Origin: Paenibacillus spiritus
GTDB lineage: Bacteria > Bacillota > Bacilli > Paenibacillales > Paenibacillaceae
DNA: 64,000 nt
Assembly: GCF_008710135.1 (NCBI RefSeq)
Contig: NZ_VYKK01000028.1
Coordinates: 62,001-126,000 of the forward strand
Reading direction: 5' to 3'
Position numbers and translations under genes: made by a program. The first letter of the stretch is position 1. Every line of letters begins with the position of its first letter. Under the pieces are notes generated by a model that saw only the letters and a list, made by a program, of their open reading frames with translations, searched no databases and had not been told where the DNA came from. Below are positions 1 to 64,000 of the stretch, piece after piece.

Positions 1-800
1 TTCACCAGCTCCTCGTTCACCTGATAATCCCGGAACGCGGCTTCCCGCGCTTTCTGCTCGGCTTCAAAGCCCATGCTCGCCCAGACGTCCGTATATATCA
101 CATCGGCATCCTTCGCCGCTTCCTCGGGGCTGCGCGTAATGACAATCTCGGCGCCCGTCTCTTCGGCGATTTCCTTCGCTTCGGCAACGACCGCGGCATC
201 CGGTTCATAGCCCTCCGGTCCGGCGATGGAGACATGCATCCCCATCTTGGCTCCGCCCAGGAGCAGCGAATGCGCCATGTTGTTGCCGTCGCCGATGAAG
301 GCCAGCTTCAGACCCTTCAGCCGGCCCTTGACCTCGTACACCGTCTGGAGATCCGCCAGCACCTGGCACGGATGCGCCAGGTCGCTCAGCCCGTTGATGA
401 CCGGCACCGAGGCGAAGCGGGCGAGATCGACCACTTTGTCGTGGCCGAACGTCCGGATCATAATGCCGTCCAGATAGCGAGACATCACTCCCGCCGTATC
501 GGCGATTGTCTCGCCGCGGCCGAGCTGGATGTCATTGGTGCTCAGGAACAGCGCATGGCCGCCGAGCTGGTACATGCCTACCTCGAACGATACCCGGGTG
601 CGGGTCGAGGATTTCTCGAAGATCAGTCCGATCGTCTTGCCCTTCAGCGGCTGGTACGCTTCCCCGTTCTTCTGCTTGAGCTTCAGATCCACTGCCAGGT
701 CGATTAAATATTGGATTTCCTCCGCCGTAAAATCATTCAATTCCAGAAAGTCGCGTCCCTTCAGCGATTCCGCCAGGGGATGCTCGGTCAAGCTGCTCAT
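1..800 (-). CDS. argF: Ornithine carbamoyltransferase, C-terminus cut by window edge
   Basis: This enzyme makes citrulline from ornithine and carbamoyl phosphate, a cytoplasmic step of arginine synthesis. The carbamoyl-phosphate loop S-T-R-T-R is at residues 65-69 and the HPCQ motif at 143-146. About 266 codons are present; the family is usually about 310 residues, so the ornithine-binding C-terminal end lies outside the window. The ATG at 798-800 overlaps the argD stop as ATGA, and a GGAGG sits 8 bases before it inside argD, which suggests translational coupling. It is the last gene seen in the arg operon. Identification is firm. Confidence 0.95.
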   Translation of the reverse strand, partial: MSSLTEHPLAESLKGRDFLELNDFTAEEIQYLIDLAVDLKLKQKNGEAYQPLKGKTIGLIFEKSSTRTRVSFEVGMYQLGGHALFLSTNDIQLGRGETIADTAGVMSRYLDGIMIRTFGHDKVVDLARFASVPVINGLSDLAHPCQVLADLQTVYEVKGRLKGLKLAFIGDGNNMAHSLLLGGAKMGMHVSIAGPEGYEPDAAVVAEAKEIAEETGAEIVITRSPEEAAKDADVIYTDVWASMGFEAEQKAREAAFRDYQVNEELV

Positions 801-2005
801 AATTGGGCCTCCTCGGCAACTGCCCCGTGTTCCCGGGCGTAAGTATGAATCAGATCGGAGAGGATGCCGACCGCCTGGTCGATCTCCTCCCGGGTAACGT
901 ACAGATTCGGCAGCAGGCGAATTACCTGCGGCCCGGCCTGGACGAACAGCAGCCCCTTGGACTGCCCCGCCAGAATGATGTCGCCCACTGGGCTCCCGCA
1001 TTCGATGCCGATCAGCAGCCCCTTGCCGCGAATATCCTTCACCCAGGAGCAGCCGGCCAGCGCTTCGCGCAGACGCGCCTTCAGGTATTCTCCGGCCTCC
1101 GCGGCCCGCTCCGGCACCCGGTCCTCCAGCATCGTCTCGATCGTAGCCGCCATCGCCGCGGTGGCCAGCGGCGTGCCGCCGAACGTGGAGGCATGCGCTC
1201 CCGGGCTGAATGCCTCGCGCAGGTATCCCTTGGCCAGCATAACGCCGGCCGGGAAGCCGCTCGCAATGCCTTTGGCCAGTGTAAAAATATCCGGCTCAAT
1301 GCCGTAATGCTGGTGCGCGAACAGCTTGCCCGTCCGTCCCATACCGGTCTGGACCTCATCGACAATCAGCAGCAGGCCATGCTCCCGGCACAGCTCCACC
1401 ACCGCATTCAGGAAGTCCGGCTGCACCTCCAGGATACCGCCTTCGGCCAGCACCATCTCCAGCATCACCGCCGCCGTATTCGGGCCGATTGCCGCCCGGA
1501 GAGCCGGCAGATCATGCAGGGGCACCGTCACAAAGCCCTGCGGGAGCGGCAGAAAGCCTTCCTTGACCTTCTGCTGTCCCGTCGCCGTCAGCGTCGCCAG
1601 CGTCCGGCCATGGAACGACTGCTCGAACGTAATGACCTCATAGCGGTTCTCGCCTCTGACCTTCTGGTGGTACCGGCGCGCCAGTTTGATGGCGGCCTCG
1701 TTCGCCTCCGCTCCGCTGTTGCAGAAGAATACCTGATCCGCGCAGCTGTTCCCGGTCAGCAGTTCCGCTACCCGGTCCTGGCCGGGATGATGGAACAGAT
1801 TGGACACATGCCACAGCGTGTCGATCTGGCTCTTCAGCTTCTCGGCGATCCGCTCGGGCGCATGTCCCAGACTAGTGACCGCCAGACCGCAGGTGAAATC
1901 CAGGTACTTCCGCCCCTGATCGTCCCACACCCAGCTTCCTTTACCCTTGACCAGCGTCAGATCGTACTTGGCATAGGACGGAAAAATATGCTCCAGTTTG
2001 CCCAT
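797..2005 (-). CDS. argD: Acetylornithine aminotransferase
   Basis: PLP-dependent class III transaminase that converts N-acetylglutamate semialdehyde to N-acetylornithine. From the chosen start it has 402 residues, normal for ArgD. Visible motifs are the phosphate-contacting NSGAEANEAA (residues 96-105), the PLP ring Asp in VDEVQTGMGRTGK (Asp216) and the Schiff-base lysine in TLAKGIASG (Lys245). The open frame continues to 2041, but that extension is arginine-rich and unlike the family. A GTG at 2018-2020 is an alternative start, because the AGAGGGAG ribosome site stands rather far (13 bases) from the ATG I chose. The gene lies 75 bases after argB and overlaps argF by 4. Confidence 0.93.
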   Translation of the reverse strand: MGKLEHIFPSYAKYDLTLVKGKGSWVWDDQGRKYLDFTCGLAVTSLGHAPERIAEKLKSQIDTLWHVSNLFHHPGQDRVAELLTGNSCADQVFFCNSGAEANEAAIKLARRYHQKVRGENRYEVITFEQSFHGRTLATLTATGQQKVKEGFLPLPQGFVTVPLHDLPALRAAIGPNTAAVMLEMVLAEGGILEVQPDFLNAVVELCREHGLLLIVDEVQTGMGRTGKLFAHQHYGIEPDIFTLAKGIASGFPAGVMLAKGYLREAFSPGAHASTFGGTPLATAAMAATIETMLEDRVPERAAEAGEYLKARLREALAGCSWVKDIRGKGLLIGIECGSPVGDIILAGQSKGLLFVQAGPQVIRLLPNLYVTREEIDQAVGILSDLIHTYAREHGAVAEEAQL

Positions 2006-2080
2006 TGCTGCATTCACGCTCCCTCTGCGGCGGCGCTCCAACGGCTGCCCGCCTGAATTCTTCCGGCTTGAATCCCGCCG

Positions 2081-2914
2081 CTATTCCTTCGCAATCCGCG
2101 TCCCCACCGCTTCGCCCGACAGCACGCGGCTCAGGATCTGCGGTTCCTTGCCGTCCACAATAATCACCTCGGACACGCTTCCCTGAATGCAGTCGATGGC
2201 CGCCCGCACCTTCGGAATCATGCCGCCGTAGATTTCGCCGCTGCCGATCAGCGCTTCAATCTGACCGGTCGTTACCGACGGCAGCACTGCTTTCTTCCCT
2301 TTCGGGTCCGCCGCCATAATGCCGGGAACGTCCGTAACCACAATCAGCGTCGGCGCCTCCATATGGGAAGCTACCGCCCCCGCTGCCGTATCGGCGTTGA
2401 CATTGTACCGCTGACCCGAACCGTCGATGCCGATCGGCGCGACGACGGGAATGTATCCCATCTTCAGTATACCTTCCAGAATGTCCGTCTTCACCTTCAC
2501 GACATGCCCGACGAGTCCGACCTCGGCGCTGTTCTCCACCGGCGCGGCTTCCAGGAGGCCGCCGTCTTCGCCCGATAACCCCAGCGCCCGGCCGCCCGCA
2601 CGCTGGATGCGGCGGACGACCGCCTTGTTGATGCTGCCCGCAAGCGTCATCTCCACCACGTCCAGCACCTCTTCGGTCGTCACCCGCAGGCCGTTGACGA
2701 AGGCGCTCTCGATGCCGAGCTTGCCCAGGTTCTCCGAAATCGCCGGACCGCCGCCGTGCACGATGACCGGCTGGATTCCCTGCTCCAGAAGACTCTTTAA
2801 ATCCGCAAAAAACGAATCCGGCAGCGCCGCAAGCGTGCTGCCTCCGCATTTCATAATGAACCGTCCGGGGGCTGTGCCCCGAGCCGCCCCGAATCCTTCC
2901 GTCTGCTGTGGCAT
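2081..2914 (-). CDS. argB: Acetylglutamate kinase
   Basis: Phosphorylates N-acetylglutamate, the second step of the acetylated arginine pathway and the usual target of arginine feedback. The amino-acid kinase motifs are clear: MKCGGS (Lys22) near the start and HGGGP (53-57) for phosphate binding. I place the start at the ATG at 2912-2914, which has GGGGGAG 8 bases upstream, giving 277 residues; the longer open frame to 2980 would overlap argJ. About 15 residues precede the usual beginning of this family, so a still later start cannot be excluded. Confidence 0.93.
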   Translation of the reverse strand: MPQQTEGFGAARGTAPGRFIMKCGGSTLAALPDSFFADLKSLLEQGIQPVIVHGGGPAISENLGKLGIESAFVNGLRVTTEEVLDVVEMTLAGSINKAVVRRIQRAGGRALGLSGEDGGLLEAAPVENSAEVGLVGHVVKVKTDILEGILKMGYIPVVAPIGIDGSGQRYNVNADTAAGAVASHMEAPTLIVVTDVPGIMAADPKGKKAVLPSVTTGQIEALIGSGEIYGGMIPKVRAAIDCIQGSVSEVIIVDGKEPQILSRVLSGEAVGTRIAKE

Positions 2915-2942
2915 CCTGCCCGCTCCCCCCGCTTCTGTCCGC

Positions 2943-4172
2943 TCAGGTCCGGTAAGCCGCATTGATCCGCACGTAATCATACGTGAGGTCGCAGCCCCAG
3001 GCCGTGGCCTCTCCCTCGCCGTCGGCGAGCTTCACCGTAATCTCCACCGTATCGCCCTGCAAGTACGCAAGTGCCGCCGCCTCGTCAAAAGCGACCGGTC
3101 TCGAGCCTTTCAGCACCTCGATCCCGCCCAGGGCGATGTCTACGCGGTCCGTCGACATCGGAACCCCCGCGCGTCCCGCCGCCGCGATAATCCGGCCCCA
3201 GTTCGCATCGGCCCCGAATACGGCTGACTTGACCAGGCTGGAGCCGACAATCGTCTTCGCGATCGCGCGGGCCGCGTCCCGGTCGGCGGCTCCGCTTACC
3301 CGCACCTCGATGAGGTGCGCGGCGCCTTCGCCGTCCCGGGCGATGGCCATGGCCAGATGGCGGCACACATGCGTGAACGCCTCCACAAAAGCCGCCCAGT
3401 CCGGGTGCTGCCGGGTCAGCGGTTCTCGGCCCGCCAGTCCGCTGGCCAGCGCGATCAGCATATCGTTCGTGCTGGTGTCGCCGTCAACGGTAATCATGTT
3501 GAACGTCGTATCCGTCGCCGCCCGAAGCAGCGCCAGCAGGTCTTCCCCGGCCACGGCCGCGTCGGTGGTCACGAAGCCGAGCATCGTCGCCATGTTCGGG
3601 TGAATCATCCCGGACCCTTTGGCGGCGCCGGCGATGGTGACGGCCTCTCCGCCGACCGTAAGGCGGACGCAGCACTCCTTCTTGACGAGGTCCGTCGTCA
3701 GAATGGCCTGGCTGAACTGCTCGGCCCCCGCTGCGCCTCCGTCCAGCTTCTCCGGCAGCTGCGCCAGCCCGCTGCGGACGCAGTCCATCTTCAGCAGCTC
3801 TCCGATCACGCCGGTCGAGGCGACGGCGACGTCGCGCTCCGCCACGCCAAGGTGGCGGGCGGCTGCCGACCGCATCTCATAGGCGTCGGCTTCGCCCTGC
3901 TCGCCTGTGCAGGCGTTGGCGTTGCCGCTGTTGACGACGACCGCCCGGAGGCGTCCGTCCGCCAGGCTCTCGCGCGTCACTTGGAGAGGCGCCGCCTGGA
4001 ACAGATTCGTCGTATAGACGGCGGCGGCGGTTGCCGGAACTTCGCACAGGATGGCCGCCAGGTCGTTGCGGTCGGTTTTTTTGAGTCCGCAGTGCAGTCC
4101 GCCTGCCTTGAAGCCCTTCGGAGTTGTGACGCTTCCGCCTTCGACGACGGTATACCGCTCTTGTCCAATCAT
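2943..4172 (-). CDS. argJ: Bifunctional ornithine acetyltransferase / N-acetylglutamate synthase
   Basis: ArgJ recycles the acetyl group from N-acetylornithine to glutamate and may also use acetyl-CoA. The precursor self-cleaves before a catalytic threonine, here Thr196 in HPNMATMLGF, so alpha and beta chains are expected. The oxyanion TG of STGVIGE is at 120-121. The ATG at 4170-4172 gives 409 residues and lies 20 bases after the argC stop. Its ribosome site is poor, so translation may depend on argC. The frame stays open to 4238 but would overlap argC. Its presence implies the cyclic form of the pathway. Confidence 0.94.
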   Translation of the reverse strand: MIGQERYTVVEGGSVTTPKGFKAGGLHCGLKKTDRNDLAAILCEVPATAAAVYTTNLFQAAPLQVTRESLADGRLRAVVVNSGNANACTGEQGEADAYEMRSAAARHLGVAERDVAVASTGVIGELLKMDCVRSGLAQLPEKLDGGAAGAEQFSQAILTTDLVKKECCVRLTVGGEAVTIAGAAKGSGMIHPNMATMLGFVTTDAAVAGEDLLALLRAATDTTFNMITVDGDTSTNDMLIALASGLAGREPLTRQHPDWAAFVEAFTHVCRHLAMAIARDGEGAAHLIEVRVSGAADRDAARAIAKTIVGSSLVKSAVFGADANWGRIIAAAGRAGVPMSTDRVDIALGGIEVLKGSRPVAFDEAAALAYLQGDTVEITVKLADGEGEATAWGCDLTYDYVRINAAYRT

Positions 4173-4192
4173 GTCTCGTGCCGCACGGACGC

Positions 4193-5242
4193 TTACGGAT
4201 ACACCGGAGTGCAGCCGAGCCCGAGCGTTTCCTCCCATCCCATCATCAAATTAAGGTTCTGAATCGCCTGGCCCGCCGCGCCTTTCACCAGATTGTCGAT
4301 CACCGATACAATCGTGATCCGGCCTGTCCTCGGGTCTGCCGCAAAGCCGATATCGCAGTAATTCGATCCCGCCACTTCCTTCGTCGCCGGCCAGATGCCC
4401 GCGCCGCGGATGCGCACATAGGGTCTACCTGTATAATAGTTCCGGTACAAGTCGATAAATTCCTGCTCGTTGTAATTCCCTTTCATCTTCGCATAGCAGG
4501 TCGCCATAATGCCTCGGGTCATCGGGACGAGCTGGGTGGTGAAGGTTATCGTAACCGGCTCTCCCGCAATTTCGCCCAGCGCCTGCTCAATTTCGGGAAT
4601 GTGCTGATGCTTGTTCAGCTTATAGGCTTTGAAATTCTCATTGATCTCCGCATAATGCACCTGAAGGCTGGTTCCGCGCCCGGCGCCCGATACGCCCGAC
4701 TTGGCGTCGATAATGAGGCTGCCGGGGTCGATCCAGCCCGCCTGAAGCGCCGGGATCAGACCGAGCAGCGTCGCCGTCGGATAGCAGCCGGGATTGGAAA
4801 TGAAGCCTGCCTCCTTCACCCGGTCGCCGAACACCTCGCACAGTCCGTAGACGGCCTGCTCCAGCAGTTTCGCCGGCGGCGCGGGATGTTTGTACCACTG
4901 CTCGTATTCGGCGCCGTCCTTCAGCCGGAAGTCGCCGGAGAGGTCGATGACCTTCAATCCCTCCGCCAGCAGTTCGGGAACCAGCTTCGCGCTAACGCCC
5001 GAAGGGGTGGCCGCGAATACCACATCAGCGCGCTGCGCCATCTCTTCGGCATTCACCCCGTCCAGAGGACGGTCCATAACGCCGGTCAAATGCGGAAATC
5101 CTTCTTCCAGCGCCGCACCGGCGCTCGAGGATGAAATCACGGAGGTGATCTCCGCCTTCGGGTGATTTTGCAATAGCCTGATCAGCTCTACGCCGCCGTA
5201 GCCGGTTGAACCGACAATCGCGACTCTCGTCTTCCTCTCCAT
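4193..5242 (-). CDS. argC: N-acetyl-gamma-glutamyl-phosphate reductase
   Basis: NADPH-dependent reductase for the third step of arginine synthesis. The N-terminal dinucleotide motif VGSTGYGG spans residues 10-17 and the catalytic cysteine is Cys153 in SNPGCYPTAT. The start at 5242 gives 349 residues and has AAAGGAG 9 bases upstream; a frame extension to 5275 has no better ribosome site. It is the first gene of the argC-J-B-D-F operon, with a promoter about 45 bases upstream. Confidence 0.95.
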   Translation of the reverse strand: MERKTRVAIVGSTGYGGVELIRLLQNHPKAEITSVISSSSAGAALEEGFPHLTGVMDRPLDGVNAEEMAQRADVVFAATPSGVSAKLVPELLAEGLKVIDLSGDFRLKDGAEYEQWYKHPAPPAKLLEQAVYGLCEVFGDRVKEAGFISNPGCYPTATLLGLIPALQAGWIDPGSLIIDAKSGVSGAGRGTSLQVHYAEINENFKAYKLNKHQHIPEIEQALGEIAGEPVTITFTTQLVPMTRGIMATCYAKMKGNYNEQEFIDLYRNYYTGRPYVRIRGAGIWPATKEVAGSNYCDIGFAADPRTGRITIVSVIDNLVKGAAGQAIQNLNLMMGWEETLGLGCTPVYP

Positions 5243-5286
5243 GTTCCTCGTCTCCTTTGTCCGTGCCGTGCCCACAAATATGTATT

Positions 5287-5315
5287 ATTATACGTCCTGA
5301 TTTATATAAATACAA
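5287..5315 (-). promoter_or_regulatory. Sigma-A type promoter of the arg operon
   Basis: On the minus strand a -35 TTGTAT (5310-5315) and a perfect -10 TATAAT (5287-5292) are separated by 17 bases, about 45 bases before argC. The spacer and flanks are A/T-rich with a TTTATATAAAT core, the kind of sequence ArgR/AhrC boxes have, so an arginine operator here is plausible but not demonstrated. Confidence 0.75.
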
Positions 5316-5360
5316 TAAAAAAGAGAAGCGTGCTTCCCTTTCGGAAAACTACGCTTCTCT
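5315..5360 (-). terminator. Intrinsic terminator of the YitT-family gene
   Basis: Arms AGAGAAGCGT and ACGCTTCTCT pair perfectly (5351-5360 with 5322-5331) and are followed on the minus strand by TTTTTT. The upstream arm contains the last codons and stop of the YitT gene, and the U-tract touches the arg promoter -35, so the junction is very compact. Confidence 0.88.
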
Positions 5361-6233
5361 CTTGAACCCTTCGCCCAGCACTTCATGGGCATCGCTGATA
5401 ATGACAAAGGCCCCGGGATCGACAGAGCGGACAATCGTCTTCAGCCGGGTAATTTCATTCTGACCGACCGCTACCATGAGCACCACCCGGCTGTTGCCGG
5501 TGTAGCCGCCCTCGGCGTTCAGCTTCGTCAGACCGCGGTCCAGGTCATGCAGCACGGCCTCGGAGATGGCCTCCGTGTAATCGGATATGATATACGCCAC
5601 CTTGGTGTAGCTGAAGCCGACCTCCAGAGCGTCGATGACTTTGCCGGTTACGAACAATCCGATCAGCGCATACATCGCCTGCTCCATGCCGAGCACGAAT
5701 GCGGCCAGCGAGATCACCGTCGCATCCAGCAGCACCACCGATACCGCGAACGTCAGTCCGGTCAGCTTCTGAATCACCTGTGCCAGAATGGTCAGCCCGC
5801 CCGTGGAACCCCGTCCCCGGAAGACGAGCCCGAGTCCCAGACCGACGCCGATCCCTCCATAGATGGAGGCCAGCAGCGGGTTATGGGTCGGTACCGGACC
5901 GTCCTTGCTGATGTAGATGAACAGCGGCAGCACAATGCTGCCGAGCAGCGACCGCAGACCATACTGCTTGCCGAGCACCCAGACGCCCAGCACGAAGAGC
6001 GGAATATTCAGCGCCCACTGGGTAAAAGCCGGCTCGGCCCCGAACCAGGCCTTGGCCAGTACGGACAGGCCGGATACGCCTCCCGACGCGATCTCGTTGG
6101 GAAGCATGAACCAGTTGAACGCCAGCGCCGTAATGAGGGAACCCAGCAGAATCAGCAGCGTATCCACCGTATGGCGGAGTGGCCCGTTCAGCGGAATCAG
6201 CGGCGGCTTGGCGCGTTTATTGATTTTCTCCAT
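5349..6233 (-). CDS. YitT-family membrane protein with C-terminal DUF2179-like domain
   Basis: Integral membrane protein of 294 residues. Several hydrophobic helices lie between about residues 18 and 200 and carry the family's SGGVSGLSVL and RGRGSTGGLTIL segments. A cytoplasmic C-terminal domain (about 210-290, ending in VDPGAFVIISDAHEVLGEGF) matches the domain usual in this family. The biochemical role of the family is not established; transport has been suggested. The ATG follows the prfB stop by only 3 bases, with a GAGG inside the prfB end, so it is probably co-transcribed with prfB. A terminator overlaps its stop codon. Confidence 0.85.
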   Translation of the reverse strand: MEKINKRAKPPLIPLNGPLRHTVDTLLILLGSLITALAFNWFMLPNEIASGGVSGLSVLAKAWFGAEPAFTQWALNIPLFVLGVWVLGKQYGLRSLLGSIVLPLFIYISKDGPVPTHNPLLASIYGGIGVGLGLGLVFRGRGSTGGLTILAQVIQKLTGLTFAVSVVLLDATVISLAAFVLGMEQAMYALIGLFVTGKVIDALEVGFSYTKVAYIISDYTEAISEAVLHDLDRGLTKLNAEGGYTGNSRVVLMVAVGQNEITRLKTIVRSVDPGAFVIISDAHEVLGEGFKREA

Positions 6234-6236
6234 GCG

Positions 6237-7350
6237 TTATTCAGCCTCGGTCTTGATCTGGCTTCGCAAATATCCGTCGATAAAAGCATCCAGATCGCCG
6301 TCCATCACGGCGCCCACATTGCCTGTCTCCACCGAAGTCCGATGGTCCTTGACCATGCTGTACGGGTGGAACACATACGAACGGATCTGGCTGCCCCAGG
6401 CGATATCGGACTGCTCGCCGCGGATTTCGTCCAGCTCCCGCTGCTGCTCCTCCAGCTTGCGCTCGTACAACTTGGACCGCAGTGTGGTCATTGCCCGCTC
6501 GCGGTTCTTGATCTGGGAGCGCTCGCTCTGGCAGGTTACCACGATGCCGGTCGGCATATGGGTAATCCGCACGGCGGAATCCGTCGTATTGATATGCTGT
6601 CCGCCCGCACCTGTCGACCGGTACGTGTCCACTTTCAGATCCTCGGTGCGGATCTCGATATCAATATCTTCATTGATCTCCGGCACCACATCGCAGGAGA
6701 CGAAGGAGGTATGGCGGCGGCCCGAAGCGTCGAACGGAGAAATGCGGACCAGACGGTGAACGCCCTTCTCGGCTTTCAGATATCCGTAGGCATTGTAGCC
6801 TTTGATCAGCAGCGTAACGCTCTTGATCCCGGCCTCATCGCCGGGCAGGTAATCCAGCACTTCCACCTTGAAGCCGCGCTTCTCCGCCCAGCGGGTATAC
6901 ATGCGCAGCAGCATCTGGCCCCAGTCCTGGGACTCCGTCCCGCCGGCGCCCGGATGCAGCTCCAGAATCGCGTTCAATTTATCATAGGGCTGATTGAGCA
7001 GGAGCGTCAGCTCGAATTCGTCCAGCCGTCCCACCAGCCCCCGGATCGATTGCGCCGTCTCCGAGGCCATCTCTTCGTCGCCTTCCTCGTCGGCCAGTTC
7101 CGCCATCATGGAGGAATCCTCATATTCCTGCTGCAGCTTCGTATATTCATCGACAACGGACTTCACGGCGTTCATCTCGGCAATGAGGCCCTGAGCCCGT
7201 TCATTGTCGTCCCAGAAATCCGGCGCCGCCATCTTCTCCTCGAAGTTGGCAATCATCTCCTGCTTCAGATCTAAGTCAAAGAGACCCCCTAAGGTTGGTT
7301 AATTTCTTGCCGATTTCCCGAAGATCCTGCTTCACGCTTGGATCGATCAT
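6237..7350 (-). CDS. prfB: Peptide chain release factor 2 (programmed +1 frameshift)
   Basis: RF2 ends translation at UGA and UAA. The ATG at 7348-7350 (AAAGGTGA upstream) opens a 24-codon frame that ends at an in-frame TGA. Skipping one base continues in the +1 frame to 6237, giving a 370-residue protein. The continuation shows the SPF stop-recognition tripeptide (about 204-206) and the catalytic GGQ (about 249-251). The frameshift is the normal autoregulation of this gene: scarce RF2 slows UGA termination and favours the shift. It lies downstream of secA, with a terminator between them. Confidence 0.96.
7276..7290 (-). promoter_or_regulatory. prfB: prfB +1 recoding site
   Basis: The minus strand has the Shine-Dalgarno-like AGGGGG (7285-7290), then the slippery CTT codon (7279-7281) and the in-frame stop TGA (7276-7278) followed by C. 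This is the classical CUU-UGA-C arrangement. The +1 frame resumes at GAC, 7275-7277. Confidence 0.95.
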
Positions 7351-7401
7351 GCTGATCACTTCACCTTTCTGCTCTTGGCTTCATTCCTGCCCTATAATAG
7401 T

Positions 7402-7446
7402 TAAAAAACGGCCGGGCCGCAAGTCAAAGCCTCGGGGCCCAGCCGT
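7402..7446 (-). terminator. Intrinsic terminator after secA
   Basis: Arms ACGGCTGGGCC (7436-7446) and GGCCCGGCCGT (7408-7418) pair over 11 bases with one G-U, then TTTTTT. It separates secA from prfB. Confidence 0.88.
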
Positions 7447-7500
7447 CTTCCCTTATCCGATTATCCTTCGCCGCATATACGCTGCCGGCCTGTCCGCCGG

Positions 7501-10008
7501 TCAGGCATTCTGCCCGTGGCAGTTCTTGTACTTCTTGCCGCTTCCGCAAGGACACGGATCATTCCGGCCTACGGTCGCCGTCACGGTAACCGGACGCTTC
7601 TCAACCGGCTCGCCGTTCGTCGAGATCTTCTTCTCGTCGACCACAGACTGGCGCTCCTGATTGGTCTCGACATGGGCCTTCATAATGTAGGTTGCGACTT
7701 CTTCCTGAATCGCAGCCGTCATGGCATTGAACATCTCGAAGCCCTCGAACTGGTATTCGCGGAGCGGATCGGTACCGCCGTAAGCCCGCAGGTGAATCCC
7801 CTGGCGAAGCTGATCCATGGCGTCGATATGATCCATCCACTTGGAGTCAACCGCGCGCAGCACGATAACCTTCTCGAATTCGCGGATCAGTTCGGAACCC
7901 AACCGTTCTTCCCGGGCTTCATACTTGGCCATTACCTTGCCGAAGATAAATTCCACAATCTCTTCGGTTTCCTTGCCCCACAGATCGTCGCGGGTGACTT
8001 CGCCTTCTTCCAGCAGTTTGGAATTGACGTAATCCGCCACCTCTTGCAGCTCCCAGTTCTCCGGAATATCGTCGCTGCAGTGCGCCTCGACAACCCGCTC
8101 GATGACCGGACGGATCATTTCTACGACAATATCCTTGATGTTCTCGGATTCCAGAATCTCGCGGCGCTGCTTATAGATAATCTCGCGCTGCTGGTTCATC
8201 ACGTCGTCATACTGCAGGACGACCTTGCGGACGTCGAAGTTATTGCCTTCGACCCGCTTCTGGGCCGATTCGATGGCCCGCGTAATCATCCGGCTCTCGA
8301 TAGGCTGGTCTTCTTCAAAGCCAAGACGGTCCATCATGTTCAGCACATTGTCGGCGCCGAACCGCTTCATCAGCTCGTCTCCCAGGGAGAGGTAGAACTG
8401 CGTGGAGCCCGGATCGCCCTGACGTCCGGCACGGCCGCGCAGCTGGTTATCAATCCGGCGGGATTCATGCCGCTCTGTACCGATAATATGCAGACCGCCT
8501 AGTTCCGGCACGCCTTCGCCAAGCAGGATATCGGTACCGCGTCCGGCCATGTTCGTTGCAATCGTAACAGAACCCGGCTGGCCGGCTTGGGCGATAATCT
8601 CCGCCTCGGCCGCATGGTGCTTCGCATTCAGCACCTGATGGCGAACGGCCCGCTTCTTCAGCATCTCGGATACGCGCTCCGAGTTCTCGATCGAGACCGT
8701 ACCGACCAGCACCGGCTGGTTGTTCCGGTGACGCTCTACAATCGCTTCGACCACGGCATTGTACTTGCCGTTCTCGCTCTTGTAGACCACGTCCGGCATA
8801 TCCTCACGCTGGTTGGGCTTGTTCGTTGGCACCTGAAGCACTTCCAGGCCATAAATCTTCTTGAACTCTTCTTCTTCCGTCTTCGCCGTTCCGGTCATGC
8901 CCGCCAGCTTACGGTACATGCGAAAGTAGTTCTGGAATGTGATGGTTGCGAGCGTCATGCTCTCGTTCTGCACCACGATATCTTCCTTGGCTTCAATCGC
9001 CTGGTGCAGACCGTCGCTGTACCGGCGGCCGGCCATCAGCCGTCCCGTAAATTCATCGACGATGACAACCTCTTCGTCCGTCACAACATAATCCACATCG
9101 CGGCGCATGATCACGTTGGCTTTCAACGCCTGGACAATATGATGGTTCAGCGTCACATGACTGTGATCGTAGAGATTCTCAATGCCAAAGGCTTTCTCGG
9201 CTAGGGCTACGCCCTTGTCGGTCAGCGCTACGGATTTCACCTTAATGTCTACCGTATAATGCTCTTCCGGATTCAGCTTCTTGACGAAACGGTCGGCCGC
9301 ATAATACATCTCGGTCGACTTCTCGGCTTGTCCGGAAATAATCAGCGGCGTTCGCGCCTCGTCGATCAGGATGGAATCGACTTCGTCGATGATGCAGAAG
9401 TACAGCGGACGCTGTACCATTTGTTCCTTATAGAGCACCATATTGTCGCGCAGGTAGTCGAATCCGAATTCATTGTTCGTGCCGTACGTAATATCGCAGG
9501 CATAAGCTTCCTGTTTATTGGCATGGTCCATGCCGTTCAGGTTGACCCCGACCGTCATGCCCAAATAATTATAGATTTGTCCCATTTGCGCGCTGTCGCG
9601 CTGCGCCAGGTAATCATTGACGGTAACGACATGAACGCCTTTGCCCAGCAGCGCGTTCAAATAGACCGGCAGCGTGCCGACCAGCGTCTTGCCTTCACCC
9701 GTCTTCATTTCAGCGATTCGGCCTTCGTGCAGAGCCATACCTCCGACCAGCTGCACATCAAAATGCCGCATGCCAAGCGTACGCTTGGACGCTTCCCGCA
9801 CCGTAGCGAATGCCTCCGGCAGAATCTCCTCCAGCGTTTCGCCCTTGGCGATCCGCTCCCGGAACTCGGCCGTCTTGGCTTTCAGCGCCTCATCGGTAAG
9901 CGCAGTGAACTCCGGCTCCAGTCCATTGATGATATCGACCGTCTTCATCAGACGTTTGACATCGCGTTCATTGGTGTCGCCGAATATTTTCTTAACAAGT
10001 CCTAGCAT
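7501..10008 (-). CDS. secA: Preprotein translocase ATPase SecA
   Basis: Peripheral membrane ATPase that drives export through SecYEG. The 835 residues are typical of the Bacillus-type protein. The Walker A loop [10 protein letters not shown] is at 101-110, the [14 protein letters not shown]alker B/DEAD-like region is near 207-220, and motif [13 protein letters not shown] is in the second nucleotide-binding fold. The C-terminal zinc site [13 protein letters not shown] is at 819-831. The start has AAAGGGG 6 bases upstream. Substrates in this window include the two SLH proteins and the other signal-peptide proteins. Confidence 0.97.
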
Positions 10009-10107
10009 GGTTAACCCCTTTCATGCAACACAGATGGTGGAACCTTTCAGCCCATCCCCACCAGAACGAAAGGGCGCGCCTGAACATACGATTCCGCTGC
10101 TTCATAA

Positions 10108-10136
10108 ATTGTAACAGTTTGTAAGGGATGCCGCAA
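10108..10136 (-). promoter_or_regulatory. Probable secA promoter
   Basis: TTGCGG (10131-10136) and TACAAT (10108-10113) are spaced by 17 bases on the minus strand, about 100 bases before secA. The -35 is only a partial match. Confidence 0.5.
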
Positions 10137-10188
10137 TATTCGCGGGCTTTCCCCGAAGATATATCGTTCTGGGGATATATACGCACAA

Positions 10189-10219
10189 GAGCCCTATCCG
10201 CCTCACGCGGATGGGGCTC
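10189..10219 (-). terminator. Hairpin after hpf, weak terminator
   Basis: A 13-base stem (10189-10201 with 10207-10219) has one mismatch and a 5-base loop just downstream of hpf. The following bases are not a clear T-run on either strand, so it may be an mRNA-stabilising or weak terminating structure. In the rest of the 10009-10260 gap I see only a short repeat, ATATATC/GATATAT at 10159-10180. Confidence 0.5.
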
Positions 10220-10260
10220 GATTCATTATTGTTCATGAGTCAGGCTTGCCGCAGCGGCTG

Positions 10261-10812
10261 TCAGCCTTGTTCGATCAATCCGTACTTGCCGTCGTTGCGC
10301 TTATACACAACGCTGACTTCCGAAGTATCGATATTCGAGAATACAAAGAAATTATGTCCCACCATATTCATCTGCAGGATCGCTTCTTCCACATCCATCG
10401 GCTTCAGCGTGAAGCGCTTGTTGCGCACAACTTCCAGCTCTTCATCCGTATCTTCCAAGGCGACGGAACTGTTCGGACCGCCTTCAACAAAGAGGGTCTT
10501 CAAGCTGCCTTCCTGACGGAACTTCCGGTTGAGCTTGGTCTTGTGCTTGCGGATTTGGCGTTCCAGCTTGTCCGCCACACCGTCAATGGAAGCGTACATG
10601 TCTTCGCTGCGGACTTCGGCGCGAAGCGTCACTCCGTTCAGCGGGATCGTAACTTCCACTGTATGAAGGCCGCGCAGTACGCTCAGCGTAACGAAACCTT
10701 CAGAGGCAGGGGGTGCATCGAAATACTTATCAAGTCTACTGAGCTTTTTCTCCACATAGTCTCTCAAAGCGTCGGTCACTTCAATTTGTTGACCTCGAAT
10801 GCTGAATTGCAT
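10261..10812 (-). CDS. hpf: Long-form ribosome hibernation promoting factor
   Basis: Long HPF binds the 30S subunit near the mRNA channel and dimerises 70S ribosomes into 100S particles in stationary phase. The N-terminal S30AE domain (about residues 1-100) starts MQFSIRGQQIEVTDALRDYV. The C-terminal dimerisation domain (about 130-183) carries KRFTLKPMDVEEAILQM. The ATG at 10812 stands 7 bases after AAAGGAGG, giving 183 residues; an in-frame GTG two codons earlier is less well placed. A strong promoter lies directly upstream. In Bacillus this gene follows fliT; here a 14-gene operon and csp separate them. Confidence 0.94.
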   Translation of the reverse strand: MQFSIRGQQIEVTDALRDYVEKKLSRLDKYFDAPPASEGFVTLSVLRGLHTVEVTIPLNGVTLRAEVRSEDMYASIDGVADKLERQIRKHKTKLNRKFRQEGSLKTLFVEGGPNSSVALEDTDEELEVVRNKRFTLKPMDVEEAILQMNMVGHNFFVFSNIDTSEVSVVYKRNDGKYGLIEQG

Positions 10813-10835
10813 GGGCACTCCTCCTTTGCCCCTTT

Positions 10836-10864
10836 ATTATACCAAAAGGTCAGGCACATGTAAA
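10836..10864 (-). promoter_or_regulatory. hpf promoter
   Basis: TTTACA (10859-10864) and TATAAT (10836-10841) are spaced by exactly 17 bases, just ahead of the hpf ribosome site. I saw no clear sigma-B or sigma-H element. Confidence 0.75.
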
Positions 10865-10902
10865 AACATTAAAAGGGTGTAAACGGTGTCCCTGCACACA
10901 AA

Positions 10903-10930
10903 GAAAAAACCCGGGATTTCCTCCCGGGTT
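10903..10930 (-). terminator. Intrinsic terminator after csp
   Basis: The arms AACCCGGGA (10922-10930) and TCCCGGGTT (10908-10916) are perfectly complementary around a 5-base loop and end in a T-run on the minus strand. Confidence 0.9.
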
Positions 10931-10997
10931 CTTACGCTAGCGTCGTCTCCATTTGCTAACCATCTACCGTTATATGTAGGTCGGCTAAGCCGGATGA

Positions 10998-11195
10998 TTA
11001 TAATTTGACTACGTTCGCTGCTTGCGGTCCGCGTGCGCCTTCAACGATGTCAAACTCTACGGATTGACCTTCTTCCAGCGTCTTGAAGCCTTCGGATTGG
11101 ATTGCGGAGAAATGTACGAATACGTCGCCGCCTTCCGCAGTTTCGATGAAGCCATAGCCCTTCTCTGCGTTAAACCATTTTACTTTACCTTCCAT
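10998..11195 (-). CDS. Cold-shock protein, CspA family
   Basis: A 65-residue single-stranded nucleic-acid binding beta-barrel that acts as an RNA chaperone. RNP1 is KGYGFI and RNP2 is VFVHF, both intact, and the length is standard. A consensus promoter and a terminator enclose it as a single-gene unit. It sits between hpf and the glycan operon, where Bacillus has neither gene. I give no csp letter because several paralogues are usual. Confidence 0.93.
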
Positions 11196-11249
11196 TGATT
11201 ACACATTCCCTTCGTCATCAATTAAACGCGAGCCTTGCTCACATTTCTG

Positions 11250-11279
11250 ACTATAACACCCCGGCTTCTTCATTGTCAA
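11250..11279 (-). promoter_or_regulatory. csp promoter
   Basis: A perfect -35 TTGACA (11274-11279) and -10 TATAGT (11250-11255) with an 18-base spacer, leaving a leader of about 45 bases before the ATG. The A/T-rich 11280-11437 stretch beyond it holds no gene, and I see no obvious terminator for the glycan operon there. Confidence 0.8.
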
Positions 11280-11437
11280 TTGGAAAAGAAAATGATTACA
11301 TACAATAAATTACCACAAACAATTTCCTCTGATATCAGCCGTTTGTTATATGAAATGGAACAGACAAGATATAATACCCGTTTGCTCCTACACTGAAACC
11401 TAATATTTAATAAACTCTCTAAAATAATTAACCCCGT

Positions 11438-12160
11438 TTATCCCCCGTAGTCATAATCTTTGATCTTCCCGTCAATATATTCCAAAATTCGCTCATAATC
11501 GTCAAAGTAGTCAATTTCAGACCAAAAGCAGCCTTTTACGTCAATCGTATAAATATTCTGATTATGCGTCATCGTATAAAGAATATCTTCCCACCACTTC
11601 CCATGCTCCTGTGCATGAATCAATTGCTCCATCTGATCACAGAATGTTTCGGTGAAACGTTTCTCTACCTTGGCAATGCCTACATACTCACAGGTCCGGT
11701 CTTCCCGCGGAAGGTCCTTCCCGTATTTCTTGACACATCCATTGACGGTTTGAAAAAAGTAGTCTCCGACTTCAACCCTATCGGTGTCCATAGCCATAAC
11801 TACCTCATGCCGGTCGCTTAGAATTCGCTTGAGAATTTCCGGAGAGAAGAAGACATCCGCATTTAGAATCAGCATATCATCGTTGATCTCCTGCCGGGCA
11901 AACCAAAGGCTGGCAATGCTATTGGTTACATCATAAAAAGGGTTATGGTAGTAAGTCACTTCAAGTCCCTGCAGCGCTTTTTGAATCAGATGATTCTGGT
12001 AGCCAACGCAGACATAAATCTCCATGCCATGCTCAAGCAGCATTGTGACGGTATGCCGGATAAGCGGTACACCATTGATCGGCAGCGTGCTTTTGGGCAC
12101 ATTTTCAATCATACGCGAGATTCGGGTTCCCTTACCCGCTGCTAATAATATCGCCTTCAT
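11438..12160 (-). CDS. Nucleotidyltransferase, LicC-like (CTP:phosphocholine or sugar-phosphate)
   Basis: NTP-transferase of 240 residues with the N-terminal signature LLAAGKGTR (5-13), a PKSTLPINGVPL base and phosphate loop, NPFYDVTNSIASLW, and the metal-binding ADVFF. The NPFYD-N-SL segment and short length recall LicC-type cytidylyltransferases more than the longer glucose-1-phosphate thymidylyltransferases. It would activate phosphocholine or another phospho-alcohol, or a sugar phosphate, for the LicD-type transferases encoded upstream. It is the last gene of the operon, 12 bases after the HAD gene, with GGAGG 8 bases before the ATG. The exact substrate cannot be read from sequence. Confidence 0.8.
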   Translation of the reverse strand: MKAILLAAGKGTRISRMIENVPKSTLPINGVPLIRHTVTMLLEHGMEIYVCVGYQNHLIQKALQGLEVTYYHNPFYDVTNSIASLWFARQEINDDMLILNADVFFSPEILKRILSDRHEVVMAMDTDRVEVGDYFFQTVNGCVKKYGKDLPREDRTCEYVGIAKVEKRFTETFCDQMEQLIHAQEHGKWWEDILYTMTHNQNIYTIDVKGCFWSEIDYFDDYERILEYIDGKIKDYDYGG

Positions 12161-12172
12161 GAGTCGTTCCTC

Positions 12173-14485
12173 CTACTCCCACGTGGGCCAAGGTTCCACC
12201 CATCGGATCGAGTCTTCCGGAAGGCCCCTGTCCGCCAAGTCCCTGCGGATAATTCCTGCCAGACCGCGGTCCTTCACTCCGATTACTATACTATCATACT
12301 TGATTTGCGATATTTCGTCAGGACTCGATACATTCATGCCCATCTGCCGATATTTGAGATAATCCCGATCCGCCCAGAGCACCACTTGGCTTTTACCGAA
12401 CTTCAGAATTTTATCTCTAATCTCCTGTCCCATCTTTCCGGCGCCGTACAAGACAATCCTTTCATCCAACGCTTCTACCGGAAAATAGCTTGCCAAGCGG
12501 TACCGTTTGCCGCTTCGCCAAGTCTTAAGAAAACGGTTCAGACGTCCTAACCATGCCTCGTTTTGGCGGCGATAAAAGGCAATTCGCCTCTTGTCTGCTA
12601 GATTTGCCCGCATAATGGAGTAATCCAGATAGGAGCCCGAATAGTAACGTTCGATCGGCTCGTCAGTTCGGTATAGAAAGAGCTGGCGAAGCTGGCGGCG
12701 AGTTAAAATCGGAGCAAACTCAACCGGCTCCGACTCCCGGCCTGTGACGCCATTTGGCATTTTTCCGAAGAAGTCACGAATATTATTATCTGGCGTATCC
12801 GCAGCATATTTGAGATAAGAAACTGCAATATCCAGCCGGTCCCCGCGGTGTCCAAATTGTTCAATCGTATGCGCTAACCGGGAGGTGAAATTCTCTACTC
12901 CGGTCACGTAGTCCACAAATCCATGCTTCGAAAGTGCATCCACCTCTCCGGCATCATTCAGGACCGGAACGATGCGTTCTCCTTCTTCCCTGTAACCTAT
13001 AGTTTGACCATGCATAGCCCTGCACAGCATTTCTACCAGAAGTCCCGAGGGCCCTAGATAGCTGGGCAAGAAATTGTAATAGATACAGCTACCGCTTGTC
13101 TTCATTCGGTCCATTCGTAGATAGAAAGTACGGATGGTCTCTGGGTAAAAATCCTTCATAATAACGGCTAAGCAGCTTTGTGTAAAACCTCCGCCGGACA
13201 GATCGACAAAGGCAAACTGGTTATTGGTAAGATCCAGTTCTTGCTGCAGGTAACGCGCAACCAGCTCACGCTTCGGACGGTGTTTATTCTGCAGAAACGT
13301 TTTGAAAGTCAGATTGGAGTTCAATCTCTTAGCAATTTCAGCTAAGGCGATCTGCGATAACGGCTTCTTGACCGTTCGTGCTGCAAAAGGGAGGAAGGGC
13401 TCCAATTCATCAAAGGATAGTTGCAATATATCTGCTAAGCCAGCGACACTCTGCAAATTTTGCGAATAAGACCAGCCGATGAACCGGTATAAGTCATCGT
13501 TGCCCGGACCGAAGGAAGCCATCCGCCACGCTTGACGAGATCCATAAAGGTAATGGGTCTTGATATCAAGCTGCCGCTCTCTGATAATCCGGTCTGCGAT
13601 GCCTTTTAGAACGTAACCATCTCTAGCAATAAAGTACAGTCGGCTGATTCCTTTATCGCAGCTCTCCTCAAGAAGCCACCATACATAGGAAAACAGAATA
13701 GGTCCACCCAAGGAAGAACCAATGGCCGCAGCGGTCTTTGCCGTCTCCGCAGTCTGCTCGGATATGCGAACATAGCGGGAAGCCCCTATTGACAATTGTG
13801 TATAGGCATCGTCTTCGCTTCGCTCAAGCGCTGCTTGTTCATAAGTCGTCAATGGACTGAAAGGTAGGTGCTTGGTTCTAATTCCCAGCTCGGCAGCCCT
13901 CTGAATATCCACTTCCAGATTATCGCCGCAATGGGTCCATTCGCTGAACTCTACTCTTTCCAGTTCAGCGACGCGCTTATACAATTTGCCCGTCCATTTG
14001 GCCTGTCCGTAATCCGACGAAATATAGAGCGGTAGATCGGCAAGGATCGGATCCGCCTTGACCAGCATCGCTTGTATAAGCTCGTGGTCGAGGTACATAT
14101 CAGAGATTAGGATAACCCGTTCTCCCTGACGGATAAGCGTCTTCAGCCATTCTATTCGTGATTGGATCGGAAGCGTGTACTCATACTCTATCGCTCGTTC
14201 TAGTTGTTGCAACCGTAGCGCCATTTCTGCTGTTAGGCTTCCGGTCGTCAATAAAGCATCGTAAATCTGGATGAGCGTGATTTCCTCTATCCATTCCGAT
14301 TCCCGAATCGTCCAGACCATTTGCTCTGCATGACTCCGAAGAAGAAAGAAATTACTGCGAACATATTCGGGAATATCCGCAAATTCGCTCTCATACCGGA
14401 GTTTCTCTTGCATCAGAGCGAAGATCCCCTTAGGTGTTGCAGTAGCTCGGGTGATCAGCGTATCAAATACGTCAAAACTGTACAT
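12173..14485 (-). CDS. HAD-superfamily protein with large central region and C-terminal Rossmann module
   Basis: A 770-residue cytoplasmic protein. Residues 1-215 are a HAD domain: motif I DVFDT (5-9), motif II in ILISDMYLD, and motif III GDNLEVDIQRA, so it keeps the aspartates needed for a phosphatase or phosphotransferase. A central region (about 270-640) contains FIARDGYVLKG, YLYGSRQAWR and FVDLSGGGFTQS, resembling the large HAD proteins grouped as COG5610. The last about 97 residues begin ERIVLYGAGKMGQEI, a dinucleotide-binding type fold shared with five other proteins of this operon. It may remove or transfer phosphate on a glycan precursor. The function is inferred only. Confidence 0.7.
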   Translation of the reverse strand: MYSFDVFDTLITRATATPKGIFALMQEKLRYESEFADIPEYVRSNFFLLRSHAEQMVWTIRESEWIEEITLIQIYDALLTTGSLTAEMALRLQQLERAIEYEYTLPIQSRIEWLKTLIRQGERVILISDMYLDHELIQAMLVKADPILADLPLYISSDYGQAKWTGKLYKRVAELERVEFSEWTHCGDNLEVDIQRAAELGIRTKHLPFSPLTTYEQAALERSEDDAYTQLSIGASRYVRISEQTAETAKTAAAIGSSLGGPILFSYVWWLLEESCDKGISRLYFIARDGYVLKGIADRIIRERQLDIKTHYLYGSRQAWRMASFGPGNDDLYRFIGWSYSQNLQSVAGLADILQLSFDELEPFLPFAARTVKKPLSQIALAEIAKRLNSNLTFKTFLQNKHRPKRELVARYLQQELDLTNNQFAFVDLSGGGFTQSCLAVIMKDFYPETIRTFYLRMDRMKTSGSCIYYNFLPSYLGPSGLLVEMLCRAMHGQTIGYREEGERIVPVLNDAGEVDALSKHGFVDYVTGVENFTSRLAHTIEQFGHRGDRLDIAVSYLKYAADTPDNNIRDFFGKMPNGVTGRESEPVEFAPILTRRQLRQLFLYRTDEPIERYYSGSYLDYSIMRANLADKRRIAFYRRQNEAWLGRLNRFLKTWRSGKRYRLASYFPVEALDERIVLYGAGKMGQEIRDKILKFGKSQVVLWADRDYLKYRQMGMNVSSPDEISQIKYDSIVIGVKDRGLAGIIRRDLADRGLPEDSIRWVEPWPTWE

Positions 14486-14496
14486 AAGGGCCTCCG

Positions 14497-14922
14497 CTAA
14501 ATCAGGGATTGGTCAATCAATTTCTTGATCTGAGTGGAACTCGTCCCTTGGGTGTAAGGAAAGAAGATCATATCCGAGCCAACCTCACGTAACTGGGCAT
14601 GCTCCTCTTGCCAATCGTCCTTATGGTCATCGCCTGAAAAGTGACAGTCGTAGCGATACAACTGCCAGGCATCCCACTTTACCGTGTTGTGATAAGATAC
14701 CGCAACCGCCCGATCGACATATTTGATAGACTCGACAATGGCCAGACGTTCCTCGAATGGAATGTATGGTGCTCTTCCTTTAAAATGAAGGACCAATTCA
14801 TCCGTCAGCACACCGGCGATCAAATACTCGCTAAGCTCCTTGCACTGGTGAAGAAGATTTAAATGACCAACATGGAATAAGTCAAATACACCGGGCACAT
14901 ACCCTGTCTTGTACGGTTTCAT
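14497..14922 (-). CDS. Cytidylyltransferase-like protein (TagD/glycerol-3-phosphate type)
   Basis: A 141-residue nucleotidyltransferase of the HxGH class. The HVGH motif is at 17-20 after PGVFDLFHVGH, and the C-terminal TQGTSSTQIKK (124-134) corresponds to the R-x-x-G-x-S-T-T signature. The length suits TagD-like CDP-glycerol or other CDP-alcohol synthesis, although the usual arginine of the last motif is replaced by threonine. The TagF-like protein encoded first in the operon could use its product. AAGGAGG precedes the ATG. Confidence 0.82.
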   Translation of the reverse strand: MKPYKTGYVPGVFDLFHVGHLNLLHQCKELSEYLIAGVLTDELVLHFKGRAPYIPFEERLAIVESIKYVDRAVAVSYHNTVKWDAWQLYRYDCHFSGDDHKDDWQEEHAQLREVGSDMIFFPYTQGTSSTQIKKLIDQSLI

Positions 14923-14937
14923 GGTTGTACCTCCTTG

Positions 14938-16008
14938 TTAGAATACCGGGCAATCCACGCCGGAGATCATCTTGACTCCATTCTCATAAGCATACTCCGA
15001 ATGAAGGATGGTTTTCTTCGTCCGGTTCGTAATCCAATAGTCTGCCTTTCGAAATACCGCCCGTTCCTGCTCTTCCGGGCAGAGGCAGGTTTGCACCGAG
15101 CACGTCGCTTTCTCCATTTGGATTAACTTGTCGATATAAGTCGCCAACAAGGAGAGAATCTGAGGCGATGCAGCTGCGAACTGCTCCTCAACTAGGATAA
15201 TCAGCATCCGTTCTTGATCGGTCCTAAACGTATGAACGAATTCTTTAATGATTCGTTGCCACAGACTAAAGGGTTCTGCAAAATCCCCAAAAAATACGTA
15301 CTTCAGTTCACCTTGCGGAAGGGGGATATCAGGGACATGGCTTTTCTTTTTCAGCCCCTCCTCATAGAAGAGCTCGCAGAAGCGTTCTACGTTCGTATCT
15401 GTAAAAAAAGCGCTGTTCTCTGAAATTTTCCGATCATCCCAATTCCACCACTGAATGGTCTGGAGCTTCTCAATGATGTCTTCGCTAAATCGATACCGGA
15501 TGATCCGGGCAGGGTTGCCACCAACGATAGCATACGGCGGAACGTCATTGACTACATGAGAATTAGCTGCAACGACGGCGCCATTGTGAATCGTTACGCC
15601 AGGCATAACAGTCACATCATGACCAATCCAAACATCATTTTGAATTAGAATTTGCCCCTTGCATCTGCATAGTTCCGAGAAATTCGAGACAGCATCCTGT
15701 CTTCCAAATAAACGGGATACTCCGGTAGATAAATTGGCATAGTTATGCGCCATACCCAACGTAAAGTTGGAACCGTACGCAATAGAGGTGAATTGTCCAA
15801 TTTGCAGATTATGGGCAATCCAACCAGCGGGAATTCTCCACTTGAGACCTGACGAGATCGTTCCAGGCCGGTCTCCATCTCTGCTGATGTAGCTGTATCT
15901 CCCGATGGTTGCAAGCGGAAATCCGGGACCTCCCTCTTCTATATCAATCAAATATTCAGATATACCTTCCGTAATTTCATCAATCGCTACAGACAAGTTA
16001 ACGATCAT
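14938..16008 (-). CDS. Left-handed beta-helix O-acetyltransferase with C-terminal extension
   Basis: A hexapeptide-repeat acyltransferase of the xenobiotic/CatB type in residues 30-200: TIGRYSYISRD, QIGQFTSIAYGSNFTLGMAHN (putative catalytic His in GMAHN), then IQNDVWIGHDVTVMPGVTI and YAIVGGNPARIIRYRF. After that fold come about 150 residues of unrecognised sequence ending in a cysteine-containing tail. It probably O- or N-acetylates a sugar of the operon's glycan using acetyl-CoA. The frame is open to 16131, but the ATG at 16006-16008 with GGTGAG 6 bases upstream avoids overlap with the previous gene. Confidence 0.83.
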   Translation of the reverse strand: MIVNLSVAIDEITEGISEYLIDIEEGGPGFPLATIGRYSYISRDGDRPGTISSGLKWRIPAGWIAHNLQIGQFTSIAYGSNFTLGMAHNYANLSTGVSRLFGRQDAVSNFSELCRCKGQILIQNDVWIGHDVTVMPGVTIHNGAVVAANSHVVNDVPPYAIVGGNPARIIRYRFSEDIIEKLQTIQWWNWDDRKISENSAFFTDTNVERFCELFYEEGLKKKSHVPDIPLPQGELKYVFFGDFAEPFSLWQRIIKEFVHTFRTDQERMLIILVEEQFAAASPQILSLLATYIDKLIQMEKATCSVQTCLCPEEQERAVFRKADYWITNRTKKTILHSEYAYENGVKMISGVDCPVF

Positions 16009-16015
16009 AGCAGAC

Positions 16016-18850
16016 TCACCGACTTTCCCCTTCTTCATCTCTGGTAATCCAATCCACATCCTGGACATAGACCCGATAATCCTGGATTCCCATCTCCTGG
16101 AGCTGCTTCTCGATGGCCCGGTAATGCACACTGCAAATAATCAGATGGAGGTTGTCAGTTGCAATATCAGCAAGCTTCTGCGGAGAGCATACCGGTATTT
16201 CTTGTCGGCAAGTCCCCCACTTGGCCGAATCATTATCTATGAGAAAATCCGGCCGGTGCTTTTCCCCATGTTTGTCCATGTAATGTTCGAACATAAGGCC
16301 CGCGCCAAAAATCACCAGCTGCTTACCATCACTGCCTCCAAACAAATCAAAGAATAACCGATAAAACTCCTGGTAAGGAATTTCAGGATGATAAATTCCC
16401 TTGTGCTTGGGCCTGCGCTGCTCCATCGGAGGGTAGCTCATATAGTCCTTACCCATTGTCATTTCCAGACAACGCTTATAGCCGATTGGCACCGGAATTG
16501 TCTGATCTTCGAATCCCAGCATAACCCTTTCCTCAAAATCGCTTCGATTCAACGGTTGGTAATAGTTATAGTGAGTGAAGATCGCCAGGTAGTCAGAGGT
16601 TGGATCCGGTAATTGCGTTATTGCCCGCTCCAGTCTCTGGACGAGCTGGCGGTGCGAGAACAGACTTGCCACCATACGATAACCTCTCCAGGTCCAGCCC
16701 GTCATGTCCCGAAACTGCCGGAATTCATGGCCGTAGACACGGCTATACAGCAGACGCTGGGCGGTCCGGATGCTTCGCAACTTCTTTTTCAGCTTCTGCG
16801 GATTTCGGGTACAGCTATCCATCGGCAGGATGTCAATCCAGATACCCTGATGACCGCTCCGGCCAAGATCGATCCGGCTAATACCTGTAGTTTTGCTGTC
16901 ACGCAACCGCATGAATCCTCCATAGAAGCTATCTACACTTTCTTCCGGTGTCTGCAAAACATACGAATCGGGAAATTCAGAAGCGGCGATAGCTTTCAGA
17001 CGATCATAATCCGCCCGGGGCATGGCCATATCGATATCGTCATCCCAAGGAATATAGCCCTGATGTCGAACCGCTCCGAGAAGGGTTCCGTAGATGGCAT
17101 ATACCCGCAAATCATGCTTCTCGCAGACTTCCAGAAGGCTGGATAGCAACTTCAGCTGCACACTGCGTACTTTTCTTATCTTATCGGTAACAGGGGCTGG
17201 TTCAATTACCCCCTTCGGTGACCCTATTTCTTCTGTATTGCGCAAGATTCGTTCGTAATCGATCCGGGTCCATCTGTAGAAATGCTCATGCTGATCATGT
17301 CTTCGTACATTAGATAGAAACCGGCCTTCTTCCTCCAGAAAAAAACTCCATGCCTCCTTAAGTCCGTATCGTTCTTTCAGGCCGTTCAATGGAACCGCAT
17401 ATTCAGCATCTGGAGCAAAGGCATACATATAATGAAGCGCCCGAAACAACACATAACGGGCCGGATAATTCTCTTCAACAAATTCCTGATCAAAAAAAAT
17501 AATTCGACCGTTCTCATAAAAGCTGTTCAAAGGAATCAATTCCAAATAAGCCCGGCGCAGCACAGGGCCAAAGTCCACCTGGTCTCCACCCTCCGGTCGG
17601 AATGCGCTTTGTTCCGAGGAGACTTGTTCAGAAGAAATTAAAATCAAACCATAGAGGTGATCGAAGAGCCGAATGAATTCAGCAGAATCTCTAGAGACGA
17701 TCTCTTTCAAGTATTTGGACAGTGTCGGAGCAGACATATAAGGCATGACTAAGGACATGCGCTCCAGACTATGTCGAACAATCTCCAATCCATGACTCCG
17801 GAGGTCGAGCATATTCTTATACAATTGCACCATACTTGGCCTACCTTCGGGATATAACGGTGTCTTCTTCACCTGGTTATTCCGATAAATGGTTGTGGCG
17901 AAGGCACGCCCTCTGTCCCGGTCTCCTGAAATTGCCGAATAGATGACTGGGCTTAAGTTCTTACTCAAAGAAGCCTCCACGAGAAAGGAGTTGGCAAAAA
18001 ACTCGAATACACCATTATCAATCACATCATTGTATAGGTCCAGTTCATACGCTACGAGCGATTCAGCATTAGGATAGTAGGGGATCAGACGTTCCTGGAG
18101 ATTCTTCTCCGGCAAAAAGGATTCGGAATATACCAGTTGCGTCAGCTTGTAATCTGGCAGCGGATAATAAAATTGATGATAGGTTAAGCCCGCAAGCTTC
18201 AAGATTTCTTTCACTTCCTGGCGGCTGAAGGAATACCCCTTCGTTCCCTTCGGATAATGATTCACCCCGTCAAAAGGCCTGCCGGTATGCGGTTCGGGTG
18301 CACCGGCAAAATAACGAAGACCGTAGCGATTCTCTACGGCCAGCAGAATTTTACCCTGAGGCTTGAGTAAGGGCAGAAGTCTGCTCAGATAGTCTATATA
18401 AGGATTCAGGCTCGTGGACCCGCCGCCCACTTGCTCAAGCATTCCCACCAGTACGATATAATCGAAGGATCGATCTAATTCCAGTTCCATCACATGTCCT
18501 GCATAGACATCCAGGTTACTGCGGTTCGCATGACGCTGACAGATCGCTTCCGCCCGGAACAAGGATTCCTCTACAGTTGTTACATGTGCGCATCGTTCAC
18601 AGAGCATACCACTGAGTGCCCCGAACTCGCCGCCAATCTCCAGAACCTCCGCCTCTGCATCAAATTTATACCAATTCAGAATCGATGTTCTCATATCACT
18701 CAGGTGATAAAATACTTCCCATCTGGAATCTTGGCGAAGCACTTCATCAAACCGGCCCGCAGGATACTGTTCCAGATAAGCGCGTATATCGCGATCAGTC
18801 GGGTTTGCAGCAGAAACATCTGCCTTCGTGGTTCTGTGCAGCGTGGCCAT
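16016..18850 (-). CDS. Methyltransferase / LicD phosphotransferase fusion with Rossmann tail
   Basis: A 944-residue multidomain protein. Residues about 60-180 form a class I SAM methyltransferase (motif I VLEIGGEFGALSG, 69-81). Residues 290-560 are unrecognised; the motif IFFDQEF there recalls kinase-like folds, but weakly. Residues about 565-810 are a LicD domain with GTLLGAVRHQGYIPW and DDDIDM (588-608), the signature of phosphocholine and phospho-sugar transferases. Residues 841-944 are the operon's shared GAG-type Rossmann module (QLVIFGAGLMFEHYM). It likely transfers a phospho-group to a sugar and may methylate a nitrogen or oxygen of the product. I know of no characterised protein with this order. 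Confidence 0.78.
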   Translation of the reverse strand: MATLHRTTKADVSAANPTDRDIRAYLEQYPAGRFDEVLRQDSRWEVFYHLSDMRTSILNWYKFDAEAEVLEIGGEFGALSGMLCERCAHVTTVEESLFRAEAICQRHANRSNLDVYAGHVMELELDRSFDYIVLVGMLEQVGGGSTSLNPYIDYLSRLLPLLKPQGKILLAVENRYGLRYFAGAPEPHTGRPFDGVNHYPKGTKGYSFSRQEVKEILKLAGLTYHQFYYPLPDYKLTQLVYSESFLPEKNLQERLIPYYPNAESLVAYELDLYNDVIDNGVFEFFANSFLVEASLSKNLSPVIYSAISGDRDRGRAFATTIYRNNQVKKTPLYPEGRPSMVQLYKNMLDLRSHGLEIVRHSLERMSLVMPYMSAPTLSKYLKEIVSRDSAEFIRLFDHLYGLILISSEQVSSEQSAFRPEGGDQVDFGPVLRRAYLELIPLNSFYENGRIIFFDQEFVEENYPARYVLFRALHYMYAFAPDAEYAVPLNGLKERYGLKEAWSFFLEEEGRFLSNVRRHDQHEHFYRWTRIDYERILRNTEEIGSPKGVIEPAPVTDKIRKVRSVQLKLLSSLLEVCEKHDLRVYAIYGTLLGAVRHQGYIPWDDDIDMAMPRADYDRLKAIAASEFPDSYVLQTPEESVDSFYGGFMRLRDSKTTGISRIDLGRSGHQGIWIDILPMDSCTRNPQKLKKKLRSIRTAQRLLYSRVYGHEFRQFRDMTGWTWRGYRMVASLFSHRQLVQRLERAITQLPDPTSDYLAIFTHYNYYQPLNRSDFEERVMLGFEDQTIPVPIGYKRCLEMTMGKDYMSYPPMEQRRPKHKGIYHPEIPYQEFYRLFFDLFGGSDGKQLVIFGAGLMFEHYMDKHGEKHRPDFLIDNDSAKWGTCRQEIPVCSPQKLADIATDNLHLIICSVHYRAIEKQLQEMGIQDYRVYVQDVDWITRDEEGESR

Positions 18851-18880
18851 ATATCATACGCTCCTGTTCCAAAACGTTAA

Positions 18881-20230
18881 CTAACTTTTAATGTAGTCCA
18901 GAATATAATAAATATTAGCGTAAGCATTACAGATACTTACTCGATTACTAGGTACACCAAATCCCGCCAACTGATCAGACATTTCATCCGTATGTTTAAA
19001 CGCCGCTACGACAAAATCGGCTTTAGAATAGCGGGCTACTGCCTCTGCTGGCGAAATCACAGAATACCCCTCAATCTCAGTGTTCCAAAGTTTCGAATTA
19101 TTATCGCAGAGTGCTAGTATATGAGGAAATTGCAGAGTCTTCGCAAGCAGAATGAAATATCGCCCTACATTTCCTGCGCCGAATAAAACAACATCTTTAT
19201 TAGACTTTAAAATAGTCGCAATTTCTTGGGAGCGAGTTTTTTCTTTTCTATTTCGCTCATTATAATTAAGCAAAGCCTCTTTTTCATCGGCAACCACCAA
19301 ATCATAAAAGGTTTTCAGATCAGCAGGAAGCAGACTCATATCCAGATTAGAATCATTCCAGTCACGCATCAGTTCTTCCCGAATTTCTTCGAGAAACGCC
19401 TCTTGCAGTTCCCCCTCCAATCTGCTGAGATTCCATTCATATGCGATATATTTTCTAACCGCAAGCGCAGAAAGCACTTTAGCCACTTGGTTCAATTCTT
19501 CGGGAAGTTGCTCTCTGATCTGTTTAAATTCCTCTATAATAGCAAAAGCCTTATTAAGGTCCTTGGTAGAGGATGCCGCATTGTCTGTACGATACCAATA
19601 GAAGGCTTCATCCAGGAAGTACGCTCTCTGTGCATACAGAGAAGTAAAAAAGAAAAAGCCGGTATCCTGATAGGAAGCCCCCGGTGATTCTGTTAATCTA
19701 ATCTGATTTCTTTGAAGGAAACTTTTATTGTATATTCCGGTCCAAATGGCAATATCAACGTTGACTATAAAAAGCGGATCAGCGGATATATCTAATATAG
19801 TCTTGTAGAAAGACGGGGTGTTCACAATGTGCAGTTGAAGGTGAATATCCCTTTTACGTTCGGTAACAAACGGCTTGAAATCAGACTTAACATAGTCGGC
19901 TTTATTATCTTCGGCATACCGAAAAAGCGTTGCGAACATATCCTGGTCGACCTTGTCATCAGATTCTACGATCCCGATGTATTTTCCCGACGCCTCTTCA
20001 ATTCCACGATTAATTTTGTGTCCATAGCTGCTATCCGGATCGATAATCATACGAAAACGTCCATCTTTTGCTTTATATTCCTTGATGATTTCCCGGGTTT
20101 GATCTGTACTAGAATCCTCAATACATAGAAACTCCATGTCAGGCAGCGCTTGAAGGCTTATACTGTCAAGGCATTCCCGCAGATATCGTTCTGAGTTATG
20201 GACAGGGATAATGACACTAATGGATTTCAT
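18881..20230 (-). CDS. Family 2 glycosyltransferase with C-terminal Rossmann module
   Basis: Inverting GT-A glycosyltransferase. The N-terminal SVIIPVHNSERYLRECLDS is followed by the nucleotide-binding EDSSTDQT and the metal-binding ESDD (D-x-D equivalent). The C-terminal 90 residues begin KDVVLFGAGNVGRYF and match the module of other operon proteins. The ATG at 20228-20230 stands 7 bases after AAAGGAG and only 1 base after the stop of the previous GT; the open frame to 20311 is not needed. It yields 449 residues. Donor and acceptor are unknown. Confidence 0.85.
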   Translation of the reverse strand: MKSISVIIPVHNSERYLRECLDSISLQALPDMEFLCIEDSSTDQTREIIKEYKAKDGRFRMIIDPDSSYGHKINRGIEEASGKYIGIVESDDKVDQDMFATLFRYAEDNKADYVKSDFKPFVTERKRDIHLQLHIVNTPSFYKTILDISADPLFIVNVDIAIWTGIYNKSFLQRNQIRLTESPGASYQDTGFFFFTSLYAQRAYFLDEAFYWYRTDNAASSTKDLNKAFAIIEEFKQIREQLPEELNQVAKVLSALAVRKYIAYEWNLSRLEGELQEAFLEEIREELMRDWNDSNLDMSLLPADLKTFYDLVVADEKEALLNYNERNRKEKTRSQEIATILKSNKDVVLFGAGNVGRYFILLAKTLQFPHILALCDNNSKLWNTEIEGYSVISPAEAVARYSKADFVVAAFKHTDEMSDQLAGFGVPSNRVSICNAYANIYYILDYIKS

Positions 20231-20231
20231 C

Positions 20232-21527
20232 CTAGTTCTCCTTTGAAGTATTAAATAACTGAAAGCGTCGGTACTCAATGGGCCAAATTTGTTGAAAACC
20301 CAACGTGTCAAGAGTTGCCATTATTTCATTCTGGAAACTGTCCGTTGTAGCCAAGACGACAGAAGCAGTAGGGCAAAGCTCTGCCAGGTCTCTAATTTCT
20401 CTTACAGTTATCCCCTCAATTTCTCTAGGGTTCCCAACAGCAGAGGTTACCGCATACCCTACAAGATGCACATGCTGAATTTCTTGAATATACATCGCTA
20501 CTTTTTGGCCTATACAGCCAGCACCATAAATAATAATTGGATTTCCGCCTTGTAAAAACCTATTAAATTTTTTCTGCAATTCTATATTTTCCTTTGCAAA
20601 GATTTCAAGATGGGCGTGTTTTAGGGGAAAGCGATCAGCCATTAACCTTTGTTCCTCTGTTAACCATTCCATATTAATAGCTTGTTCGATTTCCTCTAAC
20701 AACATCCCACTAGAATTCCGCCCTGTTGCAACCTGCTTGTAAAAGGGTCTGAATAAATCTAAATATACAATTTTGACCACTATGTTGTGTAATTTATATA
20801 AATTATGTTTTTTTGATAAAGTTAGCAGGTCAAGTAGACCAGCTGCAAAATCGCCCCATTTATGAGTCGGTATAGCTGGATTCTTATGTCCTTGTCTATA
20901 CCGATAAGTAACTTTCGATAGAGCATAAAATTGTTTAGCTTGAATCGCGGCCTTGACAAAGAAGGGAGGATCCTCAAAGTAATTATAAGTAGGGAACGAA
21001 ATACTATGGTTGCGTAAAAACTCAAGTTGATACAAAAAACGGGTAAAGCCATATGGAAACTGATAATCCTCAAACGCAATCATTCCGTCACTTTTAAAAC
21101 GATAATCTTGGTACCAACTCTGAAAGTTTTCAATTATATTCCCATTGTCTAATAGGCTGAACGATCCTCCACAAATTAAAGCATTATGATTGATCGCATT
21201 TGTGTAAAGACATTCTAAAATATCATTGTCAGGGTAATAATCATCGGGATCCATAAATGCTACATACTCTCCACTGGCCATAAGTAATCCGCGATTGCGG
21301 GCAGCCGCAACCCCCTGGTTAGATTGGCTTATAGTGACCAAATGTGAATAACGAGCCTCATATTTCTGCAATATTTCCAGTGAGCCATCCGTAGAACCAT
21401 CATTGATACATATAATCTCGATACCCGGGAGAGTCTGGTCCAGCACACTATTCAAACATTCTTCTAAATAACGCTCCACGTTATAGATCGGTATGATAAC
21501 AGATATAGGGGGTGTTAACTTCGGCAT
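20232..21527 (-). CDS. Family 2 glycosyltransferase with Rossmann module (paralogue A1)
   Basis: A 431-residue GT-A enzyme: SVIIPIYNVERYLEECL, INDGSTDGS and FMDPDDYYPDN. The segment EDYQFPYGFTRFLY and the surrounding fold align by eye along their whole length with the protein encoded at 22829-24148, so the two are paralogues. The C-terminus (NPIIIYGAGCIGQKV onward, about 95 residues) is the shared Rossmann module. GGAGG lies close before the ATG. Base composition here is conspicuously A/T-rich compared with the arg or flagellar genes. Confidence 0.85.
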   Translation of the reverse strand: MPKLTPPISVIIPIYNVERYLEECLNSVLDQTLPGIEIICINDGSTDGSLEILQKYEARYSHLVTISQSNQGVAAARNRGLLMASGEYVAFMDPDDYYPDNDILECLYTNAINHNALICGGSFSLLDNGNIIENFQSWYQDYRFKSDGMIAFEDYQFPYGFTRFLYQLEFLRNHSISFPTYNYFEDPPFFVKAAIQAKQFYALSKVTYRYRQGHKNPAIPTHKWGDFAAGLLDLLTLSKKHNLYKLHNIVVKIVYLDLFRPFYKQVATGRNSSGMLLEEIEQAINMEWLTEEQRLMADRFPLKHAHLEIFAKENIELQKKFNRFLQGGNPIIIYGAGCIGQKVAMYIQEIQHVHLVGYAVTSAVGNPREIEGITVREIRDLAELCPTASVVLATTDSFQNEIMATLDTLGFQQIWPIEYRRFQLFNTSKEN

Positions 21528-21549
21528 GTCTTCCTCCGATAATATCGGT

Positions 21550-22803
21550 TTAGTATGGATCTAGATCCATGTAATGCTCAAACCCAAACTCCTCAAGTTT
21601 CTCCCGCATACTGACCAAATACTTGGGAGTCGCTGCCAGTAGAATCAGTGTCTCTTGGCGGTAAGGATGCAATTCTTCAATCGAGTATACACGATGGCCC
21701 AAGACAAATTCGGGATTATGTTGCTTCTCGCTAACCATAAATCCATTGATTCCAATTTGTTGCTTATCTAAAACCTCAAGTATCTGTCTGCCGACTACTC
21801 CGGCTCCATATATAACTACCTTCGGATATTTACTTATGGAATAAATTTCCGATATATCAAGTTCACGTCTCCTCTTCGTATTCATATAAAGTTGGAACAA
21901 ATGTCCTGGAAGAGAACCAGAACCAACTTCCTGAAAGTCGTTTAAGTGGACTTCCCCTTTTATCTGGGCATACCGAACATGAAGACGGGTGTAGAGATTG
22001 AAGATATGCCGGGCAATCGCAGCATCAAGGGTTTCATCTATTTCTTGGCCCTTCCAGTAATCTAGCATCTCGCAAATTGTTATAAACAATCCAATAAAGT
22101 TCCTTTTTGTCGCGCCGCTGGTCATTATCGATTTCTGACGAAGGCGCCGTACGAAATATTTCTTGTGAACGCATTCCACCCGCTCAGCGGACAAAAGAGT
22201 AAGGAAAGAAAACAATTCATCTTCATGAATAATATTTTCATAAAAATCAAACGAACGAGTTATTAAAAATTCTCTGTTCCAGAACTGCCGACATACAGAG
22301 CCAAACCACTCTCCGCGATAAACTAGCAACGGAAACAACTCACTGCCTGACATAACTCTCTCATAAGAGTGACGAAACTCCTCTTTATAACCGATAAATT
22401 GGGTCTTTAGCTGGTCATCTTCATAAAGAAGCTCTGCTTCAAAGAAGACTGCATCCAAGACACCACTTTCGGCTTTATTGAATAATTCTTCCATAGCTTC
22501 AGGGACGATATAGTCGTCAGAATCCAGAAAATAAATGTATTTCCCAGAGGCTCTGCTAAGTCCTGTGTTTCGGGCAGAGGATAGTCCCCTATTACGGGGA
22601 TGAGTTATAATTTGAATACGTTTATCATTGGTCCGGAATTTCTCTAATATATCCATAGAGTTGTCGGTCGAAGCGTCATTAATACATATCACTTCAATAT
22701 CCGTCAGCGTTTGCCCTATCACACTTTGCAGGCACTCGTCCAGGTATCTCTCTACATTATAAACAGGAATCACAACAGAAACTTTAGGAGGCTCAAGGAT
22801 CAT
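21550..22803 (-). CDS. Family 2 glycosyltransferase with Rossmann module
   Basis: A 417-residue GT-A protein: SVVIPVYNVERYLDECLQS, INDASTDNS and FLDSDDYIVPE. The middle differs from its two neighbours (about 130 residues of helical sequence with several Arg/Lys runs), so a different acceptor is likely. The tail KVVIYGAGVVGRQILEVL is the shared module. It lies 25 bases after the preceding GT and 22 before the next, consistent with one transcript. Confidence 0.85.
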   Translation of the reverse strand: MILEPPKVSVVIPVYNVERYLDECLQSVIGQTLTDIEVICINDASTDNSMDILEKFRTNDKRIQIITHPRNRGLSSARNTGLSRASGKYIYFLDSDDYIVPEAMEELFNKAESGVLDAVFFEAELLYEDDQLKTQFIGYKEEFRHSYERVMSGSELFPLLVYRGEWFGSVCRQFWNREFLITRSFDFYENIIHEDELFSFLTLLSAERVECVHKKYFVRRLRQKSIMTSGATKRNFIGLFITICEMLDYWKGQEIDETLDAAIARHIFNLYTRLHVRYAQIKGEVHLNDFQEVGSGSLPGHLFQLYMNTKRRRELDISEIYSISKYPKVVIYGAGVVGRQILEVLDKQQIGINGFMVSEKQHNPEFVLGHRVYSIEELHPYRQETLILLAATPKYLVSMREKLEEFGFEHYMDLDPY

Positions 22804-22828
22804 ATTCTCTCTCCAAACTTCAAAATAG

Positions 22829-24148
22829 TTAAACCTGAATTACGCTATTTCGGTCGATTCCAAATAATTGAAACTCTAAGGAATTCAAATATATCTGGTG
22901 CTGGAACCCCAAATACTCTAGATGGAGCTTAATCTCGTTGTGCAGATTGGAAAACGTAGCAATAAGTACTGTAGCCTTTTCTTTCAAATAAAGATAATCT
23001 TCAATTTGTTTAACCGGAATAGTTGTGATATATCGTTTGCCGCTGCCAAGTTTAGTTACTGCTGCACCAATTACTTCAACTTCTGGATACCCTTTAAGGA
23101 ATGCTGCTGCCTTTTCCCCCATAACACCTGCACCGTATATAATGACCGGCTGGTTCTCCCGCAATCGCTTAACCAATTTCTCTTGGATTTCAGGCATCTT
23201 TGCTGCGTATTGTTTGATCTGATGCGGTTTTAATGGATAGCGGTTATAGTAGTCTTGGTTCTCTTCAGTCAGCCAATCGAAATGGATGGACTGATCGATT
23301 TCATTGAGAAGTTCATGAAGCTCATGAGTTTTGGGTAGCTGCTTCTGAATGAACTTATAAAAAGCCCGATACAAGTCGTCATAAAAGATACGGACAGCTA
23401 AATTATATAGGTGGCAAAGTCCTTCCTGTTCAGCCACCCGGATCAAATCCAGGGCACCGCGGGCGCAATCTGTAGTCTTACGCAGGTTTAAAGTGGTATA
23501 TTTATGTCTAACACGATAGCAGTATACGAATTCGGGTATCGCGTAAAATTGTTCAGCGAGGACTAAGGCCTGAGTAGAAAAGGGTAAGTCTTCACATCTC
23601 TCATACAGCGGAAACAATAACCCATTACGTACCAGAAGATCTCTTTTATACATAAATCTTTGAAACCCATAAGGAAATTGGTACTCTGAAAAGGTGATCA
23701 TGCCCTCAAATGGAAAAGTGAGTGCTGAGAAGGGGCCTGAGAAATCGGTAAGTCTGTGATCGTTCACCCAATAGCAGTAAGATCCTGCACAAATCTCCGC
23801 TTTATGCTCTACAGCCTTGTTAAATAAGCGCTCTAACACTTGATTATCGGGATAGTAGTCGTCTGGGTCCATAAAGGCAATATATTCGGCAGTCGATGCC
23901 TCAAGAGCGCGATTTCGTGCTTTAGACACCCCTTGGTTCTTTTGATTAATGATAAAAATGTTTGGATATAGGGTGGCATAGCGTTCCAAAATTATTAAGG
24001 ATCTGTCTGTGGAGCCATCGTTAACCGCAACAATTTGAATGGGCGCCAACGTCTGGTTCACAACACTATCCAAGCACTCCTCCAGATAACTCTCCATATT
24101 ATAAATCGGAATAATAACCGAAACTTTATAGGGGTTAACTACGTCCAT
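22829..24148 (-). CDS. Family 2 glycosyltransferase with Rossmann module (paralogue A2)
   Basis: A 439-residue GT-A enzyme: SVIIPIYNMESYLEECLDS, VNDGSTDRS and FMDPDDYYPDN. It shares YQFPYGF and most of its length with the protein of 20232-21527. The tail PVIIYGAGVMGEKAAAF is the shared Rossmann module. Its ATG overlaps the end of the preceding GT4 gene by 14 bases, with GGAGGA inside that gene, so translation is probably coupled. Confidence 0.85.
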   Translation of the reverse strand: MDVVNPYKVSVIIPIYNMESYLEECLDSVVNQTLAPIQIVAVNDGSTDRSLIILERYATLYPNIFIINQKNQGVSKARNRALEASTAEYIAFMDPDDYYPDNQVLERLFNKAVEHKAEICAGSYCYWVNDHRLTDFSGPFSALTFPFEGMITFSEYQFPYGFQRFMYKRDLLVRNGLLFPLYERCEDLPFSTQALVLAEQFYAIPEFVYCYRVRHKYTTLNLRKTTDCARGALDLIRVAEQEGLCHLYNLAVRIFYDDLYRAFYKFIQKQLPKTHELHELLNEIDQSIHFDWLTEENQDYYNRYPLKPHQIKQYAAKMPEIQEKLVKRLRENQPVIIYGAGVMGEKAAAFLKGYPEVEVIGAAVTKLGSGKRYITTIPVKQIEDYLYLKEKATVLIATFSNLHNEIKLHLEYLGFQHQIYLNSLEFQLFGIDRNSVIQV

Positions 24149-25250
24149 ATCCTTCCTCCAGCCGTTTGATTTCCGATACGATATTATACCCGGCCGCCGT
24201 GATAGGCTCCTCGGTCTGGCCCCTATGGTATTTCTCGGCGTTCTGTCTAACCCAAGCGTACCAAGCCTCCTCTTTTAGAGGCAGAAAATCAAGATTTCCG
24301 GTAATCTTGGCTTCATAGGGAACCTTATCGCTGGCCAAACAATGTAATCCAGCCGCCTGGGCCTCAATCAGCACAATACCCAATCCCTCAAAATGCGAAG
24401 GCAACAAAAAAAGATCCATTGCCTGCATAATTCCATGAACATCTTCTCTTGCGCCAAGAAAGATGACACTTGAGCCCAATCCAAAATCATTGACTTGCTG
24501 TCGAATCTGCTCCTCCATCGGCCCGACACCGGCCAGGACGAGTCTCGCTTGCGGGTATACAGATACCACCCTTCGAAAGACCTCAATTAAAAATTCGTGA
24601 TTTTTGGTGTGAACAAACCTTCCGACATGTCCCAGTACCAAGCAATCGTTGAGTCCCAAACGTTGTCGATAATTTCGGCGAAGCACAAGGTTAAAGGCAA
24701 ACTTTCTAACATCAATTGCATTCCTCATAAGGATAATCCGCTCTCTGGGAATCTGCTCACCAAACAACCAGTCCGCTGCCGCTTCCGAGCAGGCCCAATA
24801 ATCGGTCGCCAGCCCCCTGTGAAATAATTTCTTCTGCTCCTGATGGTGCCTGATGGCTATCAGTCGTTCCTTCTCGTCTGCCTTATCTACCATGGTGCTG
24901 TGCGCATGCACGATGATCCGAGGAACCCGATGGCGGAGGGCAAGTTTCTCTGCCAGAAAGCTTTTCCAATAGGAGGTATGGAGATGTATAACATCGTAGC
25001 CCTCTTCCAAAATGTGATTCATCTCTTCAATGAACCTCTCCTCGTTCTCTTCAGCATAGCAGGACAGATAGTGCACTTTACAGCCTTGGCTTGTCAATGT
25101 CTCTTCAAAGTCGAGCTTCTTCTTGCTGAACGTTGCAAAATCAAAGTGAAACCGATCCCTATCAATATGTCTCCAATTATTCAGTACATAGTTGGTAATA
25201 CCGCCGGAAGTGTTAGCGATGGGGAATTGCAAAATATTAATTTTATCCAT
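24135..25250 (-). CDS. Family 4 glycosyltransferase (GT-B)
   Basis: A retaining GT-B enzyme of 371 residues from the chosen start. The N-terminal half begins MDKINILQFPIANTSGGI with a glycine-rich acceptor loop. The C-terminal half has GHVGRFVHTKNHEFLI, LVLAGVGPMEEQI, LLPSHFEGLGIVLIEAQA and the E-x7-E nucleotide-sugar site. No membrane segment is seen. The ATG at 25250 overlaps the preceding oxidoreductase by 8 bases with GGAAG upstream; an earlier frame start at 25280 overlaps more and lacks a site. It is the only GT-B enzyme of this kind in the operon and lacks the Rossmann tail. Confidence 0.88.
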   Translation of the reverse strand: MDKINILQFPIANTSGGITNYVLNNWRHIDRDRFHFDFATFSKKKLDFEETLTSQGCKVHYLSCYAEENEERFIEEMNHILEEGYDVIHLHTSYWKSFLAEKLALRHRVPRIIVHAHSTMVDKADEKERLIAIRHHQEQKKLFHRGLATDYWACSEAAADWLFGEQIPRERIILMRNAIDVRKFAFNLVLRRNYRQRLGLNDCLVLGHVGRFVHTKNHEFLIEVFRRVVSVYPQARLVLAGVGPMEEQIRQQVNDFGLGSSVIFLGAREDVHGIMQAMDLFLLPSHFEGLGIVLIEAQAAGLHCLASDKVPYEAKITGNLDFLPLKEEAWYAWVRQNAEKYHRGQTEEPITAAGYNIVSEIKRLEEGYGRS

Positions 25251-26250
25251 TAGTTCTTCCAACACCTCTTCTACCACCATTTCTCTCTTTCAAAAATGCG
25301 GCCATAATAGCAGCTATCCCGATGGATACTTTAGATGGCAACAACCGGACAGCCTCCTGACTCCCCTGAATTGCTGCCGCAAACCAGCTCAGTCCATATC
25401 TTAAGCCTTCACCGGCGAACTCCTCTTCAAAGTCATCGCGAGAGGTGGCATCTTCATAATAGAGCGAGAATGCATCGGTCTTCCACCACGGAGCGACTAC
25501 CTTGAGATAGCCCTTGCTTCCGCTGACTACGAGCGTGCCTTCTGACTTGACTCCAAGCCCAACTTTAACGGTAGCCAGACTGTCTGTATAGCGAAAATAC
25601 GCTTTTGTATACAAATCCAGTCCATGTTGGCCGGGGATGTGTTCAAAGCGCAGCGACTCATATTGGTCTCCTAAGATGCTCAGGACGGCCATGAGCGGGT
25701 AACTGCCCAATTCCGTAAAACTTCCGGCCCATGGCGAAGGCGAAAGTTCTCTCCAGTGTTCTCCAGGGGGTGAGAGTTTCGTAAATGTTCCTTCCACATC
25801 TCGGATAAGCCCGATCCTGCCGCTATCCAGCACTTCCAATACCTTAAGAAATCCGGGGCAATATGCAGTCTTGATGGCCTCCATTAATACCAAGCCCTGA
25901 TGCTTGGCGCAAGCAAAGGCTTTCTCCGCCTCCTGTTTATCCAGTACCATTGGCTTCTCGCACCAGACATGCTTGCCTTTGACCAGAGCATTCATAATAT
26001 AGTAAAAATGCGTTTCATGTGGAGAAGCAATATATACGGCATCTACCCCTTTGTAGAGCATCTCTTCACTCTCGGCAGCTATTTCCAAATGATGCCGATC
26101 GGCAAACTCACGGGCAGCCGGGAATCGCGGGTTATAGACACCGACAACCTCAATTCCCTGTACCTGCTGCGCCTCCGAAATAAATCGTTCGGCGATCCGA
26201 CCACTTCCTATAATTCCAATGCGTATAGCACCATCCAGATGGGTTCTCAT
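25243..26250 (-). CDS. Gfo/Idh/MocA-family oxidoreductase
   Basis: A 335-residue NAD(P)-dependent sugar oxidoreductase. The dinucleotide fold opens with RIGIIGSGRIAE (glycines 12, 15, 17) and the family's EKP motif is in WCEKPM (Lys99). Members oxidise or reduce sugars, inositols or nucleotide-sugars, and many make unusual amino- or keto-sugars. In this setting it probably prepares a donor sugar. No aminotransferase accompanies it, so a keto- or uronic product is as likely as an amino sugar. It starts 7 bases after the LicD gene. Confidence 0.88.
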   Translation of the reverse strand: MRTHLDGAIRIGIIGSGRIAERFISEAQQVQGIEVVGVYNPRFPAAREFADRHHLEIAAESEEMLYKGVDAVYIASPHETHFYYIMNALVKGKHVWCEKPMVLDKQEAEKAFACAKHQGLVLMEAIKTAYCPGFLKVLEVLDSGRIGLIRDVEGTFTKLSPPGEHWRELSPSPWAGSFTELGSYPLMAVLSILGDQYESLRFEHIPGQHGLDLYTKAYFRYTDSLATVKVGLGVKSEGTLVVSGSKGYLKVVAPWWKTDAFSLYYEDATSRDDFEEEFAGEGLRYGLSWFAAAIQGSQEAVRLLPSKVSIGIAAIMAAFLKERNGGRRGVGRTNG

Positions 26251-26257
26251 TATTCCT

Positions 26258-27079
26258 CTATTTCTCTCCTTTCGGAACCACTAGCGCCGATACCGGATGT
26301 ACTTTCCGCTTTGACTCCGGCGGCAGTATCATATAATCACCAAACTTAAATGTTAAGTATTCCTCATAGGCTTGAATACCTTGGAACATATGATTTTCAA
26401 ACATAACCGGCGTACTGTTCTCGTACCAACTCCGCTTGTAACCGTAAGTTCGGTTAGGTGTAGGAAACATAAGGATACGGACATGGGTCGTTCGTTTCCG
26501 ATTGCTGCGCACGATCAGCTTCTCGTAGCGGCGGAGTGCCCATTCTTCCGGAATACCAGAGAGAAAGCGGTAGAGCAAGCGCACGAAAAGTTTGGGCTCT
26601 GAGAACCTCCCCACCGCCGACCAAAGAGTCTTCCGTACACAGAAACATTTCAGATTGTGAAGAACACGTACGGGATACATATCCGGCGTCCCGTCAAGCG
26701 GAAAAATATCAATAAAAATCCCTTGTTCATAGGGCATATGCTCCTGATATTCTCGGAGAAACAAACTGTCCTTCCGCCGCAGCTTGCCGTAGCCCCAACG
26801 GTAGCCGGGTGTATTCCGGTGGTCCTGGAAGTAGAAACGGCTCGTGTCCAACTCTGTCAGACAGGCTTTCCGAAACTTCTCGTATTCTGAGCGAAGCAGG
26901 GCTACATCAGCGTCATCATCCCAAGGAATATATCCACCATGACGAATGGCTCCCAGCATGGTGCCTGCAATAATTTGATAGCGGATACCGCAGATGCGGC
27001 AGATCCGGTCAACCTCGATCAGCATCTCGAGCTGGATAAGCTGTATTCGCCTCAAAGCCTCTTTATCAATCTGAATCAC
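26258..27079 (-). CDS. LicD-family phosphotransferase
   Basis: A 273-residue protein that is essentially one LicD domain. The signature GTMLGAIRHGG is at 39-49 and WDDDAD at 53-58, followed by IFIDIFPLDGTPD. LicD proteins transfer phosphocholine or another phospho-group from a CDP-activated donor to a glycan. The start is a GTG at 27077-27079 with AGGAGG 5 bases upstream; a frame extension to 27121 lies inside the phosphoesterase gene. It overlaps that gene by 14 bases. A second LicD domain is encoded in the fusion gene at 16016-18850. Confidence 0.87.
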   Translation of the reverse strand: MIQIDKEALRRIQLIQLEMLIEVDRICRICGIRYQIIAGTMLGAIRHGGYIPWDDDADVALLRSEYEKFRKACLTELDTSRFYFQDHRNTPGYRWGYGKLRRKDSLFLREYQEHMPYEQGIFIDIFPLDGTPDMYPVRVLHNLKCFCVRKTLWSAVGRFSEPKLFVRLLYRFLSGIPEEWALRRYEKLIVRSNRKRTTHVRILMFPTPNRTYGYKRSWYENSTPVMFENHMFQGIQAYEEYLTFKFGDYMILPPESKRKVHPVSALVVPKGEK

Positions 27080-28463
27080 GGGCTCCTCCTGTATTTGGCG
27101 ATGTAGCACGCCACACTCCATTTAAATCGCGATATACTATACGATCCTCTCCCGCTCCGAAACGAATCAGGTCTATTCGCGACTGTGACGGCGTTATTCT
27201 CACTGCATCCCACAGGTCTTGGGACACCGTCCCACGCTGTCTTGGAGGCGTATAAGAACCTTTCGGCTTCTTGTCTGTAAAATACTCCAGTTTGGAGCAG
27301 CCGATGGAAATGATCGGAAAGTCCCGTTCCAGATCTACAGCATCGGCATGATTATGACCGTGAACAAGTCCCAGAATCTCATTGCTGCTCTCTCGCTGAT
27401 AGTCTTCTAGCAGAGAAATCAACGCCTCACCGTTGCGGATTTCATTACTCCAGTAATGCAGATTCGCCAACGGTGGAACATGGCTGAAGAGCAATATGGA
27501 ATAGCCAGTCTCTGTACACTGGAGTGACTGACTGAGCCAATCCAGGGTTTCTTCCGCATACCCGTACCGGACATCCTCCCGGTAATCAAAAGAATGCAAA
27601 ACAAAACAGCGCAATTTCGATTCTGGATAATCAAAATAATAATTTGGAAGTTTGCCTTCCCGAACAGTGTAGCGGTCCGTATAAGACAGATAGATATCGG
27701 CTTGCGCTTTCACTTCAAAGGGCTCAGGATTTCCCATAAAATAATTAGAATCATGATTGCCCGGCACCACATAAAGAGGTACTTGATTGGCTATCAGATC
27801 CTGCATCACCATTTCCGCGTAGTCACGGGTTAGTTCAGCCGGGAGCATTCCATCTGTCAAATCCCCAAGATGAACAATCCCGTGAAAAGCCGCCATGTTA
27901 TGGACCATCGCTATATTGCTGGCGGTATCATCCCATGTTCCGTTCACAGTATAGTGACTGTCCGTTACAACTGCCAGCATCACCGCGTCTGCAGCTGCTT
28001 GCTCCAATAGGGAAGCGGCCGTCTTGCAGGCTTCTTCTCTGAAAAAGGGTTTATCAGAAAAGGAGGCCTCCCCTTGTTCAAAGTCCACAATCATTTCGAA
28101 GCGTCCCTCGTCTTCAGAGGTAAAAGCACCACCGTCCGTTCGCTTAAAGCAAAGACGGAAGTAGCATTCCTGTTCAAACACATAATTCTCCTGCCGGTAG
28201 GTGTTCCCGTTCAAATCTCCATTATACGTCGTCCAACTGCACTCCGGCTCATAATCGTACGTGTATATATATTTCGGATTTACTTCCAAGGAATAAGTAG
28301 CGACATTAAACAAATACCGAACATCTCTTAGTATAATCTGGCTGCCGGGGTACGCTTTATAAAAGTGCAGTGACGACATCCGGTCAGGAACGCCATAGCC
28401 GGCTCTTCCGGTCGAAGCGTAAATCGTTACCCCAGCTTTCCCGCAAAGCTTAACCGGATTCAT
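27066..28463 (-). CDS. Calcineurin-like metallophosphoesterase with N-terminal beta-rich domain
   Basis: A 465-residue protein. Residues 1-150 are beta-rich, with many Tyr and Trp (YSLEVNPKYIYTYDY), and unrecognised. Residues 160-420 form a metallophosphoesterase with all ligands in place: DSH (168-170), GDLTDG (Asp201), GNHDSN (235-240), SHVPP and GHNH. No signal peptide is seen, so it should act in the cytoplasm, perhaps cleaving a phosphodiester on a glycan or nucleotide. The ATG overlaps the preceding stop as ATGA. A phosphodiesterase among phosphotransferase genes suggests editing or turnover of the phospho-substituent. Confidence 0.82.
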   Translation of the reverse strand: MNPVKLCGKAGVTIYASTGRAGYGVPDRMSSLHFYKAYPGSQIILRDVRYLFNVATYSLEVNPKYIYTYDYEPECSWTTYNGDLNGNTYRQENYVFEQECYFRLCFKRTDGGAFTSEDEGRFEMIVDFEQGEASFSDKPFFREEACKTAASLLEQAAADAVMLAVVTDSHYTVNGTWDDTASNIAMVHNMAAFHGIVHLGDLTDGMLPAELTRDYAEMVMQDLIANQVPLYVVPGNHDSNYFMGNPEPFEVKAQADIYLSYTDRYTVREGKLPNYYFDYPESKLRCFVLHSFDYREDVRYGYAEETLDWLSQSLQCTETGYSILLFSHVPPLANLHYWSNEIRNGEALISLLEDYQRESSNEILGLVHGHNHADAVDLERDFPIISIGCSKLEYFTDKKPKGSYTPPRQRGTVSQDLWDAVRITPSQSRIDLIRFGAGEDRIVYRDLNGVWRATSPNTGGARDSD

Positions 28464-30973
28464 TCCTTCCCCACTCGTCTCTTTAAACAAGCTTGATGGA
28501 TGTGGAATCCTGCTGTTCCATCCAGATGGTTCAGAATTCCTTCATATGCCTGCTTCTGCTCAAGCCTGTCGTGCTGTGAAACCGATAAATAATCCAAGAA
28601 GAACTCCATCCGTTTTAGCTTACCATCTTCCGCGCAGCAATAGGGAAGCCCTCCCTCTTCTTTACCAAAAGAGAGCTCAATTGCATGACCAGCAAGTGAA
28701 GAAACATCATTGTTTTCAAACCGGCAGGGGATAACCACAACCTCATCGGTCACGATATCATAGACAACCAGGCTGTTATTATATGCGGATAGCGCCGCTA
28801 TTTTTCGATCACTCACTCTTTTTGCAAAAAAGTAATGATTCGGATAATCATATAAAGCCGATTGACGACTGCCTTCCGTATAAGGCAACTCCCACTCCAC
28901 CTTGCTCATTTGACCGGTAGCAGTATTAATTTTAATGATCATATTTGCAGTTCGCGGAAATGCCAGTAAATAATCGCCGCAGTAGACCAGACCACTAAAG
29001 AGATGGTTATTTCCCTCAAATCCTTCAGGATAGGCGCTATACTCTCGGGTCTCTCCCGTCGCTTCATTCCATTTAATTAAAGACTTACCTTCATATGGAA
29101 TTATCCAGAATGCTTCGCCATCATACTCTATACCAAAGTAGGTATAAGTGTCGGATCCAACGGTATGGATCGTCATATTGAAAGTGCTAAGATTAAAGGC
29201 CAGCACCTGATTGGATGTCATACAAGGAATAAACAAAGTTTCTCCAACAAGACACGTTCCCTTGCCCCATTTCATTTCAGTCTCATCAGACTTATTACAA
29301 GGAATAGGATGCTCGGTGAATAGCCCGTTTGAATTCATAGATAGGATTCCCGGATAAGTAACCGGCTTCAAAAATATCTGATTTCCGTAGGAAATAATCT
29401 CGTCAAAATTATGCCGTTCCCGGGCATTATCCAGTCGATAGTTAGCCCTTGACCGATCTCCCAGATGATACTGAACGATTTGCTTGGCATTAAACGGGCT
29501 GATTATTAATTGATCTCCGGCTTTATATACACTGACAAAGGGATATAGCCCGGCGCCTCTTTCTACCATATGTTCCACTACAGTGATCCTGCCGTCTCTC
29601 AAGTCTATCTGGCACAAAGCTTGATATAATCCGTCTACGAACCATAACTTATCTTCTTCCGCGAAAAAGTCCACGAACTGGGCAGCTCTTTTTTCTTCCT
29701 CTAACAGGAGAGGTACTTCAATGTTGGCATATGTTATAAAGGTGGGTTTACCGGTTATTCCGAACATATGAACAATAGAAGACGAGCCTTCCCCGATATA
29801 CGCATCCGAAATTGCTATCGAAGCCTCCACATTGGGTGTTGTATCCAGAATGCCTAGGTTCTTTTCTAAGAACATAGTTTCAATTTTCGTGTACGTTTCG
29901 GCCAATTCGGGACGCATGCTCTGGAGAGTAGACTTGGATAGGGGATGCGGTCGCCATAAGAGTACAAGATCATCACGGCCAGCGAAACCTTGCATTGTAT
30001 AAAGAATCTTACTCAGCGCCTTCTCTCCAAACTCCAAAAGACTGGATATACTAGTGTTATAGAATACGACTTTTCTTGAGCCGATTCGTTCCTTCCATTC
30101 ATGCGGAATGGGAGGCGGACTAGCCTCGTAACGGAGAATCTGGTCCGCTTTGGGTGAACCTAGGGGCAAAAGCTTGGCACGAATTACCGGGTCCGTAAAA
30201 CTATTCATGGCCTGTTCGGATTGTACAATAATATAATCCACATGCTGATAGGAGGGCAGGTTAAGCTGGGCCTCTGGAAAACTCCCGCCCGTAAAGAAAT
30301 AGGGAATATAAACAAGCAAGTCAGTATACGATTTCAATTCATGCGAATAGTAGGGAGGATAAACAGTTGTGATGAAGTTATGCCCATCATAAGGGTTACT
30401 GATATAGATAATATCAGGACGGTGTTCTGCTAGATTATATTCTAGATAATGGGTAATTGTGACCTCCTCTGGGAATAAATCTCCTTCATAATAGAATTGA
30501 GCCAGGCTTCCGTCCGGATTCCGGTCATAATACGGAATGGGTATAACCCGACAAATACAAGAGGGATCCTTCTCTGCGGCTCTCCAGACACTCTCCATAG
30601 CATCCCACATAGATGCTTTGTACGGAAGGAAAACAATCTCGTAATGCAGAGGTTCTTGCTCAATGTGCTGCTGCAGATTTTGAACCTGCCAAGTTATCTG
30701 CTTCAACAGATCAGGCAGCGCCCTTTCATTGTGCTGCTTCTGTTCCCAGAGCTGGTGGAGACTTTCTTCCATTTGAATCAATATCGGTCTATATGTTTCT
30801 GCCTGTTCTTTAGTTAATTGACTGCTCAAACTATCTCTAACGGCATCGACTACATAAAGACAATCCTCCAGAACAACTCGCGCATTTTGAAGATCAGCCG
30901 CTTTGATATAATCTAGGCCTTCCATGAACGTCACCCATATTTGTATGAGTTGGCTCTTTATACTTTTTCTCAA
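28460..30973 (-). CDS. TagF-like glycerophosphotransferase domain fused to a beta-propeller
   Basis: First gene of the operon, 837 residues from a TTG start with AGGGGA 5 bases upstream. Residues 1-108 are helical. Residues about 110-460 resemble the CDP-glycerol glycerophosphotransferase fold: RPHPLS (341-346) and SDAYIGEGSSSIVH with TGKPTFITY (389-415), the region that binds CDP-glycerol in TagB/TagF. Residues about 460-800 are repeats such as VSVYKAGDQLIISPFN and LVYCGDYLLAFPRTANMIIKIN, reading as a six- or seven-bladed propeller. It lacks the membrane-binding basic tail of teichoic-acid enzymes. I know of no characterised protein with this fusion. Confidence 0.72.
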   Translation of the reverse strand: MRKSIKSQLIQIWVTFMEGLDYIKAADLQNARVVLEDCLYVVDAVRDSLSSQLTKEQAETYRPILIQMEESLHQLWEQKQHNERALPDLLKQITWQVQNLQQHIEQEPLHYEIVFLPYKASMWDAMESVWRAAEKDPSCICRVIPIPYYDRNPDGSLAQFYYEGDLFPEEVTITHYLEYNLAEHRPDIIYISNPYDGHNFITTVYPPYYSHELKSYTDLLVYIPYFFTGGSFPEAQLNLPSYQHVDYIIVQSEQAMNSFTDPVIRAKLLPLGSPKADQILRYEASPPPIPHEWKERIGSRKVVFYNTSISSLLEFGEKALSKILYTMQGFAGRDDLVLLWRPHPLSKSTLQSMRPELAETYTKIETMFLEKNLGILDTTPNVEASIAISDAYIGEGSSSIVHMFGITGKPTFITYANIEVPLLLEEEKRAAQFVDFFAEEDKLWFVDGLYQALCQIDLRDGRITVVEHMVERGAGLYPFVSVYKAGDQLIISPFNAKQIVQYHLGDRSRANYRLDNARERHNFDEIISYGNQIFLKPVTYPGILSMNSNGLFTEHPIPCNKSDETEMKWGKGTCLVGETLFIPCMTSNQVLAFNLSTFNMTIHTVGSDTYTYFGIEYDGEAFWIIPYEGKSLIKWNEATGETREYSAYPEGFEGNNHLFSGLVYCGDYLLAFPRTANMIIKINTATGQMSKVEWELPYTEGSRQSALYDYPNHYFFAKRVSDRKIAALSAYNNSLVVYDIVTDEVVVIPCRFENNDVSSLAGHAIELSFGKEEGGLPYCCAEDGKLKRMEFFLDYLSVSQHDRLEQKQAYEGILNHLDGTAGFHIHQACLKRRVGKE

Positions 30974-31035
30974 AGATATCCCCTACTTAGTGTTAATTTT
31001 AAATTCAGTATATCAGAATAATATAATGCATATAG

Positions 31036-31085
31036 CAAAAAAGAAACCTGACGTCTAAGGGCTCACGAAGCCTTTATCCGTCAGG
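31036..31085 (-). terminator. Intrinsic terminator of the fliD-fliS-fliT operon
   Basis: Outer arms CCTGACG (31079-31085) and CGTCAGG (31047-31053) enclose a second AAAGGCT/AGCCCTT stem, then TTTCTTTTTT. It isolates the flagellar operon from the glycan operon that starts at 30973. Confidence 0.85.
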
Positions 31086-31098
31086 TAGATACCCGCCT

Positions 31099-31434
31099 TT
31101 ATTTCCGCCGGTCCAACATCATGCTGTCCGGCGCATAGGAGAATTCATAGGCCGTGCGCTGCCGTTTGGACTGATTGCGCTGGAGCAGCCACTGCGAGGC
31201 TTCCGCAGCCAATTCCCGCATCCGGCTGCTGATCAGGTTGTCATAGGCCAGCAGTTCTCTTAGTTTCTCTTCCTCTTCGGAATTCGGCAGCCGCTGTTCA
31301 AAAGACGCCGTTAATTCCTGAGCGATCTCTTCGCGCTGCTCCACGAAGGAAGCCATCTCTTCGTATCCTGCCCGGGAGAGCGTTCCAAGCAGATTCAGAG
31401 TTAATTCTTCCAGTCTATCGACACGATTAGCCAT
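31099..31434 (-). CDS. fliT: FliT-like flagellar chaperone
   Basis: A 111-residue, almost wholly helical protein (RVDRLEELTLNLLGTL, EEEEKLRELLAYDNLI). Position after fliS and size match FliT, the export chaperone for the cap protein FliD. FliT sequences diverge strongly, so the call rests mainly on synteny. It overlaps fliS by 8 bases. Confidence 0.75.
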   Translation of the reverse strand: MANRVDRLEELTLNLLGTLSRAGYEEMASFVEQREEIAQELTASFEQRLPNSEEEEKLRELLAYDNLISSRMRELAAEASQWLLQRNQSKRQRTAYEFSYAPDSMMLDRRK

Positions 31435-31816
31435 GGTGCTGTTCCTGCATCATCGATTGCTTGGAAGCTTCCATCCAGGTTGTCCGCAGCTCGGTCAAAT
31501 AACCCAGCGCTTCTTCGGCCGGAGCAATCTCCTTCTTGATGTTGGCCTGAATCAGCAAATGCTTGATGTACTCGTAAAGGCTGTACAAACTTTTGGAAAT
31601 TTCATACCCCGGATTCAAAGAGGTCATCAGTTCACTGAGAATGGCTTGTGCTTTTACGAGATTCTGATTCGTTTTGATAATATTGGATTCATTGAGGCCT
31701 TCAACGCCGGCTCTGGTAAATCGAATCGCTCCATCGAAAAGCATAATCAGCAATTGTGACGGCGTGGAGGTATTTACCGACGACTGCCGGTATTTTTCAT
31801 ATGGAGAAGTTACCAT
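31427..31816 (-). CDS. fliS: Flagellar export chaperone FliS
   Basis: FliS binds the C-terminus of newly made flagellin and keeps it unpolymerised until export. The family signature YEKYRQSSVNTSTPSQLLIM is near the N-terminus, and the helical bundle continues to residue 129. The start is the ATG at 31816 with AGAGGGTG 9 bases upstream; the GTG at 31826-31828 lies inside that ribosome site. In B. subtilis FliS also helps release FliW, linking flagellin level to CsrA; fliW and csrA are nearby here. Confidence 0.93.
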   Translation of the reverse strand: MVTSPYEKYRQSSVNTSTPSQLLIMLFDGAIRFTRAGVEGLNESNIIKTNQNLVKAQAILSELMTSLNPGYEISKSLYSLYEYIKHLLIQANIKKEIAPAEEALGYLTELRTTWMEASKQSMMQEQHHG

Positions 31817-31848
31817 TGTTGTTTTCACCCTCTAAGTTATGCTCAATC

Positions 31849-33357
31849 TCAGCCCGAAATAAAGCTGGATAAACTGCTGGACTGTGAATTGTATTTATTC
31901 ATTGCGGATTCCATGGCGGTAAACTGCTTGTAGTACTGCGTTTCCATATCCGTCAATCGGTCGGTCAGTGTGTCAATGCGGGAGTTATAGTCTTTGAGCA
32001 TCCGCCCCATGACGCTCTCGGTCTTGTAGGTGGTTGTCAAATCCGTCGTAAACTTGGACGTCCCCGCCTTCGCGGCGATATTATCCAGAGCTTTATCCAC
32101 CGCTGTCGACAATTGAGTAAAGATACCGCCCTTCACACTTCCCGCCGTTCCCTGGAACAGATCGGTCACCTTCTGCGGGTTGGCCGTCAGCGCTTCTTTG
32201 AGTTTAGACTCATTGAGGTACAGCTTTCCGCCTTCATAGTACTGGCCGGTCGTTATGCCGAGGTCGCTCAGACCGCCCATCTGATTGGAGACAACCGCTC
32301 TAAGATTGGAAATGGCCGTCTTGAGAATATCGTCATTCTTGAGGAGGCCGCTCTTGGCCTTGGACTCCCATAACGTAATATCGGCTTCTTTCATGGCCGA
32401 TTTTTGTTCATCTGTAAGCGGGGCAAAATCCCGGTATTTCGCTTCTTCGACTTTGGTCGTCATGGAGCTGACCAGCGAATTATAGGTCTCGACAAAGGAT
32501 TTAATGGTCTCTACCGCTTTGTCTGTGTTGGTAGTCAGGCTGATGGTCGAAGGCACCGCCGTTCCCGTCGCCGCCTTCGACTCTTGCAGCAGCGTCAGCT
32601 GGACGCCGTTGACCAGCAGCGAGTTAGAGGAAGGCGTATAGGTCACTCCGTTTTCGTTGGCGCCCTGCTTGCTGGATTTGATAACGACCTCTGCGTTCTG
32701 GGCGTCCTTAAAGGTGGAGAGATTCAACAGACTCTTCAGAGAGCTGTCCATTTGATTGGCTTGAAGATAGGTGTTGGAGCCGTCCAGGGTGGAAGTCAGA
32801 GAAAGCTTGCCGCTTATTTCGTCGAAGCTGGCTCTCACCTTGGTATCACTGCCATTGATTTTGTTAATGAATGTGGAGAGAGTATCGGTGCCGCTGATTC
32901 CAATCTCCACGTTGTTAATCGTAACTTTGCTTGGAAGGGTGACCGTTCCGCTATGCGCAAGGTCAGAGAGCAGGGTGGCACCGGTAGCCTTCTTGCCAGT
33001 GGAACTGCTCATAAGCGCATCCGATTCGGCGCTGGAACGCGTCGCCAGCTTGTTCACCGTTACGGTCATGTCGACATTCGTGGCGCTGGCGGAGGCCTCC
33101 GCCTTCACTGCTGTCGTATTGCCGGTGACGGCGGCTTGCTGGGTGTTCATTTGGGAGGTCTTGTTCCAGTTGGACAGCTTGTTCATCTTGAAGTCTACCA
33201 GCTTGCTGTTAATCTCCCGGTAGCTGTCCCGTGTCCATTCCAGCAGAGTCTTAGACTGATTGAGCTTGGTCAGCGGCTGCCGTTTGGCAGTCATGAGCTC
33301 TTTGACAATACTGTCGATGTCCATGCCTGAAGATAATCCGTTAATACGCATAGTCAT
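31849..33357 (-). CDS. fliD: Flagellar filament cap protein FliD
   Basis: Forms the pentameric cap that folds flagellin at the filament tip. The 502 residues show the N-terminal RINGLSSGMDIDSIVKELM, a Thr/Ser/Lys-rich exposed centre and a C-terminal coiled coil (NSRIDTLTDRLTDMETQYYKQF). No cysteine is visible. A GAAGGAG lies 14 bases before the ATG, a long spacing. It lies between flaG and fliS, as expected for this operon. Confidence 0.94.
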   Translation of the reverse strand: MTMRINGLSSGMDIDSIVKELMTAKRQPLTKLNQSKTLLEWTRDSYREINSKLVDFKMNKLSNWNKTSQMNTQQAAVTGNTTAVKAEASASATNVDMTVTVNKLATRSSAESDALMSSSTGKKATGATLLSDLAHSGTVTLPSKVTINNVEIGISGTDTLSTFINKINGSDTKVRASFDEISGKLSLTSTLDGSNTYLQANQMDSSLKSLLNLSTFKDAQNAEVVIKSSKQGANENGVTYTPSSNSLLVNGVQLTLLQESKAATGTAVPSTISLTTNTDKAVETIKSFVETYNSLVSSMTTKVEEAKYRDFAPLTDEQKSAMKEADITLWESKAKSGLLKNDDILKTAISNLRAVVSNQMGGLSDLGITTGQYYEGGKLYLNESKLKEALTANPQKVTDLFQGTAGSVKGGIFTQLSTAVDKALDNIAAKAGTSKFTTDLTTTYKTESVMGRMLKDYNSRIDTLTDRLTDMETQYYKQFTAMESAMNKYNSQSSSLSSFISG

Positions 33358-33378
33358 GTCTGAGTCTTCAACTCCTTC

Positions 33379-33768
33379 CTAGACACGTTCATCAATGAGA
33401 ATTCCGGCGATTTCCATCATCTTGGCAACCAGATCGAGTGTCTTCTCCGGGGGCACTTCCCGGATAAGTTCACCGGTATCTTTATTAAGCACCTTCACCA
33501 TAAGTTCGTGCGTCTTCTCATGAATGCTGATCTCCAGAGTCGTAGATGGGCCCTCCAGCGCCTTGACCGCTTTATCAATAGCCTTGATCAGCTGTTCTTC
33601 CCCGATCGGCACCTTGACGCCTTGACGTTCGGCTTGGTTTAATTCGAGGTTGGTGTTGATCTGATCGGCTCTTGAATCTGCATTCCCTCCCTTGAACCCC
33701 AGCTCGCTTGAAACCACTGATTTAATAGGACTGACGGGATGCGCGGACAAGGAGAATTGAACATCCAT
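33379..33768 (-). CDS. flaG: FlaG family flagellar protein
   Basis: A 129-residue protein with the conserved FlaG C-terminal domain (LEISIHEKTHELMVKVLNKD and GELIREVPPEKTLDLVAKM). FlaG affects filament length or structure in several bacteria; its mechanism is unclear. The ATG at 33768 stands 7 bases after GGAGGT; a frame extension to 33804 has no site. It is the first gene of flaG-fliD-fliS-fliT. Confidence 0.88.
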   Translation of the reverse strand: MDVQFSLSAHPVSPIKSVVSSELGFKGGNADSRADQINTNLELNQAERQGVKVPIGEEQLIKAIDKAVKALEGPSTTLEISIHEKTHELMVKVLNKDTGELIREVPPEKTLDLVAKMMEIAGILIDERV

Positions 33769-33806
33769 CTGCTTTACCTCCGAAATCAAACTGATTGATA
33801 ACACCT

Positions 33807-33814
33807 ATATCGGA
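33807..33814 (-). promoter_or_regulatory. Possible sigma-D -10 of flaG operon
   Basis: TCCGATAT on the minus strand matches the sigma-D -10 GCCGATAT at 7 of 8 bases, 39 bases before flaG. The -35 (consensus TAAA) is not clear at the proper distance, so this is a half-site call. Confidence 0.45.
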
Positions 33815-33850
33815 AAACAACCGCTTTTTGTGAAGAAATCGGCTGCGATT

Positions 33851-35734
33851 TTATAGAGTCAGCTTCCACTGCGAGAGAGGAAAGCGCTCGTGAATCTCCT
33901 GCCAGACAATGCGCATGCCTTCAAAGGTGCGGCGGCTCTCATAGAGACCGTACAATCTTTCCAGCGAACGGTAGACCGGCTTCTGCTCTTTCAGCTTGGC
34001 GTACAGCACTTCGGCATCGTCCCAGTAGCCCAGCTTGCAGCAGAGATCACCCAGAGGCTCCAGCACTCGAGGTTCATCGGGGTGATTCTCATAGAGCTTC
34101 ACCAACAGATCAAACGCAGCCTTGTCTTGACCGTAGTCCAGCAAAATATCGGCCAGCCGGCACTGCACCTCGCGCTTACTCTGCTCCAACTGCCGGGATA
34201 CCGCCCCGAAAGCTTCGTTCTCCCGAAGCACCAGCAGCCGTTCCGATACCGTTACTAGGAGTTCTTCCACCAAGCTCGTCATTTGCTTCGGGTCCAAGGT
34301 TCCCTCCCCGATCCACTTGTACAGCAGTTTGGCTTCGCGCTGGCTGGCATTCAGGCGAGGGACAGCCGCCTTCATCAGTTCGGCATCCCCGCGAAGATAG
34401 GCGAGCAGAGCCAAATCTGCTCCCACTTCGTTGGGAAAAGCATCCCCGCTCTCCTGCCACTCGGCATACGCAGCGTCATACTGCCGGTCATAGAGCTTGG
34501 AAATCATCCGGATATGCGGCTGAGCCGTAATCTGATAGGCCTTCAGAATTTCTTCCATTAAAGGGTGGCGCTGTGCATAGAGAACATCCAGCAGCGTCTG
34601 AAGCTGCTCGACCGTCCGTACTGCCGAGAACTGTCCGATCGTCTCCAGAACATTCGGTGCGGGGATCTGCGCTTTCAGCGTAATTTCAAAATAAAGACGA
34701 AGCGCCTGGACATAGCCGCTCTTTACCTGAAGCGCCTGAAGGACCTGTTCAAATCCTTCGGACCATTTCCGCTGGTTCCGGTAAATCTCCGCCAGGGAGA
34801 CCCGCGCTTTGTAGCTTCCCGCTCCTTCAGTCACCGTGCTTCCCCGGTCGCCCATCTTCAGGCAGGCCTCATAGGCGGCCACTGCATCTTTCAAATATCC
34901 CGCCTTCTTATATAAGAGAGCCTGGACATAACGCATATCCGTCTCATCCGGATACAGATTGACGGCGTCCTTAAGGATGTTCAATCCCTCTTCATTTCTC
35001 CCTAGCTCTCCCAGGCACAGAGACAGTTTGGTAATCAGTTCAGGCAAGTAAATGCGGCCGGCGCTTAAGGGATACGCTTCCTTGTAACACTGAATTGCTC
35101 TGGAGTAATCCTCCAGCGCCATATAGCTCTTGCCCATATTGAACAGGTTGTACCCGTCTTTATGAGCACGCACCGCTTTCTTCATAAGGTCCAGGTTCCG
35201 CCGAATTTTGTCCTTCTCCTGCATGGCTTCATCCAGATAACCGCTGTGGTGAATCAGAATCCGAGCAGATTCTCCGCCCGTCAGTTGTGGATGATCCAGC
35301 AGATTCAAATGCTCATGCAGATGGTTCTCATATTTTAACTCCGGGCGGTTGGCGAACAGCCGCACGGCCCGGTGCGTCGAACTCTCTCCCCCGGACAGAT
35401 AACTCTTGATCGGGAGAAGATAGAAGTCCAGGCCGGACGCCAGCTCAGCCTGCAGGTCGGACTCGGGATCCAGATATTCATCGGCATCCAGAACCAGAAT
35501 ATAGTCCTTCGTTGCCTGACGGATCGAGTGGTTCCGGGCATCCGAGAAGTTGTCGGTCCAGGCAAAGGGATAGATTTTATCGGTATAGCGTCGGGCGATG
35601 GTCAAGGTTTCGTCAGTAGATCCGGTATCGACAATAATGATCTCGTCCACAACGTGCTTGACGCTGTCGAGGCAGCGTTCCAGCACTTGTTGTTCATTCT
35701 TCACAATCATGCATAAAGCTATAGAGGCATTCAT
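33851..35734 (-). CDS. Family 2 glycosyltransferase with TPR repeats, probable flagellin modifier
   Basis: A 627-residue protein. Residues 1-230 are a GT-A domain of the SunS-like type (ALCMIVKNEQQVLERCLDS, DTGSTDE at 36-42, DADE at 83-86, then an EN-HLHEHL segment). Residues about 195-320 and the C-terminal third carry tetratricopeptide-like helices (NLFNMGKSYMALEDYSRAIQCY; LLDYGQDKAAFDLLVKLYE). GT-TPR proteins beside hag in related bacteria attach the first sugar to serine or threonine of flagellin. It lies between hag and flaG and has its own sigma-D promoter, which supports that role strongly. Confidence 0.85.
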   Translation of the reverse strand: MNASIALCMIVKNEQQVLERCLDSVKHVVDEIIIVDTGSTDETLTIARRYTDKIYPFAWTDNFSDARNHSIRQATKDYILVLDADEYLDPESDLQAELASGLDFYLLPIKSYLSGGESSTHRAVRLFANRPELKYENHLHEHLNLLDHPQLTGGESARILIHHSGYLDEAMQEKDKIRRNLDLMKKAVRAHKDGYNLFNMGKSYMALEDYSRAIQCYKEAYPLSAGRIYLPELITKLSLCLGELGRNEEGLNILKDAVNLYPDETDMRYVQALLYKKAGYLKDAVAAYEACLKMGDRGSTVTEGAGSYKARVSLAEIYRNQRKWSEGFEQVLQALQVKSGYVQALRLYFEITLKAQIPAPNVLETIGQFSAVRTVEQLQTLLDVLYAQRHPLMEEILKAYQITAQPHIRMISKLYDRQYDAAYAEWQESGDAFPNEVGADLALLAYLRGDAELMKAAVPRLNASQREAKLLYKWIGEGTLDPKQMTSLVEELLVTVSERLLVLRENEAFGAVSRQLEQSKREVQCRLADILLDYGQDKAAFDLLVKLYENHPDEPRVLEPLGDLCCKLGYWDDAEVLYAKLKEQKPVYRSLERLYGLYESRRTFEGMRIVWQEIHERFPLSQWKLTL

Positions 35735-35769
35735 AAGGCGAGTCTCCTCTGGTAATTAGGATACCTCTT

Positions 35770-35796
35770 ATATCGGCAAATCTTCGGTTTTCCTTA
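35770..35796 (-). promoter_or_regulatory. Sigma-D promoter of the GT-TPR gene
   Basis: TAAG (35793-35796), a 15-base spacer and a perfect GCCGATAT (35770-35777) lie 36 bases before the ATG. The consensus I use is TAAA-N15-GCCGATAT. Confidence 0.8.
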
Positions 35797-35831
35797 GGTT
35801 CCGGCTGTCTTTAAACGGCTGCAGGAGCGCA

Positions 35832-35871
35832 TAAAAAAAGAATTGCCCGGACCGGATCGGTCGGGCAATTC
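35832..35871 (-). terminator. Intrinsic terminator after hag
   Basis: Long GAATTGCCCG/CGGGCAATTC stem with an inner CCG-CGG section, followed by seven T on the minus strand. It is a strong terminator suited to an abundant transcript. Confidence 0.93.
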
Positions 35872-35912
35872 TCTTCCATTCATCGCGGATCAGCTTAAAG
35901 CCTGCTAATCGA

Positions 35913-36812
35913 TTAACGCAGGAGTTGTAGTACGCCCTGCGGCTGTTGGTTAGCCTGAGCCAGCATCGCTTGCGCAGCCTGAGCCAGAATGTTGTTCTTG
36001 GTCTGGGACATCATTTCCTTCGCCATGTCTACGTCGCGAATACGGGATTCAGCGGCAGTCAGGTTCTCGGAAGAAGTGTTCAGGTTGTTGATGGTGTGTT
36101 CCAGACGGTTCTGGTAAGCGCCCAGCTTAGCGCGCTCGGTCGATACCGTTTCAATTGCCTTATTAATCGTATCGATTGCAGCATTGGCTGCAGATTGAGT
36201 CGAGATGCTGATTCCATTATCTGCCTTGGCTGGATTTCCGGCAGATGCTGCGGCATTGCTTGCAGAAGAAGCGCCCGTTACACCCAGCGTCTTGGCGTCC
36301 ATCGCATTGATCGTCAGCGAGATGTTCTGGTCTTTGTTGGCGCCGATGTGGAAGCTCAGGTTAGCTGCGCTGGTTACGCCGGATGCGCTGTTCGCCGAAC
36401 CGTCCAGCAGCTTCTTGGTGTTGAATTCTGTCGTATTGGAAATACGAGTGATTTCCTTCGCCAGTTCGTCCACTTCTTTTTGCAGGGACTCGCGGTCCTT
36501 GTTGGTGTTCGTGTCGTTCGAGGATTGAACGGCCAGTTCACGCATACGCTGCAGAATGGAGTGCGTTTCGTTCAGTGCGCCTTCAGCCGTCTGGATCAGC
36601 GAGATGCCGTCCTGCGAGTTCTTGGCTGCCATGTCGAGACCGCGGATCTGGCCGCGCATTTTCTCGGAAATCGCCAGGCCGGCTGCGTCGTCGCCCGCAC
36701 GGTTGATGCGAAGACCCGAAGACAGCTTCTCGATCGACTTGTTGGTGTTCGCTGTGTTTACTGCCAGTTGGCGATGAGTGTTCAGCGCCGCTACGTTGTG
36801 GTTGATAATCAT
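35913..36812 (-). CDS. hag: Flagellin
   Basis: Filament subunit of 299 residues. The N-terminal D0/D1 region (MIINHNVAALNTHRQL, IEKLSSGLRINRAGDDAAGLAISE) and C-terminal D1/D0 region (NRLEHTINNLNTSSENLTAAESRIRD, ending QGVLQLLR) are conserved. The centre (about 155-215) is rich in Ala, Ser, Asn and Thr and is the likely surface-exposed, glycosylated part. No cysteine occurs. GGGAGGAA lies 7 bases before the ATG; the open frame to 36863 is leader sequence. It is a single-gene transcript with a sigma-D promoter, CsrA sites and a strong terminator. Confidence 0.97.
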   Translation of the reverse strand: MIINHNVAALNTHRQLAVNTANTNKSIEKLSSGLRINRAGDDAAGLAISEKMRGQIRGLDMAAKNSQDGISLIQTAEGALNETHSILQRMRELAVQSSNDTNTNKDRESLQKEVDELAKEITRISNTTEFNTKKLLDGSANSASGVTSAANLSFHIGANKDQNISLTINAMDAKTLGVTGASSASNAAASAGNPAKADNGISISTQSAANAAIDTINKAIETVSTERAKLGAYQNRLEHTINNLNTSSENLTAAESRIRDVDMAKEMMSQTKNNILAQAAQAMLAQANQQPQGVLQLLR

Positions 36813-36819
36813 TTTATAT

Positions 36820-36856
36820 TTCCTCCCTGAGATCGTTAAGTTCCACATCCATGTGG
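36820..36856 (-). promoter_or_regulatory. CsrA-binding sites in the hag leader
   Basis: The minus strand has CCACATGGATGTGG (36843-36856), a small hairpin exposing GGA within ACA-N-GGATGT, which is close to the CsrA consensus. The second GGA-containing site overlaps the hag ribosome site (36820-36829). Two such sites are how CsrA represses hag in B. subtilis, and csrA and fliW lie directly upstream here. Confidence 0.72.
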
Positions 36857-36908
36857 TAAGCACCCTGCCGGTAAAGTCGGCCGCCCCCCTGCCGGGTGCC
36901 TAATACAT

Positions 36909-36935
36909 ATATCGACTCGTATGAGGAGGTTGTTA
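36909..36935 (-). promoter_or_regulatory. Sigma-D promoter of hag
   Basis: TAAC (36932-36935), 15 bases, then GTCGATAT (36909-36916) on the minus strand. Each element departs from consensus by one base. The predicted leader is about 90 bases and includes a GCACCC/GGGTGC hairpin as well as the CsrA site. Confidence 0.75.
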
Positions 36936-36962
36936 ATACCAAACGTAAAAAAAATGAAGAAT

Positions 36963-37202
36963 TTATTCTGTGCCGATATCCTTCAACTGGCCCAGCAGGG
37001 CTGCCAGACCATTCGGATTCGCAGAGGCCGACTCCCGGTTCGCCTCCTGGATTTCCAGATAAATCTCTTTGCGGAAGATATCCACATGCTTCGGGGCAAC
37101 CAGGCCCAATTTGATCGTATCTCCTTCTACGGCCAGGACTTTAATCTCGATGTGGTCCTGGATAATGATGCTTTCTCCCTTTTTGCGACTGAGCACAAGC
37201 AT
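36963..37202 (-). CDS. csrA: Carbon storage regulator CsrA
   Basis: A 79-residue RNA-binding dimer that blocks ribosome access to GGA-containing leaders, in Gram-positives chiefly hag. MLVLSRKKGESIIIQDHI opens the beta-barrel, and the conserved GLVAPKHVDIFRKEIYLEI follows. The start ATG at 37202 lies one base after the fliW stop with GGAGGGG 6 bases upstream. Confidence 0.96.
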   Translation of the reverse strand: MLVLSRKKGESIIIQDHIEIKVLAVEGDTIKLGLVAPKHVDIFRKEIYLEIQEANRESASANPNGLAALLGQLKDIGTE

Positions 37203-37203
37203 G

Positions 37204-37656
37204 CTATACCCCTCCTTCTTCCGGCTTGTCCGGTTCGGATATCCAGATCGGCTGTCTGGTCTGGTAACCTGATTGATGAAGGACGACCTGCTTGCCGACA
37301 CGTTTCGCCGGATTCACCACAAGGGGAGCGAGCAGATTCGCGGTCGACTCCTTGATGGAGGACCGGACCGTTGTGATGCAGTAGACCTCTACGCCGGTCT
37401 GATCCGTAATCTCCAGCTCTTCGGCCTCATCGTCGGGCAGATTGAATTGATAATCCGGAAAAAAATAAAAGGGATTCTGCAGCAAAAAGCATAAATCGGC
37501 ATTGTCCAGAGACTGCAAATAATAAAACGGTTCCTGCTCTGCCGGAAGAAGCGCGAAGTTCGTGATATCGTCAAAACCCGGGAGCGACTTGGGCAGGCTC
37601 AGCAACTGCTCCTCTTCGATTTCGAGTGTTCCCCATGCGGTTGTTTCCACTTTCAT
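37204..37656 (-). CDS. fliW: Flagellar assembly factor FliW
   Basis: A 150-residue protein that binds either CsrA (allosterically inhibiting it) or flagellin, forming the homeostatic switch on hag translation. LPGFDDITNFALLP and VEVYCITTV are typical, and ANLLAPLVVNPAKRVGKQVVL is the family's C-terminal signature. AAAGGAGA is 8 bases before the ATG. Expressed with csrA. Confidence 0.95.
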   Translation of the reverse strand: MKVETTAWGTLEIEEEQLLSLPKSLPGFDDITNFALLPAEQEPFYYLQSLDNADLCFLLQNPFYFFPDYQFNLPDDEAEELEITDQTGVEVYCITTVRSSIKESTANLLAPLVVNPAKRVGKQVVLHQSGYQTRQPIWISEPDKPEEGGV

Positions 37657-37721
37657 CCTATAAGTCTCCTTTCAATTCACACCATGCCCGGCGGCCTTTC
37701 TCTCATTATGATGGATCGCCG

Positions 37722-37767
37722 GAAATAAGAAAAGCCACAGCAGGCACGAAACGTTACCTCTATGGCT
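37722..37767 (-). terminator. Terminator between yviE and fliW
   Basis: AGCCATAG (37760-37767) pairs with CTGTGGCT (37733-37740), with one G-U and an added AGG/CCT pairing, followed by TTTTCTT. The T-run is interrupted, so read-through into fliW is possible. Confidence 0.65.
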
Positions 37768-37772
37768 ATTCA

Positions 37773-38336
37773 CTATAATTGCATATCCACTTCGGGCGGA
37801 ATATATTGAACACCGGCATACTGCTTCATATAGAAGCTGATGCTTCCCCGGTTATATTCAATCTGCGGCGCGTGAGCGGTGACCTCCACATTGACTCTGG
37901 AGGGCCTGAACGTAACGGACGGTTCTGTAGTGATAATCCGGATATTCAGATTGTCGCTGGAAGCAGCAGTGCGGGTCTCGGGAAAAGGCTGAGGCTGCCA
38001 GTCCGATCCGTAAATCTCGGCAATGGTGTTCCCGGGACGCTGATAATTCATCATCTGGTCTCCCTGCTGCATGCGCGATGCAATGTTCTGGAGCACCCGC
38101 TGCTTGATGCCGTCATAGATCCTCTGGTTCATCTCCAGCCAGTTGCCGCCGGTCATCGAGGACCGGACCCGGCTTCCGTCAATCCGAAGCTGAGGCGCTT
38201 CGCTCTCGACGCGAAGCTGCCCGGGTGTAGTCTGGATATTCAAATCCGCTTTGGGCTGCCGGATTGAGTAAGCTCCCGGCGTTGTCTGCATCTCCAGAAT
38301 GCCGCGAGTCTGGATGATTTGAAGAACAGGCTGCAC
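37773..38336 (-). CDS. yviE: YviE-like protein, DUF6470 family
   Basis: A 187-residue protein of unknown function, conserved between flgL and fliW. It contains two similar beta segments (LEMQTTPGAYSIRQPKADLNI and LNIQTTPGQLRVESEAPQLRI, overlapping) and a third near the C-terminus. The GTG start has AAGGTGA 4 bases upstream and follows the flgL stop by 11 bases. The name is given by position and length. Confidence 0.75.
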   Translation of the reverse strand: MQPVLQIIQTRGILEMQTTPGAYSIRQPKADLNIQTTPGQLRVESEAPQLRIDGSRVRSSMTGGNWLEMNQRIYDGIKQRVLQNIASRMQQGDQMMNYQRPGNTIAEIYGSDWQPQPFPETRTAASSDNLNIRIITTEPSVTFRPSRVNVEVTAHAPQIEYNRGSISFYMKQYAGVQYIPPEVDMQL

Positions 38337-38347
38337 GCCGTCACCTT

Positions 38348-39241
38348 CTATCTAATGAAGTCCACGAGAGAGTTCTGGATAATCTTGGCTCCGACGGAGA
38401 GAGAAGCATTGTAGATATTCTCCTCTACCTTGGAGCGCATCAACAACTCTGCATAATCTCCGTCTTCCGTCTTGGACTGAAGATCCGTGAGATTCGTCTC
38501 CAGGTCGCTGAGCCGACCCTGCATCAGCTCGACGCGGTTCGTTTTGGCGCCGACATCCGCCTGGACAGCCAGCATTTTGTCGGTGCGCGAGTCGATCTTC
38601 GACAATTCGCTGGACAGGGCGGTCTGATTGCCGCTGGTCAGCGCTTGGGAAATATTATCGAGAATAGCGAATATGTTATCCGGATCGCTTTTGGCGCCGA
38701 AGAAGTCATTGCCCGTCACATTGATCGGAAGCTGCACACTTTCTCCGATGGTGTAATTGATCGGACCGGTATCCGTAATCGTATTCTTGGGGTCTGCGGA
38801 ATCGTAAGGCTTATCGGTGTACTGCTGTCCGTTGAAGATATACTTCCCGTTCAGCTGGCTGTTCGCAATATCCACCATCTGCGCCTTCAGTTGGGTAACC
38901 TCGGCATTGATACTGTCGAGTGCAGACTGGGGATTGGTTCCGGTGGCTCCGTTGACTGTGAGCTCGCGCAGACGCTGAACGACTTCTCCCGCCTGCGACA
39001 TAATCGTATCGTTGTAATCCAGCCAGGAGACCGTACTGTCCAAGTTCTTCTGGTACTGCTCATTGGCCGACAGCTCGCTCCGATACCGCAGGGAATACGT
39101 AATGCCTACCGGGTCATCGGAAGGCTTATTGATTTTGCGCCCCGTCGCCAGCTGCAGCTGGGTGTCGTTCATTGCCCGGTTATTGCGGTTCAGGTTAAGC
39201 AGCAGCTGGGAATTCATCATGTTGGATGTAACTCTTAGCAT
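38348..39241 (-). CDS. flgL: Hook-filament junction protein FlgL
   Basis: HAP3, the second junction protein between hook and filament, 297 residues. The flagellin-like N-terminus (MLRVTSNMMNSQLLLNLNRN, QLATGRKINKPSDDPVGITY) and C-terminus (LLMRSKVEENIYNASLSVGAKI) flank a variable centre. GGAGG is 8 bases before the ATG. Co-transcribed with flgK. Confidence 0.95.
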   Translation of the reverse strand: MLRVTSNMMNSQLLLNLNRNNRAMNDTQLQLATGRKINKPSDDPVGITYSLRYRSELSANEQYQKNLDSTVSWLDYNDTIMSQAGEVVQRLRELTVNGATGTNPQSALDSINAEVTQLKAQMVDIANSQLNGKYIFNGQQYTDKPYDSADPKNTITDTGPINYTIGESVQLPINVTGNDFFGAKSDPDNIFAILDNISQALTSGNQTALSSELSKIDSRTDKMLAVQADVGAKTNRVELMQGRLSDLETNLTDLQSKTEDGDYAELLMRSKVEENIYNASLSVGAKIIQNSLVDFIR

Positions 39242-39258
39242 GTCTCCGTCCTCCTTCC

Positions 39259-40863
39259 TTATCTGCCGACCGTACCGGTAGCATTGATCAGTTTATCGAG
39301 CATTTCATCATAGGTGGTCATAAAACGCGCAGCGGCGCTGTAGGCATGCTGGAAGACCAGCATATTAGACATTTCTTCGTCAAGCGACACCCCGCTCACC
39401 GACTGTCGTCTGGCATTGACCTGTTCCACCAGGTAATTGGAGTTCTCCGTCTGCCGGGTGGCTTCCTGTGATTGAACGCCGAGCTGACCGATCATCGTCT
39501 TGTAAAAAGAACCCGGCGTTCCCTTGATGCCGGTTGAAGACGCGAAGGTTCCCGTCTGCTGATTGGAAATCAGCAGCGCAAGGGTGTTGTTGCCCTGCAT
39601 CACCTTTTCCTGATCGCCCGTCCCCGAGGTGCGCAGGGAAGTGGCAAGCAGATTGGCGTCGGCCGCAATCTCGGGATTGAAGACGATGTTCCCGGCTGTA
39701 ATCGTATCGCCGTCTCCGTTAATTGTGAACAGAGGTTTGCCCGGCGCGAGCGTGCCGTCCATCGTATAACCAAGCTGGTGCAGGCCGTTCAGACCGTTCA
39801 CCGTCGTCTTGACGTCGGCGTTCAGTGTCGCTCCCTGCGGCATAGCCTGGCCTGCGGCAAGCGTTGCCGCTGTGCCGTCCGCCTGAATAATCGACGCATC
39901 GCTCGTGAGAACCGTTCCCTGCGGCAGGACCGAACCCTTGGGTACGGTAATCTCCACGGCTCCGGTTGCCATCGTCCGGGCCAAGTTGTCGAGCTGGGCT
40001 TTATAATCGCTGACGTATTTCTTGCTGGAGGCAATCATGCCGTAGACTTCGCCGGATTTGAGATCTCCGGTGGAACCGTCTCCGTATGCGCTGTTCAGCG
40101 TTTCAGAAGTTACCGGGGAGGCGGTGAAGCCTTGAACAAGCGTGGTGGAGCCCATCGCAATGTTGTAGCCGGTTCCCGTCTCCAGAACGCTGACATTCAT
40201 AATCTTGGACAGCTTGTCCGTCAGCAGATCGCGCTGGTCCCGCAGGTCGTTGGCCTTGTCGCCCATGCTCTCGATCCGAAAGATAGATTGATTCAGGTCG
40301 GCAATGGAGGACAGGTAGCCGTTAATTTCCGTAGACTTAACATCGACATTAGTCGAAAGGTCGCTGTCGAGATTCTGCAGCTGCCGGCTCATGTAATTCA
40401 GGGCATCCGTCAGAGACTGCGCAGTCTGAACCACGATCTTTCGGGCGGTGCCGTCTTCCGGATTCTTGCTGAGGTCCGACCAGGATTTCCAGAACTTATC
40501 CATAACGGTGCTGATTCCCGTGTCGGACGGCTCCTGGAAGATGGACTCCAGTTTGTCCAGCGTATCCGACTGAATCGTCCAGCTGCCGAGAGCGGCATTC
40601 TCTCCCCGGTACTGATCGTCCAGGAAAGTCTCGCGAACCCGTTCAATGGAACCGAATTCGACGCCTGTACCGAGCTGTCCCGGTACGGTCGAGTTCCCGA
40701 ACCCGTAGGCTTCGATGGGACGGGAAGCCGTCATTTTGACAGTCTGGCGCGTATAGCCCTCCGTATTGGCATTGGCAATGTTGTGCCCGGTGGTGTTGAG
40801 CGCGGCGGTCTGGGTGAACAGACTGCGCCGAGCCGTCTCTATGGAGTGGAAAGTAGATGTCAC
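39259..40863 (-). CDS. flgK: Hook-filament junction protein FlgK
   Basis: HAP1, which joins hook to FlgL, 534 residues. N-terminal FHSIETARRSLFTQTAALNT and NIANANTEGYTRQTVKM, and C-terminal VSLDEEMSNMLVFQHAYSAAARFMTTYDEMLD, are the rod/hook family signatures. The start is GTG with GGAGG 10 bases upstream. The D2/D3 centre (about 290-400) contains two near-repeats, VLPQGTVLTSDASII and AMPQGATLNADVKT. Confidence 0.95.
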   Translation of the reverse strand: MTSTFHSIETARRSLFTQTAALNTTGHNIANANTEGYTRQTVKMTASRPIEAYGFGNSTVPGQLGTGVEFGSIERVRETFLDDQYRGENAALGSWTIQSDTLDKLESIFQEPSDTGISTVMDKFWKSWSDLSKNPEDGTARKIVVQTAQSLTDALNYMSRQLQNLDSDLSTNVDVKSTEINGYLSSIADLNQSIFRIESMGDKANDLRDQRDLLTDKLSKIMNVSVLETGTGYNIAMGSTTLVQGFTASPVTSETLNSAYGDGSTGDLKSGEVYGMIASSKKYVSDYKAQLDNLARTMATGAVEITVPKGSVLPQGTVLTSDASIIQADGTAATLAAGQAMPQGATLNADVKTTVNGLNGLHQLGYTMDGTLAPGKPLFTINGDGDTITAGNIVFNPEIAADANLLATSLRTSGTGDQEKVMQGNNTLALLISNQQTGTFASSTGIKGTPGSFYKTMIGQLGVQSQEATRQTENSNYLVEQVNARRQSVSGVSLDEEMSNMLVFQHAYSAAARFMTTYDEMLDKLINATGTVGR

Positions 40864-41020
40864 TGGAAATGTTCCTCCTCATGCTCATTCGAAGGCTTAG
40901 CGCTTCCCGAGCATCTGATCATGAATTCATGCCGGTTCAAAGGCCCCGGATAAAGAAGAAACGGCTCGCCGTCGCCCTGGATAAGTTGGCGGTTAACCGT
41001 TTTGAGCGTCATTATTCAGA

Positions 41021-41048
41021 TTATCGGCATATCGGCGCAAATCCTTTA
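41021..41048 (-). promoter_or_regulatory. Probable sigma-D promoter of flgK-flgL
   Basis: TAAA (41045-41048), 16 bases, then GCCGATAA (41021-41028); a GCCGATAT (41029-41036) overlaps the spacer, giving a tandem -10. It lies in the 200-base flgN-flgK gap, which holds nothing else I recognise. Confidence 0.6.
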
Positions 41049-41063
41049 ATGGCTTCAGGAGGA

Positions 41064-41564
41064 TTATCCCCGCGCATCGAACAATCCCGGACGTTTAAGC
41101 GCGACAGGCCCGCTGGCGGGATGCTGATAGGTTACTTCCTGACTGGGCCTGCCTACAAGCAGATCCAGAGAATAATCAATAAAATCCAGCGACTGTTCAA
41201 TCAGCCTCTGATTCAGCTCATTGGCTTTCTTCAAGCGGCTGAGCGTATCTGCCAGCTGGCCCTGAATATGCAGCAGGCGGGCTTTATCGTCGGGATCAAA
41301 GACCAGCCGGGACAGCTCGGTTAAGTTCAACTGCAGATTCGAGCGGATGCCCACACTCTGAAGGAAGGTGTAAGCCGCCTGCTCCCGCTCTTTCTCGAGC
41401 TGCCCGCTGAGCTTCATTAATCTGGATTCTTTGGTGAGGATTTCGGTGAGCTGATCGATATTGTTGGTCATGATCGCCTGTTTCTTGGAGGCGGCCAGAT
41501 CCAGCATTTGACGGTGGCTGTCATCCAGCCGCTCCAGCAGCTCAATCAAAGATGTTACTGACAT
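41064..41564 (-). CDS. flgN: FlgN-family export chaperone
   Basis: A 166-residue helical protein; FlgN is the chaperone for FlgK and FlgL. The sequence LIELLERLDDSHRQMLDLAASKKQAI and the LSRLKKANELNQRLIEQSLDFIDYSLDLL tail (read in two parts) are typical of the family. The ATG at 41564 has AGGTGA 8 bases upstream; an in-frame GTG four codons earlier abuts the flgM stop and has a worse site. Confidence 0.88.
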   Translation of the reverse strand: MSVTSLIELLERLDDSHRQMLDLAASKKQAIMTNNIDQLTEILTKESRLMKLSGQLEKEREQAAYTFLQSVGIRSNLQLNLTELSRLVFDPDDKARLLHIQGQLADTLSRLKKANELNQRLIEQSLDFIDYSLDLLVGRPSQEVTYQHPASGPVALKRPGLFDARG

Positions 41565-41576
41565 AGATGCATTCAC

Positions 41577-41864
41577 CTAATTCTCGGAGGATGGCTTGAA
41601 GTAAGGGGCGAGTTTATCTGCGAGTTTGGCGGCGTCAACATGGTAGGTTCCGGCGGATACTTGCTGTTTCAGGCTTTCAATACGGGCGGCGCGTTCGGTG
41701 TCGACTTTCGTATTGTTCTGCGCTTCCAGCAGCTTCATCGCCTCAGTCGAAATCGTGACTTCATCCTTGCGCGTAGTCTTCTTCATGGCTTCCTGCCTTT
41801 GCGATTCCATATTTCGTTGATACGGATTAATCGCATTAATTCGTCCGGTATCGTTGATTTTCAC
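41577..41864 (-). CDS. flgM: Anti-sigma-D factor FlgM
   Basis: FlgM holds sigma-D inactive until the hook is complete and FlgM is removed. It is 95 residues with the conserved C-terminal region VDTERAARIESLKQQVSAG and YHVDAAKLADKLAPYF. The start is GTG at 41862-41864, 7 bases after GAAGGTG, giving a protein that begins KINDTGRINAINPYQ after the initiator, typical of Bacillus FlgM. The frame extension to 41954 crosses its promoter. Confidence 0.93.
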   Translation of the reverse strand: MKINDTGRINAINPYQRNMESQRQEAMKKTTRKDEVTISTEAMKLLEAQNNTKVDTERAARIESLKQQVSAGTYHVDAAKLADKLAPYFKPSSEN

Positions 41865-41913
41865 AATTATACACCTTCTTTCTAATGTAAAAGGCCGATA
41901 ATCTTTACTAAGT

Positions 41914-41941
41914 TTATCGACCATTATTGAACCATTCTTTA
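41914..41941 (-). promoter_or_regulatory. Sigma-D promoter of flgM
   Basis: TAAA (41938-41941), 16 bases, then GTCGATAA (41914-41921), 50 bases before flgM. The spacing and -10 variant resemble those of the flgK promoter. Control of flgM by the sigma factor it inhibits is the known feedback loop. Confidence 0.65.
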
Positions 41942-41979
41942 TAGCGCAGGCCAATTTTTACGTCCCAAATTCCATTTCC

Positions 41980-42390
41980 TTACCGGTCGCGAAGCTTATC
42001 CACCGCTTTATAAGCCCCATGTCCGGCACGCTTGGCGGCTTCGGCGTCGGCAGCCTCTTTGGCGGCCTGGGTTAAATCCTTGGTTAACCTGGATCGGCAA
42101 TTGTCGCACATATGCCCCTCCCGGATCAGGGTGCCGCACACCTCGCAGGGATAGGTCATATTCGGCGCGTTGGCGATCGAAATGCGTCCTTCGCGGATAA
42201 ACCGGGTGATCTCCTTGATCGGTATTTCCGTTGCGTCGGACAGCTCCTGAATATTGGCGCCGCGGTGCTCTCTCAAATATTTGACGCAGGTCTCGTACTG
42301 CTTCTCCAATTCTTTAAAGCAGAACTGGCACATTTCGGACGGATTCTTGACATACAAACGGCCGCATCTTGGGCAATTATCGAGGTTCAT
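41980..42390 (-). CDS. yvyF: YvyF family flagellar operon protein
   Basis: A 136-residue protein with two zinc-ribbon pairs (CPRC 6-9 with C21/C24, and CEVC with CDNC near residues 82-98), separated by a helix-turn-helix-like stretch (NIQELSDATEIPIKEITRFI). A regulator or adaptor in the flagellar cluster is suspected; function is not settled. GAAGGAG is 11 bases before the ATG. Confidence 0.85.
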   Translation of the reverse strand: MNLDNCPRCGRLYVKNPSEMCQFCFKELEKQYETCVKYLREHRGANIQELSDATEIPIKEITRFIREGRISIANAPNMTYPCEVCGTLIREGHMCDNCRSRLTKDLTQAAKEAADAEAAKRAGHGAYKAVDKLRDR

Positions 42391-42525
42391 CTGCCGTGCC
42401 GCTCCTTCCTTACCCTGTTATTCTTAACCGAAACTCTATGATTTCTACATTACATGATTGCGGCGGGTTCGTCTATCTCCGCCAGACGTCCGCTCCGCAT
42501 TTTTTGGACTTCGGGAGCTCCATGC

Positions 42526-43434
42526 CTAGGAACGCGCCCAGGTCAGACTGTAGAGCTGCATATTCATTCCGCAGCTTGCAAGCAGCTCTGCCAGCGCCTC
42601 GCAGCAGGCGGTGACGGTCGCGCCGGTGGTATAGATATCATCCACCACGACGACTCTCAGGGCGCGTCCTTCCCGGACCGGACCGGGAGCCAGCCATCGC
42701 CGGAGCATCTCAGGGGCCTCCGGGTCCGGAACAAACACCCGCTTCATGTCTGCGATTCGCTCGGCTCTTCCCTTGAAGCTCTGCTTGCCGGTATGACGGG
42801 AGCGCGCAAGCAAGGGAAGCACTTCCAGACCCTGGCGTCCGGCCAGAAGACAGGCCAGCTCCTCGGCCTGGTTGAACCCCCGCTCCCCAAGACGGACCGC
42901 GCTGACCGGCACGGGGACGAGCAGGTCAGCCTGCCAGGACCGCCCGGCTCTCGGTCCCGCCGGATGGGCGGCACCCAGCGCGTTTTGCAGCCAAGCGAAG
43001 GCCCGCGGCAGAACACCTGCGTCAACCGCAGCTTCTCCCCGGATGGCAGCGTTCCTCTCCAGCCTTCCCCTCTCTTCCGCAAGCCGCAGGTACGCCTGCT
43101 CCAGCATCCGCCCCAGCGGCTCGGCAAACCGCTGGTCTCCCCGGTACTTGTACCGGCCCAGCCAATCCCGCATCGCATCGGAATAGGCGACGGCGCTGCG
43201 GTTGCAGATCCAGGCCGATAACCGCGCCGACCCTCTGGCGCAGTCCGGACAGCCTGACGGCCGTCCGCATTTGCGGCAGCGGGGCCGCTCAATCCACGGA
43301 ACCTCCGCCGCGCATTTTCGGCAAATCCCGGGAAGCACGGGTGAAGGATCGCCCCGCCGTCCGCAAGCCAGACAGCCAAAGGAAGCAGGAGCCAGCAGAG
43401 CTTCCAAAATGGCGAAGCCGTTCCGCTTCTTCAT
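42526..43434 (-). CDS. comFC: ComFC phosphoribosyltransferase-like competence protein
   Basis: A 302-residue cytoplasmic protein of the ComFC/GntX family, which works with ComFA during DNA uptake. N-terminal cysteine pairs (CLACGRRG, CRKC, CRKCGRPSGCPDC) form zinc sites. The PRPP-binding loop VVVVDDIYTTGAT is at about 261-273. The ATG overlaps the comFA stop as ATGA. No comFB lies between comFA and comFC, unlike B. subtilis. Confidence 0.92.
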   Translation of the reverse strand: MKKRNGFAILEALLAPASFGCLACGRRGDPSPVLPGICRKCAAEVPWIERPRCRKCGRPSGCPDCARGSARLSAWICNRSAVAYSDAMRDWLGRYKYRGDQRFAEPLGRMLEQAYLRLAEERGRLERNAAIRGEAAVDAGVLPRAFAWLQNALGAAHPAGPRAGRSWQADLLVPVPVSAVRLGERGFNQAEELACLLAGRQGLEVLPLLARSRHTGKQSFKGRAERIADMKRVFVPDPEAPEMLRRWLAPGPVREGRALRVVVVDDIYTTGATVTACCEALAELLASCGMNMQLYSLTWARS

Positions 43435-45398
43435 CGGACTCCCCCCTTCCGGTGCGCGGCAAGATAGCCGCTTCGCCGGGCTACCCGGTTCATCGTCCGG
43501 ATCTCGCGGCAGGCGTTGCGCTGGGCGCGGGTCCAGGAGACGGCCGCATACCGGACGCAGCCATTCGGGTCCTCCTTGGATCTTCCCGCCCGTCCGGCCA
43601 TCTGAATCAGCGCCGCTTCGTCAAAGAGCGGATTATCGGCATCCAGAATGTAGACATCGCTTCCCGGGACGGTAACCCCCCGTTCCAGAATGGTCGTTGT
43701 CAGCAGCACCCGGATCTCCCGTTTCCGGAAAGCTTCCACGGTTTCATTCCGGTCCGGGTCCCGGGAGGAAGTGCCTTTTGCCGGAACGGAATCCGGCAGT
43801 ATCCGGCGGACCAGAGCGAGGAGCGGCTCAATATCTGCGATCCGGGGAACGAAGACGAAGACCTGGGCGCCCCGCTCCACCGAGTGAAGCAGCTCCTCCC
43901 GAAGACGTGAAGGAAGACTCCCCCGCTTCAAGCATTGCGATAGCCCCGGCATGGCAATCCGGCGCGGTACGGGGAGAGGATGGCCGTGGTAGCGGACCGG
44001 CACCCGGGCGGCTCCCGCCCGGCCTTGCCGGACATCAGCCCGCAGCCCGGCGGGCGGCGTCGCGGACAGATACAGGAAGAACCCGCCGGGCCGGCAGGAC
44101 GATTCAGCGGCGTAGCTCAGCATCGGATCGTTATGGTAAGGAAAGGCGTCCAGCTCATCGATAATGACCAGATCGAAGGCCCGGTAGAACCGCAGCAGCT
44201 GATGGGTGGTCGCCACCGTCAGGCTCGCCTCTCTCCAGCGGTCGGCGCTCCCTCCGTACAGGACGGCTCTGCTGTATTCCGGGAACGCTCTGGCCAGCCG
44301 CGGGGCCAGTTCCAGCACCACATCACGGCGCGGCGTAGCCACCAGTACCCGTCCGCCCGCGGCGAGAACCGAATCCAGCAGCGGAAAAAGCATTTCCGTC
44401 TTGCCCGCTCCGGTTACGGCCCACAGCAGAAACCGCCCGGGCGGCTTATCCGGCCGCGGACCGGCCGGGCCTTGGGCCGCTGCGCCCCGGCCCAGGGGCG
44501 GCCGCTCACGCCCGGCCGCCATGGCCGCCAGCGCCGCTTCGGCGGCCCGCGCCTGCGGCGCGCTCAGGCCCCAGCGCTGCGCGGCTGGGGCTCCGCCTGC
44601 GGCCGTGCCCCGCACGGCCGGCCCGGGCGGCGCGCTGCGCAGCAGCAGCGCGCAGGAGCGGCTGCGCCCGAGCGCGAGGCAGGCCTCGCAGTAGGCGCAG
44701 CCGTCCAGGCCGCACGCGGCGCAGGCCGTGCGGCCCTCTGCGGCGCTGCCGCAGCGCAGGCAGCGCGGGCCGTCCGCGGCGCTTAAGGCGCGCCGCGGGA
44801 GGAGGCGCCGGCGCAGCCCGGCGCGGAGGGTCCCGGGCCGCGCGCCGGAGGAGCGCGGCTGCACGGCGGCCTGCAGGTCCAGCCGGCCCTGCAGGTAGGC
44901 GAGCTGCGCCGCGCTGCGCCACGGCGCGGCAAGAAGCTCCGGCGCCTGCTCGGCCAGCAGCGCCTCGGCCTCTTCCGCCAGCAGCGAGCGGCCCTTCAGC
45001 AGCCCGGCAAGCCGGCCCGCGCTGTCCAGCAGCGCTGCCGCGGAGGGGAGCTGCGGCTCCTCGCCTCCGCCACACTCCGGCCAACCGCCGGGCTTCACGC
45101 CGGAGGAGCCCGGGGTTCCATGCCGGCCGCCGCTGATTTCCTTCATGAGAACGCTGAAGTGTTCTCTCCATCTGTCCCTGTCCCAGCGCTGCATGTCCGG
45201 CTCAGGCCGGAACCTGCGGAGCGCTTCCGACGCCCAGCTCAGCGGCAGAGCGGGGTGCAGAAGAACCGGCCGGCCCGGGTAGGGTTCTGGTCCGGCGAGC
45301 CCTTGTCCGCTCCACCACCACTGATCGACTCTCCAGTCCACCGTCAGCCGCAAGCGCCACTCCCTCTTGTCCATAACGGCATAAACCCCTGCTTTCAT
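43431..45398 (-). CDS. comFA: ComFA DNA-uptake helicase
   Basis: A 655-residue superfamily 2 ATPase that helps pull single-stranded DNA through ComEC. A four-cysteine zinc region (CLRCG, CAACG, CAYCEAC; about residues 213-240) precedes the helicase core with Walker A TGAGKTEM (Lys333) and a DEAD-like DELDAF. C-terminal motif AGRAGRSKEDPNG is motif VI. The ATG at 45398 lies 6 bases after GGAGGAGG. Residues about 120-325 are extremely Ala/Arg/Gly-rich, and the DNA there (about 44460-45060) is strikingly GC-rich. Confidence 0.9.
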   Translation of the reverse strand: MKAGVYAVMDKREWRLRLTVDWRVDQWWWSGQGLAGPEPYPGRPVLLHPALPLSWASEALRRFRPEPDMQRWDRDRWREHFSVLMKEISGGRHGTPGSSGVKPGGWPECGGGEEPQLPSAAALLDSAGRLAGLLKGRSLLAEEAEALLAEQAPELLAAPWRSAAQLAYLQGRLDLQAAVQPRSSGARPGTLRAGLRRRLLPRRALSAADGPRCLRCGSAAEGRTACAACGLDGCAYCEACLALGRSRSCALLLRSAPPGPAVRGTAAGGAPAAQRWGLSAPQARAAEAALAAMAAGRERPPLGRGAAAQGPAGPRPDKPPGRFLLWAVTGAGKTEMLFPLLDSVLAAGGRVLVATPRRDVVLELAPRLARAFPEYSRAVLYGGSADRWREASLTVATTHQLLRFYRAFDLVIIDELDAFPYHNDPMLSYAAESSCRPGGFFLYLSATPPAGLRADVRQGRAGAARVPVRYHGHPLPVPRRIAMPGLSQCLKRGSLPSRLREELLHSVERGAQVFVFVPRIADIEPLLALVRRILPDSVPAKGTSSRDPDRNETVEAFRKREIRVLLTTTILERGVTVPGSDVYILDADNPLFDEAALIQMAGRAGRSKEDPNGCVRYAAVSWTRAQRNACREIRTMNRVARRSGYLAAHRKGGVR

Positions 45399-45466
45399 TA
45401 CGTTCCTCCTCCTTGTCCCATTCTTATTCATCATGTAATGGATGCGCTCTTAAGGCCCCGGACAAC

Positions 45467-45509
45467 GCAAAAAGCACACTTGCTCCCCGCAGGGACCACA
45501 AGTGTGCTT
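45467..45509 (-). terminator. Intrinsic terminator upstream of comFA
   Basis: Perfect 11-base arms AAGCACACTTG (45499-45509) and CAAGTGTGCTT (45472-45482) followed by Ts. It ends the small gene at 45562-45990. Confidence 0.9.
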
Positions 45510-45561
45510 CACTTTGGTCTTCCCATTCCTGATTCGGCCTCTATCGGTTTCTTCCGTGTCC

Positions 45562-45990
45562 TCAATGCTTGGCTTCCCCCACTCCCGCCGTCCACACCCG
45601 GCGCAGGGCGGACAGTCCGAGCGGCCCGCTGCGGAACCGCAGATCCAGTACCGCTTCGGTCGGAGCCTTTCGGCTCCCGTCCCCTCTGTACGGACGGATC
45701 TCCACTTCCATTGCGCAATTCCCTTCCAGCCGTCTTACAATTTCCAGCGTCTGATCCATCGAGCCGCAATCCTCCACGGCCATCCGCATGCGGACGCCTC
45801 CCAGCAGAGAGAGCAATCCCAAAGTCCGAATATACCACTCGACCACATCCTGATGGTTTCGCGTGATGAGGATGCAGCAGCCTTCCCTGCCGACGCACAC
45901 CCTTGGTCTGCTCTTTCGGGCATGCAGCGCGTGGACTGCAAGGGCAGCCAGAGCGTAAACGGCTCCAATCCAGCATAAGTGGGCGATCAT
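45562..45990 (-). CDS. Small membrane-anchored protein with GT2-like fold remnant
   Basis: A 142-residue protein with an N-terminal membrane helix (about residues 2-24), then ILITRNHQDVVEWYIRTL and VEDCGSMDQTLEIVRRL. The second motif looks like the D-x-G-S-x-D-x-T donor loop of family 2 glycosyltransferases, but the catalytic D-x-D and the C-terminal half are missing. It may be a truncated or repurposed GT. The ATG has GAGGAGG 9 bases upstream, inside a hairpin. It stands where Bacillus has a DegV-family gene, between degU and comFA. Confidence 0.6.
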   Translation of the reverse strand: MIAHLCWIGAVYALAALAVHALHARKSRPRVCVGREGCCILITRNHQDVVEWYIRTLGLLSLLGGVRMRMAVEDCGSMDQTLEIVRRLEGNCAMEVEIRPYRGDGSRKAPTEAVLDLRFRSGPLGLSALRRVWTAGVGEAKH

Positions 45991-45994
45991 GAAA

Positions 45995-46047
45995 AGGCAC
46001 CTCCTCTGTATACCGACACTATATGCCGGTTCCAGATGAAGGTGCCT
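45995..46047 (-). promoter_or_regulatory. Hairpin between degU and the small GT-like gene
   Basis: AGGCACCT (46040-46047 on the minus strand) pairs with AGGTGCCT (45995-46002), with an inner ACCG/CGGT pairing. The 3' arm overlaps the ribosome site of the 45990 gene and is followed by TTTT. It may be a weak terminator after degU, or may hide that ribosome site. Confidence 0.4.
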
Positions 46048-46065
46048 CCTTCGCTTATCCTCGGT

Positions 46066-46788
46066 TTACAGCGTAACCCAGCCGTACTTGATGGAGTTGA
46101 TTACGGCTTGTGTGCGGTCATCGACTTCCATCTTCTGCAGAATGCTGCTGACATGGTTCTTGACCGTCTTCTCGCTGATGAAGAGATACTCGCCGATCAT
46201 CTTATTGCTCTTGCCCTCGGCCATCAGACGCAGCACTTCCGCCTCGCGGCGCGTGAGCGGATTATTGTCGCCGGCGACAAACTTGACGCCCGCTTCCTTA
46301 ACGGAGGTCTCGGCAATCGCGCCCGCCTCGTTCAGGTAAGTCATCCGGCGGAGCTGATTGATCAGCTTGCCGGTCACTTTTGGGTGGATAAAAGCGTGGC
46401 CCTCACAGACGGAACGGATGGCGTTAATCAACGATTCGGCTTCCATATCTTTCAGCAAATAGCCGTTGGCTCCCTTGCGCAACGTCTCGAATACGTAGCT
46501 CTCGTCATCATGGATGGAGAGAATAATCACTTTCACATCCGGGAACAGTTCCCGGAGCTTCTCGGTCGCTTCGACACCGTTCTGCGTTGGCATATTGATG
46601 TCCATGAGGACGATGTCCGGCTTCTGGGTATTGCAGAATTCCAGAACCTGAATGCCGTCTCCGCACTCGCCGATAACCTCGATGTCTTCCTCCATGTTCA
46701 GTATCCGTTTAAGCCCTTCCCGAAAAAGCTGATGATCGTCTGCCAGCAGCACCTTGATCGGCGTCTTTCCGGCGTTCTGGTTCTCCAT
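46066..46788 (-). CDS. degU: Two-component response regulator DegU
   Basis: NarL/LuxR-class regulator for exoenzymes, motility, competence and biofilm. The receiver domain has the acidic pocket ADDHQ and phospho-acceptor Asp63 in VLMDINMP. The C-terminal HTH is [20 protein letters not shown] with [11 protein letters not shown] prefer the ATG at 46786-46788 (AAGGAG 8 bases upstream, 240 residues); the ATG at 46792-46794 overlaps the degS stop by one base and is also possible. Confidence 0.95.
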
Positions 46789-46793
46789 CGCCA

Positions 46794-47969
46794 TTACTCC
46801 TTCCCCTTATCCACATTCGTCGGAATATGAATAACGATTGTAGTCCCTTCTTGGTCTGCGGATTCGATCTCCATCCTGCCCTCCAGCAGTTCCACCCGCT
46901 CGCGCATTCCGACCAGGCCGAAGCTTTCGCGCTTGGATTGTTCCCGCTTGATCTGTTGAAGGTTGAAGCCGATTCCGTTGTCCTTGACGACAATTTTGAT
47001 CATTTGAGCCTGATATGTAATTTCCACCCACACATAAGTGGCCTGCGCATGCTTCGCGACGTTGGAGAGCGCCTCCTGAATCAGCCGGTAGACCGCTGCC
47101 TCCATCGCAGAAGAGAGCCGATGCTCCTTGCCCCTGGTCTCAAAGGACGTTCGAATTTTGTTCTTCTCCTCAAAATCATGGACAAATTTGCGCATCGTCG
47201 GAATCAATCCCAGATCATCCAATGCCATCGGCCTGAGATTGAAGATCACCTTCCGCATCTCTTCAAGGCTGGAACGAACCTGGCTTTTCAAATCTATTAC
47301 TTCGTCCTGCACCAGTCCAAATTCCTGCTTAACCAGCATTCTTTCTACAATTTCCGTCCGAAGCACCAGGTTGGCAAGCATCTGGGCCGGGCCGTCATGG
47401 ATTTCCCGGGCAATTCTTTTGCGTTCTTCTTCCTGGGCCAGGATAATTTTCAACCCGATAATTTGTCGATTCTTAGCGGATTCGACAATTCGTGTAACCT
47501 GTCCAAGCTCGCCGGATAAATACTGGAGCACCACGCCCATTTGCGAGCCGATCGCTTCGGCGCGCTCTACCGAATTCTCCACGCTGCGCACCCGCTTCAT
47601 CAGCTCGTCTCTGCGATTCCGCAAATACAGCTCCCTTTCCCGGGTCATCATCAGCTCCAACTGAAGCTCCGTAGCCTTCTCGTAAGCAATCCGGATATCT
47701 TTCTCCGTATACCGGACAAAGTCCCGGCTGACTTCCGTCAGCCGGATTCGGGAACGGTGGTAATCGACCTCCAGCTTATCCACTTTGTCTACCGTCTCAT
47801 TGGTCTCTTCGCGAACCCGCTCCAGTTCCTTTCTCAGCGCTTCCAGCTCGTCCCGGGCCGTCTGAAGAATCTCGAATATCTGGTACTTGCTGTCTTCCAT
47901 TACATCAATCGTATTCTTGATTACGCGATCTATGGCATCGGGTTGAAATTCCACGGACGTTAGCCCCAT
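46794..47969 (-). CDS. degS: Sensor histidine kinase DegS
   Basis: A cytoplasmic sensor kinase of 391 residues. Residues about 25-180 are coiled coil with no membrane segment. The DHp box REIHDGPAQ places the phosphorylated histidine at 191, followed by N box ALSNVAKHA and G boxes DNGIGF and GLVGMRER. This matches HisKA_3 kinases that pair with NarL regulators. The ribosome site (GAGAGA) is weak, and a 22-base palindrome lies 13 bases upstream. Confidence 0.95.
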   Translation of the reverse strand: MGLTSVEFQPDAIDRVIKNTIDVMEDSKYQIFEILQTARDELEALRKELERVREETNETVDKVDKLEVDYHRSRIRLTEVSRDFVRYTEKDIRIAYEKATELQLELMMTRERELYLRNRRDELMKRVRSVENSVERAEAIGSQMGVVLQYLSGELGQVTRIVESAKNRQIIGLKIILAQEEERKRIAREIHDGPAQMLANLVLRTEIVERMLVKQEFGLVQDEVIDLKSQVRSSLEEMRKVIFNLRPMALDDLGLIPTMRKFVHDFEEKNKIRTSFETRGKEHRLSSAMEAAVYRLIQEALSNVAKHAQATYVWVEITYQAQMIKIVVKDNGIGFNLQQIKREQSKRESFGLVGMRERVELLEGRMEIESADQEGTTIVIHIPTNVDKGKE

Positions 47970-47981
47970 TTCTCTCGATTC

Positions 47982-48003
47982 GTATAAAGAATTTTCTTTA
48001 TAC
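47982..48003 (-). repeat. Perfect palindrome upstream of degS
   Basis: Ten-base arms GTATAAAGAA and TTCTTTATAC around a two-base centre. It lies between the stop at 48011 and the degS ATG at 47969. It is A/T-only except at the G/C positions of each arm, so it is too weak as a terminator stem; a dimeric-regulator operator is the simplest reading. Confidence 0.6.
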
Positions 48004-48010
48004 TACCATA

Positions 48011-50740
48011 TCATGATTGAATCGTAACGGTCTTCGTTTTCTGTTCCCATTTTACCGTCAGGCCAAGCTGTTCCGATACAAGCCGGAGCGGGACTAAAGT
48101 CCTGCCTCCGATCAGCAGCGGCGATACCTCGGCCGATTGTCTTTTTCCGTTCAGCACATACTCCTTCTGGCCCACGGTGAGATCCAGCGCTTTCGATCCC
48201 CGCAGTACCATAATATGCCGGGACGCCGGATCCCAAGCCGCACTGCCGCCAAAAGCGTCCAGCACGTACCGGATCGGAACATAGGTGGTGCCGTCCTGAA
48301 CCATCGGAGCGGAATCAATCGTCTTCGCCGTTCCGTTGACCGTCAGTTTCTTCTGTCCGATCACCATCTGGGCCGTCCCGGTAGGCAGCCCCGCTTCGCT
48401 GGTCAGAGCGGGCATGGTAAAGGCAATATTGTCGAATGCCACCGTTCCCGTCTTCGCCCGTTCATCCTGTCCTTCCGCTACATTGACCACATACAGGCGC
48501 TTCAGGGATGCCGGGAATTTGATGCCCGAACCCGACAGGTCGATCTGGATGTTCTTCCAGCCTTGCCAGTCGATCACCTTCGCGATATCGATATAAGCTG
48601 TAGCTCCGCTGCTGTCTGCAACTTCGGCGCGCAGCCAGTTCAGGCTCTTGTCTCCCATGACGTCCAGCGACATGGAGGTGGCCGCAGCCGGAATACTTTT
48701 GCCGGCCGTTCCGTTCAACTGCGCATAGGCGTACATTTTGCCGCTTCCGGCACTCATGTCATAGCTGAGATTCAGCACTTTGGATGCGCTGCGGTCTCCG
48801 GTTCCGGGCGCAATGGCTGCCGTTCCTTGAACCGCAGAGACATTCGTCGTGAACTGGACCGGGTAAGCCGTGTTCTCAAAATCCTCCCACATCGTCTGAG
48901 CCGCTGCGGACAGTACGATCGCCGTGCTGAACCCGTCATAGCGGGCAATCGCATACCCGGTTGTTACGCCGGGATTAACGGCGCTGACGGACAGGACTCC
49001 GTCCTTCACGCTGCCTTGAAAGCCGACAAATTCCCACTTCACGGAGGAAGCGGGCACGGCCAGTGCTGCTCCCGACCGCGGCGTTGCCGTCAGGGCAACG
49101 GGAATCGAGGCGCCGGCAGCCAGCGCGCCGGTTGCCGGGGAGACGCTCAGCGTCTGTAGGTCGCCGCCGCCCAGAACCGTCACTTTAGAGGTTGCTTTGG
49201 CGGCGCCGCTGGAAGCCGTAATCGTTGCCGTTCCCGGCTTCACGCCCGTCACCGTCCCTCCGCTGACCGTCACGCTGCCGTTGCTGGACGTCCAGGAGGG
49301 ATTCCCGGCGCTCACATCAACCGGGTTATAGTACGTATCATAGCCCTTCATGGAATAGCTGGCCTGCTGACCGATTAACAGAGACTTGCTCCCGCTAAGA
49401 ATAATGCCCTTCACTTCGCCCTGAGGCGCACTCGTGTAGACGCCAAGTCCGTTCACCACGCTTCGCTGCTCGGTGCCATACTCTGTGTTGAACGTCAGCG
49501 TTGTCGACGTTTCCCCGAGCGGCCGGTCTACCATAGAGGTAGACCCTCCTCCATCGAGATTAAGCCCTTTATAAACCCCGATCTGCGTCATGAAAGTCTG
49601 CAATTCGGTCAGCGACATGCCCGAACTGTTGCTGTTCTTCTCTACCGCGACGATGTAGACATAGCGTCCGTCCTGCGAATAGCCAAGCGCCGTCCGGGCG
49701 CGGTAGCCGTTCAAGTCATTGACGGAACGGGAGAAGCTCGTTGCCTTGCCGCCGTCCACCAGAATGGTATGACCGCCGATCATCATCTGCAGCGAAGCCG
49801 GGTCCACCGTCTGCCCGGTCGTCAGCGAACGCAGACCGTAGGCGGTCTGAACCGGCTGGCCAACCGCCAGATGGTCGCGCACATACTGGGCTGCGGTGCC
49901 ATGCGCACGCAGGATATAAGCTCCGGCCGGTACGCTGATAGGCAGCCCCGCCGCGCCCGGCTCCGAAATTTGAGTGATCACGCCATTCTCAACGAGCACT
50001 TCCGTCGGCGTCGTGCTGCTGTTCTTGGGACGTTCCTGGGCGGCCCAAGCATCGGTGTAGACATACATGGCGTTCACATGACTGTAAGTCGAGGTCCCGC
50101 CTTCCGGGTTGTACGCCCCTTTGTTGACTCCGGACAGAGCAAACGGCGTACCGTCCGCTGCCGTAACGCTGCCTTCAAATGTGAACTGGTCGATCATCGG
50201 CTTTCGGTCGCTTGTCAGCGCGAACGCATACATTCCCTTTAACTGGGATGGCGTACTGACCAGGGTTCCGGCGGTAATTTGTCCACCGATTGGCGATCCC
50301 TCTCCCCCTGTATTGAAATAATCGCCGTTTACCGCCGCGACCGCTCCGGTCTCCTTGGCCATTCCGCCTGTGCTCTGGCGTGTTGTCAGCTTGCCGTTCT
50401 TGCCGGTCATTACATCAATGGAGACATAAGGATTATTCAGATCAATTCGAATGACGTCCGCCCGGCCGGTCGCCTTGGACCCCGAACGGGTCGTCGTATA
50501 TTTATAAGTGTTCAGAATCGCGCCGGACGTTACCGGCTCCTGGCTGACTGCGGATACCGTCATGGAAGACGCAGCCGCTGCCAGAGGAATTGCCCATGGC
50601 TGCCACGCTCCGGGTCCCACTGCTCCGGCGGCCGGAGCGAGCCATAATACTCCCGCCAGTGAAAGAACGGCCCAGTTTCGGAGCATGGGCTTGCTCTTCG
50701 CCTGATGCGTCTGCAGGTGTTCGTTGTTGCATTCCTTCAT
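48011..50740 (-). CDS. Secreted phosphodiester glycosidase with Big2, CBM-like and copper-amine-oxidase-like domains
   Basis: A 909-residue exported protein. A signal or anchor helix lies near residues 20-45 (NWAVLSLAGVLWLAPAAGAV). Residues about 95-440 are a NAGPA-type domain (VNGDYFNTGG and NLDGGGSTSMV), which cleaves sugar phosphodiesters such as capped GlcNAc-1-phosphate. A Big2-type Ig domain (about 445-525), a carbohydrate-binding-like beta domain (about 620-780) and a C-terminal domain of the copper amine oxidase N-terminal type (YVPIRYVLDAFG, LVPLRLVSEQLG) follow. It lies between metK and degS. It could act on wall polymers or exopolysaccharide. Confidence 0.85.
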   Translation of the reverse strand: MKECNNEHLQTHQAKSKPMLRNWAVLSLAGVLWLAPAAGAVGPGAWQPWAIPLAAAASSMTVSAVSQEPVTSGAILNTYKYTTTRSGSKATGRADVIRIDLNNPYVSIDVMTGKNGKLTTRQSTGGMAKETGAVAAVNGDYFNTGGEGSPIGGQITAGTLVSTPSQLKGMYAFALTSDRKPMIDQFTFEGSVTAADGTPFALSGVNKGAYNPEGGTSTYSHVNAMYVYTDAWAAQERPKNSSTTPTEVLVENGVITQISEPGAAGLPISVPAGAYILRAHGTAAQYVRDHLAVGQPVQTAYGLRSLTTGQTVDPASLQMMIGGHTILVDGGKATSFSRSVNDLNGYRARTALGYSQDGRYVYIVAVEKNSNSSGMSLTELQTFMTQIGVYKGLNLDGGGSTSMVDRPLGETSTTLTFNTEYGTEQRSVVNGLGVYTSAPQGEVKGIILSGSKSLLIGQQASYSMKGYDTYYNPVDVSAGNPSWTSSNGSVTVSGGTVTGVKPGTATITASSGAAKATSKVTVLGGGDLQTLSVSPATGALAAGASIPVALTATPRSGAALAVPASSVKWEFVGFQGSVKDGVLSVSAVNPGVTTGYAIARYDGFSTAIVLSAAAQTMWEDFENTAYPVQFTTNVSAVQGTAAIAPGTGDRSASKVLNLSYDMSAGSGKMYAYAQLNGTAGKSIPAAATSMSLDVMGDKSLNWLRAEVADSSGATAYIDIAKVIDWQGWKNIQIDLSGSGIKFPASLKRLYVVNVAEGQDERAKTGTVAFDNIAFTMPALTSEAGLPTGTAQMVIGQKKLTVNGTAKTIDSAPMVQDGTTYVPIRYVLDAFGGSAAWDPASRHIMVLRGSKALDLTVGQKEYVLNGKRQSAEVSPLLIGGRTLVPLRLVSEQLGLTVKWEQKTKTVTIQS

Positions 50741-50888
50741 CTTCTCGTAACTCTCCCATCTCTCTTTGCTCGCCTGAAAGCGTCTCTACAGTTTAATAGA
50801 CTGTTTTCAGGCCGAAAAGTTACGAAAACCACCGAAAATTTTACGCTTTCTGCCATCCTTTCATCTGCTCTGGAAGGTGCAGGCTGCT

Positions 50889-50938
50889 AAACAAAACAGG
50901 CCTGTCCCCCGCGTCATCGCGAGAACAGGCCTGTTTTT
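50889..50938 (-). terminator. Terminator after metK
   Basis: AAAACAGGCCTGT and ACAGGCCTGTTTT arms (50925-50937 with 50893-50905) pair perfectly around a 19-base loop. A/T runs on both sides would let it work in either direction. Confidence 0.85.
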
Positions 50939-50986
50939 ACTTAAAGAGAGGATACTGCTTAACGTTCATCTATCGGGCTATGCGGC

Positions 50987-52189
50987 TTACAAACCCGCCT
51001 GTTCCCGAAGCTGCTCCGCCTTGTCCACTCGTTCCCAAGGCAGATCTAGATCGGTACGGCCAAAATGCCCATAAGCCGCCGTCTGCTTGTAGATCGGTCT
51101 GCGAAGGTCAAGCATGGCGATAATGCCAGCCGGACGGAGGTCAAAATGCTTCCGAACGAGCTCGACAAGCCGCTCCTCGGAGATTTTGCCGGTTCCATAT
51201 GTATCCACGTTGATCGATACCGGATTGGCGACCCCGATCGCATAAGCGAGCTGAATCTCGCATTTGTCGGCGAGTCCCGCCGCAACCAGATTCTTCGCCA
51301 CATACCGCGCGGCGTAAGCAGCGGACCGGTCTACCTTCGTCGGATCCTTGCCCGAGAAAGCTCCGCCGCCGTGACGGGCATAACCCCCGTACGTATCCAC
51401 AATGATTTTGCGGCCGGTCAGACCGGCATCGCCCTGCGGACCGCCAATAACGAAGCGACCCGTCGGATTAATGAAATACTTCGTCTCCTCATCCAGCAGG
51501 CTCTCCGGCACAACCGGCGCAATGACATGCTTCTTGATGTCTTCCTGGATTTGTTCCAGCGTAATGTCTTCCGCATGCTGGGTGGATACAACAATCGTAT
51601 CGACGCGCACCGGCTTCTCATCCTGATACTCAATCGTCACCTGGGTCTTGCCGTCCGGACGCAGATACTCCAGCGTACCGTTCTTCCGCACTTCCGACAA
51701 GCGACGGGCAATCCGGTGCGACAAGGCAATCGGCAGCGGCATCAATTCAGGCGTTTCATTCGTAGCAAAACCGAACATCAACCCCTGGTCCCCCGCTCCG
51801 ATATTGGCCGTCTCTTCTGCCACTTGACTCGGGTCTCGGTTCTCCAGCGCCGCATTTACCCCTTGGGCAATATCGGCCGATTGCTCGTTGAGCGAAGTCA
51901 GCACGGCGCAGGTGTTGTAATCAAAGCCGTATTTAGCCCGGGTATAACCGATTTCCTTAATGGTGTTGCGCACGATGGACGGAATATCGACATATTCCGA
52001 TTTGGTGCTGATCTCCCCGATGACCAGAACGAGTCCGGTCGCAACCGATACTTCACAGGCCACACGCGCATGGGGATCATTGGCCAGAAAGGCATCCAGA
52101 ACCGCATCAGAAATCTGATCGCAGATCTTATCCGGATGTCCTTCCGTAACTGATTCCGATGTGAACAGATGCCGTCCCTTGATGGACAT
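50987..52189 (-). CDS. metK: S-adenosylmethionine synthetase
   Basis: Makes SAM from methionine and ATP; a 400-residue cytoplasmic tetramer. The N-terminal signature is [13 protein letters not shown], with [10 protein letters not shown] (ATP site) and [19 protein letters not shown] (phosphate loop). GGGAGG is about 10 bases before the ATG. Its 5' region (52190-52250) is too short and lacks the S-box sequences that control metK in Bacillus. SAM would feed the operon's methyltransferase domain. Confidence 0.97.
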
Positions 52190-52251
52190 AATGGTCTACC
52201 TCCCTGCTTGCTTCTATATATAAGAGTTAAGCTGCATAATAACGTCCTGTC

Positions 52252-52284
52252 CAAAAAAACAAACCTTTTCCACATGGAAAAGGT
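52252..52284 (-). terminator. Terminator after the SASP gene
   Basis: ACCTTTTCC (52276-52284) and GGAAAAGGT (52263-52271) with a 4-base loop, then a run of T broken by a G. It separates the SASP gene from metK. Confidence 0.82.
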
Positions 52285-52350
52285 CGGTTTTCCTCAACAG
52301 AATTCTATCCTATTTACCCCAGTGTGTCAAACCGCCTAAGCCTGAATAAC

Positions 52351-52620
52351 CTAGCTGTAGAGCGACTGCTCCGCCTGACGAATCAGCCGTTTCGTAATCT
52401 CGCCGCCCACCGAACCATTCTCTCTGGAGGTCAAATGACCGAGGTAAGGCGTTCTGCCCGAGGCGCTCATTCCGCCCATGCCAAGCTCGGTGGCAAATTC
52501 CGTATCCATGGCGCCGCCCATTCCCGGACCGTAGAGTCCGAATTCAGCGGCAATCTCGAACTGAAGCTGCTTCAGCATTTCCTTGCTCTCCGGAACGACT
52601 TTGCGATTACTGCGTGCCAT
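52351..52620 (-). CDS. Alpha/beta-type small acid-soluble spore protein
   Basis: An 89-residue DNA-binding spore protein that protects DNA from UV and is cut by GPR at germination. The C-terminal SASP signature GSVGGEITKRLIRQAEQSL is intact, and FEIAAEFG is the GPR cleavage region. A Gly/Met-rich insert of about 30 residues, containing a second similar TEFATELG, separates the two halves. The ATG at 52620 has GGAGGTG 8 bases upstream; the extension to 52656 is not needed. Expression under sigma-G is expected, but I did not confirm a promoter. Confidence 0.9.
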   Translation of the reverse strand: MARSNRKVVPESKEMLKQLQFEIAAEFGLYGPGMGGAMDTEFATELGMGGMSASGRTPYLGHLTSRENGSVGGEITKRLIRQAEQSLYS

Positions 52621-52756
52621 CACGCATGCACCTCCAATAAGGTTATGATAAGACAACCCTATTGTGATCCGGCTCTGTCAGGCTTACTCGCAGCAATGAT
52701 TGTTAGTTCTGGAAGGGGCGCTGGTATAGACCCTGCATGATCAGGAGAGACTAGCA

Positions 52757-52780
52757 TTAGAAAAAGGGCCTGCGGCCCTT
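52757..52780 (-). terminator. Terminator after the small secreted protein gene
   Basis: AAGGGCC-GCA-GGCCCTT hairpin followed by TTT on the minus strand. Confidence 0.85.
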
Positions 52781-52793
52781 CCCTATCCGGCTT

Positions 52794-53363
52794 TTATTTG
52801 AGCGTATAGCCGCCTCTTACCATGACGACCAGTCCAAGTTTCTGGCCGTCCTGAACTGCAATCCCGCGGCCATCGCGCGGGAATGACAGCAGATGGTTCG
52901 ACGGCGCCGGCTGACCGTTGGTCAGGTCCTTGCCGTCTGTGAGATCCGCGACTCCGTTGGCATCGGCAGACCGAATGACAGCCTTGCCGGCGCGCACAAT
53001 AAATTCAGCGCCAGCAGAAGCGATCAGCGTCTGACCCGGCTTCACATCTACAATCACACTGCTCGTACCGTCCGATGTCCCGGGTGTTGCCGTCGCCGTC
53101 GGCGCCGCGGTTGGCGAAGGCTTTGCAGTGGCCGTTGGAGTTGCGGTTGCGGTCGTCCCTGTTCCGGCAGCAGGCAGACTGCCGCCTTGAAGCAGCTTCT
53201 GAATCTGCTGATCCACATAACTCTTGGTCACCACCGGATCATCAGCCGTTCCCGGCTGGTTCCCTACCTCCGCTCCGGAAGCGGTGTTGCTGAGGAGCGA
53301 CCCGCCCCAGACGCTTCCCAGAAGCAGAGCTGCAGCGGTCGTCAGTTTCCATGCACGTTTCAT
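52794..53363 (-). CDS. Small secreted protein of unknown function
   Basis: A 189-residue protein with a signal peptide (MKRAWKLTTAAALLLGSVWG, probable cut near residue 30 after ASGA). A short helix (VTKSYVDQQIQKLL) follows, then a Thr/Ala/Pro linker of about 35 residues (TATATPTATAKPSPTAAP) and a C-terminal beta domain (SVIVDVKPGQTLIASAGAEF, ending VMVRGGYTLK). I do not recognise the domain. The linker is typical of surface or spore-associated proteins. It lies downstream of the S-layer gene but has its own terminator on each side. Confidence 0.75.
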   Translation of the reverse strand: MKRAWKLTTAAALLLGSVWGGSLLSNTASGAEVGNQPGTADDPVVTKSYVDQQIQKLLQGGSLPAAGTGTTATATPTATAKPSPTAAPTATATPGTSDGTSSVIVDVKPGQTLIASAGAEFIVRAGKAVIRSADANGVADLTDGKDLTNGQPAPSNHLLSFPRDGRGIAVQDGQKLGLVVMVRGGYTLK

Positions 53364-53393
53364 CGGTTCCTCCTTGGGGTTCGGAATTCGTGA

Positions 53394-53428
53394 TAAAAAA
53401 AAGAATAGCCTCCGAAGAGGCTATTCTT
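53394..53428 (-). terminator. Strong terminator after the S-layer gene
   Basis: AAGAATAGCCTC-TTCG-GAGGCTATTCTT with a stable UUCG tetraloop and eight T on the minus strand, as expected for a very highly expressed gene. Confidence 0.95.
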
Positions 53429-53446
53429 GCTTCGGTAAGGAAGCGA

Positions 53447-56131
53447 TTATTTTGCGAAAACTTCAGTTCCAGTTGTGATCTTGTTGCCATAAGCATCCGT
53501 AATGTCTGCAGCGTCAGCAACCTTAACCGAAATGGAGTTCACGCTGGCAGCGTTCAGGTCCAGAGCAGCAGTAGCATCGCTGTTTTGGAAGGATACATAG
53601 TACTTACCTGCATCGTTGCCTGCACCCTGTGTAATTGTGCCACGGACCGTAGCTGTCGAACCGTTGATTGTGAAGACAAAGTCACTTGCGTTCACATTGT
53701 TCAGGCTACCTTCGGAGAAGGAGAGAACCAGAACCTTGCTGTCTCCAGAAGATACTGTAGCGCCTGTCAGCGTAGGAGCTACGCGGTCAGTCAGAGACAG
53801 TGCGATTGGGTTCAGAGACACCATTCGGTTACCGGCAACATCAGTAATGCCGTAAGCAACAAAGTCATAGGACTTCGTTTCGTTGATGGCGCCTCTAGGA
53901 ATAGTGATTTCGATTGTTGCAGTAGTTGGGGCAGCTGTTGCTGTTCCGTTGGAATGTGTCAGCACCGCACTGGATCCAGCTGGAAGTGCCTTGCCAGCCA
54001 GCGTGTAGCTGTTCAGATCACGCATGGAAGCAACATTCAGACCCTTGTCATCAGTTGCAGTCAATCTCACAACGATATCCGAAGTAGCGGTGCTGTCGTC
54101 ATATCCTGCGTAAGCAACTGTTGGAGCACTGCTATCAGTTGCAGCAGTACCGGCAGCTACCGTTACAGTGGTGCTCGAAGCAGCCAGCTTGTTCTTCGAA
54201 CGGGAAACGTCGAGTACAAATTCAGCCGGCAGGCTCAGCGTGTAAGTTCCTGCACTCAGAGTAACATTCGGGAATGTCACTGTCGCATCAGAAACCACAG
54301 GTGCGCTGAAGTCCTTAGCTTCTACCTGACCAGTTGTTTCATTGATCAGTCTCATTCCTGTAGTCAGGTTAGCCTGAACATTCTCACTGAATGTTACGAC
54401 CAATCCCTTGCCGCTTGTGTAGGCTGCACTTACAACCGCAGGAGCAGTAGTATCCTTCACAACCGTTACCGGCTGATTAACCACAGCGCCCAGCTGGTTG
54501 CCCAGCGTATCACGAACAGTTGCTCCAAATTCAAGCGCAGCTGTCAGCGTGTTATTGCTAGGGAAACGAAGGAGGTCACCTTGTGGGAGGCGCAGACGAA
54601 TCGTGTCGCTATTCTTCTTAGTTTCCACTACCAATGGACTGCTCTTGCCAAAAGCATCTACAAACTTAACATTGCCAACGAAAGACTCATAATTCATTGT
54701 CTTGTTAAACTTTACATCAACATAAGTGTCGCTAACCGGAGTAATGCTCGCAACCGTAGGCGCTGCAGCGTCAGTTACAACCGTTACAGTCGTCTTAATC
54801 GGGTTCGGGTTAGCAACGTTGCCTGCATAGTCGGTTACGTTCAGCAGGGACACATCATAAGTTGCGCCGCTGTTCAGCGTACCTGTAGTCAGGGTAATCG
54901 TGTCATAAGTGTCGTCGGATACAGTAGCTGTGGAAGCTACGCCGTTGACATAAGCAATAACGCCCTGTCTCTTAACCGGCTCGCTCAGCTTCACTGTTAC
55001 TGTGTTCGTTGTTGTCTTGGCTACAGCCGTAACGCTTGCTACAGTAGGAGCCGTTGTGTCAGCAACGTTCAGCAGGGAAGTATAAGTCGAGAATGCAGTG
55101 CCAACAGAAGTCTTCACAGCATCCGTAACCACTACAGTATACTGGCCCTTCATGAATTCCGTGTTAGGCAGCGTGATTGTTACGGCTGTCTTGGCATCGT
55201 TCAGGGAAGCGACAGTACCGTTAACCGTTACCGGGCTCTGAGCACCAGCTACAGGAACAACCTGCACAACGCCGTTCTTCAGCTTGCCATCAGCGATCAG
55301 CGTGGAAGCGTCAACTGCACGGTTGAAGGAAATTACCAGCTGCTTCGCATTTGGAGCAGTTGCGGCAACAACCTTAGGAGCCGTCAGCGTTACTTTCACG
55401 TTGTTGTAGGTGTTACCTTCAAAAGTGAAGGCCGGGATTGTAGTTTCTACGCCTTCTACCAGAGCGGTAGTCAGAGTAACCTTCGTTTCCTTGCCGTTGG
55501 CGAACTTCACTGTAACTTCAGTTGGGCTCGTTGCTTCAGCGGAAACAACAGCCGGAGCCGTGGTCATCTGTGTAACGGCATATACCGTTTCAACTACCAG
55601 GGAACGCGTAGCGTTGCTTGTGAAGTTGGTGCCCTTGGCAATCAGACCCTTGTCGATCAGAGCCTGAGCATAGCCCTTGGCCCATACGGAAGCGTTGTTG
55701 TCAGTGGCAGTCGGAGCGTCCAGCTTCAGGGCGCGGAACAGAACCGCAGATACTTCCTGAACTGTTACTTTGCCGTTGTAGTCAAAGATACCTTTAACAG
55801 TATCTTTACCCTGCATCAGACCTGCAGCAGTTGCAGCTTCGATGTAAGGAACAGCCCAGTTCTTGGCGTTGTAGCCTTTGTCCTTGTAGGACAGCTTGTT
55901 GTTAACTTCTTTCAGGTTGAACAGCTTGGTAACGATCTTCGCGAACTCAGCGCGAGTCAGATCCTTTTCCAGGTGAGCCTGCTGGTCTGGATATCCGTTC
56001 AGGATACCTTTAGCTGCCAGGGCATCAAATTTCTGTTGCGGAGTTGTTGCTGCAGTATCAGCAAAAGCCACAGAGGCAAACATCGAGAATGCCATTGCTG
56101 TAGACAGTGCTACGGACAAAATTTTCTTCAT
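53447..56131 (-). CDS. N-terminal SLH-domain surface protein, probable S-layer protein
   Basis: An 894-residue exported protein. The signal peptide is residues 1-24 (MKKILSVALSTAMAFSMFAS, cut after AFA). Three SLH repeats follow (about 27-200: KFDALAAKGILNGYPDQQAH, LTRAEFAKIVTKLF, VPYIEAATAAGLMQG) and bind pyruvylated secondary wall polymer. The remaining about 690 residues are Ig-like repeats rich in Val, Thr and Ala, with openings such as VVSAEATSPTEVTVKF and APTVASITPVSDTYVDVKF. No cysteine is visible. Promoter, long leader and UUCG terminator suggest massive expression. Start chosen at the signal peptide; GGAGGAG is 11 bases upstream. Confidence 0.88.
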   Translation of the reverse strand: MKKILSVALSTAMAFSMFASVAFADTAATTPQQKFDALAAKGILNGYPDQQAHLEKDLTRAEFAKIVTKLFNLKEVNNKLSYKDKGYNAKNWAVPYIEAATAAGLMQGKDTVKGIFDYNGKVTVQEVSAVLFRALKLDAPTATDNNASVWAKGYAQALIDKGLIAKGTNFTSNATRSLVVETVYAVTQMTTAPAVVSAEATSPTEVTVKFANGKETKVTLTTALVEGVETTIPAFTFEGNTYNNVKVTLTAPKVVAATAPNAKQLVISFNRAVDASTLIADGKLKNGVVQVVPVAGAQSPVTVNGTVASLNDAKTAVTITLPNTEFMKGQYTVVVTDAVKTSVGTAFSTYTSLLNVADTTAPTVASVTAVAKTTTNTVTVKLSEPVKRQGVIAYVNGVASTATVSDDTYDTITLTTGTLNSGATYDVSLLNVTDYAGNVANPNPIKTTVTVVTDAAAPTVASITPVSDTYVDVKFNKTMNYESFVGNVKFVDAFGKSSPLVVETKKNSDTIRLRLPQGDLLRFPSNNTLTAALEFGATVRDTLGNQLGAVVNQPVTVVKDTTAPAVVSAAYTSGKGLVVTFSENVQANLTTGMRLINETTGQVEAKDFSAPVVSDATVTFPNVTLSAGTYTLSLPAEFVLDVSRSKNKLAASSTTVTVAAGTAATDSSAPTVAYAGYDDSTATSDIVVRLTATDDKGLNVASMRDLNSYTLAGKALPAGSSAVLTHSNGTATAAPTTATIEITIPRGAINETKSYDFVAYGITDVAGNRMVSLNPIALSLTDRVAPTLTGATVSSGDSKVLVLSFSEGSLNNVNASDFVFTINGSTATVRGTITQGAGNDAGKYYVSFQNSDATAALDLNAASVNSISVKVADAADITDAYGNKITTGTEVFAK

Positions 56132-56253
56132 AACCTTTTTTTCTCCTCCTTGAACATTCATGAACTGAGAATCTTGTTTGGTTGGGTAGCTCATGTTACT
56201 CATTAGCCGATGCACCCCCTTTCCCGAGTTGAGCAATTAAGTATAAATAATGT

Positions 56254-56271
56254 CTGTGACGGGTATCACAG
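56254..56271 (-). repeat. Inverted repeat in the S-layer gene leader
   Basis: CTGTGA and TCACAG arms around a 6-base centre lie between the promoter and the start codon. A 5' hairpin of this kind can stabilise S-layer mRNA; protein binding is an alternative. Confidence 0.5.
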
Positions 56272-56328
56272 AAACTGGTAAACCGTTATGAGGGCATGAC
56301 AATACTAGATTCCTAATTCTACCTTCGT

Positions 56329-56357
56329 ATTATACAATGTGCCTCATTTCGCGTAAA
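56329..56357 (-). promoter_or_regulatory. Promoter of the S-layer gene
   Basis: TTTACG (56352-56357) and TATAAT (56329-56334), spaced by 17 bases, give a leader of about 190 bases. A second TATAAT at 56439-56444 has no good -35 but could be an extra start. Confidence 0.75.
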
Positions 56358-56629
56358 GTTAATTTTTCCATAGCGTTATGCTTGGTCAATTAACCTTGAG
56401 TCTTACGCCGCCCATTCCTGCACTGCGTGTGACTCACCATTATAAACGCAGGCTGTTCGGAAAAGTTGCGCTCTCCTCAAAAAATATTCAGAGCTTTATT
56501 CCAAAGCCATGCGTTCCGGCAATCCGGGTGCAGAATGACAGCGATTGTTAATTCATTAAACCAAGTCTTTCTTCCCTAAACTCTTCCAATCGCGTTTTTT
56601 TGCCATGCATCATATTTTATAGAAGAAAA
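56358..56629 (-). other. Gene-free upstream region of the S-layer gene
   Basis: About 270 bases between the S-layer promoter and the terminator of the next gene. I see no ORF with a ribosome site and no RNA gene. A/T-rich patches (56360-56400, 56590-56630) and the isolated TATAAT at 56439-56444 are the only features noted. Confidence 0.6.
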
Positions 56630-56656
56630 ACAAAAAAAGCGCCGAATCGGCGCTTT
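56630..56656 (-). terminator. Terminator after the small helical protein gene
   Basis: AAAGCGCC (56649-56656) and GGCGCTTT (56636-56643) with a 5-base loop, then T-rich sequence on the minus strand. Confidence 0.9.
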
Positions 56657-56670
56657 CTGTATCGGGTTAT

Positions 56671-57012
56671 CTAGCGAATCTTCATGGATAGCTGAATCAT
56701 CTCTTGGCGTTTCTCGGGGCTGGAATTCACGTTCTCATACATCGCGTCAATGGCCTCCCGATTCTCGCGGTAGGTCTTCTCGTGCTTGATCGTAGAATGA
56801 GACCAATCAATGAGTGCATTCTCTGCAAGGATCAAATCATTGTATGCGTCGTGGAACCCGGTTGTCTGAACCAGTTCCTCCATAGCTTCCTGGGTAATCT
56901 CCTGGGTAGCTCTCTTGGCGGTGATTTCTTTCTCCAGCACCTTGGCTCTATTCTCAAACTGGTTTTTGGCTTTCATGTAATCGAGTTGAGCTTTTGACAA
57001 AATCGGTTTCAT
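56671..57012 (-). CDS. Small helical protein of unknown function
   Basis: A 113-residue, highly charged protein predicted to be almost all helix (QLDYMKAKNQFENRAKVLEKEI; AYNDLILAENALIDW). There is no signal peptide, cysteine or membrane segment, so it should be cytoplasmic. GAAGGAG is 10 bases before the ATG, and it has its own terminator. I do not recognise a family. It stands between two SLH-protein genes. Confidence 0.7.
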   Translation of the reverse strand: MKPILSKAQLDYMKAKNQFENRAKVLEKEITAKRATQEITQEAMEELVQTTGFHDAYNDLILAENALIDWSHSTIKHEKTYRENREAIDAMYENVNSSPEKRQEMIQLSMKIR

Positions 57013-57111
57013 CTACGGCTTTCTCCTTCTTGCGTGAATGTGTTCTTGCACCTTCTTACGTCATTGTATCGTAAATCCCGGCATATTACAAAGATTTGTA
57101 ACTGGAAACTG

Positions 57112-57148
57112 GAAGAAAAGCCTCTTCCCCATCCAAGGAAAAGAGGCT
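57112..57148 (-). terminator. Terminator after the large SLH protein gene
   Basis: AGCCTCTTTTCC (57137-57148) pairs with GGGGAAGAGGCT (57119-57130) using G-U pairs, then TTTTCTT on the minus strand. Confidence 0.8.
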
Positions 57149-57177
57149 CTCACTCCTGCCGCAGCTATCCGTATCCT

Positions 57178-60100
57178 CTACATCTTCTTCATCTTCACCA
57201 TCATCCGCTGGGCCATAACAGCCGCATCGGCGCGGGAGAACTTGGCCTGAGGATCAAAGCGATAGGTGGCCTTCTTCTGCCCGCTGGTCAGCTTGTTGGC
57301 AATCGCCGGAATCACACCGGCTTTATATACTGCCAGAATGGAAGGCACCGAGTAGTTGGAGACGATCGAGCCGGTATCCGTGAACTGTTTTTGCAGCGTC
57401 GGCAAATCCTTCTCTACCGTTCCAAGCTTCAGGTTCATCGCTCTGGCAATCATAACGGCTGCGTCTTCGCGCGTCAGCGCGCTGTTCGGCGAGAAGACCC
57501 GTGGCGCGGTCCCTTTAATAAGGCCTTTGCGGACAGCCGTCTCGATGTAGCGGTAATCCCAATGATAATCGCTGTACTTCACCACATCCGAGAAGGTAAG
57601 GTTGTTCGGATCATAATCGAGCTGGATGCCCATAATCTTCACAAGCATGGTAGCGAACTCTCCGCGCGTCGTATTCTCGTATACGCCGAACTCGCTGGCA
57701 TCCTTGGCATTCATAATTCCTTTGGCCATCATCGTCTCCAGCTCGGTCCGCGCATAGGAGTGCGAGACAATGTCGTCATAGCTGTAACGCAGGCTCATCA
57801 CCGTGTAATACCCGAATCCGTCAAACGTAGCCGTAATCGTCTTGGAACTGGTGTTGACCTTGCCGCCCATGTTGTACCACGCTCCATCTACGTTCTTCCA
57901 GACGGAGATATTCGAGGTAGCAGCATTCGCAAGACTGGAATCATACTTCAGCGTAATGGTGCCCTGCTGGGTCGGTTCGAGCCATTTGCCCATATGCCCG
58001 GAGTAGAACTCATTGCCGGTCTTGTAAGGATGCGAAGAGACGACGGTCTCATAATCATTGATGGACGTAGTGGATACAAAGTATCCCGGATCGATCCAGT
58101 ACAGATTGGAAGCATAGCCGTAATGCGTCTTGGGCGTCAGGAATGCAATGGCACCCGAGCTGGCGCTCACTTCCTTCAGCTTGCCGTCTTGATAAACGCC
58201 TCCGCTGTCCTTCTCGCCGACCGGATTGTACTGCTTGACGGTACGGCCATCCTGCTTATCGGCGATGCCGAGCAAGACGTACTGTGAATTGAACAGGTTG
58301 ATCTGGCGCGTGTTGCTCGTGCCCGGGACTGGCGTCGCGTCTCTCAGCATCGTGCCTTTGGGGAAATTAATGACAACCGAGTTCTGGAAGGCAGACAGCT
58401 TCCCGGAAGAACTCAATAAAGTCTTGTACTGGGCCCCCTGCAGCACTTCATCCGAATAGGTCACAGTAAAGCTCCCGTTAGTCTTCTGCGTGCCGGTTGT
58501 AATCGTAAACTTAATGGTGTTGACGCCCTTCTTCAGGTCTTTGAGCTGATACCGGAAAATATCCTTATCGCCCTTGATCATTGCGGTTTTGCCGATCATG
58601 ATGCTGTTGGCGCCTTCCGCCTTGATGCTGACGTCAAGGAAATTCTGCTTGATAATGCTCTCATTCGGCAGTTTCGGCGACAGGATGCTGTAAGGCGGAA
58701 CTTCGCGGGTAATCTGGAGCGCCTGGGATACCGTTGAGCTGTCGAGCCGCGCCGTAATTACAATCGTCCGCAGACCGGTGGTAGGCAGCGCTTGATCGCG
58801 CAGCGTAAAGGCGCCGCTCTGTCCGTTCGGCGGAGACAACTTGGCGGATGCCGGCGACCAGCTCCATTTGGAAGAATCCCAGTTGGCTACTACCTCCTGC
58901 TTGCCGTCAATGGTGATTACGATTTGCGTCGCATTGTTAACGACAAACTGGATATCGGCGCTGGTCTGGTTGGTGGTATAAGCCAGATTCGCCGTCTTGA
59001 CGAATAATTGATCCGGATCGGTCGTCTGGTTAACCGGGAGCGGAACAAGGCCGGCCAGCGACGGCAGCGTATCGGGGAACAAATAGACCGTTACATTGGT
59101 TGAAATCGGGATGCCGTTGGCTGTTCCGGTCACGGTAATTTTGTTCGGTCCGTTAACGAGCGGAATACTGGTCGTATTCAGTACAAAAGAGTTGTCGATC
59201 GTCGATAACGTCGGCTTAACTACCGTACCGTTGATCGAGATGCTTACGGTCCCTTTCTCGCTTGCGGTGAAATTAATCAGGTTGCCGGTAATCTCTTTGA
59301 AGCTTCCTGTATTCGTGAAAATTTGGTTGTTGTATAAGTTGGTCAGTTCAATATAAGGGGCTGCGGTATAATTGATCGCAAAAATCTGGGAATCGACCAC
59401 ATTGCCGTCTTTGTCCTTCAAATCAATATGCAGAGCCTGTTCACCTTGGGGCAGACCCGTAATCTTGATCACACGGTAGCCTTCAGATGAGGTCAGGTTA
59501 GCCTCTGCCGAAAAATTGCCGGTCACCGCTTGTCCGTTCTGAAAGGTGCTGATTGCTATATTCTGCGACTTGTCGCTGGTCTTGACTACAAGCCAGAGCG
59601 GGAGCTGAAACAGGCTGGTATTCGTACTAAATACTCCCGAAGACGTATAGGACACAACCGAACTGTTGACCGAAGGACTGTACAGCTGTTGAATGCTGGT
59701 AATATAAGGCGTAGAAGCATCGCGGAAAATAAAATTGACCGGGGCGATGCTCTTCCCGTCATAAGTGCCTCCGAAAATAATGGTGTAGTTGCCGTTGGAT
59801 GTCAGCTTCGGAATGTCCACTGCACTGCTATAAGGGAAGGTGATGAACTCGCCGGATACCGTGCCCGCTCCAAGGGCGAGATTTGTGCTGGTTGAGGTTC
59901 CATTATCAAAAGTAATGTTGCTGCCCGTTGTCGTATTCTTGATCTGAACAGTAACATTTTGCAGAGCCGGAGCCGGGTTGGTCTCCGGAATCTTAAAGGT
60001 GATCGATCCCGTCAATTTCCCGTCGGAAGAACTGGTAATCACATCGCCTTTGTCGATGGGTTGACCGTTCAGCTTGGTACCGTGCGAAATCCCTGTGCTC

Positions 60101-60789
60101 ACCGGCGCATATATAACTTCGCGCGTTACCGAATACGTCCGGGTTCCTCCGTCTGTCGTTGCGACAAATGTCAGCTTGTTATAGCCGGGGGTCAGCTTGT
60201 AGTCGGCGATAACAAAAGTGGAACTGCCGCCACTGTACATTTTGGATGAATTAATCAGAACTTCGGTGGCGTTCGGAGCTTCCAGCGTGAGCGTTAAGCC
60301 TTCCGTATTGATCAGCGTAGGCTGGCTGTCGCTCAGCGGCGTGCCGTCCGGCAGCTTGATGTTGTAGATCGCCGGGACGTTGGAGAAATTGACGTAAGCC
60401 TCTCCGGTAGCTACCGTTCCGTCGGAGGTTGTACCGTAGATCGTAATCCGGTTAAGCCCCTGCGTCAGCTTGACGTTGGGGAACGAAAAATACTTTTCGT
60501 TTGTAATCGTAGGTTTGACGTCGGTCCCGTTGGATCCGGGTACCTCGACGCCGTTGACAAGGCCGACCACTTTGTAATACAGGCTGTCCGCAGACACCCC
60601 GTTAAAGCTGCCCTCTACATCGACCGTGCTGGTGTTGACACTGGTCGGAGAAGCCTGGGACGTGCTGAATTTGGTAAACGTAAAGTATTGACCGGACGCC
60701 GCGGATGCTGCTCCCGAAGCCGCAAGCGTCGAGAACAGGAGTACGGCTGCCATGACAAAACTGCCTAATCTTCTGAAACGTTTGGTCAC
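57178..60789 (-). CDS. Large surface protein with C-terminal SLH domains
   Basis: A 1203-residue exported protein starting at GTG, with GGAGG 8 bases upstream. The signal peptide is about residues 1-31 (FVMAAVLLFSTLAASGAASA). Residues 32-780 are repeated Ig-like domains with a recurring Y/F-N-x-I/L-T-x-x-A/G-T pattern (GLNRITIYGTTSDG, GYNKLTFVATTDGG, GPNKITVTGTANG). A linker domain (about 790-1000) and three SLH repeats at 1004-1203 (RTELETMMAKGIMN, YRYIETAVRKGLIKG, VPSILAVYKAGVIPA) follow. It would be anchored to the same wall polymer as the S-layer protein, but by its C-terminus. Confidence 0.88.
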   Translation of the reverse strand: MTKRFRRLGSFVMAAVLLFSTLAASGAASAASGQYFTFTKFSTSQASPTSVNTSTVDVEGSFNGVSADSLYYKVVGLVNGVEVPGSNGTDVKPTITNEKYFSFPNVKLTQGLNRITIYGTTSDGTVATGEAYVNFSNVPAIYNIKLPDGTPLSDSQPTLINTEGLTLTLEAPNATEVLINSSKMYSGGSSTFVIADYKLTPGYNKLTFVATTDGGTRTYSVTREVIYAPVSTGISHGTKLNGQPIDKGDVITSSSDGKLTGSITFKIPETNPAPALQNVTVQIKNTTTGSNITFDNGTSTSTNLALGAGTVSGEFITFPYSSAVDIPKLTSNGNYTIIFGGTYDGKSIAPVNFIFRDASTPYITSIQQLYSPSVNSSVVSYTSSGVFSTNTSLFQLPLWLVVKTSDKSQNIAISTFQNGQAVTGNFSAEANLTSSEGYRVIKITGLPQGEQALHIDLKDKDGNVVDSQIFAINYTAAPYIELTNLYNNQIFTNTGSFKEITGNLINFTASEKGTVSISINGTVVKPTLSTIDNSFVLNTTSIPLVNGPNKITVTGTANGIPISTNVTVYLFPDTLPSLAGLVPLPVNQTTDPDQLFVKTANLAYTTNQTSADIQFVVNNATQIVITIDGKQEVVANWDSSKWSWSPASAKLSPPNGQSGAFTLRDQALPTTGLRTIVITARLDSSTVSQALQITREVPPYSILSPKLPNESIIKQNFLDVSIKAEGANSIMIGKTAMIKGDKDIFRYQLKDLKKGVNTIKFTITTGTQKTNGSFTVTYSDEVLQGAQYKTLLSSSGKLSAFQNSVVINFPKGTMLRDATPVPGTSNTRQINLFNSQYVLLGIADKQDGRTVKQYNPVGEKDSGGVYQDGKLKEVSASSGAIAFLTPKTHYGYASNLYWIDPGYFVSTTSINDYETVVSSHPYKTGNEFYSGHMGKWLEPTQQGTITLKYDSSLANAATSNISVWKNVDGAWYNMGGKVNTSSKTITATFDGFGYYTVMSLRYSYDDIVSHSYARTELETMMAKGIMNAKDASEFGVYENTTRGEFATMLVKIMGIQLDYDPNNLTFSDVVKYSDYHWDYRYIETAVRKGLIKGTAPRVFSPNSALTREDAAVMIARAMNLKLGTVEKDLPTLQKQFTDTGSIVSNYSVPSILAVYKAGVIPAIANKLTSGQKKATYRFDPQAKFSRADAAVMAQRMMVKMKKM

Positions 60790-60862
60790 TTGTGAAACCT
60801 CCTACTGCTGTTTTGGTATTGCTGTCTGTCTGTACCGGCGGTTGATGTCTTCTCTTTTTCTT

Positions 60863-60890
60863 TTATCGGAAGGGGGCAAATCAATGATTA
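60863..60890 (-). promoter_or_regulatory. Possible sigma-D type promoter of the large SLH gene
   Basis: TAAT (60887-60890), 16 bases, TCCGATAA (60863-60870) on the minus strand. The layout equals that of the flgM and flgK sites, but both elements deviate and no other promoter is evident. Confidence 0.35.
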
Positions 60891-60898
60891 GGGAAATA

Positions 60899-60929
60899 CC
60901 AAAAAACCTCGCTCCTGTCAGGAGCGAGG
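60899..60929 (-). terminator. Terminator after tagO
   Basis: CCTCGCTCCT-GAC-AGGAGCGAGG perfect hairpin with six T on the minus strand. Confidence 0.93.
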
Positions 60930-60965
60930 CTTCATGGTCAGCCTTAGTACATCCAGGCTGGAAAA

Positions 60966-62093
60966 TTAAGATTTAGACCCCTTCTCGGGGCTGACCTTCA
61001 TGAATACTCTCGAAAGAAAACTTAAAAGCGGCTTCTTCGTCTGTCCGACCAGTCCGATAACTTCCGCGCCGATCTGCAGGAAGAAGAGCATAATGCAGAT
61101 GACGACGAAGGTCACCCAGTTCGCTTCATAAAGCGCCGAAGAGGATTGAATCACGGCCAGTACGCCGAAGAAAGCGGCAATGCCATAAATAATGAGCACC
61201 GTCTGGCGGTGGCTGAATCCCAGCTCCCGCAGGCAGTGATGCAGATGGCCTTTATCCGGAGCAAAGATCGGTTTCTTCTGCAGCTTCCGGCGTACAATCG
61301 CAAAGAAGGTATCGGACAGCGGAACGCCGATAATCAAGAGCGGCGTAATAAAGGACACAACGGCAATCTGTTTGAAGCCAAGCAGCGCCAGCATGCCGAG
61401 ACAGAAGCCGAGGAAGAGCGAGCCGGTATCGCCCATGAAGATTTTGGCCGGATGAAAGTTAAAGAACAGAAATCCTACAATGCTGCCGAGCAGCAGCAGG
61501 CACAGCATCGCCACCATCACATTGCCCATAATAAAGGCCATCGTTGCCATTGTGGCGATGGCGATGCCGGATACGCCGGCCGCCAGCCCGTCCAGCCCGT
61601 CAATCAGGTTAACGGCGTTCGTCACGCCGACAATCCAGAAGATTGTCAGCGGAATAGCAACCCAGCTCTCTAGCGAAGAATAGCTGTTGTTAAATGGAAT
61701 GTTTACAAAGTCCACTGTAATATCGAATCCGAATACGACGATGCAGGCTGCCGCAATCTGTCCAAGGAGCTTGACCTTGGCCGACAGCTCAAACCGGTCG
61801 TCCAGCGCGCCGAGAAGCACGATCAGGCCGCCGCCGCTGAGCAGCGCTTGAACGAAGTCCAATTCCCGAGCGGAAAAATCATACGGGATAAAAGGCGATA
61901 CGGCCAACAGGCCCAATACAAACGCCAGAAAAATACCTAGCCCACCGAGGCGCGGCATAATCTTCGTATGCACTTTCCGCGCATTCGGCACATCCGTCGC
62001 GCCAATCTTGATGGCGAATTGCTTGACGAGCGGCGTGAGGCACAGAGCCAGTCCCATGCAGACGATAAATCCGGCGATGTAAATCATTAACAT
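60966..62093 (-). CDS. tagO: Undecaprenyl-phosphate GlcNAc-1-phosphate transferase (TagO/WecA type)
   Basis: A multi-pass membrane enzyme, 375 residues, that primes wall polymers by moving GlcNAc-1-phosphate to undecaprenyl phosphate. Asp98-Asp99 in LGALDDR, NLIDGLDGLAAG (162-173), FMGDTGS (Asp222) and HLHH (283-286) are the family's catalytic and nucleotide-binding loops. It lies next to tagA and csaB and upstream of the SLH protein genes, so it probably serves the SLH-binding wall polymer. Confidence 0.92.
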   Translation of the reverse strand: MLMIYIAGFIVCMGLALCLTPLVKQFAIKIGATDVPNARKVHTKIMPRLGGLGIFLAFVLGLLAVSPFIPYDFSARELDFVQALLSGGGLIVLLGALDDRFELSAKVKLLGQIAAACIVVFGFDITVDFVNIPFNNSYSSLESWVAIPLTIFWIVGVTNAVNLIDGLDGLAAGVSGIAIATMATMAFIMGNVMVAMLCLLLLGSIVGFLFFNFHPAKIFMGDTGSLFLGFCLGMLALLGFKQIAVVSFITPLLIIGVPLSDTFFAIVRRKLQKKPIFAPDKGHLHHCLRELGFSHRQTVLIIYGIAAFFGVLAVIQSSSALYEANWVTFVVICIMLFFLQIGAEVIGLVGQTKKPLLSFLSRVFMKVSPEKGSKS

Positions 62094-62190
62094 TGGTTCA
62101 GTCGACCCCCATTTCTCTACCGCAATGAATTATACGCCGTTGTTTTGTCAAATCCAATAGCCCAAATCGGCGGTTTTTTGTTTATTTTCA

Positions 62191-62216
62191 GAAAAAACGC
62201 GGGTTTTAGCCGCGTT
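62191..62216 (-). terminator. Terminator overlapping the tagA stop
   Basis: AACGCGG (62210-62216, last tagA codons) pairs with CCGCGTT (62196-62202), loop CTAAAAC containing the stop, then Ts. The next ~100 bases up to tagO hold no gene. Confidence 0.85.
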
Positions 62217-62964
62217 TCGTTACTGTATCTTTCTCCCGCAGCACTTTTACTGCGAATTTCGGCAGCGCAAGCATTCTTTTATAGCGGGTCGGCTCTTTAA
62301 GAAGCCGGTAGAACCATTCCAGACGCAATTTCTGGAAGGCAATCGGAGCCCGTTTGGACTTGCCGGAAATGATATCGAAGCTTCCCCCGACCCCCATCAT
62401 AACCGGGATGCCGAGCTGCTCCTTGTACTTGCAGATCCAGGGCTCCTGGGTGTCAGCGCCCCGGGCGACGAACAGGAGATCCGGTTCGGCCCGTACAATC
62501 TCAGCGACGACTTCGTCATCCTCCGCCGGCCCGAAGAACCCGTCATGATAGCCGGCGATCACGACCCCCGGATACTGCAATTGTAACCGTCTTGCCGTCT
62601 CCTGAATCACTTCGGAGGTGGAGCCCAGAAGGTACACTTTCCAATGATAGTGTTCTCCAGCCTTCATTAATTCATGTAAAAGATCGAACCCTGCCACGCG
62701 TTCCCGAACCGGTTCCCCGCCCTTGGCTGCCGCCCACACTACCCCGGTTCCGTCGGGAACGACAAGCTCCGCGGAAGTCATAACCGACATGTAAGCCGGA
62801 TTCTCCAGCGCTGTCATTACCATGATCGGATTCGCGGTAATGACATGGTGGGGACGGCGGGACTGAACCGCCTCTTTCAAATACTCAACCGTCTCTTCCA
62901 TGTTCATCTTGGATACGGGAATGCCGAATATCGGTACTGCAGGCACATAGCCGTTGTTTTTCAC
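62206..62964 (-). CDS. tagA: WecG/TagA family glycosyltransferase (GT26)
   Basis: A cytoplasmic-face enzyme that adds the second sugar (ManNAc in known cases) to lipid-linked GlcNAc. Thr43 in ITANP and the catalytic-base Asp71 in VVPDGTG match the T. italicus TagA residues as I recall them. GTG start at 62962-62964 with AAAGGGTGA 7 bases upstream gives 252 residues; the longer frame overlaps csaB. Confidence 0.92.
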   Translation of the reverse strand: MKNNGYVPAVPIFGIPVSKMNMEETVEYLKEAVQSRRPHHVITANPIMVMTALENPAYMSVMTSAELVVPDGTGVVWAAAKGGEPVRERVAGFDLLHELMKAGEHYHWKVYLLGSTSEVIQETARRLQLQYPGVVIAGYHDGFFGPAEDDEVVAEIVRAEPDLLFVARGADTQEPWICKYKEQLGIPVMMGVGGSFDIISGKSKRAPIAFQKLRLEWFYRLLKEPTRYKRMLALPKFAVKVLREKDTVTKRG

Positions 62965-62971
62965 TTTGGTA

Positions 62972-64000
62972 TCACCCTTTGCGACGAAAATAATCAACGA
63001 TATATCGGGCCGGAGCTTCGGCTTCGCGAACCAGCGCAGCGATTCGTTCCTCACGCTCCACCAGCCACTCCGTTCCGTGTTCCAGCAGCCGGAGCACTTC
63101 TTCACCGAGCAGATCGGCGTCCAGCGACTCCGTGGTTCCGACCGGCTTCACATACAGACGGCTCAGGAAATGGTCGATCTTCGGGTCATATGAAATTCCG
63201 ATAACCGGCACCCGCCGTCCCGCGGCATAGATCAGACTGTGCAGTCTCATGCCGAGCAGAAGACTGCACTCCCCGACTTCCCGCAGCATGGACTGGGGAC
63301 GGTCATCCGGCTCGGCGATGCTGACGCTTCCTCCGCTTGCCATCGGAACTTCCCCGAGACGCTCCATGCAGTACCGGGAAGCCTCAACGTCGGACGGGAC
63401 ATGGAAGGGCAGAAAGCGGATGTGCAGGGGCCGAGACTGACAAGCCTGGCGCAGGCCGTCGGCTATCGCCTCCAGCTCCCGCCGGTCCTTCTCCCAGAAG
63501 CGGACGGAAACGCCGATGCAAGGAATCGCCTCTTCGGACGGGCGAGTGCGGGAAATCTTCCCGCCGTCCTCCTCTCCGGGAAGCTTCAATCCCATGACCG
63601 GATCGGGAACGACCTGGACATCCTCCGCTCTCAGTCCCATCGACAACAGCAGAGCCCGGGACTGCTCGTCCCGCACCGAGATCAGCTTGCAGCGGCGGAA
63701 CACCGAGCGAATCATCGGATAGAACCATTTCCGGTTAACCGGGCCGATGCCCTGGGCATAGACAAAGCTTGGCTTGCCCAGCATCTGGGCCAGCTTAATG
63801 ACGCCCAGATAATACGGGATGCTTTTGGCGCCGGTAACATCCTGAAGGAGACTGCCGCCTCCGCTGATCAGCGCGTCGCTCTCCGCAATCGCCCGGCGCA
63901 CTTCGCCGAGCGACATCCGGGGCACCGCGCGGACGCCATAGGCGGCGGTTGTCCAGGCGGGATCGCCAGAGAGCACAACGGGCACAATCTGCACGCCGAG
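62972..64000 (-). CDS. csaB: Polysaccharide pyruvyltransferase CsaB, N-terminus cut by window edge
   Basis: Adds pyruvate ketals to the secondary cell-wall polymer, creating the ligand for SLH domains. Visible family features are DALISGGGSLLQDVTGAKSI, YAQGIGPVNRKW, VRDEQSRALL, and GMRLHSLIYAA near the C-terminus. The frame is open to the window edge, so the first roughly 30-40 residues are missing; GTG at 63992-63994 is internal. Seven bases separate it from tagA, indicating one operon. Confidence 0.93.
   Translation of the reverse strand, partial: LGVQIVPVVLSGDPAWTTAAYGVRAVPRMSLGEVRRAIAESDALISGGGSLLQDVTGAKSIPYYLGVIKLAQMLGKPSFVYAQGIGPVNRKWFYPMIRSVFRRCKLISVRDEQSRALLLSMGLRAEDVQVVPDPVMGLKLPGEEDGGKISRTRPSEEAIPCIGVSVRFWEKDRRELEAIADGLRQACQSRPLHIRFLPFHVPSDVEASRYCMERLGEVPMASGGSVSIAEPDDRPQSMLREVGECSLLLGMRLHSLIYAAGRRVPVIGISYDPKIDHFLSRLYVKPVGTTESLDADLLGEEVLRLLEHGTEWLVEREERIAALVREAEAPARYIVDYFRRKG

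Follow-up and report, generated by a model that had tools for sequence, protein, structure and literature searches.

The window analysed here is a 64,000-nt stretch of the Paenibacillus spiritus genome, in which 14 co-directional ORFs (g1 to g14) occupy the minus strand from 30973 to 11438, between fliT and hpf. In Bacillus subtilis, presumably, fliT stands directly before hpf. The genes of the operon, the signals upstream of it and two further genes were as follows.

35913..36863, minus strand: hag, flagellin and proposed acceptor (PF00669 and PF00700)
33851..35734, minus strand: GT2-TPR glycosyltransferase between hag and flaG, predicted as the likely initiating flagellin glycosyltransferase
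31046..31086, minus strand: terminator-like hairpin followed by a T-rich run, between fliT and g1 (-23 kcal/mol, z -5.1)
31007..31015, minus strand: possible extended -10 (TGATATACT) upstream of g1, read by eye and not listed by the pattern scanner
28460..30973, minus strand: g1, TagF-like (GT-B) domain with an inserted beta-propeller, likely CDP-alcohol:glycan phosphotransferase
27066..28463, minus strand: g2, calcineurin-like metallophosphoesterase (PF00149, 50.7 bits)
26258..27079, minus strand: g3, LicD phosphotransferase (PF04991, 116 bits)
25243..26250, minus strand: g4, GFO/IDH/MocA oxidoreductase (PF01408, 92.8 bits)
24135..25250, minus strand: g5, GT4 glycosyltransferase (PF00534)
22829..24148, minus strand: g6, GT2 glycosyltransferase with a shared Rossmann-like tail (PF00535)
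21550..22803, minus strand: g7, GT2 with the shared tail (Pfam and tail comparison)
20232..21527, minus strand: g8, GT2 with the shared tail (Pfam and tail comparison)
18881..20230, minus strand: g9, GT2 with the shared tail (Pfam and tail comparison)
16016..18850, minus strand: g10, methyltransferase, middle domain, LicD and shared tail (PF13489, PF04991 and model)
14938..16008, minus strand: g11, hexapeptide-repeat acetyltransferase (PF00132)
14497..14922, minus strand: g12, cytidylyltransferase (PF01467)
12173..14485, minus strand: g13, HAD-like protein with a middle region and the shared tail
11438..12160, minus strand: g14, LicC/PntC-like nucleotidyltransferase (PF12804)

The initial annotation had described a co-directional, tightly packed and A/T-rich 14-gene operon, and this was borne out by the ORFs, their starts and their composition. 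With likely starts, neighbouring genes overlapped by up to 14 bases or were separated by 1–30 bases; the g3 ORF opens at 27121 and its ribosome-binding site belongs to the GTG at 27079. GC content and GC3 were 0.39–0.50 and 0.35–0.56 in the operon, against 0.45–0.56 and 0.54–0.71 in the eight flanking genes compared. The operon does lie in the fliT–hpf gap, as had been proposed, but shares it with a csp-like gene (10998-11195) between g14 and hpf. No membrane span was predicted in any of the 14 proteins (no 19-residue Kyte–Doolittle mean of at least 1.7), as the initial annotation had held, while the TagO-like protein at 60966-62093, used as a control, gave 11 segments. By the same prediction, no flippase, polymerase or exporter of the Wzx/Wzy or ABC type was present among the 14.

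None of 200 shuffles was as stable as the hairpin between fliT and g1, and the hairpin makes co-transcription of these two genes less likely. It was not listed by a pattern scanner with a loop limit of 8. Upstream of g1 there was no close sigma-D site, only one with two mismatches and a spacer of 14. Sigma-D control of the operon was considered and rejected. Sigma-D-like sites with spacer 14 and at most two mismatches were not in excess (21 versus 16.0 expected), and those with spacer 15 numbered 36 versus 16.4 expected, a count reached by no shuffle. The one exact site (spacers 13–16) was upstream of flgK, and a site with one mismatch at 35796-35771 was upstream of the GT2-TPR gene. The operon is not obviously co-transcribed with the flagellar genes.

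The enzyme content read earlier from the translations was for the most part recovered by Pfam (Metallophos, LicD twice, GFO/IDH/MocA, GT4, four GT2, methyltransferase, hexapeptide transferase, CTP_transf_like and NTP_transf_3), the exceptions being the TagF-like domain, reached via homologues and a model, and the HAD domain of g13 (770 aa), which fell below its cut-off (TIGR01549, 21.9 versus 23.3 bits). Both LicD matches in the genome were inside the operon and LicD was found in 13 of 100 genus genomes; the two domains are therefore not background. Curated NCBIfam matches for g3, g10, g12 and g14 were all below their cut-offs, as were the best matches for g11.

For g12, the nearest solved structure was the ethanolamine-phosphate cytidylyltransferase 3elb (1.9e-24), with TagD 1coz at 5e-16, and NCBIfam ranked glycerol-3-phosphate cytidylyltransferase first, below cut-off. 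For g14, LicC (1jyk, 2.1e-11) and a PntC-type enzyme (6pd1, 2.8e-11) were matched, and NCBIfam ranked sugar nucleotidyltransferases first, again below cut-off. Both g12 and g14 have weak substrate assignments, on which the libraries disagree. Phosphonate chemistry, considered from the likeness of g14 to PntC, is unlikely, with no PEP mutase above the cut-off in the genome; there was one partial match of 21.1 versus 31.5 bits. Relatives of g4 in Clostridia were fused to a CTP-transferase domain, which lay within the same ORF in 67 of 70 g4-like ORFs, and this fusion adjoined g1 in 63 of 80 g1 loci. CTP domains were found fused to neighbouring genes in relatives.

The methyltransferase domain of g10 matched PF13489 at 31.2 bits (cut-off 27), the structural neighbours of its model were methyltransferases, and the gene had split and fused variants in relatives. 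In its middle domain (residues about 225–560), invariant Lys, Met-Pro, Asn and Asp-Gln-Glu motifs follow one another as they do in kinases, yet profiles lent no support to a kinase: a PDB profile search returned two weak unrelated rows, Pfam returned nothing for the window member, and comparison with 12 APH-family sequences gave a probability of 0.16%, no better than controls. The fold search lists for g10 were filled by the methyltransferase part, the middle domain having been included in the query only together with it. The 598 homologues of g13 included many with PF22674 precomputed, and among the 120 matches listed one was named 'HAD family hydrolase' and a few similarly (RefSeq/UniRef style naming). 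A C-terminal Rossmann-like domain was common to six operon enzymes, namely the four GT2s (g6–g9), g10 and g13; the survey of this tail covered 48 fliS–hpf slots, that of P. spiritus included, and 197 ORFs, with the six window proteins counted twice.

The g1 protein itself had no Pfam match to TagF (PF04464) at E 0.01. This family was reached by its homologues, a protein of genome G009 at 26.1 bits and a fusion protein of genome G014 at 35.8 bits (cut-off 22.1). The predicted model of g1 was GT-B-like at modest confidence, and its lists of structural neighbours were filled by propellers and epimerases, TagF not being among those listed. From these homologues and the model, g1 is likely a TagF-like phosphotransferase.

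The distance from fliS to hpf in 98 genus genomes ranged from 0.9 to 32 kb and was bimodal, below 3 kb in 52 and at least 5 kb in 40. Contents differed between genomes; the 40 large slots held Maf and NeuB in 12 cases, g1 and LicD in six (P. spiritus included) and a polytopic protein in two, and homologues of g2 at 41% were found in the slots of G047 and G029. The GT2-TPR label in this survey also catches other GT2 proteins. In 97 genomes slot length correlated with FliS identity (rho -0.61), whereas hpf identity showed no such relation to it (rho -0.07, p 0.52); counter to the former, the P. spiritus FliS was closest to those of short-slot genomes (72% to G063, G077 and G059). Synteny across the genus revealed a variable slot that repeatedly hosts islands of flagellin-glycan type. 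Maf was present in 20 of 100 genus genomes (12 in the slot, six within 15 kb of fliS and two elsewhere), and no genus genome had both Maf and LicD. Maf (PF01973), present in some flagellin glycosylation islands, had no match in the P. spiritus genome.

The g1 family was found in nine of 100 genus genomes, and in seven of these its site was the flagellar filament locus (six in the fliS–hpf slot and one beside flagellin), with two elsewhere (G063 and G077). The GT2-TPR enzyme that comes after flagellin in G014 carries a fused g1-like domain, the order of genes being hag, [GT2-TPR + PF04464 fusion], aminotransferase, g14-like, LicD, methyltransferase, GNAT, flaG, fliD, fliS and fliT. The P. spiritus GT2-TPR enzyme matched the N-terminal part of this fusion at 42%, and g14 matched a protein of the same hag–flaG cluster at 57%. 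In P. agaridevorans, the order was flgK to fliT, GT2-TPR, g1, g13 and g10.

To relate g1 to flagellin more widely, 100 genomes of one family were sampled, with a Lachnospiraceae MAG as bait. Relatives of g1 occurred in 19 of 53 flagellin-positive and 0 of 47 flagellin-negative genomes (Fisher p 9.5e-7), or 18 of 52 versus 0 of 47 without the bait (p 1.9e-6). Seven of the 19 had no same-contig flagellin among the matches listed, and g1–flagellin distances in this sample, taken from the flagellin matches listed, are lower bounds on proximity. All 50 genomes tested from the 80 g1 loci had flagellin; flagellar genes lay within the flank examined at only 10 of the 80 loci.

The flagellar link of the operon is well supported by these gene contents and arrangements. 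The earlier proposal of a phospho-substituted glycan, built in the cytoplasm and most likely on flagellin, gains support from the slot shared with Maf and NeuB islands, the filament-locus position of g1, the G014 fusion and the restriction of g1 to flagellin-bearing sample genomes. Three features had escaped the initial annotation: the GT2-TPR gene as the likely initiator, the tail common to six enzymes, and the hairpin. We consider it probable that the enzymes of the operon glycosylate flagellin in the cytoplasm and add to the glycan, through phosphodiester bonds, groups taken from CDP-activated precursors, in the manner of the C. difficile type A and P. aeruginosa b-type systems. From the predicted enzymes we infer the product, its acceptor, the order of steps and the chemistry. 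The operon would make the outer portion of an O-linked glycan that is put together on flagellin while this protein is still cytoplasmic and awaiting export. The GT2-TPR enzyme adjoining hag would attach the first sugar and g5–g9 would lengthen the chain, while g4 and g11 would furnish a sugar or polyol or add acetyl groups to it. The products of g12 and g14 would be alcohols or amino alcohols in CDP-activated form, one of which may be N-methylated by the g10 methyltransferase. Transfer of phospho-groups to the sugars would fall to g1, which is TagF-like, and to both LicD enzymes. Phosphates would be trimmed or recycled by g2 and g13, and the shared tail may hold six enzymes together or bind a common ligand.

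In pneumococcus, LicD enzymes act on a lipid-linked polymer with priming and export supplied elsewhere. The target of the P. spiritus operon might likewise be a cell-wall polymer or secondary polymer linked to a lipid, in which case TagO-like priming and export would be encoded elsewhere. ORFs named TagO-like, TagA-like and CsaB-like by sequence resemblance are indeed found 30 kb off in the window (60966-63994), 6 of 13 LicD-bearing genus genomes had LicD at a site other than the flagellar locus, two slots had polytopic genes, and the operon is predicted to have its own transcription signal. Against this, g1 was confined to flagellin-bearing genomes in the family sample, its domain is fused to GT2-TPR beside hag in G014, the operon has no polytopic protein, and its slot is shared with Maf islands. 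An intact operon next to genes for transport and polymer formation in other genomes would have told against flagellin, but what the relatives showed does not refute the flagellin reading: an ORF with at least five predicted spans was present in 12 of 80 g1 loci and a polytopic ORF of Wzx/Wzy size in three, and neither of the two large slots with polytopic, polysaccharide-type genes had g1, although G014, to which one of the two slots belongs, carries g1 adjoining flagellin. We regard the wall polymer as improbable.

A flagellin glycan without phosphate, its LicD, TagF-like and cytidylyltransferase domains recruited to other chemistry, would fit the below-cut-off NCBIfam matches of g3, g10, g12 and g14, but the operon combines four separate domain families that belong to CDP-alcohol chemistry, and this, with the CTP fusions in relatives, makes the reading decidedly improbable. 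Least probable is a soluble product with no tie to flagella, either a phospho-oligosaccharide or a small molecule linked to a nucleotide. The predicted solubility of all operon proteins and the promoter-like signal would allow it, and the co-occurrence of g1 with flagellin and the operon's position tell against it.

The proposed phosphodiester-decorated flagellin glycan has counterparts in described systems. The C. difficile type A proteins (CD0240-CD0244) are proposed, in the text available, to attach a phospho-amino acid to flagellin GlcNAc (PMC10714395; PMC4441256), and in the PAO1 b-type system (PA1088-PA1091) a methylated threonine is described as phosphodiester-linked to a flagellin deoxyhexose (PMC11833859). 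The published accounts, as far as available, give the two pathways GT, LicC-like, HAD-like, methyltransferase and, in C. difficile, TagF-like proteins (PMC10714395; PMC11833859). As described for type A, P. spiritus has a GT adjoining flagellin (GT2-TPR, its core-sugar role being predicted), LicC-like (g14), methyltransferase (g10) and TagF-like (g1, via homologues) proteins; for the phosphoserine-phosphatase-like HAD protein of type A the candidate here is g13, whose HAD match fell below its cut-off. Type A is described with five genes and a single sugar, whereas here there are 14 genes with five extra GTs and two LicD, and beyond these a second cytidylyltransferase, an oxidoreductase, an acetyltransferase and a phosphoesterase; the likeness is by domain and not by sequence comparison with CD0240-CD0244. 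The b-type glycan is alike in its phosphodiester decoration, but has one sugar and no LicD in the description available (PMC11833859). The operon most likely builds an enlarged version of the decoration described in these two species.

Flagellin glycosylation islands of Geobacillus are reported as variable, G+C-poor and inside the flagellar filament locus, in 18 of 36 strains (PMC5109656). The P. spiritus operon is likewise a variable glycosyltransferase island in the filament locus that is missing from relatives, but lies between fliT and hpf and not between flaA2 and flaG, and the available text of PMC5109656 describes no LicD or phospho-decoration. With the LicABCD phosphocholine system the operon shares LicD (two domains) and a LicC-like domain. 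That system acts on teichoic acid or LOS. The operon has no LicB-like transporter, and for the choline kinase LicA the candidate is the g10 middle domain, with its kinase-like motif order and its lack of profile matches. No LicD or g1-family gene in a flagellin island was found described in the literature searched, a weak negative given that most subscription journals were outside its coverage. A 2014 BLASTP search is reported to have found clustered orthologues of the type A genes only in PAO1, in the text available (PMC4441256).

More broadly, the g1 family may mark a widespread and hitherto undescribed class of Gram-positive flagellin glycans, a proposal to which we give slightly less than an even chance. 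Such glycans would be oligosaccharides bearing at least two kinds of group in phosphodiester linkage (LicD-added and TagF-like-added), and they would be made on flagellin by soluble enzymes joined by the shared tail. They would occur in Paenibacillus, Paraclostridium and Selenomonas and, among flagellated Lachnospiraceae-family genomes, in about one of every three. The enzymes put forward are a TagF-like protein with a propeller, a CTP–GFO fusion and a methyltransferase–LicD. Flagellins of gut Lachnospiraceae are major immune antigens. If the proposal is true, a single marker gene, g1, would indicate chemistry of this kind across many flagellated Firmicutes, gut Lachnospiraceae included, and specific glycan structures could be predicted from genome sequence and then checked by routine glycopeptide mass spectrometry.

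The initial annotation of the window (source assembly 4.3 Mb) proposed a 14-gene operon, and 14 open reading frames (g1 to g14, in transcription order) were found on the minus strand from 30973 to 11438. The proposed domains were matched, with g1 as TagF-like and g13 as HAD less well backed. The genes are indeed A/T-richer than eight flanking genes, and the predicted lack of membrane proteins was borne out, with no predicted spans in the 14 products and 11 in a TagO-like control protein of the window. The placement between fliT and hpf also held, except that a cold-shock-type gene, absent from that annotation, additionally lies between g14 and hpf.

10998-11195, minus strand: cold-shock-protein-like open reading frame, 65 aa, between g14 and hpf
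35771-35796, minus strand: sigma-D-like site, one mismatch, just upstream of GT2-TPR, the glycosyltransferase gene (33851-35734) between hag and flaG

Sigma-D-like sites with a spacer of 15 and at most two mismatches numbered 36 in the window vs 16.4 expected. The fliT-g1 gap holds a previously overlooked strong hairpin followed by T's (-23 kcal/mol, z -5.1) and, read by eye, a possible extended -10; the operon is therefore probably its own transcription unit. At 44001-45000, within a ComFA/helicase-like gene, G+C content climbs to 76%, greatly exceeding that of the remaining window.

It was found that the C-termini of g6, g7, g8, g9, g10 and g13 share a Rossmann-like domain starting with [VI][IVL][YF]GAG. 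Leave-one-out profiles recovered this tail with E-values from 7e-16 to 0.0024 on a 5000-sequence scale; they matched neither FliT nor any of the operon's eight remaining proteins. The six enzymes otherwise carry unrelated catalytic domains, and their having this tail in common hints at an enzyme assembly or a common ligand. Residues about 225-560 of g10 (17171-18178) form a conserved domain with a kinase-like motif order; profile comparisons gave no backing for a kinase-like assignment.

Genomes were scanned with six g1 sequences, giving 575 relatives, and the best 80 loci, many of them truncated by contig ends, were retained. Within these 80, a g4-like gene adjoins g1 in 63 (67 of 70 g4-like frames also carry a CTP-transferase domain), LicD or g10 matches occur in 51, the shared tail in 57 and a polytopic protein of Wzx/Wzy size in 3. 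Flagellar genes were present at 10 loci, or at 14 when GT2-TPR is included. Paenibacillus agaridevorans has the order flgK, flgL, fliW, hag, flaG, fliD, fliS, fliT, GT2-TPR, g1, g13, g10, and Paraclostridium benzoelyticum flgL, fliW, fliS, fliD, hag, GT2-TPR, g13, g1.

Flagellin was found in all 50 genomes tested among those behind these best 80 loci; among the flagellin matches listed, g1 lies within 10 kb in at least 8 and within 60 kb in at least 26, and 21 have g1 on a contig with no listed flagellin. The base rate was taken from 100 genomes of the family of G116, an uncultured Lachnospiraceae (the bait, behind locus L088), of which 53 have flagellin and 19 have g1. All 19 fall among the flagellin-positive genomes (19/53 vs 0/47; Fisher p 9.5e-7), and the association persisted without the bait (18/52 vs 0/47; p 1.9e-6). 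Among the flagellin matches listed for these 19, g1 lies within 10 kb in at least 7 and within 60 kb in at least 12, and 7 have g1 on a contig with no listed flagellin.

Within the genus, nine of 100 genomes carry the g1 family, which lies in the fliS-hpf slot in six of them, beside flagellin in one (G014) and elsewhere in two (G063, G077). Two genomes, G047 and G029, have most of the operon set (g1 34%, GFO 50-52%, LicD 52-54%, phosphoesterase 41%, g10-type present). In G014, hag is followed by the gene for a 1049-aa protein and then by aminotransferase, g14-like (57%), LicD, methyltransferase, GNAT, flaG, fliD, fliS, fliT. The 1049-aa protein (L142:5789-8938), directly 3' of hag, is a natural fusion of GT2-TPR (42% to that of the window over 623 residues) and a TagF-like g1 domain (37% to g1 over 343 residues, passing the PF04464 cut-off).

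FliS and hpf were both found in all 100 genus genomes, on the same contig in 98, at 0.9-32 kb (<3 kb in 52, 3-5 kb in 6, ≥5 kb in 40). Longer slots accompany lower FliS identity to our genome (rho -0.61, n=97; the partial value, -0.61, is not a full phylogenetic correction), with no trend for hpf (rho -0.07). Our genome does not follow this trend: its FliS resembles that of short-slot genomes. The slots examined were 47 fetched (39 large, 8 short) plus our own, giving 40 large slots, whose labels can overlap. Homologues of NeuB and of Maf, described as a flagellin glycosyltransferase family (PMC5109656), occur in 12, and g1 plus LicD in six. A TagF (PF04464)-TPR protein occurs in seven (G001, G013, G015, G016, G040, G064, G065), perhaps marking another phospho-flagellin type. 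In inspected slots its gene has a small cytidylyltransferase alongside and is transcribed against the other genes. Maf was found in 20 of the 100 genomes, 19 of them with a match above the cut-off; it lies in the slot in 12, no more than 15 kb from fliS in 6 and elsewhere in 2, and no genome combined it with LicD. Matches to a long VWA/TIG-repeat protein of G024 occur in 13/40 large slots (labels can overlap; e.g. L021:5610-9560, minus strand), directly following fliT in inspected slots. An SLH-domain protein precedes hpf in 23/48 slots (e.g. L045:1167-2744), but not in our own.

A less likely alternative is that a lipid-linked wall or secondary polymer is decorated instead. Bearing on this are TagO-like, TagA-like and CsaB-like frames at 60966-63994 (minus strand), named by resemblance. 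A polytopic protein (at least five spans) occurs in 2/40 large slots (G014, G033; labels can overlap).

On the flagellin reading, the operon would work like the C. difficile type A and P. aeruginosa b-type flagellin modifications, enlarged by chain-building glycosyltransferases and LicD; it is likened to these systems rather than classed with them. It differs from the Geobacillus flagellin glycosylation island in genomic position. The operon is, in the broad sense, a flagellin glycosylation island. Its target is very probably flagellin, its decoration is with equally high confidence a phosphodiester, and the two together are likely.
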